A stretch of 64,000 bases of DNA from Streptomyces sp. f51 (GTDB lineage Bacteria > Actinomycetota > Actinomycetes > Streptomycetales > Streptomycetaceae): positions 1 to 64,000 of the forward strand of contig NZ_CP149798.1 of NCBI RefSeq assembly GCF_037940415.1, given 5' to 3'. A model generated the notes under the pieces. That model searched no databases, had not been told where the DNA came from, and was given only the letters and a program-made list of their open reading frames with translations. The position numbers were made by a program, and so were the translations under genes. Below are positions 1 to 64,000 of this stretch, in pieces; position 1 is the stretch's first letter; the number at the start of each line of letters is the position of its first letter.

Positions 1-263
1 GCGGCCGCCGCCTCGTCCTTGGCCATGCCGAGGAAGCGCTGGACCGTCTGGATCGGCATGTCGAGGCCTTCGGACGCCTCCTGGACACCGCCGAACACCT
101 GCACCGCCTCGGCGACGGCCATGGCGACCTCGACCTCGGCCTTGCGGACCTTGGCCTCGGCCTTGTCCACGGTGTCGACCACCGCCAACTGACGGCGCTG
201 CTTCTCCTGAAGGCGCTGCTTGCGCGACAGGGCTCTGTCGGAGTTCGAGTTCTGCACAGACAT
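1..263 (-). CDS. Hypothetical protein, N-terminal part only
   Basis: This gene runs leftward off the window edge; 87 codons are visible from an ATG at 263. The product is very hydrophilic at its start (Ser/Asn, then a Lys/Arg/Gln-rich stretch), followed by an Ala/Glu/Val-rich segment with helical, coiled-coil-like character at about residues 28-58. A short 'MPIQTVQRFLGMAKDE' segment near the edge resembles the recognition part of a small helix-turn-helix. No family is recognised. It faces away from the zinc-ribbon gene at 450, so the 186-base gap probably carries divergent promoters. It could be a small DNA-binding or replication-associated protein, but that is inference. Confidence 0.6.
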   Translation of the reverse strand, partial: MSVQNSNSDRALSRKQRLQEKQRRQLAVVDTVDKAEAKVRKAEVEVAMAVAEAVQVFGGVQEASEGLDMPIQTVQRFLGMAKDEAAA

Positions 264-449
264 GGCCAAGATCATAATGAGTCGCGCGTGCGCCGTGAAA
301 TCGGCAACTTCCCTGTGCCACGGCAGGCGTTCAGGGCCCGGACCGACCGGAACTCCGATCGTCCCTCCCTCCGTACGGGACCGGTCCCGTACGGCTTGCG
401 CGCCGTAGCGCGGTCGCCGGCGCGGGGCGGGCCTGACAGGGTGTCGGTC

Positions 450-914
450 ATGACCTCCGAGCCGTCGCACCCCGTCCCCGTCCGTCATCGCGACGACGGC
501 ACACCGCTCGCCCGGTTCACCGGACGGATGCTCGTGGTCTGCCCGAAGTGCGGGGGCCGTGCCCTGGTCGTCCCCCGGCCCGGCGTCGAGGCGCCGAAGT
601 ACTTCACCGAGCTGCTCTTCCAGCCCCGCAGGCTCGTCTGCGAAGGCTGCGGCACGGTCGCCGACCGGACGGCCGAGCAGCGGGGCGGCGCCTTGGTCGG
701 CGCGGTGCCCGGCGGCACCGAGGACCCGTTCTTCCGGCGTCCCCTGTGGCTCCAGACCCGGTGTGCGGGACGGATTCTGTGGGCCTACGACGTGGAGCAC
801 GTCGATGCCCTCGCCGCCTTCGTGGGCGCGCGGCTGCGCGAGCGTCGTGCCTCCCCGACGAGGGCGATGTTCGCCCGGCTGCCGGCCTGGGATGAAGGCC
901 GCCGAGCACCGTGA
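450..914 (+). CDS. Zinc-ribbon (TFIIB-type-like) protein, probably frameshifted near its 3' end
   Basis: As read, this frame gives 154 residues from ATG 450; an in-frame ATG at 288 would add an Arg-rich, unlikely leader. Two CxxC pairs (CPKCGG at about residues 31-36 and CEGCG about 35 residues later) form a zinc ribbon. Homologues that I recall end with a Leu-Pro-x-Trp/Phe segment followed by a basic 'MK-x-AKNRDEVL' helix. Here the frame reads PAWDEGRRAP and stops, while the next frame supplies MKAAEHRDEVLDGL directly after the same point (see 892-1053). One extra G in the GGG at about 889-891 would explain this. Either a sequencing error or a genuine frameshift is possible. The function is unknown; the ribbon suggests nucleic-acid or metal binding. 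Confidence 0.75.
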   Translation: MTSEPSHPVPVRHRDDGTPLARFTGRMLVVCPKCGGRALVVPRPGVEAPKYFTELLFQPRRLVCEGCGTVADRTAEQRGGALVGAVPGGTEDPFFRRPLWLQTRCAGRILWAYDVEHVDALAAFVGARLRERRASPTRAMFARLPAWDEGRRAP

Positions 915-1053
915 CGAGGTACTGGACGGCCTGGCTGCCCTCCGGATCCTGGCCGGTCTGTCGGCCCCCGCGGACCGTTCCGAAGCGGCCCACGAACGGG
1001 GCGACCGAGCGCGCCACCACGCCGGCACCCTGTTCCGGGGCAGGCCGTACTAG
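892..1053 (+). pseudogene. Out-of-frame C-terminal continuation of the 450 zinc-ribbon gene
   Basis: The shifted frame from 892 to the TAG at 1051-1053 encodes 53 residues starting MKAAEHRDEVLDGLAALRIL. This closely fits the conserved basic C-terminal helix expected after the Leu-Pro-Ala-Trp of the upstream frame. It has no ribosome binding site of its own and overlaps the upstream frame by 23 bases, so an independent small gene is less likely than a frameshifted tail. After the helix the sequence becomes Ala/Arg/His-rich low complexity. Confidence 0.5.
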
Positions 1054-1116
1054 GGCGAGCCGTTGTCGCCGAAGAGGAGGCAGGGGCAACGGAGTTGTCG
1101 CGATCGGCAGCCGTCG

Positions 1117-1536
1117 CTACAGCTCGAAGTCCTGTGCCAGCCCCTCCCAGTCGATGCCGCGAAGGGCAGGGGCGGCGTTCTCGCCCGCCGGTATCTCCGG
1201 TGCGTGCTGGAACCAGGCGACGACGAGGGCGGAACCGTCCATCGACCCGTCGAGCGGGGCGGATTCGAAGGAGCCGACGCAGAACACGGGAGGCAGCACC
1301 TCGACGGGACCGAAGGCGCCCGCGGTCGCGTCCGGGTACTCGCGCGAGGGCGGAACGAAATGGACCGGCGTGGGGGTGGACGTGTGCTCGGCATACCGCT
1401 GGAACCTGCTGACTCTCAGGTCGTTGACCCGCTTGCACGGGTAGCCCTCCAGCATCCCCGCGTAGGTCGACGACATGCGCAGGTCGGTGAGCCGGATCGC
1501 GCGACCGGACAGGAGGAGCGTGTGGCCCAGTGACAT
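1117..1536 (-). CDS. Hypothetical protein, 139 aa
   Basis: An ATG at 1536 opens a compact soluble protein with mixed composition and no membrane segment or recognised motif. Its beginning (MSLGHTLLLSGRAIRLTDLRM) and the central Pro-rich HTSTPTPVHFVPPSREYPD stretch look like a folded domain rather than a shadow frame. It lies 40 bases downstream of the MFS gene's 3' side on the same strand, so it may be read from the MFS promoter or its own. No family or function is recognised. Confidence 0.65.
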   Translation of the reverse strand: MSLGHTLLLSGRAIRLTDLRMSSTYAGMLEGYPCKRVNDLRVSRFQRYAEHTSTPTPVHFVPPSREYPDATAGAFGPVEVLPPVFCVGSFESAPLDGSMDGSALVVAWFQHAPEIPAGENAAPALRGIDWEGLAQDFEL

Positions 1537-1576
1537 GCCGACACCCTATGCGCGCGATGCACGGTCGGCACGTGAC

Positions 1577-2767
1577 TTAAACCTCCGCCGGAGTCCGCTG
1601 TCGTAGGAGGTAGACCCCCGCGACCGACGCCAGGACGGCCATGCACGCGATGAACACCAGCCCGGCACCCTCCAGGCCGATCGGGCCCACCAGGACGCCC
1701 ACCCCGATCACCGGGACCGAGATGCCCGCGTACGCGACCACGAACAGGGTGGAGATCACCGCCGCCCGCTGGTGTTCGGGCGAGGCCTGCGCGACGGTCG
1801 TCAGCGCCCCGCGGAAGGCCAGGCCCTGACCGGCTCCGCCGACGATCGCGCTCAGCACCACCAGGACCATCAGGTCCCAGTGGAGCGCGCCCGCGAGCAG
1901 GGCGAGGCCGGCGAGGAGTGCGGCGCAGCCCAGGGGCAGGGACCGTCCCGCGCCGACCCGGCCGACGGCGAGCTGTCCTGCCGTCGAGGCGAAGAAGGCG
2001 AGGGCGACGACCAGTCCGCTGACCGCGTGGTTGGTCACGTCCAGGGACTCGGCGAGGAAGGCGGGGCTGACCGAGGTGAACACCCCGAACAGGGCGAAGC
2101 CCACGAACGCGGCGATCGCGGGTGGCGTGAACACCGGCCGCACCTGTGCGGGCAGGCCCGGCCGTTGGGGTCGTACGGTGCTCAGCGGCTTCCGCTCCCC
2201 TACGGTCTCGGGAAGCCGCAGCACGACGACGGCCGAGAGTGCCACCAGGGCCAGATGGACGGCGAAGGGCAGGTACAGCGGCCAGGGGGCGTACTGGGCG
2301 AGGATCCCCGCGAGCAGCGGTCCGCAGCCGAGTCCGCCCATGTTGGCGGCCGTCGCGATGAAGGTGGCCCGCGTGGCGCCGCCCGGCGGGGCCAGTTCCA
2401 TCACGTAGGCGGTGGCGGCTCCGGTGAACAGGCCCGCGGACAGGCCCGACATCAGCCGCCCCACGTACAGCCAGCCAAGCCCCGTGGCTGCCAGGAAGCA
2501 GACCGCGCTCGCCGCCGCGAAGCCGAGGCCCCACAGGAGCACCGGGCGCCGGCCCACCGTGTCGGACGCGTTGCCCGCGAGCAGCAGTACGCCCATGACC
2601 CCGAAGGCGTACACGGCGTACACGATGGTGACGGTGAGCTCGGAGAAGCCGAACTTCTGCTGGTAGAGGCCGTAGAGAGGGGTCGGCAGGGTGGTGCCGG
2701 CCATGCAGACGGCGAACACCGCCCCGCTGAGCAGACACGCACGCCAGCTTCGGAGATCACCGTCCAT
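1577..2767 (-). CDS. MFS transporter, 12-TM drug-efflux type
   Basis: The 396-residue product is hydrophobic throughout, with about twelve predicted membrane spans, the usual size for a major facilitator. The loop after TM2 carries the motif-A-like GNASDTVGRRP (about residues 65-76), with the D-x-x-G-R-R core typical of proton-coupled MFS carriers. The TM5-like segment contains GAATAYVMELAPPGGATRATF, resembling the YbjJ/drug-efflux branch. The substrate cannot be read from sequence. It starts at ATG 2767 and is separated from the GH2 gene by a strong hairpin at 2846-2883, so it is probably its own transcription unit. No neighbouring TetR or MarR regulator gives a hint of an inducing drug. Confidence 0.85.
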   Translation of the reverse strand: MDGDLRSWRACLLSGAVFAVCMAGTTLPTPLYGLYQQKFGFSELTVTIVYAVYAFGVMGVLLLAGNASDTVGRRPVLLWGLGFAAASAVCFLAATGLGWLYVGRLMSGLSAGLFTGAATAYVMELAPPGGATRATFIATAANMGGLGCGPLLAGILAQYAPWPLYLPFAVHLALVALSAVVVLRLPETVGERKPLSTVRPQRPGLPAQVRPVFTPPAIAAFVGFALFGVFTSVSPAFLAESLDVTNHAVSGLVVALAFFASTAGQLAVGRVGAGRSLPLGCAALLAGLALLAGALHWDLMVLVVLSAIVGGAGQGLAFRGALTTVAQASPEHQRAAVISTLFVVAYAGISVPVIGVGVLVGPIGLEGAGLVFIACMAVLASVAGVYLLRQRTPAEV

Positions 2768-2845
2768 GCCGCCGACACTAACGTCGAGGGCCGCCGCGAT
2801 TCGGCCCGACGTGCCGCCGGACAGGGCCGTGAACGGCGAGGCCGG

Positions 2846-2883
2846 GCGCGGTCCGCCGTCCTTCGCGGGAGGGCGGACCGCGC
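2846..2883 (-). terminator. Hairpin terminator downstream of the GH2 gene
   Basis: A perfect 12-bp GC-rich inverted repeat (GCGCGGTCCGCC with its complement) brackets a 14-base loop between the GH2 stop and the MFS start. There is no clear T-run, which is usual for Streptomyces terminators. Confidence 0.6.
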
Positions 2884-2955
2884 GGGCGGCCCGTCAGGGA
2901 GCCGCGTCGAGAGGCGCGCGGAACGGCGGGGAGGCGTGTTCCGGGCGCATGGCCG

Positions 2956-5559
2956 TCAGGAGCAGTTGGCCGGTGTCGCCTGCGACGCGTCGTGGATCAG
3001 CGCGTCGTGGGCGGCCTTCAGCCGGGCCACGTCGGGTTTGACCACCTTGCGGTCGTAGGTGATCAGGCCGTTCAGTTCTCCTTCCACGTCCGAGATCTGG
3101 GTGTAGACGGCTCCGTTGCCGCCCTTGCAGGCGAGCTTGTGGACCTCGGCGAGGCGGGCGAGATAGTCGTCGGTGTACGCCGAGGGGTCGACGTCCACGT
3201 AGGACTGCTGCACGGACCAGGCGTGTCCGGGGACCGCGAGGCCGAGGCCGCCGTACTCGCCGCTGACCAGGGCCCGTTTCCCGTCCGGGTTCGGTGGCAG
3301 CGCGGGGCTCGGGTAGCCGTGTTCGTCGATGATGTCGCCGGTGCCGCCGTCCACGCCGAGGTTGATGCCGGACATGGAGTTGATCAGGCGGGTCGGGTCC
3401 CAGGTCTTTGCCTGGTCGGCGACGCGGGCCTCGTCGTACTGGCCCCAGCCCTCGTTGAAGGTCACCCACATGACGACCGAGGGGCTGCTGATGTGTTCGT
3501 CGATGACCTGCTTCATCTCGCGCTCGTACTCGGCGCGGGACGCGGCGCTCGGGTCGACTCCCGCGGTCATGGCGGGCATGTCCTGCCAGACCATCAGGCC
3601 GAGCCGGTCGGCCCAGTAGAACCAGCGGTCGGGTTCGACCTTGATGTGTTTGCGGACGGCGTTGAAGCCCATCTGCTTGTGCATCTTCAGGTCGTAGGCG
3701 AGGGCGTCGTCGGTGGGCGCGGTGTAGAGGCCGTCGGGCCAGAAGCCCTGGTCGAGGGTGGCCATCATGAAGACGGGTTTGCCGTTGAGGACGGTGCGCG
3801 GGGTTCCGTTCACCTGCTCCACGGCGATGGAGCGCATGCCGAAGTAGCTGCCGACGCGGTCGGCGCCGACGGTCACCTTGAGGTCGTAGAGGAAGGGGTC
3901 GTCGGGTGACCACAGGTGCGGGTTCCTGATCCGCAGGACGAGGGGCTGCCCGGTGCGGCCCTTCACGGTGGCGACCTTGCGGTGTCCGGCGTACGCGGTC
4001 GCGGTGACCGGCACTCCGTCCCGCACGCCCTTCGGCTCCACGGTGAGCCGGCTGTTCTTGACGTCGGGCGTCAGCTTGAGCGAGTCGACGTGGTCGGCGG
4101 CCACGGGCTCCATCCAGACCGTCTGCCAGATGCCGGAGGACGGGGTGTACCAGATGCCGCTGGGGTCGAGGCGCTGCTTGCCGACCGGCGGGTTCTCGCC
4201 GCCCTGCGCGTCGGTCGGGTCGTAGACGCCGACGATGAGTTCCTGGGTGCGGCCGGGCTTGAGCGCGGCGGTGATGTCGGCGCCGAACTTGTCGTAGCCG
4301 CCCTGGTGTTCGGCGACCTTGGTGCCGTTGACGTAGACCTCGGCCCGCCAGTCGACGGCGCCGAAGTTGAGCTGGAGGTGCTTGCCCGAGCCGACCTTCC
4401 AGTCCCGGGGGACGGTGAAGGTGCGCCGGTACCACATGCGGTCCTCGTGGCGCTCGATGCCGGAGAGCTGGGACTCCACCGGGTAGGGCACGCGGATCTT
4501 CTCGGCGAGCTTCCTGCCGACCGGCGGCTGTTCGCCCGCCTTGGCGGGGGCGAACTGCCAGGAGCCGTTCAGGTCACGCCAGTCGGTCCGGGTGAGCTGG
4601 GGCCTCGGGTACTCGGTGCGGGCCTTGCCGGCCTCGACCTGGTCGGCCCACTTCGTCCGCAGCTCGTGGGTGGAGCGGTTGGGGCCGCTGCTCCAGAAGG
4701 CGTTGACAACGTTGCCGTTCGTTCCGGAGAGGCCGCCCTTTCCGTCGTAGCGCAGGTCGGCGGCGCCTCTGGCGCTGCCGGACTTGTTGCCGACGACGGG
4801 TTCCTTCAGGCCGACGATCAGGGACTTGGGGTCCGCGGGGTCCAACGTGGCCGTGGACAGGGGCCACTTGGCGCCGCCGATGACGGCTTCGACGTGGTCG
4901 GTGAGACCTGCGGGGGGTGCGCTGAGCGGCTGGGCGAAGTCGAGGCGCAGGCTGCGGCCGTCGGCCTGGACCGTGGTGGCGACGGCCCCGTCGTAGGCGT
5001 ATCCGTCGGGCAGCCGGAGTGCCGACTGCGGGACGGCGGTCTTGGTGCCGCCGGGCGGGGTCCAGCGCAGATGGAGGTTGGAGCCGCCGAAGTGCTCGAA
5101 GTACTCGACCTTGATGTCGTAGGACTGTCCGGCGGTCAGGTCGATGGGCTGGGAGGTCTGTTCGCGGTCCCAGTCGTCGACCCAGTGGTCGATGGCGAGG
5201 TGTCCGTCGATCCACAGCCTGAAGCCGTTGTCCCCGATGATCGAGAACGTGTGGGGGCCGGTCTTCTCGGGGACGATCCGGCCGGTCCAGCGGACGTTGA
5301 CGTCGTCCGACTGTGGGGTGGCGAAGGCGAGCCGGGGCTCCAGGTTGTCGAAGTCGAGATTGGTGTCCAATCCGGTGGCTTTGAGCTCGTGGAAGTCGAA
5401 GGCGCCGGGGGCGGACTGGGTGTAGTACTCGCCCTTCAGGCCGTGGACTTCGACGGGGGTGTCGGCGGCCGTGGCGGTCGGGGCCGCGGTGAGCCCCGTC
5501 AGTGCGAGTAACGCGGCTACCAGGAGTGTCAGTCGGGGGCGGAGTGTTCTGATGCGCAC
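2956..5559 (-). CDS. Secreted glycoside hydrolase family 2 enzyme with PA14 domain
   Basis: The 867-residue protein starts at a GTG (5557-5559) behind an AGGAGG ribosome site. A Sec signal peptide spans about residues 1-32, ending in TATAA. A PA14 domain follows (about 40-185: LKGEYY, GDNGFRLWIDG, YFEHFGGSNLHLRW), then the GH2 jelly-roll (about 320-480), immunoglobulin-like and TIM-barrel domains. The acid/base is Glu703 in FNEGWGQ and the nucleophile Glu768 in SGEYGG, both intact. The family includes beta-galactosidases, glucuronidases, mannosidases and arabinosidases; the exact activity is not decidable here. It is divergent from the LacI-type regulator, and the sugar ABC operon lies next to it. 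It probably releases sugars outside the cell for that importer. Confidence 0.9.
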   Translation of the reverse strand: MRIRTLRPRLTLLVAALLALTGLTAAPTATAADTPVEVHGLKGEYYTQSAPGAFDFHELKATGLDTNLDFDNLEPRLAFATPQSDDVNVRWTGRIVPEKTGPHTFSIIGDNGFRLWIDGHLAIDHWVDDWDREQTSQPIDLTAGQSYDIKVEYFEHFGGSNLHLRWTPPGGTKTAVPQSALRLPDGYAYDGAVATTVQADGRSLRLDFAQPLSAPPAGLTDHVEAVIGGAKWPLSTATLDPADPKSLIVGLKEPVVGNKSGSARGAADLRYDGKGGLSGTNGNVVNAFWSSGPNRSTHELRTKWADQVEAGKARTEYPRPQLTRTDWRDLNGSWQFAPAKAGEQPPVGRKLAEKIRVPYPVESQLSGIERHEDRMWYRRTFTVPRDWKVGSGKHLQLNFGAVDWRAEVYVNGTKVAEHQGGYDKFGADITAALKPGRTQELIVGVYDPTDAQGGENPPVGKQRLDPSGIWYTPSSGIWQTVWMEPVAADHVDSLKLTPDVKNSRLTVEPKGVRDGVPVTATAYAGHRKVATVKGRTGQPLVLRIRNPHLWSPDDPFLYDLKVTVGADRVGSYFGMRSIAVEQVNGTPRTVLNGKPVFMMATLDQGFWPDGLYTAPTDDALAYDLKMHKQMGFNAVRKHIKVEPDRWFYWADRLGLMVWQDMPAMTAGVDPSAASRAEYEREMKQVIDEHISSPSVVMWVTFNEGWGQYDEARVADQAKTWDPTRLINSMSGINLGVDGGTGDIIDEHGYPSPALPPNPDGKRALVSGEYGGLGLAVPGHAWSVQQSYVDVDPSAYTDDYLARLAEVHKLACKGGNGAVYTQISDVEGELNGLITYDRKVVKPDVARLKAAHDALIHDASQATPANCS

Positions 5560-5602
5560 GGATCCTCCTTGGCTGAGGAAGGGTGGCGGCTCGTTGCTTC
5601 AG

Positions 5603-5622
5603 TCTGTACAACGTTGGAAGTA
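5603..5622. promoter_or_regulatory. Candidate LacI-family operator between GH2 and its regulator
   Basis: The 160-base divergent spacer holds an imperfect palindrome with the core CAACGTTG and a central CG step, as LacI-family sites usually have. A matching half-site pattern (TT-C-CAACG-TTGTA on the minus strand) recurs at 6763-6780 ahead of the transporter operon. This suggests the local LacI protein binds both. Confidence 0.5.
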
Positions 5623-5718
5623 GCGGGAGTTGGCATCACAGCACGGGTCCCGGCCTCTGTCCAGGGTCATGACAAACGCCCAGGTGACAGCGGCGCACAT
5701 CGATGAAGAGGAGATCCC

Positions 5719-6732
5719 TTGCGGGTCAGCCTGAAGGACGTCGCGGAACACGCCGGCGTCTCGATCAAGACGGTTTCGAACGTCGTGAACAACTATCCGC
5801 ACGTCACCCCGGCCATGCGGGCCCGGGTCCAGGAGGCCATCGACGAGCTGGGCTACCGGCCGAACCTCACGGCACGCCATCTGCGCAAAGGACGCACGGG
5901 CATCATCGCCCTCGCCGTCCCCGAGCTCGGCAACCCGTACTTCGCGGAGCTGGCGGGCGCGGTCATCGACGCGGCCGCCGAGCACGAGTTCACCGTGCTG
6001 CTCGACCACACCCGCGGCGACCGCGAGCAGGAGGTGCTGGTCAGCCAGGGGTTCCGGGCCAACGTCATCGACGGTCTCATCCTCAGCCCGCTGGAGCTCG
6101 AGGACGAGGACCTGCGCTCGCGCACCGACGACGTGCCGCTCGTGCTGCTCGGCGAGCGCGAGTACGAACTTCCCTACGACCACATCGCGATCGACAACGT
6201 CTCTGCCGCGCGCAGTGCGGTACGCCATCTGCTGAGCCGGGGACGCTCGCGGATCGCCTACCTGGGGGCCCGTACGGATTCGGCCAACCGGCCGGCACAT
6301 CTGCGACTGGCCGGATGGCGCGAGGAGTTGACGGAGGCCGGGGTGGCGGCACCCGACGAACTCGTGGTCCCGGTGGGCGGCTGGGACCGCGACGAGGGGG
6401 CCCGCGCGATGGCCAGGCTGCTCGACTCCGGGGTGCGCCCCGACGCCGTCTTCGCGTACAACGACCTGGTCGCGATCGGTGCGATGCGGGTGCTGCACGA
6501 GCGGGGTCTGCGGGTGCCGTGGGACGTGGCGGTGGTGGGCTTCGACGACATCGAGGAGGGCCGGTTCGGGGCGGTCACCCTGACGACGATCTCGCCGGAC
6601 AAGCAGGCCATCGCGCGGATGGCGGTGGCCTCCCTGCTGCGCAGTCTCTCGGGCAGGACCGAGCCGGGAGGGCGTGAACTGACCGCCGATTTCCGGCTCG
6701 TCGAGCGCGAGAGCACGCTCGGGCGGCGCTGA
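5719..6732 (+). CDS. LacI-family transcriptional repressor of the sugar locus
   Basis: The frame starts at TTG 5719 behind GAAGAGGAG. The 337 residues begin with the LacI HTH (VSLKDVAEHAGVSIKTVSNVVN, about residues 3-24) and hinge helix. A periplasmic-binding-protein-like sensor domain follows (GIIALAVPELGNPYFAELAGAVIDAA; FAYNDLVAIGAMRVL; VVGFDDIEEGRF). Such repressors release DNA when a sugar binds. Its position between the divergent GH2 gene and the ABC operon, with similar palindromes in both control regions, supports control of both units. The inducer is unknown. Confidence 0.9.
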   Translation: MRVSLKDVAEHAGVSIKTVSNVVNNYPHVTPAMRARVQEAIDELGYRPNLTARHLRKGRTGIIALAVPELGNPYFAELAGAVIDAAAEHEFTVLLDHTRGDREQEVLVSQGFRANVIDGLILSPLELEDEDLRSRTDDVPLVLLGEREYELPYDHIAIDNVSAARSAVRHLLSRGRSRIAYLGARTDSANRPAHLRLAGWREELTEAGVAAPDELVVPVGGWDRDEGARAMARLLDSGVRPDAVFAYNDLVAIGAMRVLHERGLRVPWDVAVVGFDDIEEGRFGAVTLTTISPDKQAIARMAVASLLRSLSGRTEPGGRELTADFRLVERESTLGRR

Positions 6733-6762
6733 CGGGTTTTCGGACGGAGGGCTTTACAGGTC

Positions 6763-6780
6763 TCTTTCAACGATGTAAAA
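6763..6780. promoter_or_regulatory. Candidate LacI-family operator ahead of the sugar ABC operon
   Basis: TTTCAACGATGTAAA lies between the lacI-type stop and the binding-protein start. Compared on the minus strand with the site at 5603-5622, it shares TT-x-CAACG-x-TGTA. Two matched sites flanking the regulator fit autogenous control plus operon control. Confidence 0.5.
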
Positions 6781-6832
6781 ACCTCCCCGGAACGACGAGT
6801 ACACCGAGTTGACCGCAAGAGCCGATCATCCC

Positions 6833-6846
6833 CGGGAGCGCTCTCA
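6833..6846. promoter_or_regulatory. CebR-box-like palindrome
   Basis: CGGGAGCGCTCTCA differs at two positions from the TGGGAGCGCTCCCA box known for the Streptomyces cellobiose regulator CebR. It lies 30 bases upstream of the binding-protein start, where a bound repressor would block transcription. It could be a second LacI-family input to the operon, or a chance GC palindrome. Confidence 0.4.
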
Positions 6847-6875
6847 GCGCCGGGGCCGCGCCGTTTGGGGACTCC

Positions 6876-7976
6876 ATGAAGCCGCTCGCACCACGTCATC
6901 GCATCTCCGCCAGGACCCTCCTCGCCACCGGCCTCGTCACGAGCCTCGCGCTCGTCTCCGGATGCGCGAAGTCCGAGGACGACACCGCAGGCAAGGACAA
7001 GAGCTCCGCCGGGGCGAGCGACCAGGGCCAGGTCGTCGCCTCACCGTCCACGGGCTCGGGCCCGACCTGCGCCATCGACGCGTACGGCGCCAAGAAGATC
7101 GACCTGAAGTCGGCCACCGTCGGCTTCTCGCAGTCCGAGAAGGAGGCCAACCCCTTCCGGATCGCCGAGACCGCGTCGATCAAGGCCGAGGCGGCCAAGG
7201 AGGGCGTGAAACTGCTGACGGCCAACGCCCAGTCGCAGTTCTCCAAGCAGATCAGCGACGTCCAGGACCTCATCGCCAAGGGTGCCGACCTCCTGGTGAT
7301 CGCGCCGCTCAACTCCGACGGCTGGGAGCCGGTCCTGCGCTCGGCGTCCGCCAAGCACATCCCGATCATCACCATCGACCGCAAGATCAACGCCACCGCG
7401 TGCAAGGACTATGTGAGCTTCATCGGCTCCGACTTCGTGGAGCAGGGCAAGCGGGCCGCGGACCAGATGATCGAATCGACCGGCGGCAAGGGCGAGATCG
7501 CCATTCTGCTCGGCGCCGCGGGCAACAACGTGACCACCGAACGCACCAAGGGCTTCGAGGACCGGATCAAGGAGAAGGCCCCGGGCCTCAAGATCGTCTT
7601 CAAGCAGACCGGCGACTTCGCCCGGGAGAAGGGCCAGTCGGTCACCGAGAACCTCATCCAGTCCAAGCCCGGCATCACCGGGATCTACGCCGAGAACGAC
7701 GAGATGGGCCTCGGCGCGGTCAACGCCCTCAAGGGGGCCGGCAAGAAGCCCGGCGCGGTGAAGATCGTGACGATCGACGGCACCCGCAACGCCGTCCAGG
7801 GCATCGTCGACGGCTGGATCGACGGCGTGATCGAGTCCAACCCGCGCTTCGGGCCGCTCGCCTTCCAGACCCTGGACACCTTCACCAAGGGCGAGAAGGT
7901 CTCCCAGGACATCGTCATCCAGGACAGCGCGTACACCAAGGGCAACGCCAAGGCCGACCTGGGCAAGGCCTTCTGA
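6876..7976 (+). CDS. Sugar ABC transporter substrate-binding lipoprotein (YtfQ-like)
   Basis: The 366-residue protein has a lipoprotein signal with lipobox LVSGC (Cys30), then an acidic linker and a periplasmic-binding fold of the ribose/galactofuranose class. Recognisable segments are VGFSQSEKEANPFRIAETASI, LIAKGADLLVIAPLNSDGW and ITIDRKINATACKDYVSFIGSD. The last two closely recall Escherichia coli YtfQ, a furanose-binding protein. Order and content (binding protein, double ATPase, two permeases) match ytfQRT-yjfF and the actinobacterial FruEKFG systems. A furanose-form monosaccharide such as galactofuranose, arabinofuranose or fructose is the likely substrate, by inference. The ATPase start follows one base after the stop codon. 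Confidence 0.88.
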   Translation: MKPLAPRHRISARTLLATGLVTSLALVSGCAKSEDDTAGKDKSSAGASDQGQVVASPSTGSGPTCAIDAYGAKKIDLKSATVGFSQSEKEANPFRIAETASIKAEAAKEGVKLLTANAQSQFSKQISDVQDLIAKGADLLVIAPLNSDGWEPVLRSASAKHIPIITIDRKINATACKDYVSFIGSDFVEQGKRAADQMIESTGGKGEIAILLGAAGNNVTTERTKGFEDRIKEKAPGLKIVFKQTGDFAREKGQSVTENLIQSKPGITGIYAENDEMGLGAVNALKGAGKKPGAVKIVTIDGTRNAVQGIVDGWIDGVIESNPRFGPLAFQTLDTFTKGEKVSQDIVIQDSAYTKGNAKADLGKAF

Positions 7977-7977
7977 C

Positions 7978-9540
7978 ATGTTGTCAGTGACCGGCCTGTC
8001 GAAGACCTTCCCCGGCGTGAAGGCCCTGTCCTCGGTGGACTTCACGGCCCGCGCCGGGGAGGTGCACGCGCTCATCGGGGAGAACGGCGCGGGCAAGTCG
8101 ACCCTGATCAAGGTGCTCACCGGCGTCTACCGGCCCGACGAGGGCGAGGTCACGTACGACGGCGCCCCGGTCCGCTTCGCCACCCCGCTCCAGGCGCAGC
8201 ACGCGGGAATCTCCACCATCTACCAAGAGGTCAACCTGGTCCCGCTGATGAGCGTGGCCCGCAACCTCTTCCTCGGCCGCGAACCCCGCGGCCGCCTCGG
8301 CCTGATCGACTTCCGGAGCATGCACCGGCAGGCCGAGGAGGCGCTGCGCGACCTCGGACTCCACGTCGACGTCCGCCGGCCACTGCGTGAACTGGGCGTC
8401 GGCGCCCAGCAGATGGTGGCGCTCGCCCGCGCCGTCTCGGTCGACGCCCGCGTGGTCGTCATGGACGAACCGACCTCCTCGCTCGAACCCCGAGAGGTGC
8501 GGACCCTGTTCGGGGTGATCCGCATGCTGCGCGAGCGGGGCATCGCGGTGATCTACGTCAGCCACCGGCTCGACGAGCTGTACGAGATCTGCGACGCGGT
8601 CACCGTGCTGCGCGACGGCAGGGTCGTGCACACCGGGCGCATCGCCGAACTCGACCGGCTCAGGCTCGTGGCGCTGATGCTGGGACGGGAGATCGCGGAC
8701 GTGCGGCAGGAGGGGCTGACCAAGTTCACGGGCGGTCACGACACCGAGACCGAACCCGTCCTGGAAGCACAGGATTTGACGATACGTCACCAGTTGCACG
8801 GGGTGTCCGTCTCCCTGCGGCCCGGTGAGGTGGTGGGGCTGGGCGGGCTGCTCGGATCGGGGCGCACCGAGACCGCGAAGGCCATCGCGGGCGCCCTGCC
8901 CGTCGACTCCGGGCGGGTCGTGGTGGCGGGTGTGCGCGTACGCACCGGCTCGACGCCCGCCGCGATCCGGGCCGGCATCAGTCTGCTCCCCGAGGACCGC
9001 AAGGCCGAGGGGATCGTGCCGGGGCTCTCGGTCCGGGAGAACATCGCGCTCGCCGCGCTGCCCGGACTCTCGCGCTTCGGTCTGGTCGACGAGGCACGTA
9101 TCGACCGGATCGTCGACACGTTCATGAAGCGCCTGCGGATCAAGGCGGCGAGCCCGCACCAGAAAGTGGGTGAACTGTCCGGCGGCAACCAGCAGAAGGT
9201 GCTGCTGGCCCGCTGGCTCGCCATGCAGCCCAAGGTCCTGCTCCTCGACGAGCCGACCCGCGGCATCGACGTCGGCGCCAAGGCGGAGGTGCAGAAACTG
9301 ATCGACGAACTGGCCGAGGACGGTCTCGGCGTCCTGCTCATCTCCTCCGACCCCGAGGAACTCGTCGAGGGCAGCGACCGCGTGATCGTCCTCAAGGACG
9401 GCGCGGTCGTGGAGGAGCTGACCGGGGACGCCGTCACCGAGGACCGGCTGATGCGCGCCATCGCCACCGCACCCGCCTCCCCCACCGTCACGGCCGCGGC
9501 CGGCGGTGCGGGCACCGGCCCGGGAGGCCACGATGACTGA
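7978..9540 (+). CDS. Sugar ABC transporter ATPase with two nucleotide-binding domains (RbsA/YtfR-like)
   Basis: The 520-residue protein carries two ABC cassettes in tandem. The first has Walker A GENGAGKST (about residues 39-47) but a degenerate signature (LGVGAQQ) before VVMDEPTSSLE. The second has a modified Walker A (GLLGSGRTE) and a good signature LSGGNQQKV with LLLDEPTRGID. This asymmetric pattern is normal for the carbohydrate CUT2 family (RbsA, MglA, YtfR). It energises the two permeases encoded next. The start is ATG 7978; the end overlaps the permease start by eight bases (ATGACTGA), implying translational coupling. The last ~35 residues are a Thr/Ala/Gly-rich extension. Confidence 0.92.
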   Translation: MLSVTGLSKTFPGVKALSSVDFTARAGEVHALIGENGAGKSTLIKVLTGVYRPDEGEVTYDGAPVRFATPLQAQHAGISTIYQEVNLVPLMSVARNLFLGREPRGRLGLIDFRSMHRQAEEALRDLGLHVDVRRPLRELGVGAQQMVALARAVSVDARVVVMDEPTSSLEPREVRTLFGVIRMLRERGIAVIYVSHRLDELYEICDAVTVLRDGRVVHTGRIAELDRLRLVALMLGREIADVRQEGLTKFTGGHDTETEPVLEAQDLTIRHQLHGVSVSLRPGEVVGLGGLLGSGRTETAKAIAGALPVDSGRVVVAGVRVRTGSTPAAIRAGISLLPEDRKAEGIVPGLSVRENIALAALPGLSRFGLVDEARIDRIVDTFMKRLRIKAASPHQKVGELSGGNQQKVLLARWLAMQPKVLLLDEPTRGIDVGAKAEVQKLIDELAEDGLGVLLISSDPEELVEGSDRVIVLKDGAVVEELTGDAVTEDRLMRAIATAPASPTVTAAAGGAGTGPGGHDD

Positions 9541-10495
9541 CCTGACGCTCGGCCGGGTGACCGCCGACCGCGACCGTCTGCTGTCCCTGCTCCAGGAGTA
9601 CGGCGTCTATCTGGGCGTCGTGGTCCTGCTGCTGGTGAACACCCTGTTCACCCCCCACTTCCTGTCCACCGAGAACTTCCGCACCCAGGCGGTCCAGGTC
9701 GCCCCCGTCCTGATCGTGGCGCTCGGCATGGCGCTGGCGATCGGCAGCGAGGGCGTCGACCTCGCGGTGGGCTCCGTGATGGCCCTGTCCACCTCGCTCC
9801 TGTCCCTCTATCTCGGCTACGGGCCCGGAATCGCGATCCTGATCGCGCTCGTGGGCGGTGCCGTGGTCGGCGTGGCGAACGGAACGCTCATCGCGTTCGT
9901 CGGCGTCCAGCCGATCGTCGCGACACTCGCCCTGATGGTCGCCGGGCGCGGGCTGGCCCTGGTGCTGCTCCCCCAGCTCAAGGACGTGCACGACCCGGCC
10001 ATGGCCGACCTGGGCTCCGGCGACGTCCTGGGCGTCCCCTATGTCGTGCTGATCGCGGCGGCCCTCGCCCTGCTCGTCGGCTTCGTCGTACGCCGCACGA
10101 CCTTCGGCCGCAGTCTGCTCGCCATCGGCGACAGCCGGCCCGCGGCCCGGCTCGCCGGACTTCCGGTACGGCGTGTCCTCATCCTCGTGTACGTCTGCTC
10201 GGGCGTCCTCGCGGCCGTCGCGGGCGTGCTCGCCACCGCCCGGCTCACCGCGAGCGACCCGTCCTCGCTCGGCAACCTGATGGAACTGTCCGCCATCACC
10301 GCGGTCGTCGTCGGCGGCACACCGCTGAGCGGCGGCCGTATCCGGATCGGCGGCACGGTCGCCGGAGCCGTACTCATCCAGCTGCTCACCACCACGCTCA
10401 TCAAGCACGATCTGCCGCCGTCGTGGACCCAGATCGCCCAGGCCGTGGTGATCGTCCTCGCCGTCTACGCGGCCCGGGAACGAGGAAAGCGATGA
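9533..10495 (+). CDS. Sugar ABC transporter permease 1 (YtfT-like)
   Basis: Starting at ATG 9533 inside the ATPase 3' end, this 320-residue integral membrane protein has eight to ten hydrophobic spans. The BPD_transp_2 signatures are present, for example LGMALAIGSEGVDLAVGSVMAL and TTFGRSLLAIGDSRPAARLAGLPV, the latter being the cytoplasmic coupling loop. An upstream in-frame ATG at 9506 would add nine residues but has no better ribosome site. It is expected to form a heterodimer with the next permease. The stop overlaps the following ATG (ATGA). Confidence 0.9.
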   Translation: MTDLTLGRVTADRDRLLSLLQEYGVYLGVVVLLLVNTLFTPHFLSTENFRTQAVQVAPVLIVALGMALAIGSEGVDLAVGSVMALSTSLLSLYLGYGPGIAILIALVGGAVVGVANGTLIAFVGVQPIVATLALMVAGRGLALVLLPQLKDVHDPAMADLGSGDVLGVPYVVLIAAALALLVGFVVRRTTFGRSLLAIGDSRPAARLAGLPVRRVLILVYVCSGVLAAVAGVLATARLTASDPSSLGNLMELSAITAVVVGGTPLSGGRIRIGGTVAGAVLIQLLTTTLIKHDLPPSWTQIAQAVVIVLAVYAARERGKR

Positions 10496-11514
10496 AGACC
10501 GACGTGGACACCCCGGTGCACGCCAAGAGCACGGCCGAGGACGAGCCGGCCGGCGCGGGCCGCTCCGAACGGCTCAGCGCCCTCGCCCAGCAGCACGGCG
10601 CGCTGGTCACGCTGATCGTGGCGATGACCGCGGCGTCCATCGGCTTCGACACCTTCCTGACCGGCGACAACCTGGAGAACATGGCGCTCTCCTCGGCGTT
10701 CCTCGCCGTGGTCGCGCTCGGCATGACCTTCGTCATCGTCACGGGTGGCATCGATCTGTCGGTGGGCTCGCTCTTCGCGCTCGGCGGCGTGCTCGCCGCC
10801 TGGGCGTCGCAGTACGGGGTGGTCGCCGCGCTGCTCCTGCCCCTGGCCGTTTGCGGACTGATCGGCTTCGTCAACGGACTGCTGATCGCGCGTTCCCGTC
10901 TCGCCCCGTTCATCGTCACGCTGGCCTCGATGCTGGGCGCCCGGGGCCTGCTGCTCTCGATCACCGACGAGGGCTCCCGGACGTATCTCGTGGGCAAGGG
11001 GTCGTTCTTCGCGAAGCTCGGGCAGGGCGCGCTGCTCGGCGTCGGAGTGCCCGTGTGGATCACCGTGGCGCTGTTCGTGCTCGGCGCGGTGGTCCTGCGG
11101 CGCACCCGGTTCGGGCAGTACGTGTACGCGGTCGGCGGCAACGAGGACGCGGCGGCTCTGATGGGCGCCCCCGTGGCCCGTACGAAGATCTCCGTCTACA
11201 CGCTCTCCGGGCTGTGCGCGGGACTCGCCGGAGCGCTCAACGCGGCCTGGCTCGCCTCGGGTGTCACGATCCTCGGCTCGGGCATGGAACTGGACGCGAT
11301 CTCCGCGGTCGTCATCGGCGGCACCCTGCTCACCGGCGGGTTCGGTTTCATCAGCGGCTCACTTGTCGGGGTGCTGCTCCTGAAGGTCATCCAGAACGTC
11401 ATCAACCAGATCGGCTCCCTGGACTCCGCCTACCAACAGGTGGTCAGCGGCGCGTTCCTGGCCGTCGTGGTGATCGCGCAGACCTGGCTGGGGCGCAGGC
11501 GCCGGGTGCTGTGA
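10492..11514 (+). CDS. Sugar ABC transporter permease 2 (YjfF-like)
   Basis: ATG 10492 overlaps the previous stop. The 340-residue protein has a hydrophilic N-terminus of about 40 residues, then the CUT2 permease pattern. The TM3 region VALGMTFVIVTGGIDLSVGSLFAL and the coupling loop TRFGQYVYAVGGNEDAAALMGAPVARTKI are clearly recognisable. It pairs with the preceding permease to complete the importer. The operon ends here, 35 bases before a strong intrinsic terminator. Confidence 0.9.
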   Translation: MKTDVDTPVHAKSTAEDEPAGAGRSERLSALAQQHGALVTLIVAMTAASIGFDTFLTGDNLENMALSSAFLAVVALGMTFVIVTGGIDLSVGSLFALGGVLAAWASQYGVVAALLLPLAVCGLIGFVNGLLIARSRLAPFIVTLASMLGARGLLLSITDEGSRTYLVGKGSFFAKLGQGALLGVGVPVWITVALFVLGAVVLRRTRFGQYVYAVGGNEDAAALMGAPVARTKISVYTLSGLCAGLAGALNAAWLASGVTILGSGMELDAISAVVIGGTLLTGGFGFISGSLVGVLLLKVIQNVINQIGSLDSAYQQVVSGAFLAVVVIAQTWLGRRRRVL

Positions 11515-11549
11515 GGGCAGGGGAGGCCGCTTTCGTACCCGGAAACAGA

Positions 11550-11578
11550 AGACCCGCACCGGTCGGTGCGGGTCTTTC
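11550..11578 (+). terminator. Intrinsic terminator after the sugar ABC operon
   Basis: A perfect 11-bp stem (AGACCCGCACC and complement) with a GGTC loop is followed by TTTCT. The next gene converges on it from the other strand, so it may act in both directions. Confidence 0.85.
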
Positions 11579-11710
11579 TGCGGCGTCGCCGTCGTGCGGA
11601 GTCGTGCCTCATCGGGTCCGTGCGGGCCCGGAACTACAGCCGGTCATCTCCATGTCCTGACCGGACGTCACCCCTGGGACACCCCGAGCGGATGCGCCTT
11701 GGGCCGCTGT

Positions 11711-12613
11711 TCAGTGACCCTGGCCGTGTCCCTGGCCCTGCTGACCGTGCTGGCCCTGGCCCTGCTGGCCCTGGCCCTGCTGACCCTGCTGACCCTGCTG
11801 ACCCTGCTGGCCCTGGCCCTGCTGACCCTGCTGGCCCTGCTGACCCTGCTGACCGTGCTGGCCCTGTCCGCGATCGCGGTTGTCGCCGCCGCGGTGGTCG
11901 CCGCCACGGTGGTCGCCGGGGCCGCGGTGGTCGTCACGGCCGTGGTCGCGGTCGTCCCCGCGTCCACGGTCGTCCCCGTGACCCCGGTGGTCACGGTGGT
12001 CGTCACGGCCGGGCCCGCGGTGGTCGCGGTGGTCGTCACGGCCGTGGCCCCAGCGACCATCACGGTCGTGGCCCCAGCGGCCGTCGTGGTCGTGGCCCCA
12101 GCGGTCGTCGTGGTCGTGGCCCCAGCGGTCGTCACGGCCGTGGTCGCGGTCGTGGTGCCGGCCCCAGGAGACGCTGTCCACGAAGCGGCCGCGCTCGGTG
12201 CGCAGCGTGGCGACGTCGGAGTGGTTGTCCCACACCTCGTTGCGGCGGTCCTGGTACAGGTCACGGCTGGTGTCACGGCCGAAGCCGGTGTGGATACGGA
12301 CGGTGGAGCGGGCTGCGAGGCGGTAGTCGTCGAAGGTGTAGCGGTTGCCCTCCCGGTCCGACAGCGTCCAGCCGTTCAGGTTCACACCGTGACGCCCCGC
12401 GTTGGTGATTTCCACCCACTCCGCGTTCAGCGAACGAGCGGAGCGGTCGTCAAAGCCCGGAGCGTCGGCCTGAACCCGGCTGATCTCGACGTGGGAGCGC
12501 TCGAAGCGCGGCTCCGCGGCCGAGGCCGACACGGAAGCCGAACCGACCAGAGCGCCGGCCGCCAGGGCGGCGGCCACCAGACGGCGGGCAGTGACAGACG
12601 TGGAAACGGACAT
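11711..12613 (-). CDS. Secreted lamin-tail-domain protein with His/Asp/Arg- and Gly/Gln-rich tail
   Basis: The 300-residue product has a Sec signal peptide (about residues 1-32, ending SASAAEP). A lamin-tail domain follows (about 38-150: LNAEWVEITNAGRHGVNLNGWTLSDREGN, then TVRIHTGFG). After residue ~150 it becomes a repetitive tail: first about 95 residues of DRWGHD/DHRDHRG-type repeats rich in His, Asp, Arg and Gly, then about 52 residues of GQQ/GQG/GQH units. The LTD fold is a beta-sandwich common in secreted actinobacterial proteins of unknown role. The tail has the look of a disordered, metal- or polyanion-binding segment, by inference. It stands alone on the minus strand. Confidence 0.85.
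   Translation of the reverse strand: MSVSTSVTARRLVAAALAAGALVGSASVSASAAEPRFERSHVEISRVQADAPGFDDRSARSLNAEWVEITNAGRHGVNLNGWTLSDREGNRYTFDDYRLAARSTVRIHTGFGRDTSRDLYQDRRNEVWDNHSDVATLRTERGRFVDSVSWGRHHDRDHGRDDRWGHDHDDRWGHDHDGRWGHDRDGRWGHGRDDHRDHRGPGRDDHRDHRGHGDDRGRGDDRDHGRDDHRGPGDHRGGDHRGGDNRDRGQGQHGQQGQQGQQGQQGQGQQGQQGQQGQQGQGQQGQGQHGQQGQGHGQGH
11714..11870. repeat. In-frame tandem Gly-Gln-Gln coding repeats
   Basis: About 17 trinucleotide-triplet units of the type CTGCTGGCC/CTGCTGACC (plus strand) run almost without interruption and encode GQQ, GQG and GQH on the minus strand. The period is nine bases, so length changes stay in frame. Copy number is likely unstable and assembly across it may be unreliable. 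Confidence 0.85.
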
Positions 12614-13362
12614 GAAAGCTCCTCAAGGTTCGAGAGCCGGCACACCCATTGCGGGCACCCCTCACGGGGAACCCGCACGGTGCGACCCTGTGCGAGTCCC
12701 GGCCCGGTGGCCGAGGACTCATAACTTGCTGCACATCCCCGCCCAGGACGGGCGACATCAGACCCCTGTTACGAATTACGGACATGTCGGTTACAGATGC
12801 TTGTATCCGCCCTTTAACCGGTGAAAGCCGATGAGTGACATATCGCCATCCTCAACTCCCTTACGCCTACGGCTTCCAGGAGATGAACGGGCATCTTCCG
12901 CATCCCGGCCGGCCGACGGGCCGTCACCCGAAAGTGAGTAACACCGTTCCGGTCCGTCGCGGCCGTGTGCGGAGCTCATCCCGAGGGCCGGGACCGCGAA
13001 CACGTCGTCGACGCGGTCAGGGGCCGGCGAATCGATGGGGAGATCGGCGCCGCCACGCGCGGCATCGGCCGGACGTCGGCGACGTTCGCGGGCCAGGATT
13101 CCCGTGCGCCCCGGCGAAGCCCCGAGGGGCCGGACACGGAGGGGACGGGAGAGAGAAGCGACGGCGATCGTGCCGTCACAGCATCGGCGCCCAGGGCGCC
13201 GGAAGGGCGGTACGGGCCGCCCGTGGGCGTGTCGCACGCTGCCGGTGTGTCAGTACGCGGCCCGGCGGCCCCTCTTGGGGAGAGGCTCGGCGTCCCACTT
13301 GGGGAGAGGCTCGGCGTCCCACTTGGGAGGACCGGCGGGCAGGCGTCGTACGCCGTCCCGCA
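12614..13362. other. Intergenic region of about 750 bases with no convincing gene
   Basis: This stretch separates the lamin-tail gene from cspA. The part nearest the lamin-tail start is less GC-rich and should hold its promoter and a leader of up to 200 bases; three GTAAC/GTAAT words occur there on the minus strand. Further right, several open frames exist on both strands, but all are Arg/Pro/Gly-rich with no ribosome sites and look like high-GC shadow frames. A short 24-base tandem repeat lies at 13274-13329. Confidence 0.6.
13274..13329. repeat. 24-base tandem repeat, about 2.3 copies
   Basis: The unit CTTGGGGAGAGGCTCGGCGT plus CCCA repeats at 13274, 13298 and (partial) 13322 with near-perfect identity, in non-coding DNA 35 bases from the cspA terminator. 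Confidence 0.8.
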
Positions 13363-13396
13363 CGGCGCCTCGGTCCTGGTGTCGGACGAGGCGCCG
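13363..13396 (-). terminator. Hairpin terminator of cspA
   Basis: A 13-14-bp stem (CGGCGCCTCGGTCC against GGACGAGGCGCCG, one bulge) lies 19 bases past the cspA stop on its downstream side. No T-run follows. Confidence 0.6.
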
Positions 13397-13414
13397 CGCG
13401 GTGTGACGCGAAGG

Positions 13415-13618
13415 TCAGGCGGGGGTGATGTTCTCCGCCTGCGGGCCCTTCTGGCCCTGGGTGATGTCGAACGTCACGGCCTGGCCCTCCTGGAGCTCAC
13501 GGAAGCCAGTGGCGTTGATGTTGGAGTAGTGGGCGAAGACGTCGGGGCCGCCGCCGTCCTGCGCGATGAAACCGAAGCCCTTTTCGGCGTTGAACCACTT
13601 GACAGTTCCGCTGGCCAT
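13415..13618 (-). CDS. cspA: Cold-shock protein, CspA/ScoF type
   Basis: The 67-residue protein is a single cold-shock domain: RNP1 GFGFIAQ and RNP2-like VFAHYSNI are intact, flanked by [13 protein letters not shown] and [11 protein letters not shown]. Such proteins bind single-stranded RNA/DNA and melt RNA secondary structure. The start is ATG 13618 with GAGAGG upstream; an in-frame ATG at 13744 would add a 42-residue non-conserved leader and is rejected. More than 100 bases of upstream sequence include a terminator-like hairpin (13698-13723), suggesting control in the 5' leader as in other csp genes. Confidence 0.95.
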
Positions 13619-13697
13619 GCCAGTGCCTCTCATTCGTTGACGGGTCCGCACCGCGCGAACCCGGAGGTAGTCGTCCTGGTCCTCGGGCACTGCACAG

Positions 13698-13723
13698 CAA
13701 AACGCCCGCACCACGGCGCGGGC
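13698..13723 (-). promoter_or_regulatory. Terminator-like hairpin in the cspA 5' region
   Basis: On the minus strand, GCCCGC-(8)-GCGGGC is directly followed by GTTTTGC, about 80-105 bases before the cspA start codon. It could be an attenuator in the leader or the terminator of an unseen upstream transcript. Confidence 0.4.
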
Positions 13724-14091
13724 AGGTACTGCGAACCACGACATCTGCCAGCGACGTTACACGGCGAGAGCGCCTCTCACCAGAGAGCGAGGGCCGTGAG
13801 GTGGAGCGGCACTGGAGACACACACGCCCCACGGGGCCCGGTATCCACCGCGCGGGCCTGGTTCCCGGGCCGGTTCGGAGCACGGCCGGCACATGGCTCA
13901 CCATCACGAACCACCCATCAGGACGGCGCCGGAAGGGACTACGGAGCGGCGCGCATGGTGCGTACGGGACGGGCACGGTCCGGTGTGACACGCGGAACGC
14001 AGACACACGACATCCGCTCTGTCGCGCGCCGCTGACTGTCCGTACGCTGTCAACTCAAGTAACTTCAGGCGTGATCGACGGGGGGACCGTC

Positions 14092-15651
14092 ATGTCCTGG
14101 GATCATCAAGGTGCTCGTGACGGCTTCGTCGTTCCGCCGATGCCGACCGCTCCGCCACCCGGTCCGGCCAGCCCCTGGCGGGCCGTGGCCGTGGCGTTGC
14201 TGAACCTCAGCGGGCTCGGGCTCGGTTACGCCGTGGTGCGCCGCTGGTGGCACATGGCCGTGTGCTGGGCCGCGACGGCGGTCCTGCTCGTCGTGGCGCT
14301 GCCCGCTGACCCCGACGGAGTCCCCGGTGCCGCGCTCGTGCTCTACCTGGTCTTCCTGGTGCTGGCCGCCGCGCACGGCGCGTCCGTGGGGCTGCGGACC
14401 AGGCTGGCGCTGCTGCCCGGCGCCTTGATCGCCGCCGTGCTCGGCGTGGTCCTGCTGGCCGTGCCCGCCACGGGGGTCGTCCTGTACGACGGGGCACGCG
14501 ACGAGGCCACGGAGCAGATGCTCCTCGACCGGCTGGACCGGGCCGACCGGCTCGTCGCGCGGTCCGGGAAGCAGGACTTCACGGCGGCCGAGGCCGGCTA
14601 CCGGCGTGCCCTGTCCGCCTACGACGCGCTCAGCGAGGACCATCCGCACTCCCGCGCGGCCCGGCGTGTGCCCGACCGGCTCAAGACCTACTACGAGACC
14701 GTCGCCACCCCGTACGCGCGCCAGGACTACTGCTCCGCCGTGGCGCCCCTGAAGTACCTGCGCACGGTGCCGCGCACGATCGGCAGGAAGCAGCTGGGAG
14801 CCCTCGTGAGCTGGCCGGACGACCGGCTGGCCACGTCGCTCTACTCGTGCGCGGCGGCCTCGCTGAGCGCGGGAAGCGAGGGCTGGACCGCGCAGTTCGG
14901 CGAGCTGCTTTCGACGTTCCCCAGGTCCCCGCAGGCCGGGAAGGTCGAACCGGCCGTGAGGAGCGCGGTCGACAAGGCGGTGAGGTCGGTGGGCGGCGAC
15001 GACCCCTGTGCCGCCGTGCAGCGCCTCGACGGCCTCGACACCCAGGTCCGCGGACTGCCCGGGGACCAGGCCGGGGTGACCGACGCACTCGGCAAGGACG
15101 CCGACCGGGCCTCGAACAGCGCGCGTTCGGGCGCGTACGCCTGTGGTGTGCGCGAGTACAAGGACGGGAGCTACGCCGACGCCGTCACCACGATGAACGA
15201 CTTCGCCAAGAACAACCCGCACCACAAGAACCGGGCGCGTGCCCAGAAGATAGCCATCGCCGCCGAGGTCGCGCAGACGGTGCCCGCGGCCGGAAAGCAC
15301 CTGCCGACCACGGCGTCGGGCGGCGGCATCGCGGTCACGGTCAAGAACGACAGCCCCGACGACATCACCGTCCTGTACACGGGACCTGTGACCGGGAGCT
15401 TCACCCTCAAGGGCTGCGGGAAGTGCACCTCGTACGCGCTCGGCACCACGCTCGGCCTCGGCTTCAAGCCGTGCAACGACAGCGGCAAGAACTACCCGCA
15501 GCGGACCATCCACCTGCCGGTCGGCACCACGTACTTCGTGCACAAGTCCCGGACCGCCACCGGCAAGTCCCCGGCCTCGGACACCGCGAAGCTCAGGCCG
15601 GGCTATGTCTACACGGAGTGCGCGTACACGACGTCGGGGTTCGGGTACTGA
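14092..15651 (+). CDS. Membrane protein with extracytoplasmic repeat-rich domain, unknown function
   Basis: I start this 519-residue protein at ATG 14092 behind a GGGGGG stretch; GTG 14071 is an alternative. A Pro-rich N-terminus (about 22 residues) precedes four hydrophobic spans (about 25-45, 48-66, 78-100 and 105-130). An Ala/Leu/Arg-rich helical region with TPR-like spacing follows (EAGYRRALSAYDALSEDHPHSRAARRV, CGVREYKDGSYADAVTTMNDFAKNNPHHKNRARAQKI). The C-terminal ~110 residues look like a beta domain with several cysteines (GCGKC, KPCND, YTECAY). No family name is recognised. It stands alone, divergent from cspA and upstream of nasA. Confidence 0.75.
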   Translation: MSWDHQGARDGFVVPPMPTAPPPGPASPWRAVAVALLNLSGLGLGYAVVRRWWHMAVCWAATAVLLVVALPADPDGVPGAALVLYLVFLVLAAAHGASVGLRTRLALLPGALIAAVLGVVLLAVPATGVVLYDGARDEATEQMLLDRLDRADRLVARSGKQDFTAAEAGYRRALSAYDALSEDHPHSRAARRVPDRLKTYYETVATPYARQDYCSAVAPLKYLRTVPRTIGRKQLGALVSWPDDRLATSLYSCAAASLSAGSEGWTAQFGELLSTFPRSPQAGKVEPAVRSAVDKAVRSVGGDDPCAAVQRLDGLDTQVRGLPGDQAGVTDALGKDADRASNSARSGAYACGVREYKDGSYADAVTTMNDFAKNNPHHKNRARAQKIAIAAEVAQTVPAAGKHLPTTASGGGIAVTVKNDSPDDITVLYTGPVTGSFTLKGCGKCTSYALGTTLGLGFKPCNDSGKNYPQRTIHLPVGTTYFVHKSRTATGKSPASDTAKLRPGYVYTECAYTTSGFGY

Positions 15652-15705
15652 CGGCCTCGCGCGGACCACACCTCACAGGACTCCGGGCGGTGATGTGTGG
15701 AGCGC

Positions 15706-15744
15706 GTAACCCCTGGTGATCGAGCGGCGTGACAGCGGCGTAAT
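15706..15744. promoter_or_regulatory. Candidate GlnR boxes upstream of nasA
   Basis: Two elements fit the Streptomyces GlnR pattern gTnAc-n6-GaAAc: GTAAC-n6-TGATC at 15706-15721 and, better, GTGAC-n6-GTAAT at 15729-15744. They lie about two helical turns apart and 54-92 bases before the nasA start. Nitrate reductase genes are known GlnR targets. Confidence 0.5.
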
Positions 15745-15797
15745 GGGGTCTTCGTAGCGTCGGTGGGGAAAGGTGCCGACCACACGGAGGACCGCTC

Positions 15798-18700
15798 GTG
15801 ACCACGACCACCCAGCAGGTGCGGACGGTCTGCTCGTACTGCGGTGTCGGGTGCGGGATGGTCCTCGACATCGGCATGGGGCCCGACGGACGGCGTACGG
15901 TCCTCAAGGCCTCCGGCGACAAGGCGCACCCCGCCAACTTCGGGCGGCTGTGCACCAAGGGTGCGACCACCGCCGACATGCTCGCCGCGCCCGGGCGGCT
16001 GGCGTCGGCCCTCGTGCGGGCCGAACGGGGAGCCGAGGCCGTGCCCGCCCCGGTGGACACCGCGATCGCGGAGACGGCCCGCCGGCTGCGGGCGGTGATC
16101 GACGAGCACGGTCCCGACGCCTTCGCGCTGTACGTGTCGGGGCAGATGAGCCTGGAGGCCCAGTATCTGGCGAACAAGCTGGCCAAGGGCTTCGTCGGGA
16201 CCAACCAGATCGAGTCGAACTCCCGGCTGTGCATGGCCAGCGCGGGCACCGGGTACAAGCTGTCGCTGGGCGCGGACGGCCCGCCCGGGTCGTACCAGGA
16301 CTTCGAGCACGCCGACGTCTTCCTCGTGATCGGCTCCAACATGGCCGACTGCCATCCCATCCTGTTCCTGCGGATGATGGACCGGGTCAAGTCGGGCGGA
16401 GCCAAGCTGATCGTCGTCGACCCGCGACGCACCGCGACCGCGGACAAGGCGGACCTGTTCCTGCCGGTCAGGTCCGGCACGGACCTGGCACTCCTCAACG
16501 GCCTGCTGCACCTGTTGCACGAGAACGGGCACACCGACCCCGATTTCATCGCCGCGCACACCGAGGGCTGGGAGGCGATGCCGGAGTTCCTGGCCGGCTA
16601 CCCGCCCGCCGCGGTCGCGGACATCACGGGCGTCCCGGAGGACGACCTGCGCGAGGCGGCCCGGCTCATCGGCGAGGCCGGGGAGTGGATGAGCTGCTGG
16701 ACCATGGGCCTCAACCAGTCGACGCACGGCACCTGGAACACGAACGCGCTGGTCAATCTTCATCTGGCGACGGGCGCGGTCTGCCGGCCAGGCAGCGGCC
16801 CCTTCTCGCTGACCGGCCAGCCCAACGCCATGGGCGGCCGGGAGATGGGCTACATGGGTCCGGGGCTGCCCGGCCAGCGGTCGGTCCTGGTCGACGAGGA
16901 CCGGGCCTTCGTGGAGGACCTGTGGGACCTGGCCCCGGGCACTTTGCGCGAGGACGGGACCGGGCAGGGCACGGTGGAGATGTTCCGCAGGATGGCCGAC
17001 GGGGACATCAAGGCCTGCTGGATCATCTGCACGAACCCGGTCGCCTCCGTCGCCAACCGCAGGACCGTAATCGAGGGCCTGGAGCGGGCCGAGTTCGTGG
17101 TCGCCCAGGACGTGTTCGCCGAGACGGAGACCAACGCGTACGCGGACGTGGTCCTGCCGGGCGCCCTGTGGACCGAGACCGAGGGCGTCCTCGTCAACAG
17201 CGAGCGCAACGTGACGCTCGCCCGGCCCGCGGTCGAGCCGCCCGGGGAGGCGATGGCGGACTGGCGGATCATCGCCGCCGTCGCCCGCGCGATGGGCTAC
17301 GAGCGGGGCTTCTCGTACGGCAGCGCGGAAGAGGTGTTCGCCGAGATCAGGCGCGCCCACAACCCGAAGACCGGCTACGACCTGCGGGGCGTCAGCTACG
17401 AACGGCTGCGGTCCACCCCGGTCCAGTGGCCCTCGGCGCGCGAGGACGGGCCCGACCGCAACCCGATCCGCTATCTGGACGAACACGGCGGGGGTCCCGT
17501 GTTCCCCACGGCCGGCGGGCGGGCGAGGTTCTTCGCCCGCCCGCACCTGCCTCCCGCCGAGATGCCGGACGACGACTACCCGTACGTCCTGAACACCGGC
17601 CGGGTGCAGCACCAGTGGCACACCCTCACCAAGACCGGCCGGGTCGCCAAGCTCAACAAGCTCAACCCCGGGCCGTTCGTGGAGGTGCACCCGGACGACG
17701 CCGCCGTGCTCGGTGTCGCCGACGGCGACTCGGTGGAGGTCGCCTCGCGGCGCGGCCGCGCGGTGCTGCCCGCGGTGGTGACCGACCGGGTGCGGCCGGG
17801 CTGCTGTTTCGCGCCCTTCCACTGGAACGACCTGTTCGGCGAGTACCTGAGTGTCAACGCGGTCACCAGCGACGCCGTCGACCCGCTGTCCTTCCAGCCG
17901 GAGTTCAAGGTGTGCGCGGTGTCGCTGACGAAGGTGGCGACCCCGGTGACCGTGACGGCGCCGCACACGGCCACGGTCGCGGCCCCGGCCACGCCGGGGC
18001 CCGGGACCGACGCGCATGCGGCCGTCGCGGTGGCCGCGCCGCCCGCGGGTCCCGCGAGCGCCTTCGGCCTCGAACCCGCCCCGCCGCCGGTCCTCGCCGA
18101 GCACGAGCGCCTGTACCTGATCGGTTTCCTCTCCGGCATCGAACCGGGCGCTTCCGGCGTACCCGTGCTGCCGCCGGGCGCGCCCTTCACTCCCGAGCAC
18201 GCCCTGTGGGTGAACGGCGTCCTCGCGGGCCTGTACTCCCGGGCCGCTCCGGGCGCACCGCCCGCGGACCCGACGCCCGCGGGACCCGTCCGGGAGGTCG
18301 TCGTCCTGTGGGCCTCGCAGACCGGCAACGCCGAGGAGTTCGCCACCGCCGCCGCCGACCGGCTCACCACCACGGGACACAGGGCCACGCTGGTCGGCAT
18401 GGACGACGCCCACCCGGGAGAGCTGCCGGCGGGCGCCGACGTCCTGCTCATCACCAGCACGTTCGGCGACGGGGACGCCCCCGACAACGGCTCCGGGTTC
18501 TGGGACGCCCTGGCCGCACCCGACACCCCCCGCCTCGACGGGCTGCGCTACGCCGTCCTCGCGTTCGGCGACTCCTCCTACGACGACTTCTGCGGGCACG
18601 GCCGCCGCCTCGACCAGCGCCTCGGTGAACTGGGCGCCGTGCGGCTCGCGCCCCGCACCGACTGCGAACCCGACTACGGGCCCTCGGCCACGGCCTGGCT

Positions 18701-19934
18701 CGACCAGGTCCTCGCCTCCCTGACCGGGAGCACGGAACCAGCGGCGTCGGAGACGGCACCCGCCCAGGGACCGCCTTCCGTGGCACCGGTGGCACCGCCC
18801 GCCGCCCCGCCGAAGAGGCCCGCCCCCGTCACCGCCCGCCTGACCGGGAACGAGCTGCTCAGTCTGCCCGGGGCGGGCAAGGAGGTACGGCGTTTCACCT
18901 TCGACACACGGGACAGCGCGACCCCGCTCGTCTACCAGGCGGGCGACGCACTCGGCGTACGTCCCGTCAACTCCCACGGACTCGTGACGGAATGGCTGGC
19001 CACCACCGGACTCGCCCCGGACGGCGCCGTGCGTCTGGACGGAAGCGGTGAGATCCCGTTCCACGACGCCCTGCACCGGCATCTGGACATCACCCGGATC
19101 ACTCCCGGACTGCTGCGCTTCGTCGCCGCCCGCACCCACGACCGGGCGCTCAAGAAGCTGCTGCGCCCCGACAACAAGGACGAACTCGCCCGCTGGTCCT
19201 GGGGACGGCAGGCGGTCGACCTCGTCGCCGAACACCCGGTCCGGGCCGACGCCCAGGAGTGGGCCGAGGTGCTCAAGCCGCTCCAGCCCCGGCTGTACTC
19301 CATATCCTCCAGCCCCCTGACCGCCCCCGGCCTCGTCTCGCTGACGGTCTCCGTCGTCCGCTACGAGAGCCCCGCCGGACGCCCGCGGCAGGGAGTCTGC
19401 TCAGCGTTCCTCGCGGACGCGGCCCTCGGCACACCGGTACCGGTCTTCGTCCAGCCCTCCCCCAGGTTCCGGCCTCCCGCCGACCCGGCCACCCCCATGG
19501 TCATGGTGGGCCCCGGCACCGGGGTGGCGCCCTTCATCGGCTTCCTGCACGAGCGGCGCGCCCTCGGCCACGGCGGGCCCAACTGGCTGTTCTTCGGCGA
19601 ACAGCACCGGGCCACCGACTTCTACTACGAGGACGAGCTGGCCGCCCTGCTCGCCGACGGCACCCTCAGCCGCCTGGACACGGCCTTCTCCCGCGACCAG
19701 CGGGCCAAGGTCTACGTCCAGGACCGGATGCGCGAGCACGGTCCCCAGCTGTGGTCCTGGCTGCGGGACGGAGCGCACTTCTACGTGTGCGGCGACGCGT
19801 CCCGCATGGCCAGGGACGTCGACCAGGCCCTGCGGGACATCGCCGTCACGCACGGCGGCCACAGCGCGGAGGGCGCCGCCGCGTACGTCAAACAGCTCAC
19901 GGCCGAGAGGCGGTACGTCCGCGACGTGTACTGA
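15798..19934 (+). CDS. nasA: Assimilatory nitrate reductase fused to a CysJ-like NADPH flavoprotein
   Basis: The 1378-residue protein starts at GTG 15798 behind ACGGAGG. N-terminal Cys12, Cys15, Cys19 and Cys52 (CSYCGVGC...CTKG) bind a 4Fe-4S cluster. The bis-MGD molybdopterin domain follows, with the likely Mo ligand Cys145 in NSRLCMAS, then the dinucleotide-binding domain up to about residue 720. From about 832 comes a flavodoxin domain ([14 protein letters not shown]). FAD-binding (RLYSISSSP, near 1164) and NADPH-binding ([14 protein letters not shown], near 1233) modules follow, ending RYVRDVY as in sulfite reductase flavoproteins. It should reduce nitrate to nitrite in the cytoplasm using NADPH without a separate reductase. 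No nitrite reductase gene lies beside it. Confidence 0.92.
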
Positions 19935-19964
19935 CCTCGGCCGGGGCCCGGACGTCGCTCCCGG

Positions 19965-20459
19965 CTAGACGGGGCCTCCGCCGGGAGTGAAGCCCAGGTC
20001 GACGGGTGTCGTGGGCGGACCGACCCGCCGTACTGACTCCAGCAGTTCCGGAAGCCGGGGCGGCCACAGCGCCTCCGCCGGGGCGGACAGCTCGTGCGGC
20101 GACCACCACCGGCCCTCAAGAATGCCTTCCGCCGCCTGGAACGAGCCAAGTTCGCGACCCGGCACCCTGCGCGGCCCGTACGCGAGGAAGATGTGCTCGT
20201 ACTGCCGCACCGGAACGCCGATGCGGGTGAAGTCGTGCTCCCAGAAGCACAGCGGCGTGCCCGCGAGTTCGATGTCCGTCCAGCCGGTCTCCTCCCGCAC
20301 CTCGCGCACGGCCGCCTGGTGCGGGGTCTCCCCCGGGTCCAGTCCGCCGCCGGGCAACGCCCAGTGGACGCCGACCTCCTCGTTGTCGTACCGGAACATG
20401 AAGACGGCGCCGTCCGGGTCCAGCACCGCGACTCTGGCTGCCTGTCTGGGTATCCGCAT
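19965..20459 (-). CDS. Nudix hydrolase
   Basis: The 164-residue protein contains a complete Nudix box, GGGLDPGETPHQAAVREVREETG (about residues 37-60), with the REVREE metal-binding core. It hydrolyses a nucleoside diphosphate linked to another moiety; the substrate is not predictable. Residues after 90 (ILEGRWWSPHELSA) fit the usual Nudix C-terminal half. It converges with nasA (30-base gap) and is divergent from mutA (102-base gap), so it is probably monocistronic. Confidence 0.9.
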   Translation of the reverse strand: MRIPRQAARVAVLDPDGAVFMFRYDNEEVGVHWALPGGGLDPGETPHQAAVREVREETGWTDIELAGTPLCFWEHDFTRIGVPVRQYEHIFLAYGPRRVPGRELGSFQAAEGILEGRWWSPHELSAPAEALWPPRLPELLESVRRVGPPTTPVDLGFTPGGGPV

Positions 20460-20561
20460 CGGCTCAGCGTGGCAGAGAGATCTGGATCACCGCCACCGAG
20501 AGGTCAAGGTCACAGGCTCGGCCTCTGCTGTCGCCCTAGTGCTCTGACCTAGCATCCGAGC

Positions 20562-22373
20562 ATGACAGTCCTGCCCAACGACGGGCTCGCGCTGGCCGCC
20601 GAGTTCCCTTCCGCGACCCATGACCAGTGGCAACTCCTGGTAGAAGGCGTGCTGCGCAAATCGGGCAAGGAGGCCTCGGGCCCGGCAGCCGAGGACGCCC
20701 TGTCCACGCGGCTCGAGGACGGGCTCACCACCAGGCCCCTCTACACCGCGCGCGACACGGCCGCCGACGCCGGTTTCCCCGGCTTCGCCCCCTTCGTCCG
20801 GGGCGGCAGGCCCGAGGGCAACACGGCGGGCGGCTGGGACGTACGGCAGCGGCACACGGCGGCGGACAACGCCCTGGTCCTCGGCGACCTGGAGAACGGC
20901 GTCACCTCGCTGTGGCTCACGGTCGGCGCGGGCGGCATCCCGGTCACCTCGCTCGACGCGGTCCTGGACGGGGTGTACCTCGACCTGGCGCCCGTCGTCC
21001 TGGACGCGGGAGCCGACGTCGAAGCGGCGGCCGAGGAGTTGCTGCGGCTGTACGCGGCGCGCGGTGTCGCGGCGGATGCCGCGCGCGGCAACCTCGGCGC
21101 GGACCCGCTCGGCCACGAGGCACGCACGGGCGTGGCCACGGACCTCGACACGGTCGTCCCGCTCGCGCTGCGCTGCGCCCGCGAGTACCCGGGACTGCGG
21201 GCGCTGACCGTCGACGCGCTCCCGTACCACGAGGCCGGCGGCTCGGCCGCGCAGGAGCTGGGGGCCTCGCTGGCGACCGGTGTCGCCTATCTGCGCGAGC
21301 TGACCGAAGCGGGCCTGTCCGTCGAACAGGCCTGCGCCCAGCTGGAGTTCCGGTACGCGGCGACCGCCGACCAGTTCCTGACGATCGCCAAGCTGCGCGC
21401 GGCGCGCCGGCTGTGGGCGCGGGTCGCCGAGGTGTGCGGGGCGCCCGCCGCGGGTGCGCAGACGCAGCACGCCGTGACCTCGCCGGTGATGATGTCGCGC
21501 CGTGACCCGTGGGTGAACATGCTGCGCGCGACCATCGCGACGCTCGCGGCCGGTGTGGGCGGCGCCGACTCCGTCACCGTCCTGCCCTTCGACCACGCGC
21601 TCGGTCTGCCGGACGCGTTCGCGCGGCGCATCGCCCGCAACACCTCGACGATCCTCATCGAGGAGTCGCACCTGTCCCGGGTGATCGACCCGGCGGGCGG
21701 CTCCTGGTACGTGGAGAAGCTGACCGACGAACTCGCCCACGCGGGCTGGGAGTTCTTCCAGGGCATCGAGCGGGACGGCGGCCAGGCCGCGGTGCTGCGC
21801 TCGGGCCGGCTGGCGCGCGACCTGGCGGACACCTGGGCGGCCCGTTCGGTGAAGCTCGCCAAGCGGCGCGAACCCATCACCGGGGTCAGCGAGTTCCCGC
21901 ATCTGGCGGAGCGTCCGGTGGAGCGCGCGCCCGCTCCCGAGGCGCCGTCCGGCGGTCTGCCGCGGGTGCGCCGCGACGAGGCGTACGAGGAGCTGCGGGC
22001 CCGCTCCGACGCGCATCTCGCCGCCACCGGGGCCCGTCCCCGGATCTATCTGGCCACGATCGGACCCGCCGCCGCGCACACCGCGCGCAGCACCTTCGTG
22101 GCGAACCTGTTCCAGGCCGGCGGCATCGAGCCGGTCACGGAGGGCTCGTTCGCGGACAGCGGCGCCACCGAGGCGGTCCTGTGCTCCAGCGACGCGCTGT
22201 ACGAGGAGCAGGCCGCGAGCACGGCCGAGGCCCTCGCCGCGGCCGGGGCCCGGCACGTCTTCCTGGCTGGCCGCCCCGCGGACCACGCCGGGGTCGACTC
22301 CTACGTCTTCGCGGGCTGCGACGCCGTCGCCGTCCTCTCCGCCACCCTCGACCGCATGGGAGTGTCCTCCTGA
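20562..22373 (+). CDS. mutA: Methylmalonyl-CoA mutase small subunit
   Basis: The 603-residue protein aligns with the TIM-barrel part of methylmalonyl-CoA mutase ([78 protein letters not shown]). Its cobalamin-binding domain is degenerate: no D-x-H-x-x-G motif is present, as usual for the non-catalytic partner. It forms a heterodimer with MutB, which interconverts methylmalonyl-CoA and succinyl-CoA. The stop overlaps the mutB start (TGATG), implying coupled 1:1 translation. Confidence 0.95.
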
Positions 22374-24547
22374 TGGGAATCCCCGACTTCTCCGGGATCG
22401 ACCTGGGGACCCCCACCGCCGAGGGCGGCGCCGACGAGTGGAAGGCCGCCGCGGGCAAGGCCACGGGCGCCGGTGACACGTTCTGGGAGACCCCGGAGGG
22501 CATCGCGGTCAAGCCGCTGTACACCGGCCGTGACGTGGAGGGCCTGGACTTCCTGGAGACCTACCCGGGCGTGGCGCCGTACCTGCGCGGTCCGTACCCG
22601 ACGATGTACGTCAACCAGCCCTGGACGATCCGCCAGTACGCGGGCTTCTCCACGGCCGAGGAGTCCAACGCCTTCTACCGCCGCAACCTCGCCGCGGGCC
22701 AGAAGGGTCTGTCGATCGCCTTCGACCTGCCCACGCACCGCGGTTACGACAGCGACCACCCCCGGGTGACGGGCGACGTCGGCATGGCGGGCGTGGCCAT
22801 CGACTCCATCTACGACATGCGGCAGCTCTTCGACGGCATCCCGCTGGACAAGATGACCGTGTCGATGACGATGAACGGCGCGGTGCTGCCCGTCCTCGCG
22901 CTGTACATCGTGGCGGCGGAGGAGCAGGGCGTACCGCCCGAGAAGCTGGCCGGAACCATTCAGAACGACATTCTGAAGGAGTTCATGGTCCGCAACACCT
23001 ACATCTACCCGCCGAAGCCATCGATGCGGATCATCTCCGACATCTTCGCGTACACCTCGCAGCGGATGCCGCGCTACAACTCCATCTCCATCTCCGGGTA
23101 CCACATCCAGGAGGCGGGCGCGACGGCCGACCTGGAGCTGGCGTACACCCTCGCGGACGGTGTGGAGTACATCCGGGCGGGGCGCGAGGCGGGCCTGGAC
23201 GTGGACGCGTTCGCGCCGCGGCTCTCGTTCTTCTGGGCGATCGGCATGAACTTCTTCATGGAGATCGCCAAGATGCGGGCGGCGCGCCTGCTGTGGGCCA
23301 AGATGGTCCGCCAGTTCGACCCGAAGAACTCCAAGTCCCTCTCCCTGCGGACCCATTCGCAGACGTCGGGCTGGTCGCTGACCGCGCAGGACGTGTTCAA
23401 CAACGTCACGCGTACGTGTGTGGAGGCCATGGCCGCGACCCAGGGGCACACCCAGTCGCTGCACACCAACGCCCTCGACGAGGCGCTGGCCCTGCCCACC
23501 GACTTCTCCGCGAGGATCGCCCGCAACACGCAGCTGCTGATCCAGCAGGAGTCCGGCACGACCCGGGTCATCGACCCGTGGGGCGGCAGCGCGTACATCG
23601 AGAAGCTGACCTACGACCTCGCCCGGCGTGCCTGGCAGCACATCGAGGAGGTCGAGGCGGCGGGCGGCATGGCGCAGGCCATCGACGCCGGTATCCCCAA
23701 GCTGCGCATCGAGGAGGCGGCGGCCCGCACCCAGGCCCGCATCGACTCGGGGCGCCAGCCGGTCATCGGCGTCAACAAGTACCGCGTGGAGACCGACGAG
23801 CAGATCGACGTCCTCAAGGTCGACAACTCCTCCGTGCGCACGCAGCAGATCGAGAAGCTGCGCCGGCTGCGGGCCGAGCGCGACGGCCGGGCGGTCCAGG
23901 AGGCGCTGGAGGACCTGACGCGGGCGGCGGCCGGTGAGGGCAACCTGCTGGAGCTGGCGGTGCGCGCGGCCCGCGCGAAGGCCACCGTCGGCGAGATCTC
24001 CGACGCGCTGGAGAAGGTGTACGGGCGGCACGCGGGCCAGATCCGTACGATCTCCGGGGTGTACCGCAACGAGGCAGGGGAGTCCCCGTCCGTGGACCGT
24101 ACCCGCACGCTGGTGGACGCGTTCGAGGAGGCCGAGGGCCGGCGCCCGCGCATCCTGGTCGCCAAGATGGGCCAGGACGGTCACGACCGCGGCCAGAAGG
24201 TGATCGCGACGGCCTTCGCCGACCTCGGTTTCGACGTCGACGTCGGCCCGCTGTTCCAGACGCCGGGCGAGGTGGCCCGGCAGGCGGTCGAGGCGGACGT
24301 GCACATCGTGGGCGTCTCGTCGCTGGCCGCCGGACACCTCACCCTCGTACCGGCGCTGCGCGAGGAGCTGGCGGCCGAGGGGCGTGAGGACATCATGATC
24401 GTGGTCGGCGGGGTGATCCCGCCGCAGGACGTGCCGACGCTGCTGGAGATGGGCGCCGCGGCGGTCTTCCCGCCCGGGACGGTGATCCCGGACGCGGCGT
24501 ACGACCTCGTCCAGCGGCTCTCTGCCGACCTCGGGCACGACCTGTGA
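22373..24547 (+). CDS. mutB: Methylmalonyl-CoA mutase large, catalytic subunit
   Basis: ATG 22373 overlaps the mutA stop. The 724-residue protein has the full catalytic TIM barrel ([52 protein letters not shown]). The C-terminal B12 domain has the axial-ligand motif DGHDRG-x-K (His604), then SSLAAGH and GGVIPPQD. It needs adenosylcobalamin, linking it to the cobalamin-controlled cobalt uptake genes 3 kb downstream. The role is propionyl-CoA, valine and isoleucine catabolism, or methylmalonyl-CoA supply for polyketides in reverse. Confidence 0.97.
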
Positions 24548-25527
24548 TCGAACTCGACACCTATGTCAAGGGTGTGCTCGACGGGAAGCGGGCGCTCGTC
24601 GCCCGCGCCATCACGCTCGTCGAGTCCACCCGGCCCCAGCACCGGGCGCTGGCACAGGAGTTGCTGACCGAGCTGCTCCCGTACAGCGGTCAGGCGCGGC
24701 GGATCGGTGTCAGCGGGGTGCCGGGTGTCGGCAAGTCGACGTTCATCGACGCGTTCGGCACGATGCTGACCTCGCTCGGACACCGGGTCGCGGTGCTCGC
24801 CGTCGACCCGTCCTCCAGCCGTACGGGCGGCTCGATCCTCGGCGACAAGACGCGGATGGAGCGGCTCGCCGTGGACCCGGCCGCGTTCATCCGGCCCTCC
24901 CCCACGGCCGGGACGCTCGGCGGGGTGGCGAAGGCGACCCGCGAGTCGATCGTGGTGATGGAGGCGGCCGGCTACGACGTGGTGCTGGTGGAGACGGTCG
25001 GCGTCGGACAGTCCGAGACCGCGGTCGCCAACATGGTCGACTCCTTCCTGCTGTTGACGCTGGCCCGTACCGGGGACCAGTTGCAGGGCATCAAGAAGGG
25101 TGTCCTGGAGCTGGCGGACGTGATCGCCGTCAACAAGGCGGACGGCCCGCACCAGCGGGACGCGCAGTCCGCCGCCCGTGAACTGGCGGGCGCGCTGCGG
25201 CTGATGCACGGCAAGGACGCCGTCTGGACGCCGCCGGTGCTCAGTTGCAGCGCCCGGGAGGCGGCAGGTCTCGACACCGTCTGGGACCGGCTTGAGCAGC
25301 ACCGGAAGCTGCTCGACTCGACCGGCGCGCTCGCCGGGAAGCGGCGCGACCAGCAGGTGGACTGGACCTGGACCATGGTCCGGGACGAGCTCCTGGGCCG
25401 TCTGCACGCCGATCGGGCGGTACGGGCCGTCGCTCCCGATCTCGAACGGCAGGTCCGCGAGGGCGGGTTGACGGCGACGCTCGCGGCGGAGCGGATTCTG
25501 AAGGTCTTCGGCGGCGAGAGCCGCTGA
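24544..25527 (+). CDS. meaB: MeaB-type G-protein chaperone of methylmalonyl-CoA mutase
   Basis: GTG 24544 overlaps the mutB stop (GTGA). The 327-residue protein has Walker [10 protein letters not shown] (residues 58-66), the family signature [19 protein letters not shown] and the G-protein base-specificity motif NKAD. MeaB loads and protects adenosylcobalamin on MutAB and ejects inactivated cofactor. The mutA-mutB-meaB arrangement with overlapping starts indicates one mRNA. An intrinsic terminator follows about 190 bases later. Confidence 0.96.
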
Positions 25528-25719
25528 CTCGAACGGCGGTGGCGGGGCAGGTCGGAGCCCGGCCACCGCTCGGACCCGCGGTCGCGGGCCGGACACCGCA
25601 CCCGTGCTCCGGCCCCGCCCGCCGCGGCGCCGGGTGACCGCTCGAACGGTCCCCGAAGCGGCCGCGGCCGCCGGGCGCACCGCACCTCATGAACACGGGC
25701 CGCCCGGCCGCCGTACACA

Positions 25720-25746
25720 GGAGCACCGGAAACCTTCCGGTGCTCC
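25720..25746 (+). terminator. Intrinsic terminator of the mutAB-meaB operon
   Basis: A perfect 12-bp stem (GGAGCACCGGAA and complement) with an ACC loop is followed by CACTCTTT. It lies 193 bases past meaB, with no gene between. Confidence 0.75.
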
Positions 25747-25900
25747 CACTCTTTGGCCCTCAGGCGTCTCGCCCCCGGGCCTTCGAGCCGGACGGTCGTT
25801 GCTATCGGGCGAGGTGCAGACGGTGCCGAGAACCAGAGTGGGATCAGCACGGGCGCGGTACGTCAATACGTATGCCGCGCGTGTTCAGGACGCGTTCAGG

Positions 25901-25913
25901 TTGACCTTGTCAA
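25901..25913. promoter_or_regulatory. Inverted repeat upstream of the DUF347 gene
   Basis: TTGAC-CTT-GTCAA is a perfect inverted repeat 48 bases before the DUF347 start, in a promoter position. The regulator is unknown. Confidence 0.35.
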
Positions 25914-25961
25914 GGTTCGACAGAGATCAAATCCCCCACACACCGCAGGAGCACCCTTTTG

Positions 25962-26813
25962 ATGACGCAGTCCGTGATGAAGAAGCTGCCCGAGGTGACT
26001 CTGGCCTTCTGGATCATGAAGATCGCCGCGACGACCCTGGGTGAGACGGCGGGTGACCTGTTCGCCCAGACCCTCAAGCTCGGCTACTTCGTGACCACGA
26101 TCATCCTGTTCCTGCTGTTCGTCGTGACACTGGTCGTCCAGCTCAGGTCCCGCCGGTACAACCCGTTCTTCTACTGGACCGTGATCCTGTCGACCAGCAT
26201 GGCCGGCACCACGATGTCCGACTTCATGAACCGCGACGCCAGCGCCAAGTACCTCTCGGGCGGCGCCACTTCGCTCGGCTGGGGCCCGCAGGGGCTCGGT
26301 CTGGGCTACCCCGAGGGCGCGGCCATCCTGATCTCGCTCCTCCTGGCGATCTTCCTCGCCTGGAAACTGAGCGGGATGACCTTCCAGATCCGGGACATCG
26401 TCACCTTCCGCGGCGAGGCCCTGTTCTGGTCGGCGATCCTCGTCTCCAACACCCTCGGCACGTCGATGGGCGACTTCCTCTCCGACAGCTCCGGCCTCGG
26501 CTATCTGGGCGGGGCGCTGCTCGTCACGGGGCTGCTGGCGGTGCTCGTCGCGCTGATGAGGGTTCCGTCGGTGTCGAACGTCCTGCTGTTCTGGATCGCG
26601 TTCGTCCTCACCCGCCCGCTCGGCGCGACGGCCGGCGACTTCCTCACCAAGCCGCTCGCCAAGGGCGGACTCGACCTCGGCACCGCGGGCTCGTCGGCCG
26701 TGCTGCTCGTCGTCCTGTTCGGCCTCATGGCCTACGCGCAGGTCCAGGAGCGCCGGGGTGCCGAGCCCGGTCCGGAGGCGGAGGCGGTCCGGCAGGAGGC
26801 CGGCAGCCGGTGA
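25962..26813 (+). CDS. Four-repeat membrane protein of the DUF347/COG4705 family
   Basis: The 283-residue protein has about eight to ten membrane spans arranged as four copies of a unit containing a TT/S-G-D-F-type motif: IAATTLGETAGDLF, STSMAGTTMSDFM, SNTLGTSMGDFL and LTRPLGATAGDFL. This is the DUF347 repeat; its biochemical role is not established to my knowledge. ATG 25962 is preferred over TTG 25959 because of GCAGGA about 12 bases upstream. Regularly spaced Thr and Asp inside spans suggest ion transport, by inference. It converges with cbtA across a shared terminator. Confidence 0.8.
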   Translation: MTQSVMKKLPEVTLAFWIMKIAATTLGETAGDLFAQTLKLGYFVTTIILFLLFVVTLVVQLRSRRYNPFFYWTVILSTSMAGTTMSDFMNRDASAKYLSGGATSLGWGPQGLGLGYPEGAAILISLLLAIFLAWKLSGMTFQIRDIVTFRGEALFWSAILVSNTLGTSMGDFLSDSSGLGYLGGALLVTGLLAVLVALMRVPSVSNVLLFWIAFVLTRPLGATAGDFLTKPLAKGGLDLGTAGSSAVLLVVLFGLMAYAQVQERRGAEPGPEAEAVRQEAGSR

Positions 26814-26851
26814 GACCGGCCTCGGGCCCGTCTCCGCGGGCATGACGTGAA

Positions 26852-26881
26852 AGAGCCCCTCGGACGGTTCCGAGGGGCTCT
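26852..26881. terminator. Bidirectional terminator between the DUF347 gene and cbtA
   Basis: A perfect 13-bp stem (AGAGCCCCTCGGA and complement) with a CGGT loop is centred between two converging genes. Confidence 0.85.
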
Positions 26882-26898
26882 CTCACGTACTGGAGGAC

Positions 26899-27657
26899 TC
26901 AGCCCGCAGTCGGAACCGTTCGCCCGGAGGCGACGGCCGCGGGCTTGGGGTTGAGCATGCGTTCGGCCAACTCGCCGAAGACCAGGCCGAATCCGGCCCA
27001 CAGGACGGTCTGGATGGCCAGGGCGGAGAGCCTGAACCGCCACAGCAGGGTGGCCGGGAAGTCCTTCGGCACCTCGTTGATGACGGGCAGGAACGCGTAG
27101 GCCAGGCCGATCGCGACGGCGAAGGCGGCGACCGCGGTGACGGTGGCGTACCAGGTGCCGAGGCTCGGGGCGAGGCGCTTGCCGAGGATGGTGGCACCCA
27201 CCGCGAGGAGCACGCTGAGGACCATCATCAGGAAGTACAGGGCGGTCCGCTTGCCGATGGTGTCGGGGTCGCCCACCGACGGCGGGTTGGCCGGGTACTT
27301 CAGGAACGGCACGACGTACACGGCCAGGAGCGCGGTCCCCGACAGCAGGAGCGCGGTCGCGCGCGGGCCGAAGCGGCCCACGCGGCCGAGCGCGAAGCAG
27401 TAGGCGAGGGCCGCGATGCCGCCGAAGGAGACGCCGTAGACGAGGACGCCGGTGGCGAGACCCGCGGTGGACTGGAGGCTGCGGGAGACGAGTTCGACCT
27501 CGTGCCCGTGTGCGTGGGAGTGGGCCTCCTCGAAGCCGATGGCGCTGTCGACGGTCGGTTCACCGAGCAAGTAGGCGACGACCAGGGCGAGTACACCGGC
27601 CGCCAGGCCGGCGAGCATGCCGCGCACGAGCAGGTTTCTTACCGTTGCGGAGTTCAT
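26899..27657 (-). CDS. cbtA: Cobalt transporter subunit CbtA (proposed)
   Basis: The 252-residue protein starts at ATG 27657 and has about five to six membrane spans (LLVRGMLAGLAAGVLALVVAYLLGEP; GVLVYGVSFGGIAALAYCFALG; ALYFLMMVLSVLLAVGA). The family feature is a His-rich loop after TM1, HSHAHGHEVELVSR, suited to cobalt binding. CbtA was proposed as a cobalt transporter from its association with cobalamin riboswitches and CbtB, and both are present here. It lies 20 bases downstream of cbtB on the same transcript. Confidence 0.88.
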   Translation of the reverse strand: MNSATVRNLLVRGMLAGLAAGVLALVVAYLLGEPTVDSAIGFEEAHSHAHGHEVELVSRSLQSTAGLATGVLVYGVSFGGIAALAYCFALGRVGRFGPRATALLLSGTALLAVYVVPFLKYPANPPSVGDPDTIGKRTALYFLMMVLSVLLAVGATILGKRLAPSLGTWYATVTAVAAFAVAIGLAYAFLPVINEVPKDFPATLLWRFRLSALAIQTVLWAGFGLVFGELAERMLNPKPAAVASGRTVPTAG

Positions 27658-27677
27658 GATGAGCGCTCTCCCTCGCG

Positions 27678-27899
27678 TCAGTGGCAGGGGAAGCCGAGCA
27701 GGTGGCGGGCGTCGTGGACCCACTCGTGGACGTCCTCGCCGGAGACGACGGAGGTGGCGCCCTGTTCGGCGCCGACGAAGTACAGAAGGACCAGCATCAG
27801 GATGCCGAAGAAGACCGCCCAGGGGACGATCGCACCGATCGGCAGCTTGGCGGGGAGAGCGGAAGGGGTGGCTGTCGGCGGAGCGACGGTCTGCGCCAT
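27678..27899 (-). CDS. cbtB: Small cobalt transporter subunit CbtB (proposed)
   Basis: The 73-residue protein has one membrane span (IVPWAVFFGILMLVLLYFVG) and a C-terminal His-rich tail (HEWVHDARHLLGFPCH), the hallmark of CbtB and a likely metal-binding site. GAGGAGG lies 7-8 bases before ATG 27899. It is first in the cbtB-cbtA operon, directly under the cobalamin riboswitch. Together they probably supply cobalt for B12 synthesis. Confidence 0.9.
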   Translation of the reverse strand: MAQTVAPPTATPSALPAKLPIGAIVPWAVFFGILMLVLLYFVGAEQGATSVVSGEDVHEWVHDARHLLGFPCH

Positions 27900-27936
27900 G
27901 GCAGGACCTCCTCGGGAGTTCGCGTCCCATCTCGGT

Positions 27937-28063
27937 GGTGCACAGGATGTCGTCTACGGGTCTGACTCACGCGGCGCCCGGTGTGGCCGGGCGTCGCGCT
28001 CACAGTGGCGCGACCGTGCCGGATTTCCGCCGGCTTCCGTCTTGACGTCATCGATATCGCACC
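27937..28063 (-). promoter_or_regulatory. Cobalamin (B12) riboswitch controlling cbtB-cbtA
   Basis: On the minus strand the leader has the conserved cobalamin-aptamer landmarks in order. P1 is GGTGC...GATG pairing with CATC...GCACC at the two ends. GGAAGCCGGCGGAAATCC is followed by the CGCCACTGTGAG core. A GC-rich P6-like stem comes next, then the B12 box GTGAGTCAGACCC (27958-27970). About 37 bases remain before cbtB, including its ribosome site, so control is probably by sequestering it. High cobalamin would lower cobalt uptake. Confidence 0.88.
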
Positions 28064-28151
28064 GACCGTACCGTGTGCCGCGCGGCTGGCCAAGACCGCG
28101 CCAACCGGGGTGATCTTCCTCTCGTCCCAGGTGACGGGTCCCCGCCGACCG

Positions 28152-29225
28152 TCAGAAGCCGCCGTCGGACAGCCCGAGTTCACGCTCGCCGAGCGGGGCG
28201 AAGAAGCGCTCGACGTCGGCGTCGGTGACCTCGTCGAGGGTGGCAGGGGACCAGCGCGGCCGACGGTCCTTGTCGATGATCTGGGCGCGGACGCCCTCCA
28301 CCAGGTCGGGGGCGGACAGGGCCGCGCAGGACACCCGGTACTCCTGGTTCAGCACCGCCTCCAGGGATCCGAGCCTCCGGGCCCGGCGCACGGCGGTCAG
28401 GGTGACCTTCAGGGCGGTGGGCGACTTGCCGAGCAGGATCTCCGCCGTCTCCTTGGCCTCCGGGTCCCCGGCCGCGAGCAGTCGGCGGATGATCTCCTCG
28501 ACCGTGGCGGCGCCGTAGCAGGCGTCGATCCACTCGCGCCGCTCCCCGAGCCCCGCCGGGGGCGCGGGCCGCGTGTGCGCGGCCAGTGCCTCCGCCACGG
28601 GCCGGTCCGCGAGGTCGGACATCAGCCGCGGCAGCGCGGCGGAGGGCACGTAGTGGTCGGCCAGTCCGCACAGGATCGCGTCCCCGGCACCGATCGAGGC
28701 GCCGGTCAGGGCGAGATGGGTGCCGAGTTCACCCGGGGCCAGGCCGAGCAGCCGGGTGCCGCCGACGTCGGGGACGAATCCGATGCCGGTCTCCGGCATG
28801 GCGACGCGCGAGCGTTCGGTGACGATGCGGACGCCGCCGTGCGCGGAGATCCCGACGCCGCCGCCCATGACGATGCCGTCCATGACCGCCACGTAGGGCT
28901 TGGGGTAGCGCGCGATCCGGGCGTTGAGGTGGTACTCGTCCCGCCAGAACGCGGCGGAGGCGGTGCCGTCCCCGTCCCGCGCGTCGTCGTGGACGACCCG
29001 GATGTCTCCGCCCGCGCACAGCCCGCGCTCCCCCGCGCCGGATACGACGACGATGTCGACGGCGGGGTCGTGCTCCCAGACGGTGAGCGCCTCGTCGATC
29101 CGGCGCACCATCGCGTGGTTGAGGGCGTTCAGCGCACGGGGCCGGTTGAGGGTGAGGTGGGCGGCCCGTCCGTCGGTGCGGAGCAGGACGGAGTCCTCGG
29201 CGCCCGGCGCCCCGGTGCCGTTCAC
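28152..29225 (-). CDS. 3-hydroxyisobutyryl-CoA hydrolase (enoyl-CoA hydratase superfamily)
   Basis: The 357-residue crotonase-fold protein has the HIBYL-CoA hydrolase pattern. Key segments are LNRPRALNALNHAMV, oxyanion-hole GERGLCAGGDIR, GIVMGGGVGISAHG and the catalytic-Glu region AMPETGIGFVPDVGG. The C-terminal extension FLNQEYR-like (AVLNQEYRVSCAAL...DLVEGVRAQIIDKDRRPRW) distinguishes hydrolases from simple hydratases. It should release 3-hydroxyisobutyrate in valine breakdown, feeding propionyl-CoA and then MutAB. Its GTG start at 29225 overlaps the TGA of a truncated acyl-CoA dehydrogenase, so the gene was once translationally coupled to it. Confidence 0.9.
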   Translation of the reverse strand: MNGTGAPGAEDSVLLRTDGRAAHLTLNRPRALNALNHAMVRRIDEALTVWEHDPAVDIVVVSGAGERGLCAGGDIRVVHDDARDGDGTASAAFWRDEYHLNARIARYPKPYVAVMDGIVMGGGVGISAHGGVRIVTERSRVAMPETGIGFVPDVGGTRLLGLAPGELGTHLALTGASIGAGDAILCGLADHYVPSAALPRLMSDLADRPVAEALAAHTRPAPPAGLGERREWIDACYGAATVEEIIRRLLAAGDPEAKETAEILLGKSPTALKVTLTAVRRARRLGSLEAVLNQEYRVSCAALSAPDLVEGVRAQIIDKDRRPRWSPATLDEVTDADVERFFAPLGERELGLSDGGF

Positions 29226-29359
29226 TGGGACGCCTCCGCCGGACGGCCGGCCACGATGACGCGCATGATCTCGGTGGTTCCTTCCACGGTCGGTTCGATC
29301 CCGCCGGTCACGGCGATCTCCCCGCTACGGTACCCACCGGGCGACCGGGCCCCGTCCCG
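29222..29359 (-). pseudogene. 3' remnant of an acyl-CoA dehydrogenase gene
   Basis: The 45 codons between the cupin stop and this TGA end with TVEGTTEIMRVIVAGRP followed by six residues. That is the C-terminal signature of acyl-CoA dehydrogenases (x-EGT-x-EI-x-R-x-x-I-A-R). The preceding ~23 residues (GYRSGEIAVTGGIEP) do not match the family, and there is no start codon or room for the ~380-residue enzyme. The TGA overlaps the hydrolase GTG (GTGA), as in intact acyl-CoA dehydrogenase/hydrolase operons of valine catabolism. A deletion ending just inside the gene is the simplest explanation. Confidence 0.75.
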
Positions 29360-29869
29360 TCAGGCCTCCTCGCCCTCCCCGAGCGCGTACAGGCGCGGCA
29401 GGTTGACCACGATCGCCTCCTGGGTGCTGCGGGCGATCACGACGACGGCCTCCTCTTCGGAATCCGGGTTCTCCTCGCGGTGCGGAACGAACGGCGGCAC
29501 GAAGATGTAGTCACCGGGCGAGGTGCGCAGGCGTACCTCCTCGGGCCCGTCCCCCGAGTCGTCGACGAAGACGAACTCGGGGTGCCCGCTCACCACGTGG
29601 ATCGCGGTCTCGGACTCTCCGTGGTGATGGTCCGAGGACGCGGTGGAGGGGGCGACGTGGGTCTGGCCCATCCACAGCTTCTCGGATCCGACGGTGGTGC
29701 CGCTGACGGCGGCGAATCGGCGCATGCCTCCCGTCTGCGCCGTGTCGCCGTCGAGGGCGTCGGCGCGGATGTGGTGCAGACGGGCGCGCAGAGGGCGTCC
29801 GGACTGCGCTGCGGCGTCCGGGAGATGGGGGTGGAAACCTTCGCCTGGGGTCGTGGGCGGCTCGCTCAT
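29360..29869 (-). CDS. Cupin-domain protein
   Basis: The 169-residue protein has one small-barrel cupin. Motif 1 is DHHHGESETAIHVVSGHPEFVF, with three adjacent His and a Glu as metal ligands. Motif 2 is SPGDYIFVPPFVPHREEN, with the second-motif His. Single-domain cupins of this type are often annotated as regulators or isomerase-like; the function is unknown. It is divergent from the Rrf2-type gene with 142 bases between and reads toward the hydrolase. Its stop directly abuts the acyl-CoA dehydrogenase remnant, so its arrival may mark the deletion junction. Confidence 0.85.
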   Translation of the reverse strand: MSEPPTTPGEGFHPHLPDAAAQSGRPLRARLHHIRADALDGDTAQTGGMRRFAAVSGTTVGSEKLWMGQTHVAPSTASSDHHHGESETAIHVVSGHPEFVFVDDSGDGPEEVRLRTSPGDYIFVPPFVPHREENPDSEEEAVVVIARSTQEAIVVNLPRLYALGEGEEA

Positions 29870-29941
29870 GGACGGGGACGCTAGAGCGGCCCGGAAAAGG
29901 ATGTCAAGAGGTGTCCATTGCCATTCACCTGCGGCAATGTT

Positions 29942-29958
29942 CCCGCAATGTATGCGGG
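29942..29958. promoter_or_regulatory. Inverted repeat between cupin and Rrf2-type genes
   Basis: CCCGCA-ATGTA-TGCGGG is a perfect 6-bp-arm palindrome 54 bases before the Rrf2-type start. It is well placed as an autoregulatory operator for both divergent genes. Confidence 0.4.
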
Positions 29959-30011
29959 GAAGCGATGGAGACCCGGTCGGCGGACGCCGCCGTGTCAGGC
30001 ATCATGTGCGC

Positions 30012-30446
30012 ATGCATATCTCCGCGAAGGCGGACTACGCCACGCGGGCCCTGCTGGAGCTCGCCCGCGAACCGGCCCGCCCGCTCACCTGCGAGTCCAT
30101 GGCCTCCTCACAGCACGTTCCGTTCCGGTTCCTCAAGTCCGTGGTGGGCGAGTTGCGCCGGGCAGGACTGGTACGCAGCCAGCGTGGTTGCGAGGGCGGG
30201 TACTGGCTCGGCCGGCCCGCCGACGAGATCACCCTGCTGGACGTCGTACGCGCCGTGGACGGTGAGCTGATCACCTTGCGGGGCGAGCCACTGGCCGGGC
30301 TCGACTACCCGGGGCCCGCCTCCGGACTCCCCGGGATATGGCGCCGTATCGAGGCCGACGCGGCGGCGGTGCTGGGCGGGACGACGCTCGCCGCGCTGCT
30401 GCCCGCCGGCGCGGCCGGGCGGATGGACCGGGAGGGAGCCGCGTGA
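30012..30446 (+). CDS. Rrf2-family transcriptional regulator
   Basis: The 144-residue protein starts at ATG 30012. The winged-helix domain is typical of Rrf2: AKADYATRALLELA at the start, IPxxFL-like VPFRFLKSVVGELRRAGLV, and the wing RGCEGGYWLGRPADEITLLDVVRAVDG. The Fe-S ligating cysteines of IscR/NsrR are absent; only one Cys, in the wing, is present. It may therefore be a CymR-like or thiol-type regulator rather than Fe-S-dependent. It is translationally coupled (GTGA) to the DsbA-like gene and lies about 1.2 kb upstream of the organosulfur island. Rrf2-type CymR controls cysteine metabolism in Bacillus, so a link is plausible but unproven. Confidence 0.88.
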   Translation: MHISAKADYATRALLELAREPARPLTCESMASSQHVPFRFLKSVVGELRRAGLVRSQRGCEGGYWLGRPADEITLLDVVRAVDGELITLRGEPLAGLDYPGPASGLPGIWRRIEADAAAVLGGTTLAALLPAGAAGRMDREGAA

Positions 30447-31384
30447 ACCGCGCCCCGGGCGGGACGGCGCCCGAGGCGGACGCCGGGGACATGGTGGAGG
30501 TCGTGGAGTACACCGACCCGCTGTGTCCCTGGGCCTGGGGATCGGAGCCGGTGTTCCGCGGGCTGCGCGCCGCGCTGGCCGGCCGGGTCCGCTGGCGGCG
30601 CGTGTACTGCGTCCTGTTCGAGGACGACGACGACCCGCCGCCCGACCCCGCCGCGGAGACCGCCTGGTACGCGCGGTACGTCGAGGACGTCGGCGCCCAC
30701 ACGGGGGCCCCGCGGGCGCGGCGGCTGAGCCGGGTCGCGGCGAGTTCCTGGCCCTCCTCGCTGGCGGCCAAGGCCGCGGAGCGGCAGGGCGAGGAAGTGG
30801 CCGAGCGGGTGCTGCGGCGGCTGCGGGAGAGCGTGTTCGTACGGGGTGAACCGGCGGACACGGCGGCGCTGGCACTGTCCGCGGTCCGGGGCGTGCCCGG
30901 CCTCGACCATGGGCGGCTCGCGGCCGACGCGGCGTCAACGGCCGTACGGGAAGCGGTACTCGCCGACCGGGCCGAGGCGCGCCGACCGGTCGCCGAGGTC
31001 CTGTCGGTGCGCGGCGGCTCGCCGCATCCCGGCGCCGCGAAGGAGACCGCCGAGGGCGGGCACCGCTACGCGCTGCCGACGCTCCTGGTGCGCGCTCCCG
31101 GAGGTCATCGCGTCGTCCCCGGCTGGCGGCCGTACGAGGAGTACGCGGCGGCGTTCGAGGAGTTGAGCCCCGTGCTGCCGACGAGGCCCGCGCGGCCGGC
31201 GGCGGAGGAGGCGCTCGCGCGGTACCGGAGCCTGACCGGCCCCGAGGCGGCGGTCCTGAGCGACGGTCCGTGGCCTCCCCGGGACGCCGTGCGCGTCGAG
31301 ACCGGCAACGGCCCGCTGTGGCTGCACCCGGACGAGGCCGCCGTACACCCGGCGCGCGACGGCGACGCTCCCGCGGCACCCTGA
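30443..31384 (+). CDS. DsbA/FrnE-like thioredoxin-fold protein
   Basis: A GTG at 30443 overlaps the Rrf2-type stop and gives 313 residues. The opening MVEVVEYTDPLCPWAWGSEPVFRGLR (Cys28) is the start of a DsbA-type fold. The motif is CPWA rather than CxxC, so only one active-site Cys is present. The later cis-Pro region is RYALPTLLVRAPGG. Such proteins are usually isomerase- or reductase-like thiol enzymes in the cytoplasm; no signal peptide is seen. Coupling with an Rrf2 regulator suggests a thiol-stress or electrophile role, by inference. Confidence 0.8.
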   Translation: MNRAPGGTAPEADAGDMVEVVEYTDPLCPWAWGSEPVFRGLRAALAGRVRWRRVYCVLFEDDDDPPPDPAAETAWYARYVEDVGAHTGAPRARRLSRVAASSWPSSLAAKAAERQGEEVAERVLRRLRESVFVRGEPADTAALALSAVRGVPGLDHGRLAADAASTAVREAVLADRAEARRPVAEVLSVRGGSPHPGAAKETAEGGHRYALPTLLVRAPGGHRVVPGWRPYEEYAAAFEELSPVLPTRPARPAAEEALARYRSLTGPEAAVLSDGPWPPRDAVRVETGNGPLWLHPDEAAVHPARDGDAPAAP

Positions 31385-31410
31385 GGGCCCTCCGGCGGAC
31401 GGCCCGACGC

Positions 31411-31564
31411 TCTTCCCGCCGACGGGCGGTCCGACGGTCCTCACGCGGCGGTCGGGCGTGGCGGACGATCCGGTGGTCTTCCCGCCGACGGGCGGCCGAC
31501 GGTCCTCGCGCGGCGGTCGGGCCGTGGCGGACGACTCGGTGGTCTTCCCGTCGGCCGGCGGCCG
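31411..31564. repeat. 66-base tandem repeat, about 2.3 copies
   Basis: Copies begin with TCTTCCCG at 31411, 31477 and 31543 and are about 90 percent identical, with small indels that cancel out. The unit is 66 bases (22 codons). The only long frames across it are Arg/Pro-rich and antisense to the DsbA-like gene's end, so I treat it as non-coding spacer before the leader peptide of the sulfur operon. Confidence 0.8.
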
Positions 31565-31639
31565 TCGCGACCGGGTGGGGCGCATCCCCGCGTCCCCGCG
31601 GCCTTCTGATCAGCGGTCAGCACCCGTCCCGCCCAATGA

Positions 31640-31655
31640 GACACCAATTGGTGTC
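31640..31655. promoter_or_regulatory. Perfect 16-bp palindrome, candidate operator of the organosulfur operon
   Basis: GACACCAATTGGTGTC reads identically on both strands and ends two bases before a TTGACA -35 element. An AATT-centred palindrome of this length is unusual in such GC-rich DNA. A bound regulator here would either recruit or block polymerase. Confidence 0.55.
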
Positions 31656-31657
31656 CA

Positions 31658-31687
31658 TTGACAGCCGTCGAGAACCGGCCCCAGGAT
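31658..31687 (+). promoter_or_regulatory. HrdB-type promoter for the leader peptide and organosulfur operon
   Basis: TTGACA at 31658-31663 and CAGGAT at 31682-31687 are 18 bases apart. The predicted start point falls at about 31694-31695, on the ATG of the leader ORF, so the mRNA may be leaderless. Confidence 0.5.
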
Positions 31688-31694
31688 GTGCACC

Positions 31695-31769
31695 ATGCTC
31701 ACGACGCACCCCGGCGTGGTGTGCCGCTACGTGGACCTGCGGCGCACTTCCAGCGCTCTCTGTCGCTGA
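31695..31769 (+). CDS. Cys-containing leader peptide upstream of the peptide-type ABC/LLM operon
   Basis: Twenty-four codons from ATG 31695 (an in-frame ATG at 31686 would add Met-Cys-Thr) end with YVDLRRTSSALCR and stop. This is the pattern of the short 'putative leader peptides' found before sulfur-metabolism genes in Streptomyces: a variable start, then V/I-D-L-x-R-x-x-S-A-L-C. An earlier Cys (VVCR) precedes it. The likely role is ribosome stalling when Cys-tRNA is scarce, which alters expression of the operon starting at 32084. The 314-base gap to that gene leaves room for RNA structure. Three relatives occur at 45543, 49763 and 50236. Confidence 0.75.
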   Translation: MLTTHPGVVCRYVDLRRTSSALCR

Positions 31770-32083
31770 CCGCCTGCCGACCACGGCCTCCAGGCGCCTG
31801 ACTCCCGTCCCGCCGGTACCGGCCCTCCGCCGTACCGACGTGCGGTCGCCGTCATCGCGCGCCGCCCTCTCGGCGTTCCTCCGCCTCTCCTCCCCCAGTC
31901 TCCCGGCTCGCCCCACGGCCTGCCGACGCCCTCTGCCCTGACACGGCATGCCTCCGTGTGCGCCCAAGCACGCACAGGCATGCCCGGCGCCGGGCTGCGC
32001 GTCGCCCGCCGTCGGAGTCCGCCGTCCTTCGCTCCCCCCCCGTCGCCCCGGCGTGGGCGGGAGCTCTCGCAGAAAGCGAACCG

Positions 32084-33658
32084 ATGTCCGGACGCATCAC
32101 GCCCCGCACCTCCACAGTGGCATCCCGTTCCTCCCGGCGCCCCGGTCGGCTCCGCGCGGCCGCCCTGGGAACCGCCCTCGCCTCCGTGCTCGTCCCCGCG
32201 CTGAGCGCCTGCGGCGGCGAGGCCGCGTCGGCCACCGGCTCCGCCGCGCTGAAGTGGACCTCCTCCTACTTCCCCGCCCACTGGGACCCGGTCGTCAGCG
32301 GCAGCGGCGCCCAGTTCCGTGAACTCGCCCTGGTATACGTCTCGTTGACGCGGACGGACGAGCACGGCAAGGCGGTCCCGGACCTCGCGAAGAGCTGGGA
32401 CTACAACGCGGCAGGCGATGTCATCACCTTCCATCTGCGCCCGCACCTCACGTTCAGCGACGGCACACCGGTCGACGCCGCCGCCGTCAAGGCAGCCATC
32501 GAGCGGGCCAAGAAGCAGAAGAACTCCGCCCTGTTCGGCGATCTGACCTCCATCAAGTCGGTGGACGCCCAGGGTCTCGACACCGTGATCCACCTGAGCC
32601 AGGTCGACTACCAGATCCCCCAACTGCTGGGCGAGCGCGTCCTCCAGATCGCCAGCCCCAAGGCCGCGGCGTCGCCCGAGAAGCTGGACCAGAGCCCGGT
32701 CGGCGCGGGCCCGTTCGTCGTCACCCAACTCGTCCCGGGCACCAAGGCGGTGCTGAAGAAGAACCCGGACTACTGGGACGCCAAGAACATCCACATCGAC
32801 CGTGTCGAGCTGAGCTCCGCCCCGGACGCCTCCACCGTCGTCTCCGGACTCCAGACCGGCGTCTACAACTTCGCCGACATCGCGCCCAGTCAGGCCGACG
32901 CGGCCAAGAAGGCCGGACTCGACGTCTTCGTGCAGCCCGGCTTCAACGCCTCCAACCTCAGCCTCAACACCAACAAGGCGCCGTTCGACAACGACAAGGT
33001 CGTCGACGCGGTCCGCTACGCGGTGAACCGTCAGGAGTTCGTCGACAAGCTGACGTTCGGCTACGGCTCGGCGACCGACCAGCCGTTCCCCAAGGGCTAC
33101 GTCGCCTACGACCCGCAGTCCGAGAACGCGTACCCCTACGACCCCGCGAAGGCCAAGAAGCTGCTGAGCGAGGCCGGTTACAAGGCGGGCGCCCTCAAGC
33201 TCAACCTGGTCATCCCGGCCGAGGACCCCCAGGCCGAGATCGTGCAGGCGCAGTTGGCGAAGGTCGGCGTCAAGGTCACGATCAAGATAGACAAGAACTG
33301 GGCCACCCCGTTCTTCGCCAAGGACCTGACGTTCTCGCTGTACGGCACCACCGGGCGTGACTCCGCGGCGCAGACCCTGACCGCGCACTTCGGCCCCAAC
33401 GGTCCGCTCAACCTCAGCTCCCCCTACGAGCCGTCCGGCTTCGAGGCGGCCATCGCCAAGGTGCGCAGGACCCCGCTGGACTCGCCGGACTACGCGAAGG
33501 TCCTCCAGGCGGCGACCCGGGCCGGCCTCAAGAGCAAGGCGCTGGTCTTCACGTACTCCTCGCCCAACCTCATCGCCAAGAGCAAGTCCATCTCCGCCCT
33601 GCCGAAGAACCCGGCCCACATCGACTGGACCGGCGTCACCATCGCCGGCGGCAACTGA
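32084..33658 (+). CDS. Peptide-type ABC transporter substrate-binding lipoprotein
   Basis: The 524-residue protein has a long Arg-rich signal with lipobox LSAC (Cys43) and a family-5 solute-binding fold (SWDYNAAGDVITFHLRPHLTFSDGTPVDAAAVKAAIE; NPDYWDAKNIHIDRVEL; FVDKLTFGYGSATDQPFPKG). Family-5 proteins bind peptides, nickel chelates and other small organics. Associated LLM monooxygenases and an FMN reductase point to a sulfur-containing organic ligand. The set resembles the Klebsiella KPN_01854-01858-type loci recognised in protein-family databases, as far as I recall them. The start ATG 32084 is chosen because the upstream in-frame ATG 31958 adds a non-signal-like Arg/Pro stretch. Confidence 0.88.
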   Translation: MSGRITPRTSTVASRSSRRPGRLRAAALGTALASVLVPALSACGGEAASATGSAALKWTSSYFPAHWDPVVSGSGAQFRELALVYVSLTRTDEHGKAVPDLAKSWDYNAAGDVITFHLRPHLTFSDGTPVDAAAVKAAIERAKKQKNSALFGDLTSIKSVDAQGLDTVIHLSQVDYQIPQLLGERVLQIASPKAAASPEKLDQSPVGAGPFVVTQLVPGTKAVLKKNPDYWDAKNIHIDRVELSSAPDASTVVSGLQTGVYNFADIAPSQADAAKKAGLDVFVQPGFNASNLSLNTNKAPFDNDKVVDAVRYAVNRQEFVDKLTFGYGSATDQPFPKGYVAYDPQSENAYPYDPAKAKKLLSEAGYKAGALKLNLVIPAEDPQAEIVQAQLAKVGVKVTIKIDKNWATPFFAKDLTFSLYGTTGRDSAAQTLTAHFGPNGPLNLSSPYEPSGFEAAIAKVRRTPLDSPDYAKVLQAATRAGLKSKALVFTYSSPNLIAKSKSISALPKNPAHIDWTGVTIAGGN

Positions 33659-33690
33659 CCACCCGCCCACGACAGTTAAGGGGGCAACCC

Positions 33691-34719
33691 ATGACGACGA
33701 CGGAGGCACTGGCCCCGTCCGGTGTCCGTCTCCCGGGCGCCGCGGTCAGGACCGGGCACACCCTGGGCCGTGTTCTGGCCGTCCTCGCCCGCTCGGCCGC
33801 GATCTTCGTGCCCGTGTTCGTGGTCGCGACGTTCGTGACCTTCGCCCTGCGGTCGCTGAGCGGGCTGAGCCCGGCGCGCATCCAGCTGGGCGAGGAGGCG
33901 ACTCCCGCCGCGGTCGCCCGTGTCGAGGCCCACTGGGGCCTCGACCGGCCCTTCCTCGTCCAGTACGGGGACTGGTTCGGGGGCGTCCTGCACGGACGGC
34001 TCGGCACGAGCTGGACCAACGGCGCCGACATCTCCACCCTCATCGGCCTCGGCCTGGGCGTGAGCCTGTCGGTGGCGACGTTCGCTCTGATCATCGGTGT
34101 CGTCGCGGGGTTCGGCCTCGGCACGATCGCGGCGGTGCGCCGCACCACCTGGATCGACCGGGCGATCACGGGCTTCGTCACGCTGATCTCGGTGATGCCG
34201 GCGTTCGTCGTCGGTATCGTGCTCGTCGCGGTCCTCTCGGTGGGACTGCATCTGTTCCCCTCCGCCGGATACGTTCCGGCGGAGGAGGGGTTCGGGCCGT
34301 GGCTCGCCCACATCACCCTGCCCGCCGTCGCGCTGAGCTTCGACGTGGTCGCCGACGTGGCCCGCCAGCTGCGCGGCAGCCTCGTGGGGGCCTACCGCGA
34401 GAACTACGTGACCGGCGCGGTCGTCCGGGGCCTGAGCCCGCGCCGGATCTTCTTCGGCCATGTCCTGCGCAACGGCCTCGGACCCGCGCTCGCCACCCTC
34501 GGACTGAAGTTCCCGGCCCTCGTCGGCGCCTCCGTCGTCACGGAGTGGATCTTCGGGCTCCAGGGGTTCGGGCGGTTCGCCAACGACTCCGCGCAGGCCG
34601 GCGACGTCCCCGCGGTGCAGGGCGTCCTCGTGGTGTCGATCGTCCTGGTCGTCGCCTTCAACCTGCTCGTCAATCTGGTGCTGGCGCGCGTCACACCGGC
34701 CGCCCGGCGGGGGGTGTGA
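33691..34719 (+). CDS. Peptide-type ABC transporter permease (DppB-like)
   Basis: The 342-residue protein has six membrane spans. The DppB-family periplasmic loop follows TM1 (ARVEAHWGLDRPFLVQYGDWFGGVLHGRLGTSW), and the EAA coupling loop YRENYVTGAVVRGLSPRRIFFGHVLRNGLGPAL lies in the C-terminal half. It lies 32 bases after the binding-protein gene, preceded by AAGGGGG. It pairs with the DppC-like permease that begins two to three bases after its stop or overlaps it. Confidence 0.92.
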   Translation: MTTTEALAPSGVRLPGAAVRTGHTLGRVLAVLARSAAIFVPVFVVATFVTFALRSLSGLSPARIQLGEEATPAAVARVEAHWGLDRPFLVQYGDWFGGVLHGRLGTSWTNGADISTLIGLGLGVSLSVATFALIIGVVAGFGLGTIAAVRRTTWIDRAITGFVTLISVMPAFVVGIVLVAVLSVGLHLFPSAGYVPAEEGFGPWLAHITLPAVALSFDVVADVARQLRGSLVGAYRENYVTGAVVRGLSPRRIFFGHVLRNGLGPALATLGLKFPALVGASVVTEWIFGLQGFGRFANDSAQAGDVPAVQGVLVVSIVLVVAFNLLVNLVLARVTPAARRGV

Positions 34720-34721
34720 CC

Positions 34722-35612
34722 ATGGTGCGCCGCGTTCTCACCCTCACCTCGGCCCGCATCGCCCTGGCCGTCCTCGTCGCGATCGCCGTGCTCGCCCTGT
34801 TCGGGCCGCTCCTCGCTCCGCAGGACCCCCTGGCCACCAGCGACCACACGCTCGCCGCCGCCTCCGGTGCCCACTGGCTGGGGACGGACTACCTCGGCCG
34901 CGACGTGCTGAGCAGGCTCCTGGCCGGCTCCCGCGTCAGCGTGCTGGGCTCGCTGGAGGTCGCGTTCACGGCCCTGGCCATCGGTGCCGTCCCCGGCATC
35001 CTGTCGGTCCACCTCGGCCGGGTCTTCGAATGGGTCACGCTCCGGCTCGCCGACACGTTGGTCGCCCTGCCGTTCCTGCTCTTCGCCGTCGCCGTCGTCG
35101 CGCTGCTCGGCAACGGCCTCACCCAGGCGATGCTCGTCACGGGCGCCCTGGTGTCCCCGCTGTTCTACCGCGTGGCCCGCGCCGCCACCCTGGCCGTCGC
35201 CCGCTCGCCGTACGTGGAGGCCGCGATCGTCTCCGGCGCCTCGACCGGCTGGATCGTACGCCGCCACGTGTGGGCCAAGGTGCTCCCGCCGATCGCGGTG
35301 GCGCTGGCCCAGACCGTCGGCGTCGGCTTCGTCATCGTGTCGAGCCTGACCTTCCTCGGCATCGGGGTGCAGCCTCCCGCGCCCACCTGGGGCGGTCTGC
35401 TCGCGTCCGACCTGGGCTATCTCAGCCACCAGCCGTGGGCACCGCTCGCCCCCGCCCTCCTGATCATGGTCACCGTCTGGGCCTGCAACCTCCTCGCCGA
35501 CGCCGTCCGAGACGTCTCCGGCGAGGCGGGCCGCACCTCGGCCGGCCGCGCCAGGAACCGACCCGACCGCCGCTCCCAGGCCGGTCCCGCTCCCGCCGGA
35601 GGTGCGCGATGA
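34722..35612 (+). CDS. Peptide-type ABC transporter permease (DppC-like)
   Basis: The 296-residue protein starts at ATG 34722; GTG 34716, overlapping the previous stop as GTGA, is an equally plausible start adding two residues. Family markers are the N-terminal LLAPQDPLATSDHTLAAASGAHWLGTDYLGRDVLSRLLAGSRVS and the coupling loop YVEAAIVSGASTGWIVRRHVWAKVLPPI. A Ser/Arg-rich cytoplasmic tail of about 30 residues follows the last span. It overlaps the next ATPase gene by ATGA. Confidence 0.92.
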   Translation: MVRRVLTLTSARIALAVLVAIAVLALFGPLLAPQDPLATSDHTLAAASGAHWLGTDYLGRDVLSRLLAGSRVSVLGSLEVAFTALAIGAVPGILSVHLGRVFEWVTLRLADTLVALPFLLFAVAVVALLGNGLTQAMLVTGALVSPLFYRVARAATLAVARSPYVEAAIVSGASTGWIVRRHVWAKVLPPIAVALAQTVGVGFVIVSSLTFLGIGVQPPAPTWGGLLASDLGYLSHQPWAPLAPALLIMVTVWACNLLADAVRDVSGEAGRTSAGRARNRPDRRSQAGPAPAGGAR

Positions 35613-36520
35613 CGACCCTGTCCGGGAAACTCCTCACCGAGACCGTGACGGGCGAAGAAGCCCCGGAGACCACCGGGTCCGCTCCCACGGCACCGCCCGA
35701 ACCGCCGTCCCCCGTGCTGGCCGTACGTGATGTGCGGATCGGGGAGGGGGACGGCGGCCGGGAGATCGTCCACGGCGTCAGCTTCACGCTCACGCCCGGC
35801 AGCGCCGTCGGCATCGTCGGCGAGTCCGGCAGCGGGAAGACCCTCACCTGCCGTGCCGCGCTCGGAATCCTGCCCGCGCCCTTCGAGGTCACCGGGGGCT
35901 CGGTGGAGATCGACGGCCACGACATCGCCGGGCTGTCCCCGGCGCGGTGGACGGATCTGCGCGGTGCCACGATCAGCGCCGTCTTCCAGGACCCGGCCTC
36001 CTATCTCAACCCCTCGATCCGCGTGGGGGCGCAGATCGCCGAGGTCCTCCGGGTCAAGACCGGCCTGAAGCGGCGCGCCGCACGGCGCCGGACGACCGAA
36101 CTGCTGCGGTCGGTCCATCTCCGTGACCCGGAGCTCGTCGCCTCGCAGTACCCCCACGAGCTGTCCGGCGGCATGCTCCAGCGGGTCCTCATCGCCGTGG
36201 CCATCGCCGCGGGTCCGCGCATCCTCATCGCCGACGAGGCCACCACCGCGCTCGACGTCACCGTCCAGGCCGAGATCCTCGACCTGCTGGCCGACCTTCG
36301 CGAGCGGACCGGACTCGCCCTGGTGGTGGTCTCCCACGACCTGGCCGTGGTCGCCCAGCTGTGCGACGAGGTCCTCGTCATGCGCCACGGCGAGGTGGTC
36401 GAACAGGGCCCGGCCGAGGACGTGCTCCGCCGGCCGCGGCACGCGTACACGCGGCTGCTGATCGCCGAGCACGAGCAGTACGGCCTGGAGAAGTTCCTCG
36501 CACCCGAGGGGGAGTCATGA
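35609..36520 (+). CDS. Peptide-type ABC transporter ATPase (DppD-like)
   Basis: The 303-residue protein has Walker A GESGSGKT (residue ~74), Q-loop AVFQDPASYLNPSIRVG, signature LSGGMLQRV, Walker B ILIADEATTALDV and the switch His in VVSHDLAVV. The usual C-terminal oligopeptide-type extension (HAYTRLLIAEHEQYGLEKF) is short. It pairs with the next ATPase, and its stop overlaps that gene's start by ATGA. Confidence 0.93.
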   Translation: MTTLSGKLLTETVTGEEAPETTGSAPTAPPEPPSPVLAVRDVRIGEGDGGREIVHGVSFTLTPGSAVGIVGESGSGKTLTCRAALGILPAPFEVTGGSVEIDGHDIAGLSPARWTDLRGATISAVFQDPASYLNPSIRVGAQIAEVLRVKTGLKRRAARRRTTELLRSVHLRDPELVASQYPHELSGGMLQRVLIAVAIAAGPRILIADEATTALDVTVQAEILDLLADLRERTGLALVVVSHDLAVVAQLCDEVLVMRHGEVVEQGPAEDVLRRPRHAYTRLLIAEHEQYGLEKFLAPEGES

Positions 36521-37470
36521 CCACGGACACCGTGAAGTCCGCCCCGGACCCGGGAGCCGTTGCGGTCCCGGGAGCCGCCCCGGACCCGGGAGCCGCTCCG
36601 GCAGCGGGGTCCGCCCCTGCCACCGGATCAACCCGGGCCGGAGAGCCGAAGCGTCCCGTCCTGGAGATCAGGGACCTCGCCGTCCGTTACGGACCGCGCC
36701 GACGCCACCGGCACGCGCTGCACGGCGTCGCGTTGAATGTCGCGCCGGGCGAGACCGTCGGGATCATCGGCGAGACGGGTTCGGGCAAGTCCACCCTGGC
36801 CCGGGCGGTGCTCGGTCTGGTGCGGCCCTCGGCGGGCTCCGTGGTCGTCGACGGCGAGGACGTCACCGCGTACGGCCGCAGGCAGTGGCGTGCGCTGCGC
36901 CGGCGGGGCCTGGTCCAGTACGTCTTCCAGGACCCCCTGCGCAGTCTCGACCCCGACCTCACCGTCGAGGCCTCACTGAGCGAACCCCTGCTTGTCCAGG
37001 GCGTGTCCCGCGCCGAGACGGCACACCGGGTCCGCGCCTTCCTGGCCCGCGTCCACCTCTCCGAGGACCTGCTCGCCCGGCTGCCCGGTGAACTCTCCGG
37101 CGGACAGCGCCAACGCGTCGCCGTGGCACGGGCGTTGGTCACCGAACCCCGGCTGGTCATCCTCGACGAACCGGTCAGCGCCCTGGACTCCGCCAACCGC
37201 GTCCAGATCCTGCGCATCCTGGAGGAACTCCGCGACGACGGGGTGGCCCTCGTCTTCATCTCCCACGACCTCGGCTCCGTCGCGGGGATCGCCGACCGCA
37301 TCGCCGTGCTCTACCGCGGCGAACTGGTCGAGACCGGCGCCGCCCGCGATGTCATCGGCCGCCCCCAGCACCCGTACACGCGCCTGCTCGTCCGTTCCGC
37401 GCCCACCCTGAGCTCCGCCCCGGCCGACCGGGCCGAACGCGCGGCCCTGCGCGCCCTGCTGAACGTCTGA
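36517..37470 (+). CDS. Peptide-type ABC transporter ATPase (DppF-like)
   Basis: The 317-residue protein has Walker A GETGSGKST, Q-loop YVFQDPLRSLDPDL, signature LSGGQRQRV, Walker B LVILDEPVSALD and FISHDLGSV. The first ~45 residues are an unusual Ala/Gly/Pro-rich leader with the repeated element PGAAPDPGA, absent from typical DppF proteins. It completes a five-component importer with the four genes upstream. The LLM gene begins 25 bases later behind AGGAAGAA. Confidence 0.92.
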   Translation: MTTDTVKSAPDPGAVAVPGAAPDPGAAPAAGSAPATGSTRAGEPKRPVLEIRDLAVRYGPRRRHRHALHGVALNVAPGETVGIIGETGSGKSTLARAVLGLVRPSAGSVVVDGEDVTAYGRRQWRALRRRGLVQYVFQDPLRSLDPDLTVEASLSEPLLVQGVSRAETAHRVRAFLARVHLSEDLLARLPGELSGGQRQRVAVARALVTEPRLVILDEPVSALDSANRVQILRILEELRDDGVALVFISHDLGSVAGIADRIAVLYRGELVETGAARDVIGRPQHPYTRLLVRSAPTLSSAPADRAERAALRALLNV

Positions 37471-37495
37471 AGCCCTCGAAGACAGGAAGAACACC

Positions 37496-38836
37496 ATGCC
37501 CCGCACCATCCATCTCGCCCTGCACCCCTACGGCGTCGGCGGTCCCGGCCAGCACGGTCTGTGGAAGGACCCGCGCGTCGCGAAGAACGCGAGCATCGAC
37601 ATCGACTACTACATCCGGCTGGCGAAGGCGGCCGAACACGCCCTGTTCGACGCCCTGTTCATCGTCGACAGCCAGTTCATCAACGCCACCTACCCGGCGC
37701 ACTACCTCAACCGCCTCGAACCGCTCACCCTGTTGTCCGCGGTCGCCACCCACACCCGGCACATCGGCCTGGTGGGAACCGCCAGTTCGACCTACAACTC
37801 GCCGTTCAACCTGGCCCGGCGCTTCGCCTCGCTGGACCACATCAGCGGCGGCCGGGCCGGCTGGAACGTCGTCACCAGTTTCGACACCGGCACGTCCAAG
37901 AACTTCGGACTCGACGAACACCTGGACTACACCTCCAGGTACGGCCGCGCGCTGGAGTTCGTGCGGGTGGCCCGCGGTCTGTGGGACTCCTACGAGGACG
38001 ACGCGTTCCCCGCCGACGTGGCCCGGGACGTCTTCCTCGACCCGGCCAAGCTGCACGCGCTCGACCACGAGGGCGAGCACTTCAAGGTGGCAGGACCGCT
38101 GAACCTCTCCCGCTCCCCGCAGGGCCAGCCCGTGATCTTCCAGGCCGGGGTCTCCGAGGAGGGACGCGATCTCGCGGCGCAGGTCGCCGAGGGCATCTAC
38201 GCGCCCGGCGGCACGCTCCAGCAGGCCCAGGAGTACTACGCCGACATCAAGAAGCGCACGGCCTCCTACGGACGCGACCCCGACCACATCAAGATCTTCA
38301 TCCACGGGAGCCCGGTGGTCGCCGCCACCGACGAGGCGGCCCGGCGCCGCGAACGCGAGATCTTCGAGGAGGACAACGACTTCGGCCGCAACCTCGCCCT
38401 GCTCGGACGCTCCTTCGGCGCCTACGACTTCAGCGCGCACGACCTGGACGCGCCCTTCCCCGATGTCGCGCACCTCGCGGAGAAGGGCGGCCGCACCGGC
38501 GCGGCGGCCCTGATCGAGCGGGCCCGCACGGAGAACCTGACGCTGCGCCAAGTCGCCGAGTCCGTCAACCAGTTCCGCGGATCACCCTTCGTCGGCGCCC
38601 CCGGGACCGTCGCCGACACCATCGAGAAGTGGTTCGACGCCGGCACCTTCGACGGCATCAACCTCGCCTTCCGCACCGAGGACGAACTGGACCTCTTCGT
38701 CGACGGGGTCGTGCCGATCCTCCAGAAGCGCGGGCTCTTCCGTACCGAGTACGCGGCCGACACGCTGCGCGGCAACCTCGGCCTGCCCGTCCCGGCCAAC
38801 CGGCACACCCGCGAACCGCAGCTCGCGAACGACTGA
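37496..38836 (+). CDS. LLM-class flavin-dependent monooxygenase, NtaA/SnaA/DszA family
   Basis: The 446-residue TIM-barrel protein carries the family pattern. Key segments are IHLALHPYGVGG at the start, HIGLVGTASSTYNSPFNLARRFASLDHISGGRAGWNVVTS, and HFKVAGPLNLSRSPQGQPVIFQAGVSEEGRDLAAQ. These two-component enzymes use free FMNH2 and O2 to oxidise organosulfur or amine compounds; relatives cleave C-S or C-N bonds (DszA, DmoA, NtaA). FMNH2 would come from the SsuE-like reductase at 40924. The substrate is unknown. Confidence 0.9.
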   Translation: MPRTIHLALHPYGVGGPGQHGLWKDPRVAKNASIDIDYYIRLAKAAEHALFDALFIVDSQFINATYPAHYLNRLEPLTLLSAVATHTRHIGLVGTASSTYNSPFNLARRFASLDHISGGRAGWNVVTSFDTGTSKNFGLDEHLDYTSRYGRALEFVRVARGLWDSYEDDAFPADVARDVFLDPAKLHALDHEGEHFKVAGPLNLSRSPQGQPVIFQAGVSEEGRDLAAQVAEGIYAPGGTLQQAQEYYADIKKRTASYGRDPDHIKIFIHGSPVVAATDEAARRREREIFEEDNDFGRNLALLGRSFGAYDFSAHDLDAPFPDVAHLAEKGGRTGAAALIERARTENLTLRQVAESVNQFRGSPFVGAPGTVADTIEKWFDAGTFDGINLAFRTEDELDLFVDGVVPILQKRGLFRTEYAADTLRGNLGLPVPANRHTREPQLAND

Positions 38837-38961
38837 GATCCCGCCGCGGCCGGCCGGTGGAGGCGGACCGGCACCGGCCGCGACCGGCGGCGGCCTCACC
38901 CGAGCGCCGTCCGGCACGGCCGCCCCGACGAGACGACCCGCCACCGAAAGGCCGACATCCC

Positions 38962-40011
38962 ATGACGAGCGAGCGACCACGCTTCCGGCTCGGCTTCCTC
39001 ACCCACGTCCAGGGACGCGATCAGGACATCGCCCGCACCTACCGCAACGCGCAGGAGCTGTTCGCCGTGGCGGACGAGCTCGGCTTCGACGTCGGCTGGG
39101 TGGCCCAGCACCACGTCGCCCACGGCGGTGGCGGACTGTCCTCGCCCTGGACCTTCCTCGCCCACGCGGCCGCACGGACCAGCCGCATCCGCCTGGGCAC
39201 GGCCGTCACCGTCCTCCCGCTCGAGGACCCGATCCGCCTCGCCGAGGACATCGCCACCGTCGACGCCCTGAGCGGCGGTCGCGTCGAGATCGGTGTGGGC
39301 AGCGGATCGAGCGCCCAGGAGTACGCCGCGTTCGGCCGGGACGCCGACCGCAAACGCGAACTGACCAGCGAGAACCTCGACCTCCTGCGACGGGCCCTGG
39401 CCCACGAGGAGGTGGGGACGCCCGGCTTCCGCGTCCAGCCCCGCCCCGGCGACTTCGGCCGCCGCGTCTGGCAGGGCGTGTTCAGCGCGCAGGGGGCCGA
39501 GTACGCGGCGCGCCGCGGTTCGAACCTGCTGCTCAACCGGGCGGCCTACGGATTCGACTCCCCCACCGACGAGGTGCAGCGGCCCTGGGCCGACGCCTTC
39601 CTCGCCGCCTGGGACCGGCCGCACCGCCCGCGCGTCGGCCTGTCCCGCTTCGTCTTCCCGGCCAAGGACCGGCGCACCGCGCTCCGCGCGATCGGCGACG
39701 ACGTGCACCGGGCGGCGCTGCGCATGGCGGAGAGCGGCGCGTTCCCCAAGGGCCTCGACCGGGACGAGGCGCTGCGACGCTTCCACTCCTTCCACGGCCA
39801 TCCCGAGGAGATCGTCGAAGCTCTGGGCCGCGAGCAGGTCCTGCCCGTCGCGACGGACCTGATCGCCCAGTTCAACCCCGCCGTCCCCGACCACGACGCC
39901 GCCGTCCGCGCCCTCGAACTCATCGCGACCGAGGTGGCGCCCGCGCTGGGCTGGAAGCCCGCGCACCGGGGCGGGCCCGCACCCGTCGAACCCGTACCAG
40001 CAGGAGCCTGA
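38962..40011 (+). CDS. LLM-class luciferase-like FMN monooxygenase
   Basis: ATG 38962 opens a 349-residue bacterial-luciferase-like protein. Its features are a conserved N-terminal strand FRLGFLTHVQG, then LGFDVGWVAQHHVAHGGGGLSSPWTFLAHAAARTSRIRLG and ALSGGRVEIGVGSGSS. The last two are the flavin-phosphate side of the barrel. It is distinct from the upstream NtaA-type enzyme and resembles LLM proteins that travel with peptide-type ABC importers. The two may act in sequence on one substrate. A 125-base gap precedes it, and the hydrolase follows after one base. Confidence 0.85.
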   Translation: MTSERPRFRLGFLTHVQGRDQDIARTYRNAQELFAVADELGFDVGWVAQHHVAHGGGGLSSPWTFLAHAAARTSRIRLGTAVTVLPLEDPIRLAEDIATVDALSGGRVEIGVGSGSSAQEYAAFGRDADRKRELTSENLDLLRRALAHEEVGTPGFRVQPRPGDFGRRVWQGVFSAQGAEYAARRGSNLLLNRAAYGFDSPTDEVQRPWADAFLAAWDRPHRPRVGLSRFVFPAKDRRTALRAIGDDVHRAALRMAESGAFPKGLDRDEALRRFHSFHGHPEEIVEALGREQVLPVATDLIAQFNPAVPDHDAAVRALELIATEVAPALGWKPAHRGGPAPVEPVPAGA

Positions 40012-40012
40012 G

Positions 40013-40789
40013 ATGCCCACGTACACCGACCACCACGGGCCCGAAGGGCTCCTCGTCCGCGGCACGATCCTCGTGGTCCCCGGCCGCGGCGAGACCCGGG
40101 CGACCTACGCGCGCCTCGGTGCGCGGCTCGCCGCCGACGCCTACCGGGTCCGGGTTATCGACCCCCCGGCCCTCGACGCCGACGACCCTGCCGGGTCCCT
40201 GACCGAGCTGGAGGCCCGGCTCGCCCGGGCCGTCGAGGACACCGCCTCGCAGGACGGTGTCGTACGGCCGGTCGTCCTCGTCGGCGCCGACTCGGGGGCC
40301 GTGGCGCTCGCCGCGCTCCTCGGCGGGTCCCGCACCCCGGCCGCCTGGTGGCCGAACGCCGTGGTCCTCGCCGGCCTTCCCGGTCCGTCCGCGAAGACCG
40401 GCGCCGTCGGCGCCACGTGGGACGCCGAGCTCGACGTCCGCACCGCGTGCCCCACGCATCGGGGCCGCCTCACCGAGGACCCCGAGGTGCGGCGCGGGTC
40501 GCTCGACGCCGCTCTGCCGGACGTGCTGCTCTCGGCGGCGTACGACAGCGAGTCACCGCTGCCCACCCTGCTGCTCGTGGGCGACTCCGATCCGCTCGCC
40601 GACGACGAGGCACTCGCCCGCCTCGCCAAGTCCCTTCCCCTGGCCCGCCTTTCGGTCGTCCACGGAGCTCACCACGACGTCCTCAACGACCTCCAGCACC
40701 GTTCGGTGGCGGCCGAGGTCGTCGGCTTCCTGGAAGCACTGCGGGGTGACCTGCGGCCGCTGATCAGTGTGCGGTCCAGCGCCTGGTGA
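40013..40789 (+). CDS. Alpha/beta hydrolase
   Basis: The 258-residue protein has an alpha/beta-hydrolase layout. The nucleophile elbow is GADSGA (Ser94), the acid is probably Asp191 or Asp193 in LLVGDSDPLADD, and a catalytic His (220 or 221) lies in VVHGAHHDVLND. The early VVPGRGETRATYARLG supplies the oxyanion loop. In this operon it could cleave an ester or thioester, or the acyl group of an oxidised organosulfur intermediate, but nothing in the sequence fixes the substrate. It begins one base after the LLM stop, so the two are coupled. Confidence 0.85.
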   Translation: MPTYTDHHGPEGLLVRGTILVVPGRGETRATYARLGARLAADAYRVRVIDPPALDADDPAGSLTELEARLARAVEDTASQDGVVRPVVLVGADSGAVALAALLGGSRTPAAWWPNAVVLAGLPGPSAKTGAVGATWDAELDVRTACPTHRGRLTEDPEVRRGSLDAALPDVLLSAAYDSESPLPTLLLVGDSDPLADDEALARLAKSLPLARLSVVHGAHHDVLNDLQHRSVAAEVVGFLEALRGDLRPLISVRSSAW

Positions 40790-40923
40790 GAGCCCGTCGG
40801 GCGGGCCGGCGTACACCGGCCGGCCCGGCCGACGCGAAGGCTCCCCCGACGCGCAGGCCCGGCCGACCGGCCGGCGCACGCACCCGCTTTCACCCAACCG
40901 AATCCCGACCCGGAAGGTCCGCC

Positions 40924-41481
40924 ATGGCCACCATCGTGTCCGTCTCCGGAAGCCCCTCCCCCACCTCCCGCACCACACGGCTCCTGCGCCACCTCGACGA
41001 CCGGCTGCGCCGCCAGGGCCACGAGGTCGTCCCCCTGGAAGTGCGTACGCTGCCCGCCCACGCGCTGCTCGGAGCCGACTTCCGGCATCCGGCGATCGTC
41101 GAGTCGGCGGCCCTGTTCGAGCGGGCCGACGGCGTGGTGATCGGAACACCGGTCTACAAGGCCGCCTACTCCGGCCTGCTGAAGTCGTTCCTCGATCTGC
41201 TCCCGCAGTACGCGCTGGCCGGCAAGACGGTGCTGCCCCTCGCCACGGGCGGCAGCACGGCCCATGTCCTCGCCATCGACTACGCGCTGCGTCCGGTGCT
41301 CACGTCCATGGGCGCGTCGCACATCGTGCCCGGCTGGTTCACCCTCGACAAGGACATCACCGCCGACGAGGACGGCACAGCCGTGATCGCACCCGCCGCG
41401 GCCCAGGCCCTGGAGCAGGTGACGGACCACTTCTCCGTCGCTCTTGGCGGCCGCGCGACGGCACTCGCGTCGACCGGCTGA
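40924..41481 (+). CDS. ssuE: NADPH-dependent FMN reductase, SsuE type
   Basis: The 185-residue flavodoxin-fold enzyme matches SsuE closely. It begins IVSVSGSPSPTSRTTRLLRHL and has GTPVYKAAYSGLLKSFLDLLPQYALAGKTVLPLATGG followed by AIDYALRPVL. The inserted Tyr of the KAAYSG segment, which forms the pi-helix in SsuE, is present. It makes FMNH2 for the monooxygenases of this island. A 134-base gap with a GC-rich hairpin separates it from the hydrolase, so it may also have its own promoter. The operon ends at the terminator 55 bases later. Confidence 0.93.
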   Translation: MATIVSVSGSPSPTSRTTRLLRHLDDRLRRQGHEVVPLEVRTLPAHALLGADFRHPAIVESAALFERADGVVIGTPVYKAAYSGLLKSFLDLLPQYALAGKTVLPLATGGSTAHVLAIDYALRPVLTSMGASHIVPGWFTLDKDITADEDGTAVIAPAAAQALEQVTDHFSVALGGRATALASTG

Positions 41482-41535
41482 CCGCGAGCGCCCGGCCCGG
41501 GTCCGTGCGTGCTCCGCAGGTGATCACTCCGTCAC

Positions 41536-41583
41536 GAACAAGGCACCCCGTGCCCGGTACTCCGGGCACGGGGTGCCTTGTTC
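41536..41583. terminator. Long bidirectional terminator between the two organosulfur units
   Basis: A perfect 22-bp stem (GAACAAGGCACCCCGTGCCC and two more bases, with its complement) and a TACT loop lie between converging ssuE and the leftward LLM gene. Confidence 0.9.
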
Positions 41584-41623
41584 GTCGGCCCCGGCCGTCT
41601 CCCCGGAGAAGGCCGACGCCGGT

Positions 41624-42751
41624 TCACCGCTTGCGCCACTCCTCGGCCAGCAGTTCGTACGACCGCACCCGGTCCGCGTGTCCGTGGGTGATCGTGGTGA
41701 TGAGCAACTCGTCCGCTCCGGTGGCCTCTTGAAGCTGTTCCAGTTGGTCGGCCACCCGCCGGGGCGAGCCGACGAACTGCGTGTCGAGGCGGTCCTGGAC
41801 GAGGGCCAGGTCCGCGTCCGACCAGACGTGGGCGCGCGCCTCGTCCGGGGTCGGGAACTCGATGGCCCCCTCGGCCGTACGGATGCTGCGCACCCAGGGG
41901 CCGTATCCCGTGGCGAGTTCACGGGCCCGCTCGTCGTCCTCGGCGACCACGACGTCCGCGGACACGCTGACGTACGGCTTGTCGAGGACGTCGGAGGGCT
42001 GGAACGCGGCGCGGTAACCGTCGACCGCCTCCAGGACGGTGGCCGGGCTGACGTGGTAGTTCGCCGCGAACCGGAGTCCGCCCCGGCCCGCGACCTCGGC
42101 GCTCTGCCCGCCGCTGCTGCCGAGGATCCACAGCTCCAGGTCGGCGCCCTCGCCCGGCACGGCGCGCGCCTCGACGCCGTCGGACGAACGGTAGGTGCCC
42201 GCGAGCAGCGCGAGGATGTCGTCGATCTGCTCGCCGTAGTCCTGCGACTCGGCGTTGGGCTGCTGGAGGAGCGTGCGCTGAAGGGCGATCCTCGGTGAGC
42301 CGAGGAGGTGCTCGAAGGAGAACCGGGGCGGTATGAGGAGCCCGTTCGGGGCGCGGCCGTCGGTCACGGGTGTCGCGGTCACCGGTGCCGTGGCGGGCTT
42401 GCCGGACGGCCGGCCGCCCGAGCGTCCGAGGCCCAGGTCGAGGCGGCCGGGGTGCAGCGCGTCGATCAGGCCGAACTCCTCGACCGTGGACAGGGCGGTG
42501 CGGTGGCCGAGTTGTACGGCACCGGCGCCGAGCCGGATGGTCGAGGTCGCGGAGGCGGTCAGGGCGATGACGACCGCGGGCGAGGTTCCGGCCACGCCGG
42601 GGTTGAGATGGTGCTCCGCGAACCAGTAGCGGGCGTAGCCGAGGCTCTCGGCCCGGCGGGCCAGGTCGATGGAGTTGCGCAGCGCGTCTGCGGCCGTGGA
42701 ACCCGAGGAGACCGGAACCAGGTCGAGTACGCCGAGAGGGATGTCGGACAT
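41624..42751 (-). CDS. LLM-class flavin-dependent oxidoreductase, MsnO8/CmoO-like
   Basis: The 375-residue luciferase-fold protein begins PLGVLDLVPVSSGSTAADALRNSIDLARRAESLGYARYWFAEHH, the signature of the MsnO8-type branch. It continues with IRLGAGAVQLGHRTALSTVEEFGLIDALHPGRLDLGLGRSGG. An insertion of about 40 Pro/Thr/Gly residues follows. Bacillus YtmO/CmoO in the S-alkylcysteine salvage operon belongs to this branch. It is last in the leftward series of three LLM genes, 97 bases after the NtaA-type gene. Confidence 0.85.
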   Translation of the reverse strand: MSDIPLGVLDLVPVSSGSTAADALRNSIDLARRAESLGYARYWFAEHHLNPGVAGTSPAVVIALTASATSTIRLGAGAVQLGHRTALSTVEEFGLIDALHPGRLDLGLGRSGGRPSGKPATAPVTATPVTDGRAPNGLLIPPRFSFEHLLGSPRIALQRTLLQQPNAESQDYGEQIDDILALLAGTYRSSDGVEARAVPGEGADLELWILGSSGGQSAEVAGRGGLRFAANYHVSPATVLEAVDGYRAAFQPSDVLDKPYVSVSADVVVAEDDERARELATGYGPWVRSIRTAEGAIEFPTPDEARAHVWSDADLALVQDRLDTQFVGSPRRVADQLEQLQEATGADELLITTITHGHADRVRSYELLAEEWRKR

Positions 42752-42848
42752 GTGCTGGGGCCTCCTCAGCGGTCGACGGACGGGGGTGCGGTGGTGGACG
42801 GCGGGCCGGGAGCGCGGTGGCGCGGTACCCGGTCAGGGGCCTGGAGCC

Positions 42849-44243
42849 TCATGACGCCACCCGGCCGGGGTGCGCCTCGGTGTCGGTGTGCGCCCCGGCG
42901 TCGGGGTGGGCGAGGCCGAGGTGGTCGCGCAGGGTGGTGCCCTCGTACTCGGTGCGGTAGACACCGCGTTCCTGGAGGAGCGGGACGACGGTGTCCGCGA
43001 AGGAGTCGAGGCCGCCCGGGGTGATGTGCGGGACGAGGATGAACCCGTCGGAGGCGTCGGCCTGGACGAACTCGTCGATGGTCCGGGCGACCGTCGCGGG
43101 GCTGCCCACGAAGGCCTGCCGGCTCCCCGTCTCGATGACGAGGTCGCGGATGGACCAGTTGTTGGCGGCGGCCCGCTCCCGCCACTCGCGGGCGGTGGCC
43201 AGCGGGTCGCGGTACATCCGGACCTGGGCACGGCCCCGGGCGACGGTGTGTTCACCGAGGTCCGGGTCGATGTCGGGCAGCGGCCCGTCCGGGTCGTACG
43301 CGGACAGGTCGCGGTTCCAGACGAACTCCAGGTGCTTGATGGCGGTCGCGCCGCTGACCTGCCGGCGCCGCACCTCCCGGGCGTGCTCCTCGGCCTCGGC
43401 GTCGGTGTCCCCGAGGACGAAGGTCGCGGCGGGCAGGATGAGCAACTGGTCGGGGCGGCGGCCGTAGCGGGCGAGGCGGGCCTTGACGTCCGTGTAGAAG
43501 GCCTGGCCCTCCTTGAGCGTGGAGTACCGGCTGAAGATCGCGTCGGCGCTCGACGCGGCGAACTCGCGGCCCTCTTCCGAGTCACCGGCCTGGAAGATCA
43601 CCGGGCGGCCCTGCGGGGAGCGCGGAACGTTGAACTGGCCCTCGATGTCGAAGTGCCGGCCCTCGTGGACGAAGGCACCGGCCTTGGCGTCGTTCAGGAA
43701 CGTTCCCGTCTCCTGGTCAGCGACGATCTCGTCCCCGCGCCAGGAGTCGAAGAGCTCGTTGGCCGTGCTCAGGAACTCCTTGGCCCGGGAGTAGCGCTCC
43801 TCCTGCGGCAGGAAGCCGCCGCGGCGGAAGTTCTCGCCGGTGAAGGCGTCCCAGGAGGTGACGACGTTCCAGGCGGCGCGCCCCGCGGAGAGGTGGTCGA
43901 GACTGGCGAACTGGCGGGCCACCTCGTAGGGCTCGTTGAAGGTGGAGTTGATGGTGCCGGTCAGACCGAGGTGTTCGGTGACGGCGGCGAGCGCGGCGAG
44001 GACGGTGAAGGTGTCGGGCCGTCCCACGACGTCCAAGTCGTAGATCTTTCCGCCCTGTTCGCGAAGTCGCAGGCCCTCGGCGAGGAACAGGAAGTCGAAC
44101 CTGGCGCGCTCGGCAGTCCGCGCGAAGTGGGCGAACGAGCTGAACTCGATGTGGCTGCCGGCCTCGGGGTCGCTCCACACGGTGGTGTTGTTGACACCGG
44201 GGAAGTGCGCCGCGAGGTGGATCTGCTTGAGCGGCTTGCTCAT
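42849..44243 (-). CDS. LLM-class flavin-dependent monooxygenase, NtaA/DszA/CmoJ-like
   Basis: The 464-residue protein belongs to the same family as the gene at 37496 but is clearly divergent. It reads IHLAAHFPGVNNTTVWSDPEAGSHIEFSSFAHFARTAERARFDFLFLAEG, then LGLTGTINSTFNEPYEVARQFASLDHLSAGRAAWNVVTSWDAFTGENF. Bacillus YtnJ/CmoJ, the C-S-bond-cleaving monooxygenase of S-alkylcysteine salvage, is in this family. FMNH2 could come from the convergent ssuE. It starts 18 bases downstream of the preceding LLM gene. Confidence 0.9.
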   Translation of the reverse strand: MSKPLKQIHLAAHFPGVNNTTVWSDPEAGSHIEFSSFAHFARTAERARFDFLFLAEGLRLREQGGKIYDLDVVGRPDTFTVLAALAAVTEHLGLTGTINSTFNEPYEVARQFASLDHLSAGRAAWNVVTSWDAFTGENFRRGGFLPQEERYSRAKEFLSTANELFDSWRGDEIVADQETGTFLNDAKAGAFVHEGRHFDIEGQFNVPRSPQGRPVIFQAGDSEEGREFAASSADAIFSRYSTLKEGQAFYTDVKARLARYGRRPDQLLILPAATFVLGDTDAEAEEHAREVRRRQVSGATAIKHLEFVWNRDLSAYDPDGPLPDIDPDLGEHTVARGRAQVRMYRDPLATAREWRERAAANNWSIRDLVIETGSRQAFVGSPATVARTIDEFVQADASDGFILVPHITPGGLDSFADTVVPLLQERGVYRTEYEGTTLRDHLGLAHPDAGAHTDTEAHPGRVAS

Positions 44244-44261
44244 GGTCGGGGTCCTTCCGGC

Positions 44262-45470
44262 TCAGGCGGTCGTGGCGTAGCGGTTGGCGGGGCGGGCGAG
44301 CCCGAGCAGTCCGCGCAGGGTGTCGGCCTCGTAGGCCCGCCGGAACGCGTTCCGGCGCTGGAGTTCGGGCACCAGGCCACGGGTGATCGCGGGCAGGTCG
44401 TGCCCGGCCACGGCGGGCCGCAGCCGGAAGCCGGACAGCCCTGCCTCGCCCAGCTCCTGGAGCAGGTCGGCGAGTTCGGCGGGCGTTCCGGTGAAGATCC
44501 GGGCGTCGCTCGTGTACGGCCGGCCCGCGAGGACGTCCAGTCGCTCGCGTCGGGCCCGGGCGGCTCCGGGGTCGTCGTCCAGGAAGACGACGAGGTCGCC
44601 GAAGACGTGTACGGTCTCGTCCCCTCGACCGGCCGCCCGCTGCTCCGCGCGGATCTCCTCGACGACGGAACGGGCCTGGCCGGCGTCGTGCGGGGTGACG
44701 TAGCCGACGTCGGCGGCCCGGGCCAGCAGCCGGTACGGGACGGTGGCGTGGGCCAGGGCGCTGACGATCGGCTGCCCCTGCGGCGGCCGGGGCGTGATCG
44801 AGGGGCCCTTGACGCGGAAGTTCCTGCCCTCGAAGTCGATGTAGTGGACCCTGTCGCGGTCGATGAACCGGCCGGTGGCCTCGTCGCGGATCTCCGCGTC
44901 GTCCTCCCAGCTGTCCCAGAGTCTGCGGACGACCTCGACGTAGTCGGCGGCCTCGTCGAAGAGTTCGGTCACCAGTTCCTGGGCGGCGGGCGTGTCGTAG
45001 TCCTCGATCCGCAGGGGCGGGAAGGTGCGCCGTCCGAAGTGCGCGGCCTCGTTCTGGCGTGCGCTGACCTGCACGCGCAGGCCGGCGCGGCCGGAGCTCA
45101 CGTAGTCGAGGGTGGCGATCGCCTTGGACAGGTGGAACGGCTCGGTGTGGGTGGTCACGACCGTGGGCACCACGCCGATGTGGCGGGTCACCGGCGCGAC
45201 GCGCGACGCGATGAGGACGGCGTCGAGGCGGCCGCGGACCTGGTCGGTGCGGCCGTCGGGTCCGGTGAACGAGGAGGACTGGAGGCCGAGTCCGTCCTCG
45301 ATGGTCACGAAGTCGAGCAGACCGCGCTCGGCCTCGGTGACGAGGCCGGTCCAGTAGGCGGCGGTCAGCAGGTCGTGGGGGCGGGCCACAGGCTCGCGCC
45401 AGGCGGCCGGATGCCAGCCGGCGCCGTCCAGGGCGACGGCGAGGTGCAGCGGAGAGGGTGACGAGGACAC
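44262..45470 (-). CDS. LLM-class flavin-dependent oxidoreductase, third of the leftward set
   Basis: The 402-residue protein has an LLM barrel: LHLAVALDGAGWHPAAWR, RGLLDFVTIEDGLGLQSSSF, ARVAPVTRHIGVVPTVVTTHTEPFHLSKAIATLDYVSSGRAGLRVQVS. It keeps the family's C-terminal ending on FRRAYEADTLRGLLGLARPANRY, also seen in the two NtaA-type proteins here (EYAADTLRGNLGL, EYEGTTLRDHLGL). That suggests the three arose by duplication. It is first in its unit, 72 bases after the leader ORF at 45543. The substrate is unknown. Confidence 0.88.
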   Translation of the reverse strand: MSSSPSPLHLAVALDGAGWHPAAWREPVARPHDLLTAAYWTGLVTEAERGLLDFVTIEDGLGLQSSSFTGPDGRTDQVRGRLDAVLIASRVAPVTRHIGVVPTVVTTHTEPFHLSKAIATLDYVSSGRAGLRVQVSARQNEAAHFGRRTFPPLRIEDYDTPAAQELVTELFDEAADYVEVVRRLWDSWEDDAEIRDEATGRFIDRDRVHYIDFEGRNFRVKGPSITPRPPQGQPIVSALAHATVPYRLLARAADVGYVTPHDAGQARSVVEEIRAEQRAAGRGDETVHVFGDLVVFLDDDPGAARARRERLDVLAGRPYTSDARIFTGTPAELADLLQELGEAGLSGFRLRPAVAGHDLPAITRGLVPELQRRNAFRRAYEADTLRGLLGLARPANRYATTA

Positions 45471-45542
45471 GGAAGTGCCTTCCTGATCGACCGTACGGGG
45501 AAGCCCGCCCCGGTGTGCGGGGCGCGGCTGCGTGGGAACAGG

Positions 45543-45656
45543 TCAGGGGCGACAGAGGGCGCTGGCGAACCGCAGCAGATCGATGTGCGGCCGGCCGTAC
45601 AGGTGCGGAAGGCGGGGCGGGAACGGGCTCGGCGCACGGTGGGACACGTACCGCAT
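45543..45656 (-). CDS. Cys-containing leader peptide upstream of the three LLM genes
   Basis: Thirty-seven codons from ATG 45656 end with PHIDLLRFASALCRP. The first ~22 residues are Pro/Arg/His-rich and variable, while the end matches the leader motif V/I-D-L-x-R-x-x-S-A-L-C. It lies 72 bases before the first LLM gene, with a GC-rich hairpin (GCCCCG...CGGGGC) between. Because the GNAT gene is upstream on the same strand, this leader marks a second promoter or an internal control point. Confidence 0.75.
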   Translation of the reverse strand: MRYVSHRAPSPFPPRLPHLYGRPHIDLLRFASALCRP

Positions 45657-45766
45657 GTGTCTCGCCTCCGCCCTCTCGGCCCCGTGTTCCCGGGGTCCCG
45701 CTCGGCCCGGCACCGGTCGGCGTCCGACGGGGCGCCACACAGTCCTGAACCATCGCAACCGCACGG

Positions 45767-46540
45767 CTACGCCTTTTCTTCCGGCTGCGCGGCGGCAACT
45801 CGTGTCTCCCGCGCGGCCTGTGGTCCGCCGGGGGTGCGGACGAGCACGAACCGCGTGCGGCGGCGCAGGGTGAACCCGATGGATTCGTAGAGCCGGATCG
45901 CGTTCGTGTTGTCCGCGGCGGCGTGGAGGAAGGGGGTGTCTCCCCGTTCCGTGATGCCGGCCGCGACCGCGCGGACCAGGCGGGTGGCCAGTCCCCTGCC
46001 CCGGTGGCCGGGGAGGGTGCAGACCGCGCTGATCTCGGTCCAGCCCGGCGGGCGCAGCCGTTCGCCGGCCAGCGCGATCAGCCGGCCGTCCTCCCGGATG
46101 CCGAGGTAGGTGCCGAGTTCGACGGTTCGGGGCAGGAAGGGGCCCGGCCGGGTGAGGGCGATCAGGTCGAGGATCTCGGGCACGTCGTCGGGGCCGAGTC
46201 GTACGGCTTCGGGCGCGGGCTCGGAGCGCAGCGCGGTGGCGGTCAACTGGACGCCGTCACCGCTCTGTTCGATGGTCCAGCCGGCGGGCACCGTCTGGAC
46301 CGCGGTGACCGGGGTGAGGGTGCCGGGGCCGACGAGTTCGGCCAGGTCGGCCCAGGAGCGGGGGTCCGCCGGGTCGTCGAGGGCGGCGAACGGGGACACG
46401 TCCGTGGGGTAGCGGGCGGCCCCGCCGACGCGCTCGGCGAGGTGGGCGTGCGGGCCGGTCAGCGCGGCCCAGGCCGCGTTGTCGAGGATGTGCGGTGTGG
46501 TCGGGGCCGGGGAAGGGGCGGAGTGGACACTGGTGGACAT
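45767..46540 (-). CDS. GNAT-family N-acetyltransferase
   Basis: The 257-residue protein has a poorly conserved N-terminal half. The C-terminal GNAT domain (about residues 130-245) includes the acetyl-CoA loop VCTLPGHRGRGLATRLVRAVAAG and HAAADNTNAIRLYESIGFTLRRRTRFV. In Bacillus the equivalent salvage operon begins with an acetyltransferase (YtmI/SnaA) that N-acetylates S-modified cysteines before monooxygenation. The same pairing here suggests that role, by inference. It lies between the amino-acid ABC genes and the LLM genes on the same strand. Confidence 0.87.
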   Translation of the reverse strand: MSTSVHSAPSPAPTTPHILDNAAWAALTGPHAHLAERVGGAARYPTDVSPFAALDDPADPRSWADLAELVGPGTLTPVTAVQTVPAGWTIEQSGDGVQLTATALRSEPAPEAVRLGPDDVPEILDLIALTRPGPFLPRTVELGTYLGIREDGRLIALAGERLRPPGWTEISAVCTLPGHRGRGLATRLVRAVAAGITERGDTPFLHAAADNTNAIRLYESIGFTLRRRTRFVLVRTPGGPQAARETRVAAAQPEEKA

Positions 46541-46585
46541 GGCGGTGCGGGTTCTCCGTATCTGGAACGCGGCCGGACGCGCCCC

Positions 46586-46614
46586 GGGACCCCGCCGCGG
46601 CGCGGCGGAGTCCC
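46586..46614 (-). terminator. Hairpin between binding-protein and GNAT genes
   Basis: A 13-bp arm pair (one G-T mismatch) around a GGC loop lies 18 bases past the binding-protein stop. With no T-run it may be a partial terminator or an mRNA-stability element that lowers downstream expression. Confidence 0.5.
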
Positions 46615-46631
46615 CGAGCGGGCGGTGTGGT

Positions 46632-47657
46632 TCAGGAATTGTCGAGCGGGAGGCCGGGCGGGTTGACCTCGGAGGTCTTCACCGCCTCGTTCGAGAGGTT
46701 CCAGGCGGCGAGCCACTTGGCGTACTGGCCGTTCTCGATCAGGTAGTTGATCGCGTCGGCGACGGGCTTGGCGAGCCCGCTGTCCTTCTTCGCGGTGGCC
46801 GCGATCAGCCCCTGGATCGTCTCGCCCGCCCCGGAGAACTGCCCGGCGTTGCGGGTCGGGTTGGGGGACTTGGCGTTCTGGGTGACGTGGTAGGCGACGG
46901 CGGGGTTGGGGCCGAAGGAGGCGTCGATCTTGCCGCTGTTCAGGGCGAGGGCCGTGGCGTTGTTGTCCTGGTAGTACTTGACGGTGAGCTTCTTGCCCTC
47001 CTTGGCGAGCTTCGCCTTCCACTCCAGGAGGATCTTCTCCTGGTTCGTGCCGGCGCCCACCGCGACGGTCCTGCCCGCGAGGTTCCGGTAGTCGCCGGCG
47101 AAGTTCCACGTGCTCTTCTTCGGGACCTCGAAGGCGAGGTTGTCCTGCCGGTAGGAGGCGAACTCGTACTTTCTCTTGCGCTCCTCGGTGTCGGTGACAT
47201 TGGAGAAGGCCACGTCGACCTTGCCGCTGTCGATGCCGACGAAGAGGTTCTCCCAGGTCGAGTTCTTCACCTCCGGCTTCAGCCCGAGGACCGCGGCGAC
47301 GAGTTTGCCGAGGTCGGGTTCGCTGCCGGTGAGCGTCTTCTGGTCCGAGCCGACGAAGTTCAACGGCGGTGATCCGGCGGGCAGCGCGCCGATGCCCACC
47401 ACCAACGTGCCCTTCTTCGCCACCGACTTGGGCAGTTCGGCACTGATGGACTTGACCTCGGACACCTTGAGTGCGGTCTCCTTGGCGGCGCCGTTGGACA
47501 GGGCGCCCACCGTCACCGTTCCGGTCGCGTCGGTCCGCGTCCGGGTGGCGGCGTCGCTGTCCGCGCCGCAGGCGGCGAGAGAGGCGGCGAGGGAGGCGAC
47601 GGCGGCGGTCGCGGCGACGCCGCGGAGGGTCCTGCTGTTCAGGCCGAGGGTGCGCAT
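46632..47657 (-). CDS. Amino-acid-type ABC transporter substrate-binding lipoprotein
   Basis: The 341-residue protein has lipobox LAAC (Cys30) and a family-3 solute-binding fold (GTLVVGIGALPAGSPPLNFVGSDQKTLTGSEPDLGKLVAAVLGLKPEV; LFVGIDSGKVDVAFSNVTDTEERKRKYEFASY; GRTVAVGAGTNQEKILLEW). Family-3 proteins take polar amino acids and, in TcyJ/K/TcyA-type systems, cystine and S-modified cysteines. It is last of the three transporter genes, 150 bases after the ATPase, an unusual order (permease, ATPase, binding protein). Confidence 0.92.
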   Translation of the reverse strand: MRTLGLNSRTLRGVAATAAVASLAASLAACGADSDAATRTRTDATGTVTVGALSNGAAKETALKVSEVKSISAELPKSVAKKGTLVVGIGALPAGSPPLNFVGSDQKTLTGSEPDLGKLVAAVLGLKPEVKNSTWENLFVGIDSGKVDVAFSNVTDTEERKRKYEFASYRQDNLAFEVPKKSTWNFAGDYRNLAGRTVAVGAGTNQEKILLEWKAKLAKEGKKLTVKYYQDNNATALALNSGKIDASFGPNPAVAYHVTQNAKSPNPTRNAGQFSGAGETIQGLIAATAKKDSGLAKPVADAINYLIENGQYAKWLAAWNLSNEAVKTSEVNPPGLPLDNS

Positions 47658-47807
47658 GGCTTTCCTTTTCGGGTGTGCGGTGAGGAGTGTGGGGGAGCGG
47701 CCCGGGCGGGCCGCGGAATCGGGGGGCTGCCCCGCTGTGGGTGGAGGAAGGCAGCACGAGGGAGCGCCCGTCGAGCGGTGTCGCGCGGGGCGTCCTGGCG
47801 GGAGCGG

Positions 47808-48593
47808 TCAGAGCACCTTGCTCAGGAACTCTCTGGTGCGCGCTTCCCGCGGATGGTCGAGCACCTGCTCGGGCGGTCCCTGTTCGACGATCCGCCCGCC
47901 GTCCATGAACACCACCCGGTCGGCGATCTCACGGGCGAAGCCGATCTCATGGGTGACGATCACGAGCGTGGTGCCGCTGTGGGCCAGGTCCTTGATGACG
48001 GCGAGGACCTCGCCGACCAGTTCGGGGTCCAGGGCGGACGTCGGTTCGTCGAAGAGGATGACCCCGGGCCGCAGGGCCAGGGCGCGGGCGATGGCCACAC
48101 GCTGCTGCTGACCGCCCGACAACTGCCGTGGGTAGGCGTTGGCCTTGTCGGCGAGACCCACCCGTGCGAGCAGCTCGCGGGCCAGCTCCCGCGCTCCGGG
48201 CCTGGACAGCCTGCCGGTCGCCACCGGGGCGGCGGCCACGTTGTCCAGCACGGTCAGATGAGGGAAGAGGTTGAAGTTCTGGAAGACGAACCCGATGCGG
48301 CTGCGCTGGGCCAGGATGACCCGCTCGCTCAGCTCCTTGAGCCGGTCGCCGTGCCGGCGTACACCGATGAGTTCGCCGTTCAGGCTCACATGGCCGACCT
48401 CGGGCTTCTCCAAGTGGTTGATCACGCGCAGGAGGGTGGACTTCCCCGAGCCCGACGGCCCCAGGATCACCGTGACCTCGCCGGGCCGTACGGTCAACTC
48501 CACGCCGTTCAGTACCTGTTGGATGCCGTACCACTTGTGGACGTCGTGCACCTCGACCGCCGCGGGCCGCGTCTCGCTCGTCACGCCGGTCAT
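47808..48593 (-). CDS. Amino-acid-type ABC transporter ATPase
   Basis: ATG 48593 overlaps the permease stop (ATGA). The 261-residue protein has Walker [11 protein letters not shown]-loop [18 protein letters not shown], signature LSGGQQQRV and Walker [14 protein letters not shown]. It continues with [27 protein letters not shown], the polar-amino-acid (GlnQ/TcyC) pattern. A short insert, [19 protein letters not shown], before the Q-loop is typical of this branch in actinobacteria. It energises the permease encoded just upstream. Confidence 0.95.
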
Positions 48594-49594
48594 ATCGCCG
48601 TCTCCCTGCGGACCCGGGCCCGCGCTTCGCGCAGACCGCTTCGTACCTTCTGCAACGGGGTCGGCGGCAGGGTGCGCAGCGCGCCCCGCGAGTAGTACCG
48701 CTCGACGTAGAACTGGATGACGGACACGACGCTCGTGAGGATCAGGTACCAGGCGGTGGCGACGAGGAGCAGCGGCACGATGTCGCCGGGGTAGGTGCTG
48801 CCCATGCTCTGCACGGATCCGAACAGGTCCAGCAGGGACACGTAGAAGACGAGCGAGGTGCCCTTGATCAGACCGATGAGCTGGTTGACGTAGTTGGGGG
48901 TGATGGAGCGCAGCGCCTGCGGGAAGACGATCCTCGCGAACTGGTACCGCTTCGGCAGGCCGAGGGCGGAGGCGGCTTCGTGCTGCCCCTGGTCCACGGA
49001 GAGAAGACCGCCGCGTACCACTTCGGAGGCGTACGCCGCTTCGTTCAGACTCAGTCCGACGACGGCGACGGCCATGTCGGTGGCCAGGCGGGACTCGTCG
49101 AAGGTGAAGAAGGCGGGACCGAACGGAACGCCTACGCTCAGCGTCTGGTACAGCGCGCTGAAGTTGTAGAGGAAGAGCAGGACCACGATGAGGGGTACCG
49201 AACGGAAGAGCCAGGTGTAGACCCAGCTCACCGCGCGGAGCACCGGACTCCGGGAGAGCCTGGCCAGGGCCAGGAGAATGCCGCCGAGCAGGCCCAGCAG
49301 GGCGCTGTAGAGGGTGACTTCGAGGGTGATCAGCAGACCGTCGAGAATGGTCGGGCGCAGGAACCAGTACTGGAAGCGGTCCCACTGGTAGAAGGGGTTG
49401 GTCACCAGGCCGTGGACGATCTGGGCGACCAGCACGAGCACCACGGCGGTGACGATCCAGCGGCCGGGGCGCCGGAGCGGAAGGACCCGCTGAGCCGCCA
49501 GAGGTGCGGGGGCGGCGGGGTCGTCGGTGCGGGGGATCGCCTCGGTCGGCGTCGCCGGCCCGAAGGACACGGCGCTGCCTGGGAGTTGACTCAT
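48590..49594 (-). CDS. Amino-acid-type ABC transporter permease
   Basis: The 334-residue protein has five or six spans and the HisM/GlnP signature around the EAA loop ([50 protein letters not shown]). A 40-residue hydrophilic N-terminus precedes the first span. It is the only permease gene, so it should act as a homodimer. GGAG lies six bases before ATG 49594. It heads the operon below the leader at 49763. Confidence 0.95.
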
Positions 49595-49762
49595 GGAGAG
49601 CTCCAGCGGATTCGGACACCCCGGATCCGCGCAGGCGGCGACGCCGTGCCGAGAAAGGAGACGCTCGGTACGAGGCGGTGCGCGGCCGCACGCGAAACGG
49701 GTGCTGGACAGGTGAGGGGACGCGCCGCGACAGCGGCGGTCGTCAGAGACTCGGAGGAACCG

Positions 49763-49909
49763 TCAGCCCTGGCTGATGGGGCGACACATGCCCGTACACA
49801 GGGCGCTGTTGACGCGCAGCAGGTCCACGGAGCGGTCGGCGCAGAGCACATCGCGACCGGTGCGCCGCCATGCGGCCGTCCCGTCAGCTGTGTGCATCGC
49901 CGTCACCAT
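49763..49909 (-). CDS. Cys-containing leader peptide upstream of the amino-acid ABC operon
   Basis: Forty-eight codons from ATG 49909 (GGAGAAG five bases upstream; ATG 49897 is an alternative) contain RSVDLLRVNSALCTGMCRPISQG at the end. It has the leader core D-L-L-R-V-x-S-A-L-C, plus a second Cys four residues on and an earlier VLCAD. Three Cys codons make it the best cysteine sensor of the four leaders. The gap to the permease start is 168 bases. Confidence 0.75.
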   Translation of the reverse strand: MVTAMHTADGTAAWRRTGRDVLCADRSVDLLRVNSALCTGMCRPISQG

Positions 49910-49947
49910 TTCTTCTCCGGCCGAAAAGGCATCCCGTTGTGGGCCGC

Positions 49948-49977
49948 ACGTTAGGCCCGTCCCGAAAAGAATGTCAA
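49948..49977 (-). promoter_or_regulatory. HrdB-type promoter for the leader and amino-acid ABC operon
   Basis: On the minus strand, TTGACA (49977-49972) and TAACGT (49953-49948) are 18 bases apart, placing the start point about 40 bases before the leader ORF. This is a close match to the housekeeping consensus. Confidence 0.6.
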
Positions 49978-50235
49978 TGCGGGTGACCACCAGGTGAGAC
50001 CGTGTTGTCGGCCTTCTTGACGGCACAACAGGGCGCCCCGAGACTGACATGGACGGTCACGATTGTCAGCGCCCTCGGTGCGGTTCCGTCCGCTCCGGAG
50101 GTCATCGGCCCCGGCCCGCTGACAGGCAACCCTTCCACCGCGACGGGGTGCCCCGGGTGACGACCGGGTTCCGCCGGTGCGGCGGGACAAGCGTGGTCTC
50201 GCGTCTCGCGAGCCCTGAGGTGGGGACCGGTGGGA

Positions 50236-50301
50236 ATGCCAAGGAACGGCTTGACGAGGCGCCTGCACATCGATCTGTTGCGTGTCTCCAGCGCCTACTG
50301 A
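50236..50301 (+). CDS. Leader peptide upstream of the GST-like gene (Cys replaced by Tyr)
   Basis: Twenty-one codons from ATG 50236, behind GTGGGGA, encode a short Arg-rich start and then RRLHIDLLRVSSAY, stop. The motif is identical in form to the other leaders except that the expected Leu-Cys is Tyr followed by the stop, so no Cys codon remains. It may be a decayed sensor or one tuned differently. The GST-like gene begins 112 bases downstream on the same strand. Confidence 0.65.
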   Translation: MPRNGLTRRLHIDLLRVSSAY

Positions 50302-50413
50302 TCCGCGACCGGTCCGTCCGATCCGGACCGGTGCGACAGGCGCAGTCAATCCGCATCCCGGCCGCCGGTGCCCACAAAGCGGCGGTGGCTTCCTTCTTCC
50401 CCCAGGGAGAGTC

Positions 50414-51205
50414 ATGCCCGAGACAGCTTCGCGCACGTCCAGTTCCGCCAACGCCCGTCCCTGTGAGCAGACTTCGCTGCCCTCGGTCCTTCGGCTCACG
50501 CCGGCGGCCGCGCCCTCCGTCCTCCCCCGCCGTGTCGACAGCCGCATCGGCGTGGGCCTGGCCGGCGGCTTCTACCCGGCTCCGCACCGCTACGAGCTGT
50601 ATCTGTCGCGGAGTTGTCCGCACTCGCTGCGCATCGCCATCACGCTCGGGCTGCTCGGGCTGTCGGACTCGGTCGCCACCACGCTCCTCGTGGACCCCGT
50701 GCGCACCCCCGACGCCTTCGCTTCGCTGCGCCGAGCCTACGAGGCCACCGAGCATCACTTCGACGGGCCGCTGACCGCGCCCGCGCTGTGCGACCGCTGG
50801 AGCGGACGCATCGTCAGCAACCACACGCCCGACATCCTCCGCGACCTGGCGGGGCTGCTCTCCGGCCACACCACGACCTGCCCCTCCACGCTCTGCCCTC
50901 CGTCCCTCACCGCCGACATCGAAGCCCTCCGCGATCTGCTGGAGCGCGATGTCACCCCGTCCGCCCGGCCCTCGGAGCTCGCGGCGGCCCTCGACCTGCT
51001 CGACTGCCAACTCGCCGGGCACCCCTACGTCCTGGGCGACGGGCTCACGGCGGCGGACGTCGACGTCTGGGTGGCGCTCACCGGTCTTGGCTGCCCGGAG
51101 GTCCTCGGCGCGCGTCCCCGGCTCGTGGACTACGTACGCCGTCTCGGCGACCACCCCGCCTTCAGGCCCGGCACCGAGGCGGTGCCCCTGGCGGCGGAGG
51201 CCTGA
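50414..51205 (+). CDS. Glutathionyl-hydroquinone-reductase-like (xi-class GST) thiol protein
   Basis: The 263-residue protein has an N-terminal thioredoxin-like half with Cys68 in HRYELYLSRSCPHSLRIAITLGLLGL. A segment RIVSNHTPDILRDL follows, matching the xi-class 'IVSN-E-x-x-x-I' element. The helical C-terminal domain has LDCQLAGHPYVLGDGLTAADVDVWVAL. Xi-class enzymes are usually above 310 residues; this one is shortened. Actinomycetes use mycothiol instead of glutathione, so the reductant is probably mycothiol. The leader ORF just upstream places it with the sulfur island. ATG 50414 follows AGGGAGA. Confidence 0.75.
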   Translation: MPETASRTSSSANARPCEQTSLPSVLRLTPAAAPSVLPRRVDSRIGVGLAGGFYPAPHRYELYLSRSCPHSLRIAITLGLLGLSDSVATTLLVDPVRTPDAFASLRRAYEATEHHFDGPLTAPALCDRWSGRIVSNHTPDILRDLAGLLSGHTTTCPSTLCPPSLTADIEALRDLLERDVTPSARPSELAAALDLLDCQLAGHPYVLGDGLTAADVDVWVALTGLGCPEVLGARPRLVDYVRRLGDHPAFRPGTEAVPLAAEA

Positions 51206-51316
51206 CGCCCGCCGCGGAACGAGATCCGTCGGATTCGTTGGACGTGACCCCGTCAACACGTGGTCCGTAGTAGACATGCGACGAGTCCCGCTCGGTCCCG
51301 CGCGGGTGGAGAACGG

Positions 51317-52285
51317 ATGCGCATGAAGCAAACGAGCCGATCCGCAGGGCGGCGCGGACGCCGGCCGAGGCCGCGGAGCGCCGCCCTGGTCGCGCTGGTC
51401 ACGGCGGGGGCCCTGGTCTGTCTGGTCGTGGCGTTCCGTCCCGGCGCCCACTCCGCCGACACGGCCGGGCATCCCGCCGCCTCGACGGCCGGCGGTTCCC
51501 GGCAGACCCCGGATCCGGGCCGGGCGACCGCGTCCGGATCGACGTCCCCCACGGCCGGGCGGTCGCCCGATCCCACGCTCTCCCCGTCCGTGACGGCCCG
51601 CCCTTCCGCCACGTCGGCGCGGCCGTCGGCCTCGGACGCACCGCGGGCCGCGGCGACGGCCGCTTCCCTGGCGGGACGGATCCGCCCGGGGGTCGGCTAC
51701 CGAGGAGTGGCGACCACGTACGACGCCGGGAAAGGGGACGGCTCCTGCTCCTACGGTCCGGGCGACGACGTCCTGACCGCAGCGATGAACCACACCGACT
51801 ACGAGACGTCCAAGGCGTGCGGGGCGTACGTGCTGGTCCGCGCGGCCGGCGGCGCCACCGTCACGGTCCTGATCACCAATGAATGCCCGACGGGCTGCGC
51901 TCCCGGGCAGCTCGACCTCAGCGCGCAGGCGTTCGCCCGGCTCGCGAACCTCTCGGCCGGCCGCATCCCGATCACCTGGAAGCTGCTGAGCCCCGGCACC
52001 GCCGGTACGGTCGCGCTGCGCTACAAGACCGGGTCCAGCCGCTACTGGTGCGCGCTCCAGGTCATCGGGCACAGGAATCCGGTCGCCCGGCTCGAACTGC
52101 GCAGCGGCGGCGGATGGCGGCCGCTTCCACGCACCGCCTACAACTATTTCCTCGCGGAGGACGGCGGCGGATGCGGCGGCACCGTCAGGATCACCGACAT
52201 CTACGGAGAACGCCTGACCGTCGAGGGCATCGCGCTGCGTCCCGACGCGGTGCAGCCGACCCGGCTCCAGTTCGCCCGGCACTGA
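51317..52285 (+). CDS. Expansin-like secreted protein
   Basis: The 322-residue protein starts at ATG 51317 (GGAGAA upstream). An Arg-rich N-terminus and one signal/anchor span (about 20-45) are followed by an 80-residue Ser/Thr/Ala/Pro linker. A double-psi beta-barrel comes next (about 133-215: GVATTYDAGKGDGSCSYG, ACGAYVLVR, ITNECPTGCAPGQLDLSAQAFARLAN). A CBM63-like beta-sandwich follows (to 322: WCALQVIGHRNPVARLELRSGGGWRPLPRTAYNYF). This is the EXLX1-type bacterial expansin layout. It loosens cellulose or cell-wall networks without hydrolysis. A terminator pair follows. Confidence 0.88.
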   Translation: MRMKQTSRSAGRRGRRPRPRSAALVALVTAGALVCLVVAFRPGAHSADTAGHPAASTAGGSRQTPDPGRATASGSTSPTAGRSPDPTLSPSVTARPSATSARPSASDAPRAAATAASLAGRIRPGVGYRGVATTYDAGKGDGSCSYGPGDDVLTAAMNHTDYETSKACGAYVLVRAAGGATVTVLITNECPTGCAPGQLDLSAQAFARLANLSAGRIPITWKLLSPGTAGTVALRYKTGSSRYWCALQVIGHRNPVARLELRSGGGWRPLPRTAYNYFLAEDGGGCGGTVRITDIYGERLTVEGIALRPDAVQPTRLQFARH

Positions 52286-52296
52286 CCCGGGCCCCT

Positions 52297-52322
52297 CCAG
52301 GCGTGCGCCGTCGCACGCCTGG
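52297..52322. terminator. Hairpin after the expansin gene
   Basis: A perfect 11-bp stem (CCAGGCGTGCG and complement) with a CCGT loop lies 12 bases past the stop, between converging genes. Confidence 0.65.
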
Positions 52323-52332
52323 ACACGCGGAA

Positions 52333-52364
52333 GGGGGGTGAGCGACCTCAGTCGCCCACCCCCC
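52333..52364. terminator. Second hairpin between expansin and phosphatase genes
   Basis: A 14-bp stem with one G-T pair (GGGGGGTGAGCGAC against GTCGCCCACCCCCC) and a CTCA loop lies 12 bases before the phosphatase stop. It probably serves the leftward gene. Confidence 0.6.
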
Positions 52365-52376
52365 TCACCCGCACGA

Positions 52377-53588
52377 CTATTCCGGGCCCCCGCCGCAGCC
52401 CACCCCGGCGACCGCGGGAGGGGTGCCCGCGCCGACCGCGGTCACCGGTTCGGCGGGGACCGGCTTGCGCAGCAGCAGCAGCGCCGCGTCGTCGTGCAGA
52501 CGCCCGCCCACATGGGCCTGGAGCTCGGCGTCGAGCGCGGCGAGCGTGGTGGCCGGTTCGTCGGACACATGCCGTGCCAGCCCTTGGGCGAGGGCGTAGA
52601 ACTCGCGGCCGTGGTCGCGGGCCTCGGTGACGCCGTCGGTGTACAGCAGGAGCTGGTCGCCGTCGGCCAGCGGCAGCACCTGGAGGCTCGGGGACTCCCC
52701 CGTCAGGGCCCGCAGCCCGAGCGGAGGAGCGGGATCGACGGGGTCGACCGACACGACGGTGCCGGACGCGCGGACATGCAGCGGAGGAGCGTGTCCGCAG
52801 TTGACGACCTCCAGCCGGCCCGGCTCGGGGTAGCCGGCGACCACGGCGGTGACGAAGTCGTCGAAGCCCAGGTTGCGCGCCAGGCTCCGTTCGATCCTGG
52901 CGACCACGGCGAGAAGGTCGGGTTCGTCGTAGGCGGCCTCACGGAAGACACCGAGCACGAGCGCGGCCGTACCGACGGCCGGCAGCCCCTTGCCCCGGAC
53001 GTCACCGATGATCATCCTGACGCCGTGCGGTGTGGGCACCAGCGCGTACAGGTCGCCGCCGATCCGGGCCTCGGCCGCGGCGGCGCTGTAGCGCACGGCC
53101 ACCTGGAACGGGCCGACGTTCGACGGAATGGGCGCGAGGAGCGCGTGCTGCGCCGCCTCGGCGACCGAGCGTACGGCCGCGAGGACCCGCTCCCGGCGCC
53201 AGCGCAGGGCGCTGGCCAGGACGCTCGCCAGGGTGACGGACGCCAGCGCGGACAGGACGGCCACGAGCTCGCCGCCCGGAACGCCGTCCCGTATGCCCAG
53301 CACCGCGCTCAGCACCGAGGCCAGGAAGCCGACGCAGAGAACCCCGTACGGCCGGCTGGTGGTGGCCGCCAGCGCGGGTCCCGCGGCCAGCAGCGGCAGC
53401 CAGAGGATGCCCGCCCGGCCCGCCAGGTCGACGAGCACGATGGCGCCGACGATCAGTAAGGGCAGCACCGATGTGCCGAAGGCGAGGTGGGCGGCGCGCT
53501 TGCGGGCCGCCGCCCAGGAACCGGATCCTCGGTTCCCGAACGTCCGTTTCAGCCAGTGCTCGCCAGTGTGCTCTCGGGCCCGACTCAT
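52377..53588 (-). CDS. Membrane-anchored PP2C/SpoIIE-type serine phosphatase
   Basis: The 403-residue protein has about four spans in residues 35-125 and a short signalling linker. The PP2C/SpoIIE domain (about 165-380) follows, with metal-binding acidic motifs RIGGDLYA, GDVRGKGLPA, LYTDGVTEARD and HDDAALLL. Such Streptomyces phosphatases usually dephosphorylate anti-anti-sigma (STAS) proteins, releasing alternative sigma factors; no STAS or RsbW-like partner lies next to it. No PAS or GAF sensor is present, so the membrane region may sense the signal. A Pro/Gly-rich tail of about 20 residues ends the protein. Confidence 0.92.
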   Translation of the reverse strand: MSRAREHTGEHWLKRTFGNRGSGSWAAARKRAAHLAFGTSVLPLLIVGAIVLVDLAGRAGILWLPLLAAGPALAATTSRPYGVLCVGFLASVLSAVLGIRDGVPGGELVAVLSALASVTLASVLASALRWRRERVLAAVRSVAEAAQHALLAPIPSNVGPFQVAVRYSAAAAEARIGGDLYALVPTPHGVRMIIGDVRGKGLPAVGTAALVLGVFREAAYDEPDLLAVVARIERSLARNLGFDDFVTAVVAGYPEPGRLEVVNCGHAPPLHVRASGTVVSVDPVDPAPPLGLRALTGESPSLQVLPLADGDQLLLYTDGVTEARDHGREFYALAQGLARHVSDEPATTLAALDAELQAHVGGRLHDDAALLLLRKPVPAEPVTAVGAGTPPAVAGVGCGGGPE

Positions 53589-53679
53589 TCTCGTCCGCAG
53601 TCCTCACCTGGGTTCATCCCTGAAATGTCCGGTTGGTCTAGGAAAGACGTTCGAGACGTGATCCACAAGCACGGAGATT

Positions 53680-54438
53680 TCAAATAGTGAGCGACAGGCC
53701 CCTGGTCACGCGGTTCGCGGTCGGGATCAGCTTCGTCACCACTTCACGGAGCCGGGGCAGCCGCTCCGCGGGGAGCGAGACGCCGAGCGAACCGAGCGTG
53801 TCCCCGCTGTAGACGGGTACGGCGACGCAGACCGTTCCGAGAGCGTACTCCTCCAGGTCCGTGACCGCAGGGGCCACGGGCGACGTGGCCAGGCGCCGGA
53901 GCAGTTCCGGCCGGCTGGTGATGGTCCGCGGGGTGAGGTCGGCGAGTGTGTGCCGGGCGAGGTAGTCGTTGCGGGACTCCTCGTCGAGTTCCCGCAGTAC
54001 GGACTTGCCGAGAGCGGTGGCGTGGCCGGCGTCCTCGAATCCGACCCAGAGGTCGACCCGGGGTGCCCGGGGCCCGTCGACGATCTCGGCGACCCTGATC
54101 TCGCCCTCCTCGTAGAAGGTGAGGTAGGCGGCCGAGGCGAGTTCGTCGCGCAGGGCGGCGAGAGTGGGACGGACCCGGCTGAGCAGCGCCTGCCCCCGGC
54201 CCTGGGTCTGGAGCGTCTGCATCTTGTCGCCCAGGATGAAGCCGCCGTCGTCCAGCTTGCGGATGTATCCGTCGTGGACGAGGGTCCGCAGCAGGTGGTA
54301 GGCGGTGGCGAGCGGAAGCTCGGTCTCACGGGCCAGCTGTTTGGCGGGCGCGCCGGTCTCGTGCGCGCTCACCGCCTCCAGCAGGCGGAAGGCCCGCTGG
54401 ACAGAGGTGATGAGCGTGGGCCCGTCGCGAGCTCCCAT
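53680..54438 (-). CDS. IclR-family transcriptional regulator
   Basis: I start at ATG 54438, giving 252 residues; frames continuing upstream run into the repeat spacer and are rejected. The winged HTH (SVQRAFRLLEAVSAHETGAPAKQLARETELPLATAYHLLRTLVHDGYI) is followed by the IclR ligand domain (LTFYEEGEIRVAEIVDGPRAP; GHATALGKSVLRELDEE; ALGTVCVAVPVYSGDTLGSLGVSLPAERLPRL). It resembles the Streptomyces glycerol regulator GylR in type and size, and glpFK lies 4 kb away, but IclR proteins are numerous and it is not adjacent. The target is unknown. Confidence 0.92.
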   Translation of the reverse strand: MGARDGPTLITSVQRAFRLLEAVSAHETGAPAKQLARETELPLATAYHLLRTLVHDGYIRKLDDGGFILGDKMQTLQTQGRGQALLSRVRPTLAALRDELASAAYLTFYEEGEIRVAEIVDGPRAPRVDLWVGFEDAGHATALGKSVLRELDEESRNDYLARHTLADLTPRTITSRPELLRRLATSPVAPAVTDLEEYALGTVCVAVPVYSGDTLGSLGVSLPAERLPRLREVVTKLIPTANRVTRGLSLTI

Positions 54439-54494
54439 GCCCCCAGCGTGCGCCGAGCCAGGAGGACAGGCAAGGCAGGGTCGACGGCACGCAG

Positions 54495-54800
54495 TGCCCC
54501 CGGCGGCCCCGGTCCCGGCCGAAGACCGCAAGGCCCCTCCGCCCGGAACCGGCCGACGGCTCGGCTTCAGAACCCGCCGACCCCGATACCGGGCGACGCC
54601 ACTCCACCCGCGACCGGCCGACCGCCCGGCTTCGGAACCCGCTGACCCCGGTACCGGGCAACGCACCGCAAGGGCCACTTCGCCCGAACCCGCCCGACGG
54701 CTCGGCTTCAGAACCCGCCGACCCCGATACCGGGCGACGCACCGCAAGGGCCACTCCACCCGCGACCGCCCGGCGGCCCCACTTCAGGACCCGCTGGCCC
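54495..54800. repeat. Degenerate tandem-repeat spacer between IclR and MarR genes
   Basis: A module GGCTTC(A/G)GAACCCGC(C/T)GACC followed by CCG(A/G)TACCGGGC recurs at 54563, 54628 and 54704, with a decayed copy near 54780. Spacings are 65, 76 and 76 bases. Between them lie variable GACGCACCGCAAGGGCCACT and CGCGACCG blocks. Open frames run through it on both strands but are Arg/Pro-rich with no start signals, so it appears non-coding. Confidence 0.7.
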
Positions 54801-54846
54801 CGGACCCGGCGGACGGAGCCGCCGGACCCGAGCCCGGCCGGCGATA

Positions 54847-54894
54847 CGCCCCTCCGGACGGAGCCCCGCGCGGGCCACTCCGTCCGGAGGGGCG
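54847..54894 (-). terminator. Terminator of the MarR-family gene
   Basis: A perfect 17-bp stem (CGCCCCTCCGGACGGAG and complement) with a 14-base loop, itself palindromic, lies eight bases past the MarR stop. Confidence 0.75.
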
Positions 54895-54901
54895 GGTCGC
54901 T

Positions 54902-55360
54902 TCAGGACCGCCCGGACCCGCGCCGCGTGAACCCGGTGCCGTCGAGGCGTCCGAGGAGGCCGGCGAGCCGTGTCGTGTCCTCCGAGGTCCACGCCGGTTC
55001 GGCGAAGACGTCCTCGGCCACGTGTTCGGCGGTCACGAGCATCTCCGCGAGGCGCTCCCGGCCGGTCTCCGTCAGGGCCGCGTAGGCCACCCGCGCGTCC
55101 CGGGCGTCCGCGTCCCGCCTGACCAGCCCGATCCGCTCCAGCGGTACGAGCCCCCGGGTGACACCGGACGCCGTCAGCCCCAGCGCCTCCGCCAGGTCCA
55201 CCCGGCGCATGCGGTCGCCGGGGGCCTGGGACAGGCGCAGCAGCATCGTGAAGTCGGCCAGGCTCACCCCGTGCAGTCCGCCGAGACTCGCGTCGAACCG
55301 CTTCACCAGGGCGGCCTGCGCCTTCATCAGACGCAGTGCCGCGTCCAGCCCCTCACTCAT
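54902..55360 (-). CDS. MarR-family transcriptional regulator
   Basis: The 152-residue protein shows the MarR winged helix: SLADFTMLLRLSQAPGDRMRRVDLAEALGLTASGVTRGLVPLERIGLVRR, then the wing DADARDARVAYAALTETGRERL. It starts at ATG 55360 with AAGGAGG upstream. A palindrome CTTGA-CTAC-TCAAG lies 10 bases before the start, fitting autoregulation. Neither the DUF6204-like gene upstream nor other neighbours suggest the ligand. Confidence 0.92.
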   Translation of the reverse strand: MSEGLDAALRLMKAQAALVKRFDASLGGLHGVSLADFTMLLRLSQAPGDRMRRVDLAEALGLTASGVTRGLVPLERIGLVRRDADARDARVAYAALTETGRERLAEMLVTAEHVAEDVFAEPAWTSEDTTRLAGLLGRLDGTGFTRRGSGRS

Positions 55361-55369
55361 TGACGCCTC

Positions 55370-55383
55370 CTTGACTACTCAAG
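55370..55383. promoter_or_regulatory. Candidate MarR operator
   Basis: CTTGACTACTCAAG has perfect 5-bp arms around CTAC, directly upstream of the MarR gene and overlapping its ribosome-site region. TTGA...TCAA arms are common in MarR sites. Confidence 0.55.
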
Positions 55384-55420
55384 CATATCCGCAAACAAGA
55401 TCCTCGTTCACTACGAGGGA

Positions 55421-55780
55421 TCAGGGCGTGCTCTGCGCGGCGGCCCGGCGCTGGCGCTTGCCGAGGGGAGCCTGGGAAAGATCCTCGGCCTGGGACTTGA
55501 GCCGCTTGAAGCCGTACCCGCGCCCGGTGAGCCAGGCGGTGGCGGCGGCCTCGGCCCGTTCGACCGCCTCCAGGATGTCCTCCTCCGCCTCGCCCGAGTC
55601 CAGGAAGCGGAAGGTGAAGGCCGGCCGGGCGGCCAGGTCGTAGCTGAGGTGCCCCTCGGGGGTGAAGGCCGCGCGCAGGACGTCGTGTTCCGGCGCGCGC
55701 GCCAGCAGTTCGGCGCGCTGCTCCGCGCCGAGCCCGTCGAAGACACCGCGAACGGTGATTCGGAAAGTACGTGTGGTCAT
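55421..55780 (-). CDS. Small conserved protein, DUF6204-like
   Basis: The 119-residue soluble protein begins TRTFRITVRGVFDGLGAEQRAELLARAPEHDVLRAAFTPEGHLSYDL, which I recognise as an actinobacterial family of unknown function (DUF6204, from memory). A helical C-terminal half follows, ending in basic GKRQRRAAAQ. It lies 60 bases upstream of the MarR gene on the same strand, and the MarR operator candidate sits between them. No motif indicates a catalytic role. Confidence 0.7.
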   Translation of the reverse strand: MTTRTFRITVRGVFDGLGAEQRAELLARAPEHDVLRAAFTPEGHLSYDLAARPAFTFRFLDSGEAEEDILEAVERAEAAATAWLTGRGYGFKRLKSQAEDLSQAPLGKRQRRAAAQSTP

Positions 55781-55995
55781 CCGGGGAGCCTAACCAACGG
55801 GATCGACGGCTTTCCACCACGTTTCCGGCGACGGCCACCACCGCCCGGCGGCAGGAAGCGGACCGGGCACGGCGAGCGGGCAACCGGGCGGAAGCGGACC
55901 GGGCGCAGCAAGAGGGCCGGTCACGGTAAGAGGCCCGGGCGCGGGAAGCGGACCGGGCGCGGCCGCACCCGGTCCTCCCCTCTCGGCCGGATCCC

Positions 55996-56352
55996 TCAAT
56001 GGTGGTGCTGGTGACAGTCCCAATGCCCCTTGACCCACACCTGGTCCCAGTGACCGGGGACGTAGACCCACTTCTGCACCCAGCCGTGGGCGTGGTGACC
56101 GTGGTGCCAGGAGTCCTGGTGGACCCACTTCTTGGCCCAGTGGCCGGGCACCCAGTTCTTCTCCCAGTGACCCTTCTTCCACTCGCAGCGGTCGTGGTGA
56201 CCATGATGGTCAGCCGACGTCCCCGAAGGCGCGGGCGGAGGCGTCGTGGTCGCGGATGCGACACCGGACGTTCCCAGCGCGGCCCCACCGGCCAGCAGGC
56301 CCGTCGCGGCCGCGCCGGCGAGCAGCCGCCGGACGCTGATGTGTGTGGTCAT
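55996..56352 (-). CDS. Small secreted His/Trp-rich protein with GHW repeats
   Basis: The 118-residue protein starts at ATG 56352 with GGGAGGTGAG upstream; a 54-base longer frame is possible but lacks a site. A Sec signal peptide (about 1-34, ending GVASATT) is followed by a Pro/Thr linker and then a 65-residue region rich in His and Trp. That region has repeats of W-x-x-GHW (EKNWVPGHWAKKWV, VYVPGHWDQVWVKGHW) and ends in CHQHHH. The repeats suggest metal or cell-wall binding; the function is unknown. It is alone on its strand, divergent from sigK across 330 bases. Confidence 0.75.
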   Translation of the reverse strand: MTTHISVRRLLAGAAATGLLAGGAALGTSGVASATTTPPPAPSGTSADHHGHHDRCEWKKGHWEKNWVPGHWAKKWVHQDSWHHGHHAHGWVQKWVYVPGHWDQVWVKGHWDCHQHHH

Positions 56353-56682
56353 CGGACTCACCTCCCTCGAAACGTGATCGACGTGCACAACGGGAGCCGG
56401 TGTCACGGAAGTTCGCGCCGAGTCTGTCGGTACGTTCCAAGGCCCTCGATGTGCTGGACAGAAGCCATTCGGAGCGACATAAGGTACGTATGAGGATAGA
56501 CCCGGGTAAGTTTTCGGTACGAGTTTTCGGGAGGCCGGTACGAGACATCGGCAGGACCGTCCGGGCCCGGCCCCCGGGGAGCCCCGGGACCCGGGCCGGC
56601 GACATCGCGGCGCGCCCGGCTCATCCGCGGGCCGGGACGGCTACGAATACCCGCTGAAAGCGACGGACGGATGCTGTGAGCG
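56353..56682. other. Divergent promoter region between GHW-repeat gene and sigK
   Basis: No convincing gene is seen. The stretch around 56455-56540 is less GC-rich than its surroundings and should hold sigK promoter elements. I could not identify a clear ECF-type -35/-10 pair that would show autoregulation. Confidence 0.5.
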
Positions 56683-57279
56683 ATGCCCAAGACCGGCCAG
56701 GACGGACACGGTTCGCGACGCCCCCCATCGGCGGAGGCGTGGCTGGACGACCGGCTCGCCCGCGCCGCCCGGGGTGACCAGGACGCGTTCGCCGACGTGT
56801 ACGACACCCTCGCGCGGCCGGTCAAGGGCCTCGTCTGCCGGGTACTGCGCGACGAGGCACAGGCCGAGGAGGTGACGCAGGACGTGATGGTGGAGATCTG
56901 GCGGACCGCCGACCGCTACCGCCCCGAACTCGGCGGCGCCCGGGGATGGGCCCTCACGCTCGCGCACCGGCGGGCCGTCGACCGGGTCAGACAGGTCCAG
57001 GCGAGCACGGCCCGGGAACGGCGCAGCGTCCTGCTCGCGGAGGACCGCCCCTTCGACGAGGTGGCCGAGGCCGTGGAGCGCCACGAGGACCACGACCGCG
57101 TGCACCGCTGCCTCGCCGACCTGGAGCGTCATCAGCGCGTGCCCCTGGTGCTCGCCTACTACCAGGGCATGACCTATCTGGAAGTGGCCGCCTGCCTGGC
57201 CACTCCGGCGGGCACCGTGAAGTCCAGGATGCGCTCCGGACTGCGCCTGCTCCGCAGATGTCTGGAGGGCGGCCCATGA
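56683..57279 (+). CDS. sigK: ECF sigma factor, SigK type
   Basis: The 198-residue protein has sigma region 2 (FADVYDTLARPVKGLVCRVLRDEAQAEEVTQDVMVEIWRTADRYRP), the SigK-typical linker LTLAHRRAVDRVRQVQAS, and region 4 (VPLVLAYYQGMTYLEVAACLATPAGTVKSRMRSGL). It redirects RNA polymerase to a small regulon, often envelope or redox stress. Its stop overlaps the rskA start (ATGA), the standard sigma/anti-sigma arrangement, so the two proteins are made together. Confidence 0.92.
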   Translation: MPKTGQDGHGSRRPPSAEAWLDDRLARAARGDQDAFADVYDTLARPVKGLVCRVLRDEAQAEEVTQDVMVEIWRTADRYRPELGGARGWALTLAHRRAVDRVRQVQASTARERRSVLLAEDRPFDEVAEAVERHEDHDRVHRCLADLERHQRVPLVLAYYQGMTYLEVAACLATPAGTVKSRMRSGLRLLRRCLEGGP

Positions 57280-58010
57280 CGACCGGCGAGGACATGCACC
57301 AGCTCGTCGGCGCGTACGTCCTGCACGCACTGCCGACGGCCGAGGAAGCCTCCTTCGAGAACCACCTGGCCGGCTGCGCGGAGTGCCGGGACGAGGTCGC
57401 GGAGTTGTCCGGGGTCACGCTGCGGCTCGCCTCGGCCGAGGACGCGACCCCCTCCCCCGAGCTGCGCGGACGCGTCCTCGAACAGATCGCCCGCACCCAC
57501 CAGGAGCGCCTGCCGCACGCCCTGCCGGTCCGCCGCCGTGTTCTGCGGGCGGCCCTCGCCGCATGTCTGGCCCTCGCGGCCGCGCTCGGCGGAGTGGCCG
57601 TCTGGCAGCACGGCCAGGCCGACGAGGCGCGCGCCGAAGCCGCCACCGAACAGGCGCAGGCCTCCGCGCTCACCGACCTCCTGACGGCCCGGGACGCCAC
57701 GATCAGCACCCGGAAGCTGGGCGGCGGGGCCGACATCAGCGTGGTCGCCTCCCGCTCCCAGGGCCGGGCGGCCTTCATCGCCTCGGACCTGCCACGCCTG
57801 GCGGGCGATCAGGTCTACGAACTCTGGTACGCGGCCAGGTCCGGCGACCTCCGCCCGGCGGGCCTGCTCCCGGGCACCGGCGGCGGGCACGCCCGACTGC
57901 TCCACGGGTCGCTGGACGACGTCAGCGCCGTGGGCATCACGGCCGAGCCCGCGGGCGGATCACGGCAGCCGACGAGCGCGCCGCTCGGCATCGTCACCGT
58001 GCCCGCCTGA
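57276..58010 (+). CDS. rskA: Zinc anti-sigma factor, RskA type
   Basis: The 244-residue protein has a cytoplasmic zinc anti-sigma motif (ENHLAGCAECRDEV, H-x3-C-x2-C) that binds SigK and one span at about 88-110 (LRAALAACLALAAALGGVAVW). The extracytoplasmic RskA domain follows (VVASRSQGRAAFIASDLPRLAGDQVYELWYAARSGDLRPAGLLPG, to the end). It holds SigK inactive at the membrane until proteolysis or redox signals release it. Confidence 0.92.
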   Translation: MTTGEDMHQLVGAYVLHALPTAEEASFENHLAGCAECRDEVAELSGVTLRLASAEDATPSPELRGRVLEQIARTHQERLPHALPVRRRVLRAALAACLALAAALGGVAVWQHGQADEARAEAATEQAQASALTDLLTARDATISTRKLGGGADISVVASRSQGRAAFIASDLPRLAGDQVYELWYAARSGDLRPAGLLPGTGGGHARLLHGSLDDVSAVGITAEPAGGSRQPTSAPLGIVTVPA

Positions 58011-58104
58011 CGGCCTCACGGGCCCGTGCCGACCACTGTGGGGCGCGACCGCTCCCCCGCATCGACCCACCCGTACCGGACATGACGTAGAAAAAGACGA
58101 TAGT

Positions 58105-58131
58105 TTAGTTTTGATGCATTTTAGTCTTGAT
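58105..58131. promoter_or_regulatory. Direct repeats in the glpF promoter
   Basis: TTAGTTTTGAT and TTAGTCTTGAT are 16 bases apart inside an AT-rich island that is striking in this GC-rich DNA, 76-102 bases before glpF. They could be the binding sites of a glycerol regulator such as GylR. Confidence 0.5.
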
Positions 58132-58206
58132 CATCCTATGCTGAGGTGAGGGAGGGCTCGGGCGGCGGTCAACAGCCGGTCCTGGACCGGCGGGAAGCGG
58201 GCTTCC

Positions 58207-59052
58207 ATGACTGAGCGGTTCAAAAGGTCGGGGCTCATCGGCGAGTTGTCCGGTGAGTTCCTCGGCACGATGATTCTCATCCTCTTCGGGTGCGGCGTGG
58301 TGGCGCAGGTCGTCGCCGGCGGAGCACTCACGACGCCGCCCGGTGGCCTGGGCAACCACGACAGCATCGCCTGGGCCTGGGGCATCGGCGTCACCATGGG
58401 CGTCTACGTCGCGGCGCGGCTGAGCGGCGCCCACCTCAACCCCGCGGTGACCGTGGCCCTCGCCACGTTCCGGGGATTCCCCTGGCGCAAGGTGGCCCCC
58501 TATGTGGTCGCCCAGACCATAGGCGCCTTCGTGGCGGCCATGATCGTGCGCTGGAACTACACCGAGGCCCTGGCGAAGGCGGACCCCGGCCACACCATCA
58601 AGACCCAGGGAGTGTTCTCCACGCTGCCCGCCAACGGCAATCCGAACCTGCCGGTCCACGAGTGGGGCGCGTTCCGCGACCAGATCATCGGCACCGCCAT
58701 CCTCCTCCTGGTGATCATGGCGGTCACCGACCTGCTCAACACCCCGCCCGGCGCGAATCTGGGCCCGTTCGTCATCGGCCTGCTCGTCGTGGGCATCGGC
58801 ATGGCATGGGGCACCAACGCGGGTTACGCGATCAACCCGGCGCGTGACTTCGGACCGCGGCTGGCCAGCTTCCTCACGGGATACGGAGGGGCATGGCGAG
58901 ATCAGTACGGGAACTTCTACTACTGGGTGCCGATCATCGGTCCGCTGATCGGTGGCGTGCTCGGCGCCGGAATGTACAAGCTCTTCATCGGCCGGTTCCT
59001 GCCGACGGCGGAACCCGAGCCCCCGGGACGCATCCCGGTCCCCAAGGCCTGA
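58207..59052 (+). CDS. glpF: Glycerol facilitator (aquaglyceroporin)
   Basis: The 281-residue MIP-family channel has six spans and two half-helices with NPA motifs: AHLNPAVTVALA and GYAINPARDFGPR. The Asp after the second NPAR and the long loop before it (residues ~115-150) fit glycerol facilitators rather than water channels. It admits glycerol, which GlpK then phosphorylates. It starts at ATG 58207 after the AT-rich control region, and glpK follows 24 bases later. Confidence 0.94.
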   Translation: MTERFKRSGLIGELSGEFLGTMILILFGCGVVAQVVAGGALTTPPGGLGNHDSIAWAWGIGVTMGVYVAARLSGAHLNPAVTVALATFRGFPWRKVAPYVVAQTIGAFVAAMIVRWNYTEALAKADPGHTIKTQGVFSTLPANGNPNLPVHEWGAFRDQIIGTAILLLVIMAVTDLLNTPPGANLGPFVIGLLVVGIGMAWGTNAGYAINPARDFGPRLASFLTGYGGAWRDQYGNFYYWVPIIGPLIGGVLGAGMYKLFIGRFLPTAEPEPPGRIPVPKA

Positions 59053-59076
59053 CACACCCGGCAGAGGCGGCAACTC

Positions 59077-60594
59077 ATGGCTGACTTCGTGGGCGCGGTG
59101 GACCAGGGAACCACCAGCACCCGATTCATGATCTTCGACCACGCGGGCAACGAGGTGGCGAAGCACCAACTGGAACACGCCCAGATCCTTCCGCGCTCCG
59201 GATGGGTCGAGCACGACCCCGTCGAGATCTGGGAACGCACCAACTCGGTGATCCAGAACGCCCTGCGGCACAAGAACCTGACCGCCGAGGACCTCGCGGC
59301 CATCGGCATCACCAACCAGCGGGAGACCACCGTCGTGTGGGACCCGCGCAACGGCCGTCCCTACTACAACGCCATCGTCTGGCAGGACACCCGCACCGAC
59401 TCCATCGCCGCGGCCCTGGAGCGTTCCGGGCAGGGCGACGTCATCCGCCGCAAGGCGGGGCTGCCCCCGGCGACGTACTTCTCCGGCGGCAAGATCCAGT
59501 GGATCCTGGAGAACGTCGACGGGGTCCGCGAGGCCGCGGAGCAGGGCCACGCCCTCTTCGGCAACACGGACGCCTGGGTCCTGTGGAACCTCACGGGCGG
59601 TCCCGACGGCGGCATCCACGCCACCGACGTGACCAACGCCAGCCGCACCATGCTGATGGACCTCGAAACCCTCGACTGGGACGACGAACTGCTGGGCTTC
59701 TTCGGCGTGCCGAGGGCCATGCTCCCCAGCATCAACCCCTCGTCCGACCGCGAGGCGTACGGCACGGCGCGCACCTCCCGGCCGCTGCGCGCGGCCATCC
59801 CCATCACCGGGGTCCTCGGAGACCAGCAGGCGGCGACCGTCGGACAGGTCTGCTACGCGCCGGGCGAGGCCAAGAACACCTACGGCACCGGCAACTTCCT
59901 GGTCCTCAACACCGGTACGGAACTGGTCCGTTCGCAGCACGGCCTGCTGACCACTGTGGCCTACCGGTTCGGTGACGAGCCCGCCGTCTACGCGCTGGAG
60001 GGCTCCATCGCGGTCACCGGGTCCGCGGTGCAGTGGCTGCGCGACCAGATGAAGGTCATCAAGGACGCGGCCGAGAGCGAGACGCTGGCCCGCAGCGTGG
60101 AGGACAACGGCGGGATGTACTTCGTCCCGGCGTTCTCGGGCCTGTTCGCCCCGTACTGGCGTTCCGACGCCCGCGGCGCGATCGTCGGACTCGCCCGCTA
60201 CAACAGCAACGCCCACCTGGCCCGGGCGACGCTGGAGGCGATCTGCTACCAGAGCCGCGATGTCGTCGAGGCGATGGAGCAGGACTCCGGAGTCCATCTG
60301 GACGTGCTCAAGGTCGACGGCGGCGTGACCGCCAACGACCTGTGCATGCAGATCCAGGCCGATGTCCTCGGCGTACCCGTCAGCCGTCCGGTCGTCGCCG
60401 AGACGACCGCGCTCGGCGCCTCGTACGCGGCCGGTCTGGCCACCGGCTTCTGGAAGGACACCGACGAACTGCGCACCCACTGGCAGGAGTCCAAGCGGTG
60501 GGAGCCCCAGTGGTCCGAGGACAGGCGCCAACAGGGATACACGGACTGGAAGAGGGCGGTGGAACGCACGCTCGACTGGGCGAAGGTGGAATAG
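59077..60594 (+). CDS. glpK: Glycerol kinase
   Basis: The 505-residue FGGY kinase has the phosphate-binding [13 protein letters not shown] at the start, [26 protein letters not shown] and [25 protein letters not shown]. The length matches the family. It converts glycerol to glycerol 3-phosphate. The usual third gene, glpD, is not downstream; two hairpins follow and then a cyclophilin gene. Confidence 0.97.
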
Positions 60595-60634
60595 CCGGAG
60601 GCGTCGGTCCCACTGGTGACCGACCGTGCTCCGT

Positions 60635-60667
60635 CCGGCCCCCGCCGTGCATCGCGGCGGGGGCCGG
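60635..60667 (+). terminator. Terminator of glpFK
   Basis: A perfect 13-bp GC stem (CCGGCCCCCGCCG and complement) with a 7-base loop lies 41 bases past glpK. Confidence 0.7.
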
Positions 60668-60750
60668 GCACACCCCGGAGGGCCTTTCCGTGTGCGGTCG
60701 CGAACCCGTCCGGACGGGCGCGGCACCCTTCTGTCCAGCACGTCTTCACG

Positions 60751-60771
60751 GCCCCCGCCGCCGGCGGGGGC
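60751..60771 (+). terminator. Second hairpin before the cyclophilin gene
   Basis: A 9-bp perfect stem GCCCCCGCC/GGCGGGGGC with a GCC loop, about 110 bases before the cyclophilin start. It may back up the first terminator. Confidence 0.45.
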
Positions 60772-60883
60772 TCGTTCGCCGCTCACGGGCCACACGCCGG
60801 ACGATCACCCCCGGTCACGCATCCACCCCCTCCGCTTCTCTATGCTCGGAGGCGAACCTTTCGTACCCATGAGGAGCAGAGCA

Positions 60884-61375
60884 ATGAGCCAGAACGTCTT
60901 TTTCGAGGTCACCGCGAACGGCGAGCCGCTGGGCCGCATCGAGTTCAAGCTCTACGACGACGTCGTCCCGAAGACCGCGCAGAACTTCCGTGAGCTCGCC
61001 ACCGGCCAGCACGGTTTCGGTTACGAGGGCTCGCCGTTCCACCGCGTCATCCCGAACTTCATGCTCCAGGGCGGCGACTTCACGCGCCAGAACGGCACCG
61101 GCGGCAAGAGCATCTACGGCGAGAAGTTCGCCGACGAGAACTTCAAGCTCAAGCACACCAAGCCGGGCCTGCTGTCCATGGCCAACGCGGGCCCGAACAC
61201 CAACGGCTCTCAGTTCTTCGTGACCACCATCGTCACCGACTGGCTGGACGGCAAGCACGTCGTCTTCGGCGAGGTCGTCGAGGGCATGGACGTCGTGAAG
61301 GCGATCGAGGCGCTCGGCAGCGGTTCCGGCACCCCCTCCAAGAAGATCGTCATCTCCAAGAGCGGCACCGTCTGA
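60884..61375 (+). CDS. Cyclophilin-type peptidyl-prolyl cis-trans isomerase
   Basis: The 163-residue protein is a complete single-domain cyclophilin without signal peptide, so it is cytoplasmic. Catalytic and cyclosporin-site residues are present: [15 protein letters not shown] (Arg, Phe, Gln), [15 protein letters not shown], and the Trp of [12 protein letters not shown]. The start is ATG 60884 behind GAGGAGCAGAG. It catalyses prolyl isomerisation during folding. It stands alone. Confidence 0.95.
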
Positions 61376-61640
61376 GCGGTCCGGCACCCAGGCCGGGTCC
61401 CTCCCGCGGACACGCACAGGTGAGGGCGGCGGGTGACGAACCCGCCGCCCCCGCCGGGCGGCCCGACGCACGGGGCTCCGCGGTCACCGGAACCGATCGC
61501 GCCCCGTCCGTCACGGCGCCCCGAAAGAGTTCAGCCGGATTCATGGCCGGATCCCGTACACCAGGGGACCCGCCCCGCCACGAGGGGTAGCCCTTCCCGG
61601 ACACGCCGTAGCGCGTGAGGGTTGGGGGGAGCTGGCCCGG

Positions 61641-62315
61641 GTGAGTTGGTGGGGGCGGACACCGGCACGACGTTTTTCAGGACGCGCGCAACGACGATCG
61701 GCCGTGCGCCGGCTGCGTGCGGAAGGGGCCTACGGTCCCGCGCTCCGTGAGGTGCTGCCCGCTCTCGCGGCGGTCGTCGTCCTGCTCTGCGCCGTCGTCG
61801 CGGGCCTCGCCGTCGGCTACCGCGTGGCGGGTATCGGCGTACCCGTCGGCGCCCTGGCCGTGCTGGCCGTCGCCACGCCCGCCGCGATACGGCACAACCG
61901 TCCGACCGCCCGGCGGCGCCTCGGCTTCTACACGCCCGAGGAACTCGCGGACCTCGACACCCAGGGTCTGGCCCTGGCCGTCTCCCGGATGCTGCGCCGG
62001 GACGGCTGGCGCGTGGCTCCGCCGCGCAGGGCCGAGAACCGCGTCCGGGTCCGCGCTCGGGACGGCCGCGGGCGGCGTCTGGAGGTCGCCTTCCGGCCCG
62101 TGGCCGAGCCGCTGCCGGACGAGGACACGCCCTCGCGCTCAGGACGCCCGGGCGGCCCCGGTCCACCGCTCCGTCTCGTGGTGCACCGCGGAACCTTCAC
62201 CCGGCGTGACGTCCAGTGGGCACGACGCCAGGGCGGTGTCCGTCTGATCGACGGTCCGTGCCTGAGGCGGTGGGCACACGGGACCCCGCTGAACGAACTG
62301 AGCGACTCCTCCTGA
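61641..62315 (+). CDS. Membrane protein with degenerate Mrr-like nuclease domain
   Basis: The 224-residue protein starts at GTG 61641, behind GGGGGGAGCTGG. An Arg-rich N-terminus and two spans (about 40-62 and 66-82) precede a cytoplasmic domain that follows the Mrr_cat plan. It runs LALAVSRMLRRDGWRVAPP, then GTFTRRDVQWARRQGGVRLIDGPCLRRW. The last segment matches the conserved Mrr C-terminal 'FT-x-x-A...LIDG-x-x-L' block. The catalytic D...Q-x-K is absent: LEVAFRP stands where V-Q-x-K is expected. It therefore looks like a non-catalytic, perhaps DNA-binding, relative. Confidence 0.65.
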   Translation: MSWWGRTPARRFSGRAQRRSAVRRLRAEGAYGPALREVLPALAAVVVLLCAVVAGLAVGYRVAGIGVPVGALAVLAVATPAAIRHNRPTARRRLGFYTPEELADLDTQGLALAVSRMLRRDGWRVAPPRRAENRVRVRARDGRGRRLEVAFRPVAEPLPDEDTPSRSGRPGGPGPPLRLVVHRGTFTRRDVQWARRQGGVRLIDGPCLRRWAHGTPLNELSDSS

Positions 62316-62638
62316 GCCCGTACGGGCCCGATGTCCCGGACCGCCTCGTCGACCTACGCGTACGCCCCTGGCGGCACCGCGCCGCGGCGGGACCGGCGCC
62401 CGGTCCGCGCTCCGCCCGTCCGTTCCGGCCGGACCACAGATCTCACTCCGGGCACGCCCGCAACAGCGGTTTCTCCGACAACAGACGAGGTCAGCGGCGT
62501 GGACACGCTCCCACCAGGTAGTTGAAGGAAAGCCCTTCGCACGGACCGACGAGCCGCATAGCGTTCGAGGACCCGAGCCGTCCCCCCACCGTCCCGCGGT
62601 CCGCGCACGCCGGGCCCGCACCCCACGAGGAGACCGGC
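62316..62638. other. Intergenic region of about 320 bases
   Basis: I see no supportable gene. The 3' half should carry the promoter of the DUF485-symporter operon. Open frames here are Arg/Pro-rich and lack ribosome sites. Confidence 0.5.
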
Positions 62639-63076
62639 ATGTCGTACGACAGTTCCGCCCCGCGGCCCGCACGACCGCCCCGGGGACACCACAGCTCGTT
62701 CGCCGACCACGTCCCCGACCCGTCCGCGGCGGAACCCTTACGCGGCGGGGCAGCACCCCGCGCCTGGACCGGACACCACCGCGATCTGCGGATCCTGCGC
62801 CGCGCCTACCGCCGCCAGCGGCGCGTGACCACCTTCGCGGTGCTCGGCTGCTTCACCCTCTTCCTCGGCCTCTGCGCCGGCTGCCCCACCCTGATGGACC
62901 GTCCCGTCACCGGTGGTCTCTCGACCGGCCTGGTGATCGCCCTCGCCCAGATCCCCGCCACCTGGCTCGCCGTGCTCGCCTACGAGCGCACCGCCCGCCG
63001 CTACGTCGACCCGCTCGCCCACCGCGTGAACCGGAGCGTTCCGTGGGCCGGCGGCGAGCGGGAGCGGACGCGGTGA
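62639..63076 (+). CDS. DUF485-family small membrane protein
   Basis: The 145-residue protein starts at ATG 62639 with ACGAGGAGA upstream. A hydrophilic Pro/Arg/His N-terminus of about 55 residues is followed by two spans (TTFAVLGCFTLFLGLCAGC and GLSTGLVIALAQIPATWLAVLAY). The DUF485 C-terminal YERTARRYVDPLAHRV follows. DUF485 proteins sit next to ActP-type sodium:solute symporters (YjcH-ActP in Escherichia coli), as here, and probably act as small partners. The stop overlaps the symporter GTG. Confidence 0.88.
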   Translation: MSYDSSAPRPARPPRGHHSSFADHVPDPSAAEPLRGGAAPRAWTGHHRDLRILRRAYRRQRRVTTFAVLGCFTLFLGLCAGCPTLMDRPVTGGLSTGLVIALAQIPATWLAVLAYERTARRYVDPLAHRVNRSVPWAGGERERTR

Positions 63077-64000
63077 GCGCCTTCTCCGGCTCCACCCAGT
63101 CCTGGTCCCTCGTCGCCTTCTCCATCGCCGTCACGGTCACCCTGCTGCTGTGCGTGCTGACCGGCCCCGACAGCGACGATCTCGCCGAGTTCTACACCGG
63201 ATACCGCTCGCTCTCCCCGCTGCGCAACGGACTCGCCATCGCCGGCGACTACATATCCGCCGCGACCGTCCTGACCATCGGCGGCGTGATCGCGCTGTGC
63301 GGTTTCGACGGCGTCGTCCTGGCCCTGAGCACCCTGCTCTCGCTGCTGGTCCTGATGTTCCTGCTGGCCGAACCCCTGCGGAACACCGGCAAGTTCACCA
63401 TGGGCGACGTACTGGCCCGCAGAATGCCCGGACGTTCCGTACGGATCACCGGGTGCGCGGTCACGATCGCCGCCCTCGTGCCGATGATGCTCGTCCAACT
63501 CGCCAGTACGGGGCAGCTGCTGGCGTTCATCCTCGGCTTCACCGACAGCTCCATGAAGACGGGCTGCATCGTCGGGGTCGGCGCTCTGATGATCACCTAC
63601 GCGGCCATCGGCGGTATGCGGGGCACCGCGTTGATCCAGCTCCTGAAGATGGTCGCGCTCCTGGGCTCCGGCATCGTCGTCGCGCTGCTCGTCCTCGGCC
63701 GGTTCCACTGGAACCCCGGAGAGCTGTTCACCGCGGCCGCGCGGCGCAGCGGTTCACCGGACGCGTATCTGCACGGCGGGCTCGAGTTCGCCGGCGGCCC
63801 GCACCCCCGGCTCGACATGATCAGCACCCAGTTCGCCATCGTGCTGGGAGGCGCCTGTCTGCCGCACGTGACCATGCGGATGTTCACCGCCAACAGCGCC
63901 CGCCAGGTGCGGCGTTCGATGTCCTGGGCCGTGTCCTCGGTGGCGTTGTTCATGCTGGTGGCGGGAGTTGTGGCCGTCGGCGCTACGGCGTTGATCGGCC
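63073..64000 (+). CDS. Sodium:solute (monocarboxylate/acetate) symporter, N-terminal part
   Basis: GTG 63073 overlaps the DUF485 stop, and 309 codons are visible before the window ends. The protein follows the ActP/PutP-type SSS layout. It has DLAEFYTGYRSLSPLRNGLAIAGDYISAATVLTIGGVIAL (sodium-binding TM1/TM2 region), FTMGDVLARRMPGRSVR, AAIGGMRGTALIQLLKMVALL, and QFAIVLGGACLPHVTMRMFTANSARQVRRSM. Several more spans lie beyond the edge. It probably takes up acetate or another short carboxylate with sodium. Confidence 0.9.
   Translation, partial: MSAFSGSTQSWSLVAFSIAVTVTLLLCVLTGPDSDDLAEFYTGYRSLSPLRNGLAIAGDYISAATVLTIGGVIALCGFDGVVLALSTLLSLLVLMFLLAEPLRNTGKFTMGDVLARRMPGRSVRITGCAVTIAALVPMMLVQLASTGQLLAFILGFTDSSMKTGCIVGVGALMITYAAIGGMRGTALIQLLKMVALLGSGIVVALLVLGRFHWNPGELFTAAARRSGSPDAYLHGGLEFAGGPHPRLDMISTQFAIVLGGACLPHVTMRMFTANSARQVRRSMSWAVSSVALFMLVAGVVAVGATALIG

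Follow-up and report, generated by a model that had tools for sequence, protein, structure and literature searches.

Short open reading frames (ORFs) in front of sulfur-linked genes raise the question of what they sense and how. For the locus studied here, the initial annotation proposed that four such ORFs wire their downstream genes into a four-unit regulon with a single Cys-tRNA-sensing circuit. The window, i.e., the whole 64-kb stretch of Streptomyces sp. f51 DNA that was analysed, contains exactly four matches in six frames to the pattern [VI]DL.R..SA[LY] followed by C or a stop codon. All four lie at the sites noted earlier with the same translations, and 200 resamplings of the window under an order-2 Markov model yielded no match. 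The leaders and the promoters predicted for two of them are:

31695..31769, + strand: leader 1, MLTTHPGVVCRYVDLRRTSSALCR and stop; UGU at 31761-31763
45543..45656, - strand: leader 2, MRYVSHRAPSPFPPRLPHLYGRPHIDLLRFASALCRP and stop; UGU at 45554-45552; GGAGG-type Shine-Dalgarno sequence, identified by eye
49763..49909, - strand: leader 3, MVTAMHTADGTAAWRRTGRDVLCADRSVDLLRVNSALCTGMCRPISQG and stop; UGU at 49798-49796; GGAGAA Shine-Dalgarno sequence, identified by eye
50236..50301, + strand: leader 4, MPRNGLTRRLHIDLLRVSSAY and stop; without Cys, TGA (50299-50301) at the position of UGU
31658..31687, + strand: predicted promoter of leader 1 (TTGACA, 18 nt, CAGGAT)
49948..49977, - strand: predicted promoter of leader 3 (TTGACA, 18 nt, TAACGT)

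All four ORFs had been described as ending in the motif with Cys or in a variant of it. Leaders 1 to 3 have Cys, with the codons located close to the stop codon, but leader 4 ends with SAY-stop. Leader 3 extends ten residues beyond the motif. The C-terminal motif is shared with NF042934 ('putative leader peptide', cis_reg_atten), a protein model that is blind to the codon, also matches Cys-less members and stands as a table entry without ligand or mechanism. Leaders 1, 2, 3 and 4 score 23.2, 34.8, 14.2 and 31.8 bits; leaders 2 and 4 exceed the cut-off of 27 bits, and leaders 1 and 3, which score below it, are supported by their conservation in orthologues. With NF042936 (Ms4527A), the best score of the window leaders was 15.9 bits, far below the 45-bit cut-off, and none of the four matched NF042933 (Ms5788A, 45-bit cut-off) at E up to 10.

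Downstream units and the leader family

The leaders precede the following units, which probably serve sulfur scavenging:

31958..33658, + strand: first gene of unit A, coding for a family-5 solute-binding protein whose true start is uncertain
41624..45470, - strand: unit B, three luciferase-like monooxygenases
46632..49594, - strand: unit C, amino-acid-type ABC transporter with permease, ATPase and family-3 binding protein
50414..51205, + strand: unit D, GST-C-like protein of 263 aa (GST_C_2 23.0 bits, slightly below the 24.9 cut-off)

Behind the binding protein, unit A encodes two permeases, two ABC ATPases and a monooxygenase of the NtaA/DmoA family. The genes of unit B encode an NtaA/DmoA-like protein just below the model cut-off, an NtaA/DmoA protein and MsnO8. 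The top NCBIfam match of the unit C binding protein is a cystine-binding protein, far below the model cut-off.

That the four ORFs are real leaders in front of sulfur-linked genes is borne out by their conservation in orthologues and by the NF042934 family. Among the cross-genome leaders, which were drawn from among the matches listed, the leader 1 peptide was found at nearly full length upstream of 12 of the 15 relatives of the first unit A gene, with UGU in all 12. Leaders are also located upstream of orthologues of LLM1 from unit B (L131, L137, L138, L140, L144, L164), and leader-3-type peptides precede the unit C permease gene in eight loci with a SAM-IV riboswitch and in L061 without one. 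The set of leaders is larger than the four units first suggested: the genome of f51 contains seven NF042934 matches above the cut-off and 13 leaders judged plausible, and random placement gives P = 4.5e-5 for four of these 13 falling within 18.7 kb. Among the genes behind the own-genome leaders are those for cysteine dioxygenase, cysteine synthase, sulfite/nitrite reductase and a sulfurtransferase, as well as a ROK regulator gene.

The peptides could in principle be small proteins acting in trans, whose place before sulfur genes would reflect mere co-regulation. The strong amino-acid conservation, with a pN/pS of 0.067 among 20 distinct SAY-stop leaders, fits this explanation. However, conservation across the family spans about L-5 to +11 (L..R-[HA]-[VI]-D-L-x-R-V-x-S-A-x) and then stops, and the plausible leaders of the own genome precede differing genes, most of them sulfur-linked, which makes a function in trans highly improbable.

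A TANNNT element 4-9 nt before a possible start (mean 2.9 starts) is present in 61 of 123 leaders, compared to 1.4% for each random ATG or GTG. Leader 1, whose -10 element deviates from TANNNT at the first base, was left out of this figure; its mRNA is probably leaderless, since the ATG is located only 7 nt downstream of the predicted -10 element.

In mycobacteria, cysA2 and Rv0485 encode a sulfurtransferase and a ROK regulator, respectively. Both genes, as well as nirA, carry small Cys-rich uORFs according to excerpts of Shell et al. 2015 (PMC4633059). As far as these excerpts describe them, the mycobacterial uORFs resemble the present family in that they precede sulfurtransferase, ROK-regulator and nirA-type genes, are often leaderless and have Cys near the end. 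In contrast to them, leaders 1 and 2 possess one Cys at a fixed place, leader 3 has two after the motif start and leader 4 has none. Two poly-Cys leaders of other genomes exceed the cut-offs of both NF042934 and NF042933 Ms5788A (53.2 and 53.4 bits with the latter), which ties both families together.

A near-invariant UGU codon at +11

Removal of identical 60-nt cores reduced 158 rows to 151 counted leaders, with orthologous leaders kept; in a set of 125 leader rows, the regular expression missed L119 and L215, and these two were excluded. The 32 GST-type leaders were counted separately because none has Cys at +11. Cys occupies this position in 149 of the 151 leaders and is encoded by TGT in 147 cases and by TGC in two (L116 and one L229 leader). 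The remaining exceptions, AGT in one L224 leader and GTT in L117, which stems from a distant genome and is probably a false match, were also kept in the counts. All other Cys codons between motif and stop in these leaders comprise 136 TGC and 37 TGT (Fisher 6e-53, a value that overstates independence because orthologous leaders remain in the set). The TGT leaders come from 25 family labels, the bias persists outside the own family label (69 TGT, 1 TGC), and the long frames of the leader loci use 16% TGT. In 110 of the 147 leaders, UGU sits 3-5 codons ahead of the stop. All other conserved residues use several codons among 108 distinct motifs, and no second synonymous site is fixed.

These data bear on plain Cys-tRNA attenuation, the mode suggested in the initial annotation and reported for mycobacteria, according to which ribosomes slow at Cys codons solely because charged tRNA-Cys is scarce, and the rest of the peptide is irrelevant. 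The prevalence of Cys at +11, the further Cys residues at +4, +9 and +12 to +15, the agreement of poly-Cys members with the Ms5788A model and the gene kinds shared with mycobacteria are all in line with this explanation. Leaders in which several Cys codons stand in a row (L111, L112, L155) resemble plain Cys-tRNA sensors as well and count against a model based on a pause codon. However, a tRNA gauge needs no conserved peptide, yet the residues from L-5 to C11 are kept while their codons change synonymously, and it does not account for leader 4 and the 22 of its 31 relatives that have no Cys at all. It would also not explain the choice of UGU: two tRNA-Cys genes were found among 69 tRNA places, both with the anticodon GCA, so that the search revealed a single anticodon for the two Cys codons. 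Excerpts of PMC8632094 show a predominance of UGC in the cysS attenuator candidate of alphaproteobacteria. Plain attenuation is therefore considered a rather doubtful account of the family. Specifier codons of T-boxes usually match the anticodon exactly, and only for this general reason were the leaders not interpreted as T-boxes.

The near-invariant UGU at +11 appears to be a new observation. A literature search, based partly on excerpts, yielded no description of the fixed UGU or of the SAM-IV and leader arrangement described below; earlier notice is possible. As 147 of 149 codons are UGU beside freely varying codons, either decoding or the RNA formed appears to matter, and the single-base contrast between UGU and UGC bears on how fast the codon is decoded, on arrest by the nascent chain or on RNA structure.

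A SAM-IV riboswitch and Cys-less leaders

Leader 4 stands downstream of a riboswitch that the initial annotation had overlooked, as it had the UGU bias and the C-rich tract described below:

50055..50199, + strand: SAM-IV riboswitch aptamer (RF00634), 74.8 bits (gathering threshold 38), model positions 1-116 of 116, with the consensus structure present

No SAM-IV match was found on the side of leader 3. Of 34 related GST-like genes, 28 have a SAM-IV riboswitch upstream; eight loci related to unit C and one related to unit B carry one as well. Among the copies tested, a leader follows the riboswitch in 19 of 19 accessory copies and in 0 of 30 housekeeping copies.

The leader-4 type has a stop codon at +11 and no Cys in 23 of 32 peptides. 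In the other nine, +11 is neither a stop nor a Cys codon and a UGC Cys codon stands at +7, which counts against a strict A-site rule, as this rule does not predict it. Leader 4 thus has no Cys codon and stands behind SAM-IV, both of which are common to most of its relatives, and a single circuit that senses Cys-tRNA thus leaves out one of the four units. Within the leader-4 type, ATC at +1 is invariant (32/32) and Ser at +7 is always TCC (23/23); therefore, codons besides UGU can look fixed in narrow sets.

How the riboswitch might act on the leader was addressed by structure prediction. RNAalifold of the stretch from aptamer to gene in 21 loci (three starts placed by hand, the others taken from the Rfam match) gave no clear sign, on visual inspection, of a conserved expression platform outside the aptamer. 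The predicted exposure of the Shine-Dalgarno sequence barely shifts with P1 formation in accessory copies (0.24 vs. 0.29, P 0.029) and likewise in housekeeping copies (0.29 vs. 0.34, P 0.33), and these differences were not taken as support; so small an effect counts against the reading preferred below.

According to excerpts, a riboswitch also stands ahead of a conserved or translated uORF in the Mbox-uORF of M. tuberculosis, with Rho termination (PMC12810186), and in B12 riboswitch-uORF elements (PMC11260477). In contrast to these elements, as far as the excerpts describe them, the aptamer is SAM-IV here and the uORF belongs to a leader family that mostly lacks a riboswitch.

The C-rich tract and a proposed ribosome pause

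The leader stop codon is followed by a C-rich, G-poor tract:

31770..31869, + strand: C-rich tract behind leader 1 (51 C, 28 G)
50302..50401, + strand: weaker C-rich tract behind leader 4 (41 C, 30 G)

Over 108 leaders, the skew (C-G)/(C+G) ranges from -0.03 to 0.17 across the 60 nt that precede the stop and is about 0.3 directly after it and 0.18-0.32 up to +130. In 198 control genes without a leader, it is 0.016 (P 7e-29 for the difference), the control being DNA upstream of genes rather than proven long 5' UTRs. The skews behind window leaders 1, 2, 3 and 4 are 0.29, 0.27, 0.23 and 0.15. A run of at least five T within 200 nt after the leader, as a sign of intrinsic termination, is rare (9/108), yet rarer still in the upstream control (2/108). 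Seliverstov et al. 2005 (PMC1262725) likewise predicted actinobacterial leaders with Cys codons and without obvious terminators, and proposed possible Rho-dependent termination from pyrimidine tracts. In the excerpts of that study, the cysteine set comprises Mycobacterium, Propionibacterium acnes and Bifidobacterium longum and the tracts are called not conserved, whereas the excess of C over G is quantified here over 108 leaders with a control.

Another explanation is an RNA-structure switch, in which translation of the leader governs whether a hairpin masks the ribosome binding site further downstream (translation attenuation), with base pairing as the reason for the retention of UGU. Excerpts of PMC13236596, citing Canestrari 2020, name translation attenuation for the cysteine genes of M. 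smegmatis. Compared to shuffled sequences, the 100 nt past the stop show slightly more structure (mean z -0.68, 12/108 below -2), so that hairpins or some intrinsic terminators may follow the leaders, and the third base of UGU has a higher predicted pairing probability than other T (0.59 vs. 0.47, P 0.0004). However, replacing U by C at +11 alters the predicted folding energy to no greater extent than T-to-C changes elsewhere (P 0.14). None of the remaining synonymous sites is fixed, and past UGU only the adjacent base stands out (C in 88 of the 108 motifs). A structural switch is accordingly regarded as unlikely, more so than plain attenuation.

The preferred reading, which is given a probability of roughly 0.45, is that leaders 1 to 4 belong to an actinobacterial NF042934 family that acts as a Rho-linked, ribosome-pausing sensor at a fixed codon, with a SAM-IV input in some units. 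Judged from sequence, the family may work as such a pausing sensor rather than as one simple cysteine gauge. The ribosome would pause with the +11 codon in the A site, i.e., UGU in ordinary members and, in leader 4 and the majority of its relatives, a stop codon, and the conserved residues would occupy the upper exit tunnel and aid the pause. The paused ribosome would shield the start of the C-rich tract at the leader stop; upon its departure, Rho could load on the tract and transcription would end. Scarce Cys-tRNA would thereby lead to pausing and switch sulfur-acquisition genes on. In unit D, the unit C relatives and one unit B relative, the SAM-IV riboswitch just upstream would add a SAM input, probably via leader translation. 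The leaders, the nearly fixed codon, the conserved peptide, the C-rich tract and the tandem of SAM-IV and leader are visible in the sequence, whereas translation, the pause with its ligand, the part of Rho, the direction of the response and the target of the riboswitch are inferred.

The arrest peptides TnaC and SpeFL pause ribosomes near the end of the leader, the nascent chain being the sensor, and keep Rho off a site beside the stop codon. In the present family, most members carry UGU as the putative A-site codon, and both the stall and its ligand are presumed. An extended version of the pausing model is held to be possible but improbable: actinobacteria-wide arrest peptides would sense sulfur status via an A-site codon locked to UGU, with UGC being unsuitable, the Streptomyces peptide would be coupled to SAM-IV, and in one branch the locked codon would have become a stop codon, giving a two-input switch (SAM and nascent chain) that needs no Cys codons. 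If true, the tandem with SAM-IV would provide sulfur scavenging with a natural RNA switch that takes two inputs, and the Cys-less branch allows effects of the peptide to be told apart from those of the tRNA. The motif itself shows some variation, as M replaces V/I in certain leaders from other genomes.

Four leaders and the units behind them

The motif [VI]DL.R..SA[LY], followed by Cys or a stop, is present in four short ORFs of the window, each of which lies ahead of a separate transcription unit:

31695-31769 (+): leader 1, ahead of unit A, a family-5 binding-protein ABC operon with an NtaA/DmoA-type monooxygenase
45543-45656 (-): leader 2, ahead of unit B, three luciferase-like monooxygenases
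49763-49909 (-): leader 3, ahead of unit C, an ABC transporter of the amino-acid type
50055-50199 (+): SAM-IV aptamer, ahead of leader 4
50236-50301 (+): leader 4, ahead of unit D, a GST-C-like protein (weak match)

The four motif-bearing leaders reported in the initial annotation are thus real features of the sequence, and their link to sulfur is judged good; from the protein families, we infer a role of the four units in organosulfur uptake and oxidation. The single Cys-tRNA-sensing circuit that had been proposed can include at most three of the four, as leader 4 is devoid of Cys.

Almost the full length of leader 1 is conserved ahead of 12 of 15 relatives of the first gene of unit A, and all 12 of these leaders read TGT-CGC-TGA. 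Its mRNA is probably leaderless, because the ATG lies 7 nt past a fair -10 box. Counterparts of leader 2 were found ahead of six LLM1 orthologues, and those of leader 3 at eight loci with an upstream SAM-IV (permease identity 80-84%) and at one locus without it (L061, 93%). A SAM-IV search of the window revealed no aptamer on the leader 3 side; leader 3 is 145 bases away from the aptamer of unit D, with a promoter in between. The aptamer was therefore probably lost on this side. Back-to-back divergent SAM-IV aptamers, pointing apart, are found at locus L057 (G040:C1:8784920-8785304) and at G198:C16:1956-2291; the L057 pair drives counterparts of units C and D, and only one aptamer of such a pair is retained in the window. 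Counterparts of leader 4 are present at 31 of the 34 loci with a related GST-like gene (33 from Streptomyces, one from Streptantibioticus); they are missing from L083, where the contig ends early, L085 and L104. SAM-IV is located upstream in 28 of the 34; in L091, the SAM-IV element (3895-4009) follows the GST-like gene, and upstream there is no match.

The leaders belong to the NCBIfam "putative leader peptide" family NF042934, which is already known by name. With E up to 10, the model matches the own genome 24 times, and seven of the matches are above the cut-off; when weaker ones ahead of suitable genes are added to these seven, 13 plausible leaders are counted. According to Pfam and NCBIfam matches, some of the latter below model cut-offs, these leaders precede genes for cysteine dioxygenase with rhodanese, an SsuE-type FMN reductase, a ThiS-like protein with cysteine synthase, sulfite/nitrite reductase, a sulfurtransferase, an SsuC-like permease, O-acetylhomoserine sulfhydrylase, a 2OG oxygenase and a ROK regulator. 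The family occurs in all 25 genomes sampled from the genus (E up to 0.05), in at least 89 of 118 genomes of the class among the matches listed and in 8 of 100 genomes of a phylum-wide draw (both E up to 0.001). A TANNNT box 4-9 nt ahead of a possible start codon was seen in about half of the leaders (61/123), which points to leaderless mRNAs.

A near-fixed UGU codon and its Cys-less counterpart

With the motif numbered H0 V1 D2 L3 x4 R5 x6 x7 S8 A9 x10 C11, codon +11 reads TGT in 147 of 151 distinct leaders, TGC in 2, and AGT and GTT in 1 each; outside the family of the source organism, the counts are TGT 69, TGC 1 and GTT 1. The leaders were retrieved by a protein-level search, so this codon was not selected for. 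Internal controls are mostly TGC: Cys at +4 (TGC 49, TGT 4), Cys at +9 (TGC 32, TGT 7) and the remaining Cys codons from motif to stop (TGC 136, TGT 37). In a smaller set of 108 distinct motifs, the amino acids from L-5 to C11 are conserved and their codons variable, and past +11 the immediately following base alone is conspicuous (C in 88/108). Both tRNA-Cys genes among the 69 tRNA places of the own genome have the anticodon GCA, so that UGU would, by known decoding rules, be read by wobble. The two genes (L295:1612-1685 and L325:256-330) clearly differ from each other.

Among 32 leaders of GST-like units (the window and 31 relatives), 23 lack Cys and stop exactly at +11 (TAG 12, TGA 11). The 20 distinct leaders ending in SAY-stop have a pN/pS of 0.067, and the peptide is therefore under selection. 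The stop in place of UGU suggests that a ribosome would pause with +11 in its A site; the other nine leaders, in which TGC encodes Cys at +7 and +11 is an ordinary codon, are evidence against a strict rule of this kind. Codon fixity is also less telling here than in the broad set, because ATC at +1 (32/32) and TCC at +7 (23/23) are fixed as well.

Tandem arrangement with SAM-IV

Within the genus, 61 genomes yielded 79 SAM-IV places. A single place per genome accounts for 59 of them, which are mostly housekeeping copies, and leaves 20 others. A leader of the NF042934 family lies within 200 nt of 19/19 tested non-housekeeping copies (relaxed motif), or 20/20 with that of the window, and at 0/30 housekeeping copies examined of the 59. 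In the class, the listing for 98 genomes contains 67 SAM-IV places. Among 28 such loci examined, 24 lie outside the genus and one of these has a leader; its genome belongs to a different family, and both the SAM-IV and the leader stand ahead of relatives of unit B genes there (L268, L156). Precedents for a riboswitch with a uORF are, in the sections available, the Mbox (PMC12810186) and the B12 riboswitch (PMC11260477) of Mtb. The accessible part of an S. lividans reannotation describes SAM-IV ahead of cysteine desulfurase and eight leader peptides, none of the NF042934 kind (PMC8079986).

The housekeeping SAM-IV loci (L025, L028-L056; e.g., G000:C1 near 1868067) are followed by another tiny ORF, which ends in RMR-stop in 29/30 loci (mostly MSKRMR) and reads MSKRMC-stop in one. 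Outside the genus, some SAM-IV loci were seen by eye to have tiny ORFs of a similar kind, with a core of R-M. The RMR-ending ORFs may represent a second uORF family under SAM-IV.

The tract past the stop and the mycobacterial attenuators

For 100-150 nt from the leader stop, the strand is C-rich and G-poor (0.448 C and 0.274 G in the first 100 nt), a composition expected of Rho-loading tracts. The skew is 0.23 vs 0.016 in upstream regions of 198 genes without a leader (P 7e-29), and 0.29, 0.27, 0.23 and 0.15 for leaders 1-4. As these control regions are not matched for transcribed 5' UTR, the tract supports a putative role in Rho loading and does not prove it. Runs of five T are few past the leader (9/108 vs 2/108 upstream), and folding is weaker there (mean -33.7 vs -40.2 kcal/mol upstream), yet it slightly exceeds that of shuffles (z -0.68). 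Rho was also proposed for mycobacterial Cys leaders, a prediction termed rather weak in the portion consulted of Seliverstov et al. 2005 (PMC1262725). The excerpts of the literature examined contain no description of the near-fixed UGU, the SAM-IV-linked Cys-less branch or a measured C>G tract.

In L111 and L155, the poly-Cys leaders score above cut-off with two models, NF042934 and NF042933 (Ms5788A), the latter a model of mycobacterial Cys-rich leaders, and Msmeg_5788 is, in the available part of PMC4633059, a cysA2 orthologue with a Cys-rich uORF. The leaders of the window and the mycobacterial attenuators are therefore of one broad kind. Within the poly-Cys runs of L111, L112 and L155, codon +11 is still TGT.

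Follow-up and report, generated by a model that had tools for sequence, protein, structure and literature searches.

A Streptomyces operon with a probable role in cysteine-repressed organosulfur scavenging

A nine-gene operon in the 64,000-nt stretch of Streptomyces sp. f51 DNA analyzed here (the window) probably encodes a cysteine-repressed pathway for organosulfur scavenging, a reading to which we give a probability of about 0.7. Its control by sulfur supply is strongly supported by sequence evidence, from which we infer the molecular steps. A role in sulfur acquisition, as proposed in an earlier note on this DNA, is strongly supported by cysteine-containing leader peptides, linkage to metY-metX in relatives, an SsuE match above its cut-off, an adjoining cystine-type operon that likewise carries a Cys leader, and a SAM-IV riboswitch.

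In our model, scarcity of cysteine or sulfur would release the Rrf2 repressor from a palindromic operator. Under the same condition, operon expression would be permitted by the cysteine leader peptide. An organic sulfur compound would be taken up by the family-5 importer, while FMNH2 from SsuE would feed both LLM monooxygenases. One of these, probably LLM2, would oxidize the compound and LLM1, judging from its family, may cleave the C-S bond oxidatively in the manner of CmoJ/DszA/NtaA-type enzymes. The Asp-nucleophile hydrolase may process an activated intermediate or trim the substrate, and the freed sulfite, sulfide or thiol would enter cysteine/methionine synthesis, in many relatives via the adjacent MetY-MetX. 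In the biodesulfurisation proteome of Rhodococcus IGTS8, NtaA-type LLMs, MetY and a CymR/Rrf2 regulator are all raised (PMC8557817).

Gene content and extent of the operon

All nine genes lie on the + strand at 32084-41481, and their coordinates and family searches in the window agree with the previously described set of a family-5 ABC importer, an LLM pair, an alpha/beta hydrolase and SsuE (Table 1). Dozens of actinomycete genomes share this gene order, including other Streptomyces and loci of Nocardioides, Amycolatopsis, Actinokineospora, Frankia and Actinoplanes, indicating that the association is more than chance. LLM2 is found in about 5% of the sampled genomes of the genus and also in several other actinomycete families.

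Of five starts thought to overlap or nearly touch the preceding stop, four are clear: permease C/ATPase D and ATPase D/ATPase F overlap (-4 each), and gaps of 2 nt and 1 nt separate permease B from permease C and LLM2 from the hydrolase. The fifth requires SsuE to begin at a weak GTG (40786), whereas homology backs the ATG at 40924. The unit begins upstream of the start given earlier: positions 31635-31769 carry the promoter, the predicted operator and the leader ORF. Further upstream are the genes for the Rrf2 regulator, linked to the operon in relatives, and for a DsbA-like protein, which lies between the Rrf2 and solute-binding protein (SBP) genes in Streptomyces-type loci.

Table 1. Features of the nine-gene unit and its surroundings in the window.
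Feature	Position	Strand	Evidence or remark
Rrf2-family regulator, CymR-like, without Fe-S cysteine cluster	30012..30446	+	Pfam Rrf2 71 bits
DsbA/thioredoxin-like protein	30443..31384	+	Pfam Thioredoxin_5; DSBA match sub-threshold
Predicted palindromic operator AATGAGACACCAATTGGTGTCCATTG	31635..31660	.	overlaps -35 TTGACA
Leader peptide MLTTHPGVVCRYVDLRRTSSALCR (stop)	31695..31769	+	kept in 25 relatives; NCBIfam NF042934 ("putative leader peptide") 22.1 bits, E 8.7e-5, under cut-off 27
Family-5 solute-binding lipoprotein (SBP)	32084..33658	+	PF00496 248.8 bits; model pLDDT 81.7
Opp/Dpp-type permease B	33691..34719	+	PF00528 103.4 bits
Opp/Dpp-type permease C	34722..35612	+	PF00528 and OppC_N
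Importer ATPase D	35609..36520	+	ABC_tran; best NCBIfam CntD/CntF/NikD, each under cut-off
Importer ATPase F	36517..37470	+	ABC_tran and oligo_HPY
LLM1, NtaA/DmoA-family FMN monooxygenase	37496..38836	+	TIGR03860 496.8 bits, cut-off 279.7
LLM2, TIGR04027-like luciferase-family monooxygenase	38962..40011	+	TIGR04027 273.9 bits, under cut-off 412.9
Alpha/beta hydrolase, Asp at nucleophile elbow (D93, D193, H221)	40013..40789	+	homologue alignment; model
SsuE-type NADPH:FMN reductase	40924..41481	+	TIGR03567 223.2 bits, cut-off 164.05
Convergent cystine-type importer, GNAT and three-LLM operon	41624..49594	-	family searches; outside nine-gene unit
Second Cys leader peptide (ending in VLCADRSVDLLRVNSALCTGMCRPISQG, stop), before convergent operon	49763..49909	-	kept in relative G024 (L119)

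Cysteine leaders, predicted operator and sulfur linkage

The leader ORF precedes the operon in 25 Streptomyces/Kitasatospora-type relatives. Cys10 and Cys23 are invariant (26/26, the relatives plus the window), and changes in the ORF fall mainly at third codon positions. Translation probably starts leaderless at 31695, an in-frame ATG at 31686 being a possible start. Leaders of the CRRWLDxARCG type precede the operon in nine loci of other lineages, and 34 of the 39 intergenic matches to the leader motif (~3 Mb, both strands) lay before the first gene of the module and 5 in the region before metY. NF042934 was the sole family match for the leader of the window. The corresponding DNA pattern gave 3 matches genome-wide versus 5 for a reversed control and is therefore, taken alone, at chance level; of the three matches, two correspond to the leaders found in this window. 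A classical attenuator seems unlikely, as a search of the leader region revealed no intrinsic terminator. This region folds stably as a single sequence (z -3.54); pairing between the leader and the SBP start was not conserved among relatives in a weak test, in which the start-codon search misplaced several SBP starts.

The predicted operator occurs once in 8.15 Mb, even when as many as 3 mismatches are tolerated. Its arms are conserved and its centre is variable in 25 relatives, and the half-site GGTGTCCATTG is also present in the Rrf2/cupin intergenic region. We consider the Rrf2-family protein the likely ligand of this palindrome. Among solved structures, this protein is nearest to 4cic, of the BadM/Rrf2 family, and to the CymR proteins of B. 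subtilis and S. aureus. Its conserved cysteines across 17 orthologues are limited to Cys27 and Cys60, and the three-Cys Fe-S cluster is absent.

Many relatives carry metY-metX 3' of the operon (metY in 10 loci, metX in 8), and the MetY/MetX representatives tested exceed the curated cut-offs. In two genomes (G183 and G068) the sole metY adjoins the operon. The copy in the window has no adjacent metYX; the metYX of this genome lies at 7.45 Mb, next to another LLM locus. A Flavin_Reduct-type reductase (c15) adjoins the module in several other loci. Downstream of the nine genes, the convergent operon encodes LLMs that include MsnO8 and NtaA types, and farther on there is a SAM-IV riboswitch.

This sulfur context bears on a non-sulfur role, i.e., uptake and oxidation of an aminopolycarboxylate, a metal chelate or a carbon polymer. 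LLM1 belongs to the NtaA/DmoA (NTA/EDTA monooxygenase-like) family, the SBP and ATPases resemble NikA/CntA/AgaA types of nickel/opine-type importers, and the solved enzyme nearest to LLM2, the TIGR04027-family protein 8K74 from Klebsiella, is reported to oxidize poly(acrylic acid), a non-sulfur compound, with NADPH (PMC11354265). However, the Cys leader peptides in several lineages and the metYX linkage lead us to reject NTA/EDTA and carbon-source readings as the main explanation, and SsuE and the adjoining sulfur loci also argue against a non-sulfur role, which we regard as highly improbable.

Candidate substrates and chemistry

The SBP model adopts the GbpA/DppA/AapF/AgaA fold in structure comparisons. 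Glutathione disulfide is the ligand of the best match (GbpA); among other near solved relatives, AgaA takes an opine and AapF a small signalling molecule, and others bind dipeptides, a diversity too great to name the ligand from the fold. A substrate larger than an amino acid, as suggested earlier, is plausible, but this range of ligands does not demand it.

The hydrolase had been taken as a further argument for a substrate larger than an amino acid. In 33 homologues, D93 and D193 are kept in all and H221 in 32. The elbow motif G-x-D-x-G with acid and His is of the epoxide hydrolase/haloalkane dehalogenase type, and the model (pLDDT 91.7) confirms the alpha/beta hydrolase fold and places D93 between strand 87-92 and helix 94-105. 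Structure comparison ranks Ser monoacylglycerol lipases highest (16-19% identity), with no close epoxide-hydrolase or dehalogenase structures among them. A serine esterase, lipase or peptidase was ruled out, as the neighbouring residue 94 is Ser in 15 homologues, Thr in 12 and L/A/Q/V in 6. Because the conserved catalytic residue is Asp and not Ser, the hydrolase need not act on an ester or peptide, which weakens this argument.

Both LLMs carry PF00296 and thus represent separate subfamilies (NtaA/DmoA TIGR03860 versus TIGR04027-like) rather than unrelated proteins. The KPN_01858 family, TIGR04027, is the best family for LLM2, though below cut-off. The nearest solved relative of LLM1 is CmoJ/YtnJ (YtnJ/MoxC; 188/425 aligned positions identical to YtnJ, 44%), and CmoJ cleaves alkylcysteine sulfoxides (PMC10863075). 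A specific form of organosulfur scavenging would be S-alkylcysteine or mercapturate (mycothiol S-conjugate) salvage, in which LLM2 sulfoxidises imported N-acetyl-S-alkylcysteine or S-alkyl peptides and LLM1 performs CmoJ-type C-S cleavage. In line with this, LLM1 is nearer to CmoJ (383 bits) than is the NtaA LLM of the convergent operon (310 bits), two LLMs plus an FMN reductase parallel CmoO, CmoJ and flavin reductase, and the top SBP fold match is a glutathione-disulfide binder. However, N-acetyltransferase and M20-type deacetylase genes are absent from the nine genes, LLM2 is not MsnO8-type by family profile search, and the convergent operon, with its GNAT, cystine-type importer, and MsnO8 and NtaA LLMs, fits such salvage better; we judge it unlikely for the nine genes.

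Conservation analysis revealed a gene for an FAD aromatic-ring hydroxylase (FAD_binding_3/Rng_hyd_C) between LLM1 and LLM2 in 28 related loci, which makes an aromatic thioether or sulfonate a likely substrate type and suggests an aromatic moiety, overlooked in the earlier note, in at least some substrates. The operon could accordingly import and desulfurise an aryl sulfonate, aryl thioether or sulfonate ester in a DszA/SeuABC/SsuD-like manner, with the hydroxylase, where present, acting on the ring; DszA-type enzymes belong to the family of LLM1, and SsuE is present. Against this, the hydroxylase is absent from the window and many relatives, genes for a desulfinase (DszB) and for SsuD/TauD are absent from the nine-gene unit, and the importer has a family-5 SBP; to our knowledge, such proteins are not usual sulfonate binders. 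We hold this form of organosulfur scavenging to be somewhat unlikely. Only tentatively do we propose that the operon represents an undescribed, widespread actinobacterial desulfurisation of a bulky, possibly aromatic organosulfur class, in which two LLMs and an Asp-nucleophile hydrolase together free the sulfur of a compound supplied by a peptide-type importer, under dual control by the cysteine leader and the CymR-like repressor.

Comparison with known systems and significance

In the alkanesulfonate system SsuEADCB, an SsuE reductase likewise accompanies an ABC importer and an LLM monooxygenase. The nine-gene unit differs in having no SsuD equivalog and an importer of another family. The exact nine-gene set was not described in the largely non-subscription literature searched; this agrees with the earlier note, which knew of no characterised pathway, although a related hypothetical TIGR04027/TIGR04028 locus is catalogued in Proteobacteria (KPN_01854-KPN_01858 type; Allorhizobium ampelinum pAtS4e, L120). 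It too groups a family-5 SBP, two permeases, an ATPase and a TIGR04027 LLM in a single gene cluster. In contrast, its ATPase is one long protein instead of two, the L120 locus has two CMD/alkylhydroperoxidase proteins that are missing among the nine genes, and the set of NtaA LLM, Asp-hydrolase and SsuE is not annotated there. LLM2 and the SBP of the window fall below both family cut-offs (SBP versus TIGR04028: 74.7 bits, cut-off 468.5). The L120 locus adjoins a taurine-type importer and acyl-CoA-dehydrogenase-family genes.

The CmoO/CmoJ pathway of B. subtilis (PMC10863075) likewise has two flavin monooxygenases and a flavin reductase, but differs in importer type and second LLM, and the hydrolase here takes the place of acetyltransferase and deacetylase. 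The convergent operon, whose Cys leader resembles that of the nine genes in type, and the sulfur-limitation proteins of Rhodococcus IGTS8 (PMC8557817) also represent LLM-rich sulfur acquisition, with cystine- or taurine-type rather than family-5 importers. Mycobacterial cysteine leaders (Seliverstov 2005, PMC1262725; Canestrari 2020, cited in PMC13236596) are, as here, short ORFs that precede sulfur genes, carry Cys codons close to the stop and probably have a leaderless start. The mycobacterial Cys codons form a run, whereas leaders of the window type have two to four dispersed Cys codons and a core, R-Y/W-V/L-D-x-x-R, conserved at the amino-acid level, and the leader in the window sits upstream of a probable organosulfur importer operon.

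Soil sulfur is mostly organic, and the organic sulfur compounds used by actinomycetes are poorly known; this conserved operon, with its dedicated importer, two flavin monooxygenases and unusual hydrolase, points to an unrecognised sulfur source. Further operons of sulfur starvation may be traced with its leader peptide as a sequence tag; the binding protein offers a direct route to the ligand.

Gene content and enzymes of the operon

The nine-gene run claimed in the earlier note consists of real, collinear genes, and all parts of the operon belong to known families. Since the window comprises bases 1–64,000 of an 8.09-Mb contig, the operon lies near a chromosome end in this assembly. The gene set of the convergent operon downstream resembles an S-alkylcysteine salvage set.

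Features of the operon and its surroundings
Feature	Position	Strand	Assignment
Cupin gene		divergent	5′ of the Rrf2/DsbA pair
Rrf2 regulator	30012–30446	+	directly upstream of the operon
DsbA-like protein		+	directly upstream, with Rrf2
Leader ORF MLTTHPGVVCRYVDLRRTSSALCR	31695–31769		between DsbA and SBP
Nine-gene operon	32084–41481	+
Solute-binding protein (SBP)		+	family-5 (Pfam, NCBIfam)
Two permeases		+	Opp/Dpp-type (Pfam, NCBIfam)
Two importer ATPases		+	ABC importer ATPases (Pfam, NCBIfam)
LLM1, luciferase-family monooxygenase		+	NtaA/DmoA-family; TIGR03860, 496.8 bits vs cut-off 279.7
LLM2, luciferase-family monooxygenase		+	nearest family TIGR04027, under its cut-off (273.9 vs 412.9 bits)
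Hydrolase		+	alpha/beta hydrolase (Pfam, NCBIfam)
SsuE		+	reductase; 223.2 bits vs cut-off 164.05
Convergent operon	41624–49594	−	MsnO8 LLM, two NtaA-type LLMs, GNAT acetyltransferase, cystine-type SBP/ATPase/permease; downstream of the nine genes
Cys leader of convergent operon	49763–49909
SAM-IV riboswitch	50055–50199	+	directly 5′ of GST-like gene
GST-like (GST-C-domain) gene	about 50282/50552–51205

The nearest solved relative of LLM1 is YtnJ/MoxC of B. subtilis (188 of 425 aligned columns identical), which we take to be the same protein as CmoJ. CmoJ cleaves a C–S bond of N-acetyl-S-alkylcysteine sulfoxides (PMC10863075). For LLM2 it is the Klebsiella enzyme 8K74, for which oxidation of poly(acrylic acid) with NADPH has been reported; that report is compatible with another natural substrate (PMC11354265). 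The SsuE flavin reductase would transfer FMNH2 to both LLMs. In the hydrolase model (pLDDT 91.7), D93 sits in the nucleophile elbow between strand 87–92 and helix 94–105, with D193 and H221 as the other members of a candidate triad. Residue 93 is Asp in 33/33 homologues and residue 94 is Ser in just 15/33, and the chemistry should be of the Asp type despite the fold of monoacylglycerol lipases (16–19% identity). The fold of the SBP model (pLDDT 81.7) comes closest to AapF and to proteins that bind glutathione disulfide, dipeptides or opines; profile comparison places the SBP nearest AgaA and AapF.

Cysteine leaders and a candidate palindromic operator

The leader peptide keeps Cys10 and Cys23 without exception in the window and 25 relatives, position 19 holds Cys in 16 of these sequences and Ser in 10, and the ORF otherwise varies mostly at third codon positions; an alternative in-frame ATG at 31686 is absent from some relatives. 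The sole NCBIfam match of the window peptide, under its cut-off, is NF042934, “putative leader peptide”. Upstream of the ORF, TTGACA is followed 18 bases on by CAGGAT, a putative promoter not scored by a generic sigma-70 scan, and these elements would place the transcription start at or near the leader ATG, giving a leaderless transcript. A 2005 study predicted candidate Cys leaders 5′ of cys operons in actinobacteria (PMC1262725), and mycobacteria have cysteine-responsive leaderless ORFs according to Canestrari 2020, as cited in PMC13236596 and PMC9094748.

One scan of public genomes gave 80 loci, mostly actinobacterial (about 3.0 Mb counting both strands). Among short intergenic ORFs in these loci, with matches within called genes omitted, we searched for R-x-V/L/W-D-x-x-R plus Cys, a motif picked after the first leaders were known. 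All 39 intergenic matches lay upstream of three genes, 25 being 5′ of SBP, nine 5′ of the first LLM in other lineages (e.g., LLTCRRWLDNARCGTAIC) and five in the region 5′ of metY. A third leader type, MTVLVTRRHVDYVRVTSTGCSAVS, stands 5′ of metY at loci L029, L032, L033, L037 and L077. The leader of the convergent operon is also kept in a relative.

The palindrome AATGAGACACC-AATT-GGTGTCCATTG overlaps the −35 region and occurs once in the 8.15-Mb genome, even at three mismatches. Relatives keep its arms and vary the four central bases, and a second copy of one half-site lies between the Rrf2 and cupin genes. CymR from both B. subtilis and S. aureus is among the closest solved relatives of the Rrf2 protein, in which sequence comparison revealed conserved cysteines at positions 27 and 60 and no triad for an Fe-S cluster. 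Judged from sequence, the palindrome is a candidate Rrf2 site.

The SAM-IV riboswitch and its GST-C-domain gene, an unexpected target type for a SAM riboswitch, are also kept in one relative (G024, L119).

Conservation and linkage to methionine genes

Among sampled genomes, LLM2 orthologues occur in 11 of 199 from the genus (E <= 1e-40) and 16 of 395 from the class (E <= 1e-100). Gene calling and clustering across the 80 loci showed that the order SBP-B-C-D-F-LLM1-LLM2-hydrolase is fixed, with some losses, in Streptomyces, Kitasatospora, Nocardioides, Jatrophihabitans, Amycolatopsis, Actinokineospora, Frankia, Hamadaea and Actinoplanes. Streptomyces-type loci are flanked 5′ by cupin/Rrf2/DsbA and 3′ by SsuE. 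In other lineages the first gene is often another NtaA-family LLM, and some loci have a divergent LysR gene or a Flavin_Reduct-family reductase close to the module. A FAD_binding_3/Rng_hyd_C aromatic hydroxylase is carried by 28 loci, in most of them between LLM1 and LLM2; the window has none.

Methionine-synthesis genes adjoin the operon in relatives: metY (O-acetylhomoserine sulfhydrylase; 830.5 bits vs cut-off 703) is present in 10 loci and metX (523.3 vs 475) in 8, mostly directly 3′ of SsuE. In one Subtercola locus metY adjoins the hydrolase gene, and in one Galbitalea locus it lies directly 5′ of SBP. A search of seven genomes of the genus found a single metY in four and none in the other three; the sole copies of G183 and G068 adjoin the operon. 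In the window's own genome metYX lie at 7.45 Mb, outside the operon (L113, G000:C1:7441000-7460900). This second sulfur locus also holds an LLM2 paralogue, a DUF1684-like protein, another LLM, a divergent Ssu-type importer and another NtaA LLM. DUF1684-family genes (cluster c30) likewise occur close to LLM2-type genes at L079, L089, L091 and L093, and this proximity hints that DUF1684 has a role linked to sulfur.

A linear Streptomyces plasmid of 678 kb (L122, NZ_CP109366.1) carries both operons, the nine-gene one and the convergent LLM operon, side by side with metY and metX. This location of the whole sulfur island suggests mobility, which possibly explains its patchy distribution.

Role of the operon

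No description of the actinobacterial gene set was found in the literature; a related proteobacterial TIGR04027/TIGR04028 locus is catalogued merely as families without an assigned role. The operon very likely serves sulfur scavenging and would be repressed by cysteine. We infer an order of oxidation in its pathway and cleavage of a C–S bond, and the substrates may be either S-alkylcysteine or peptide thioethers, or aromatic thioethers or sulfonates.
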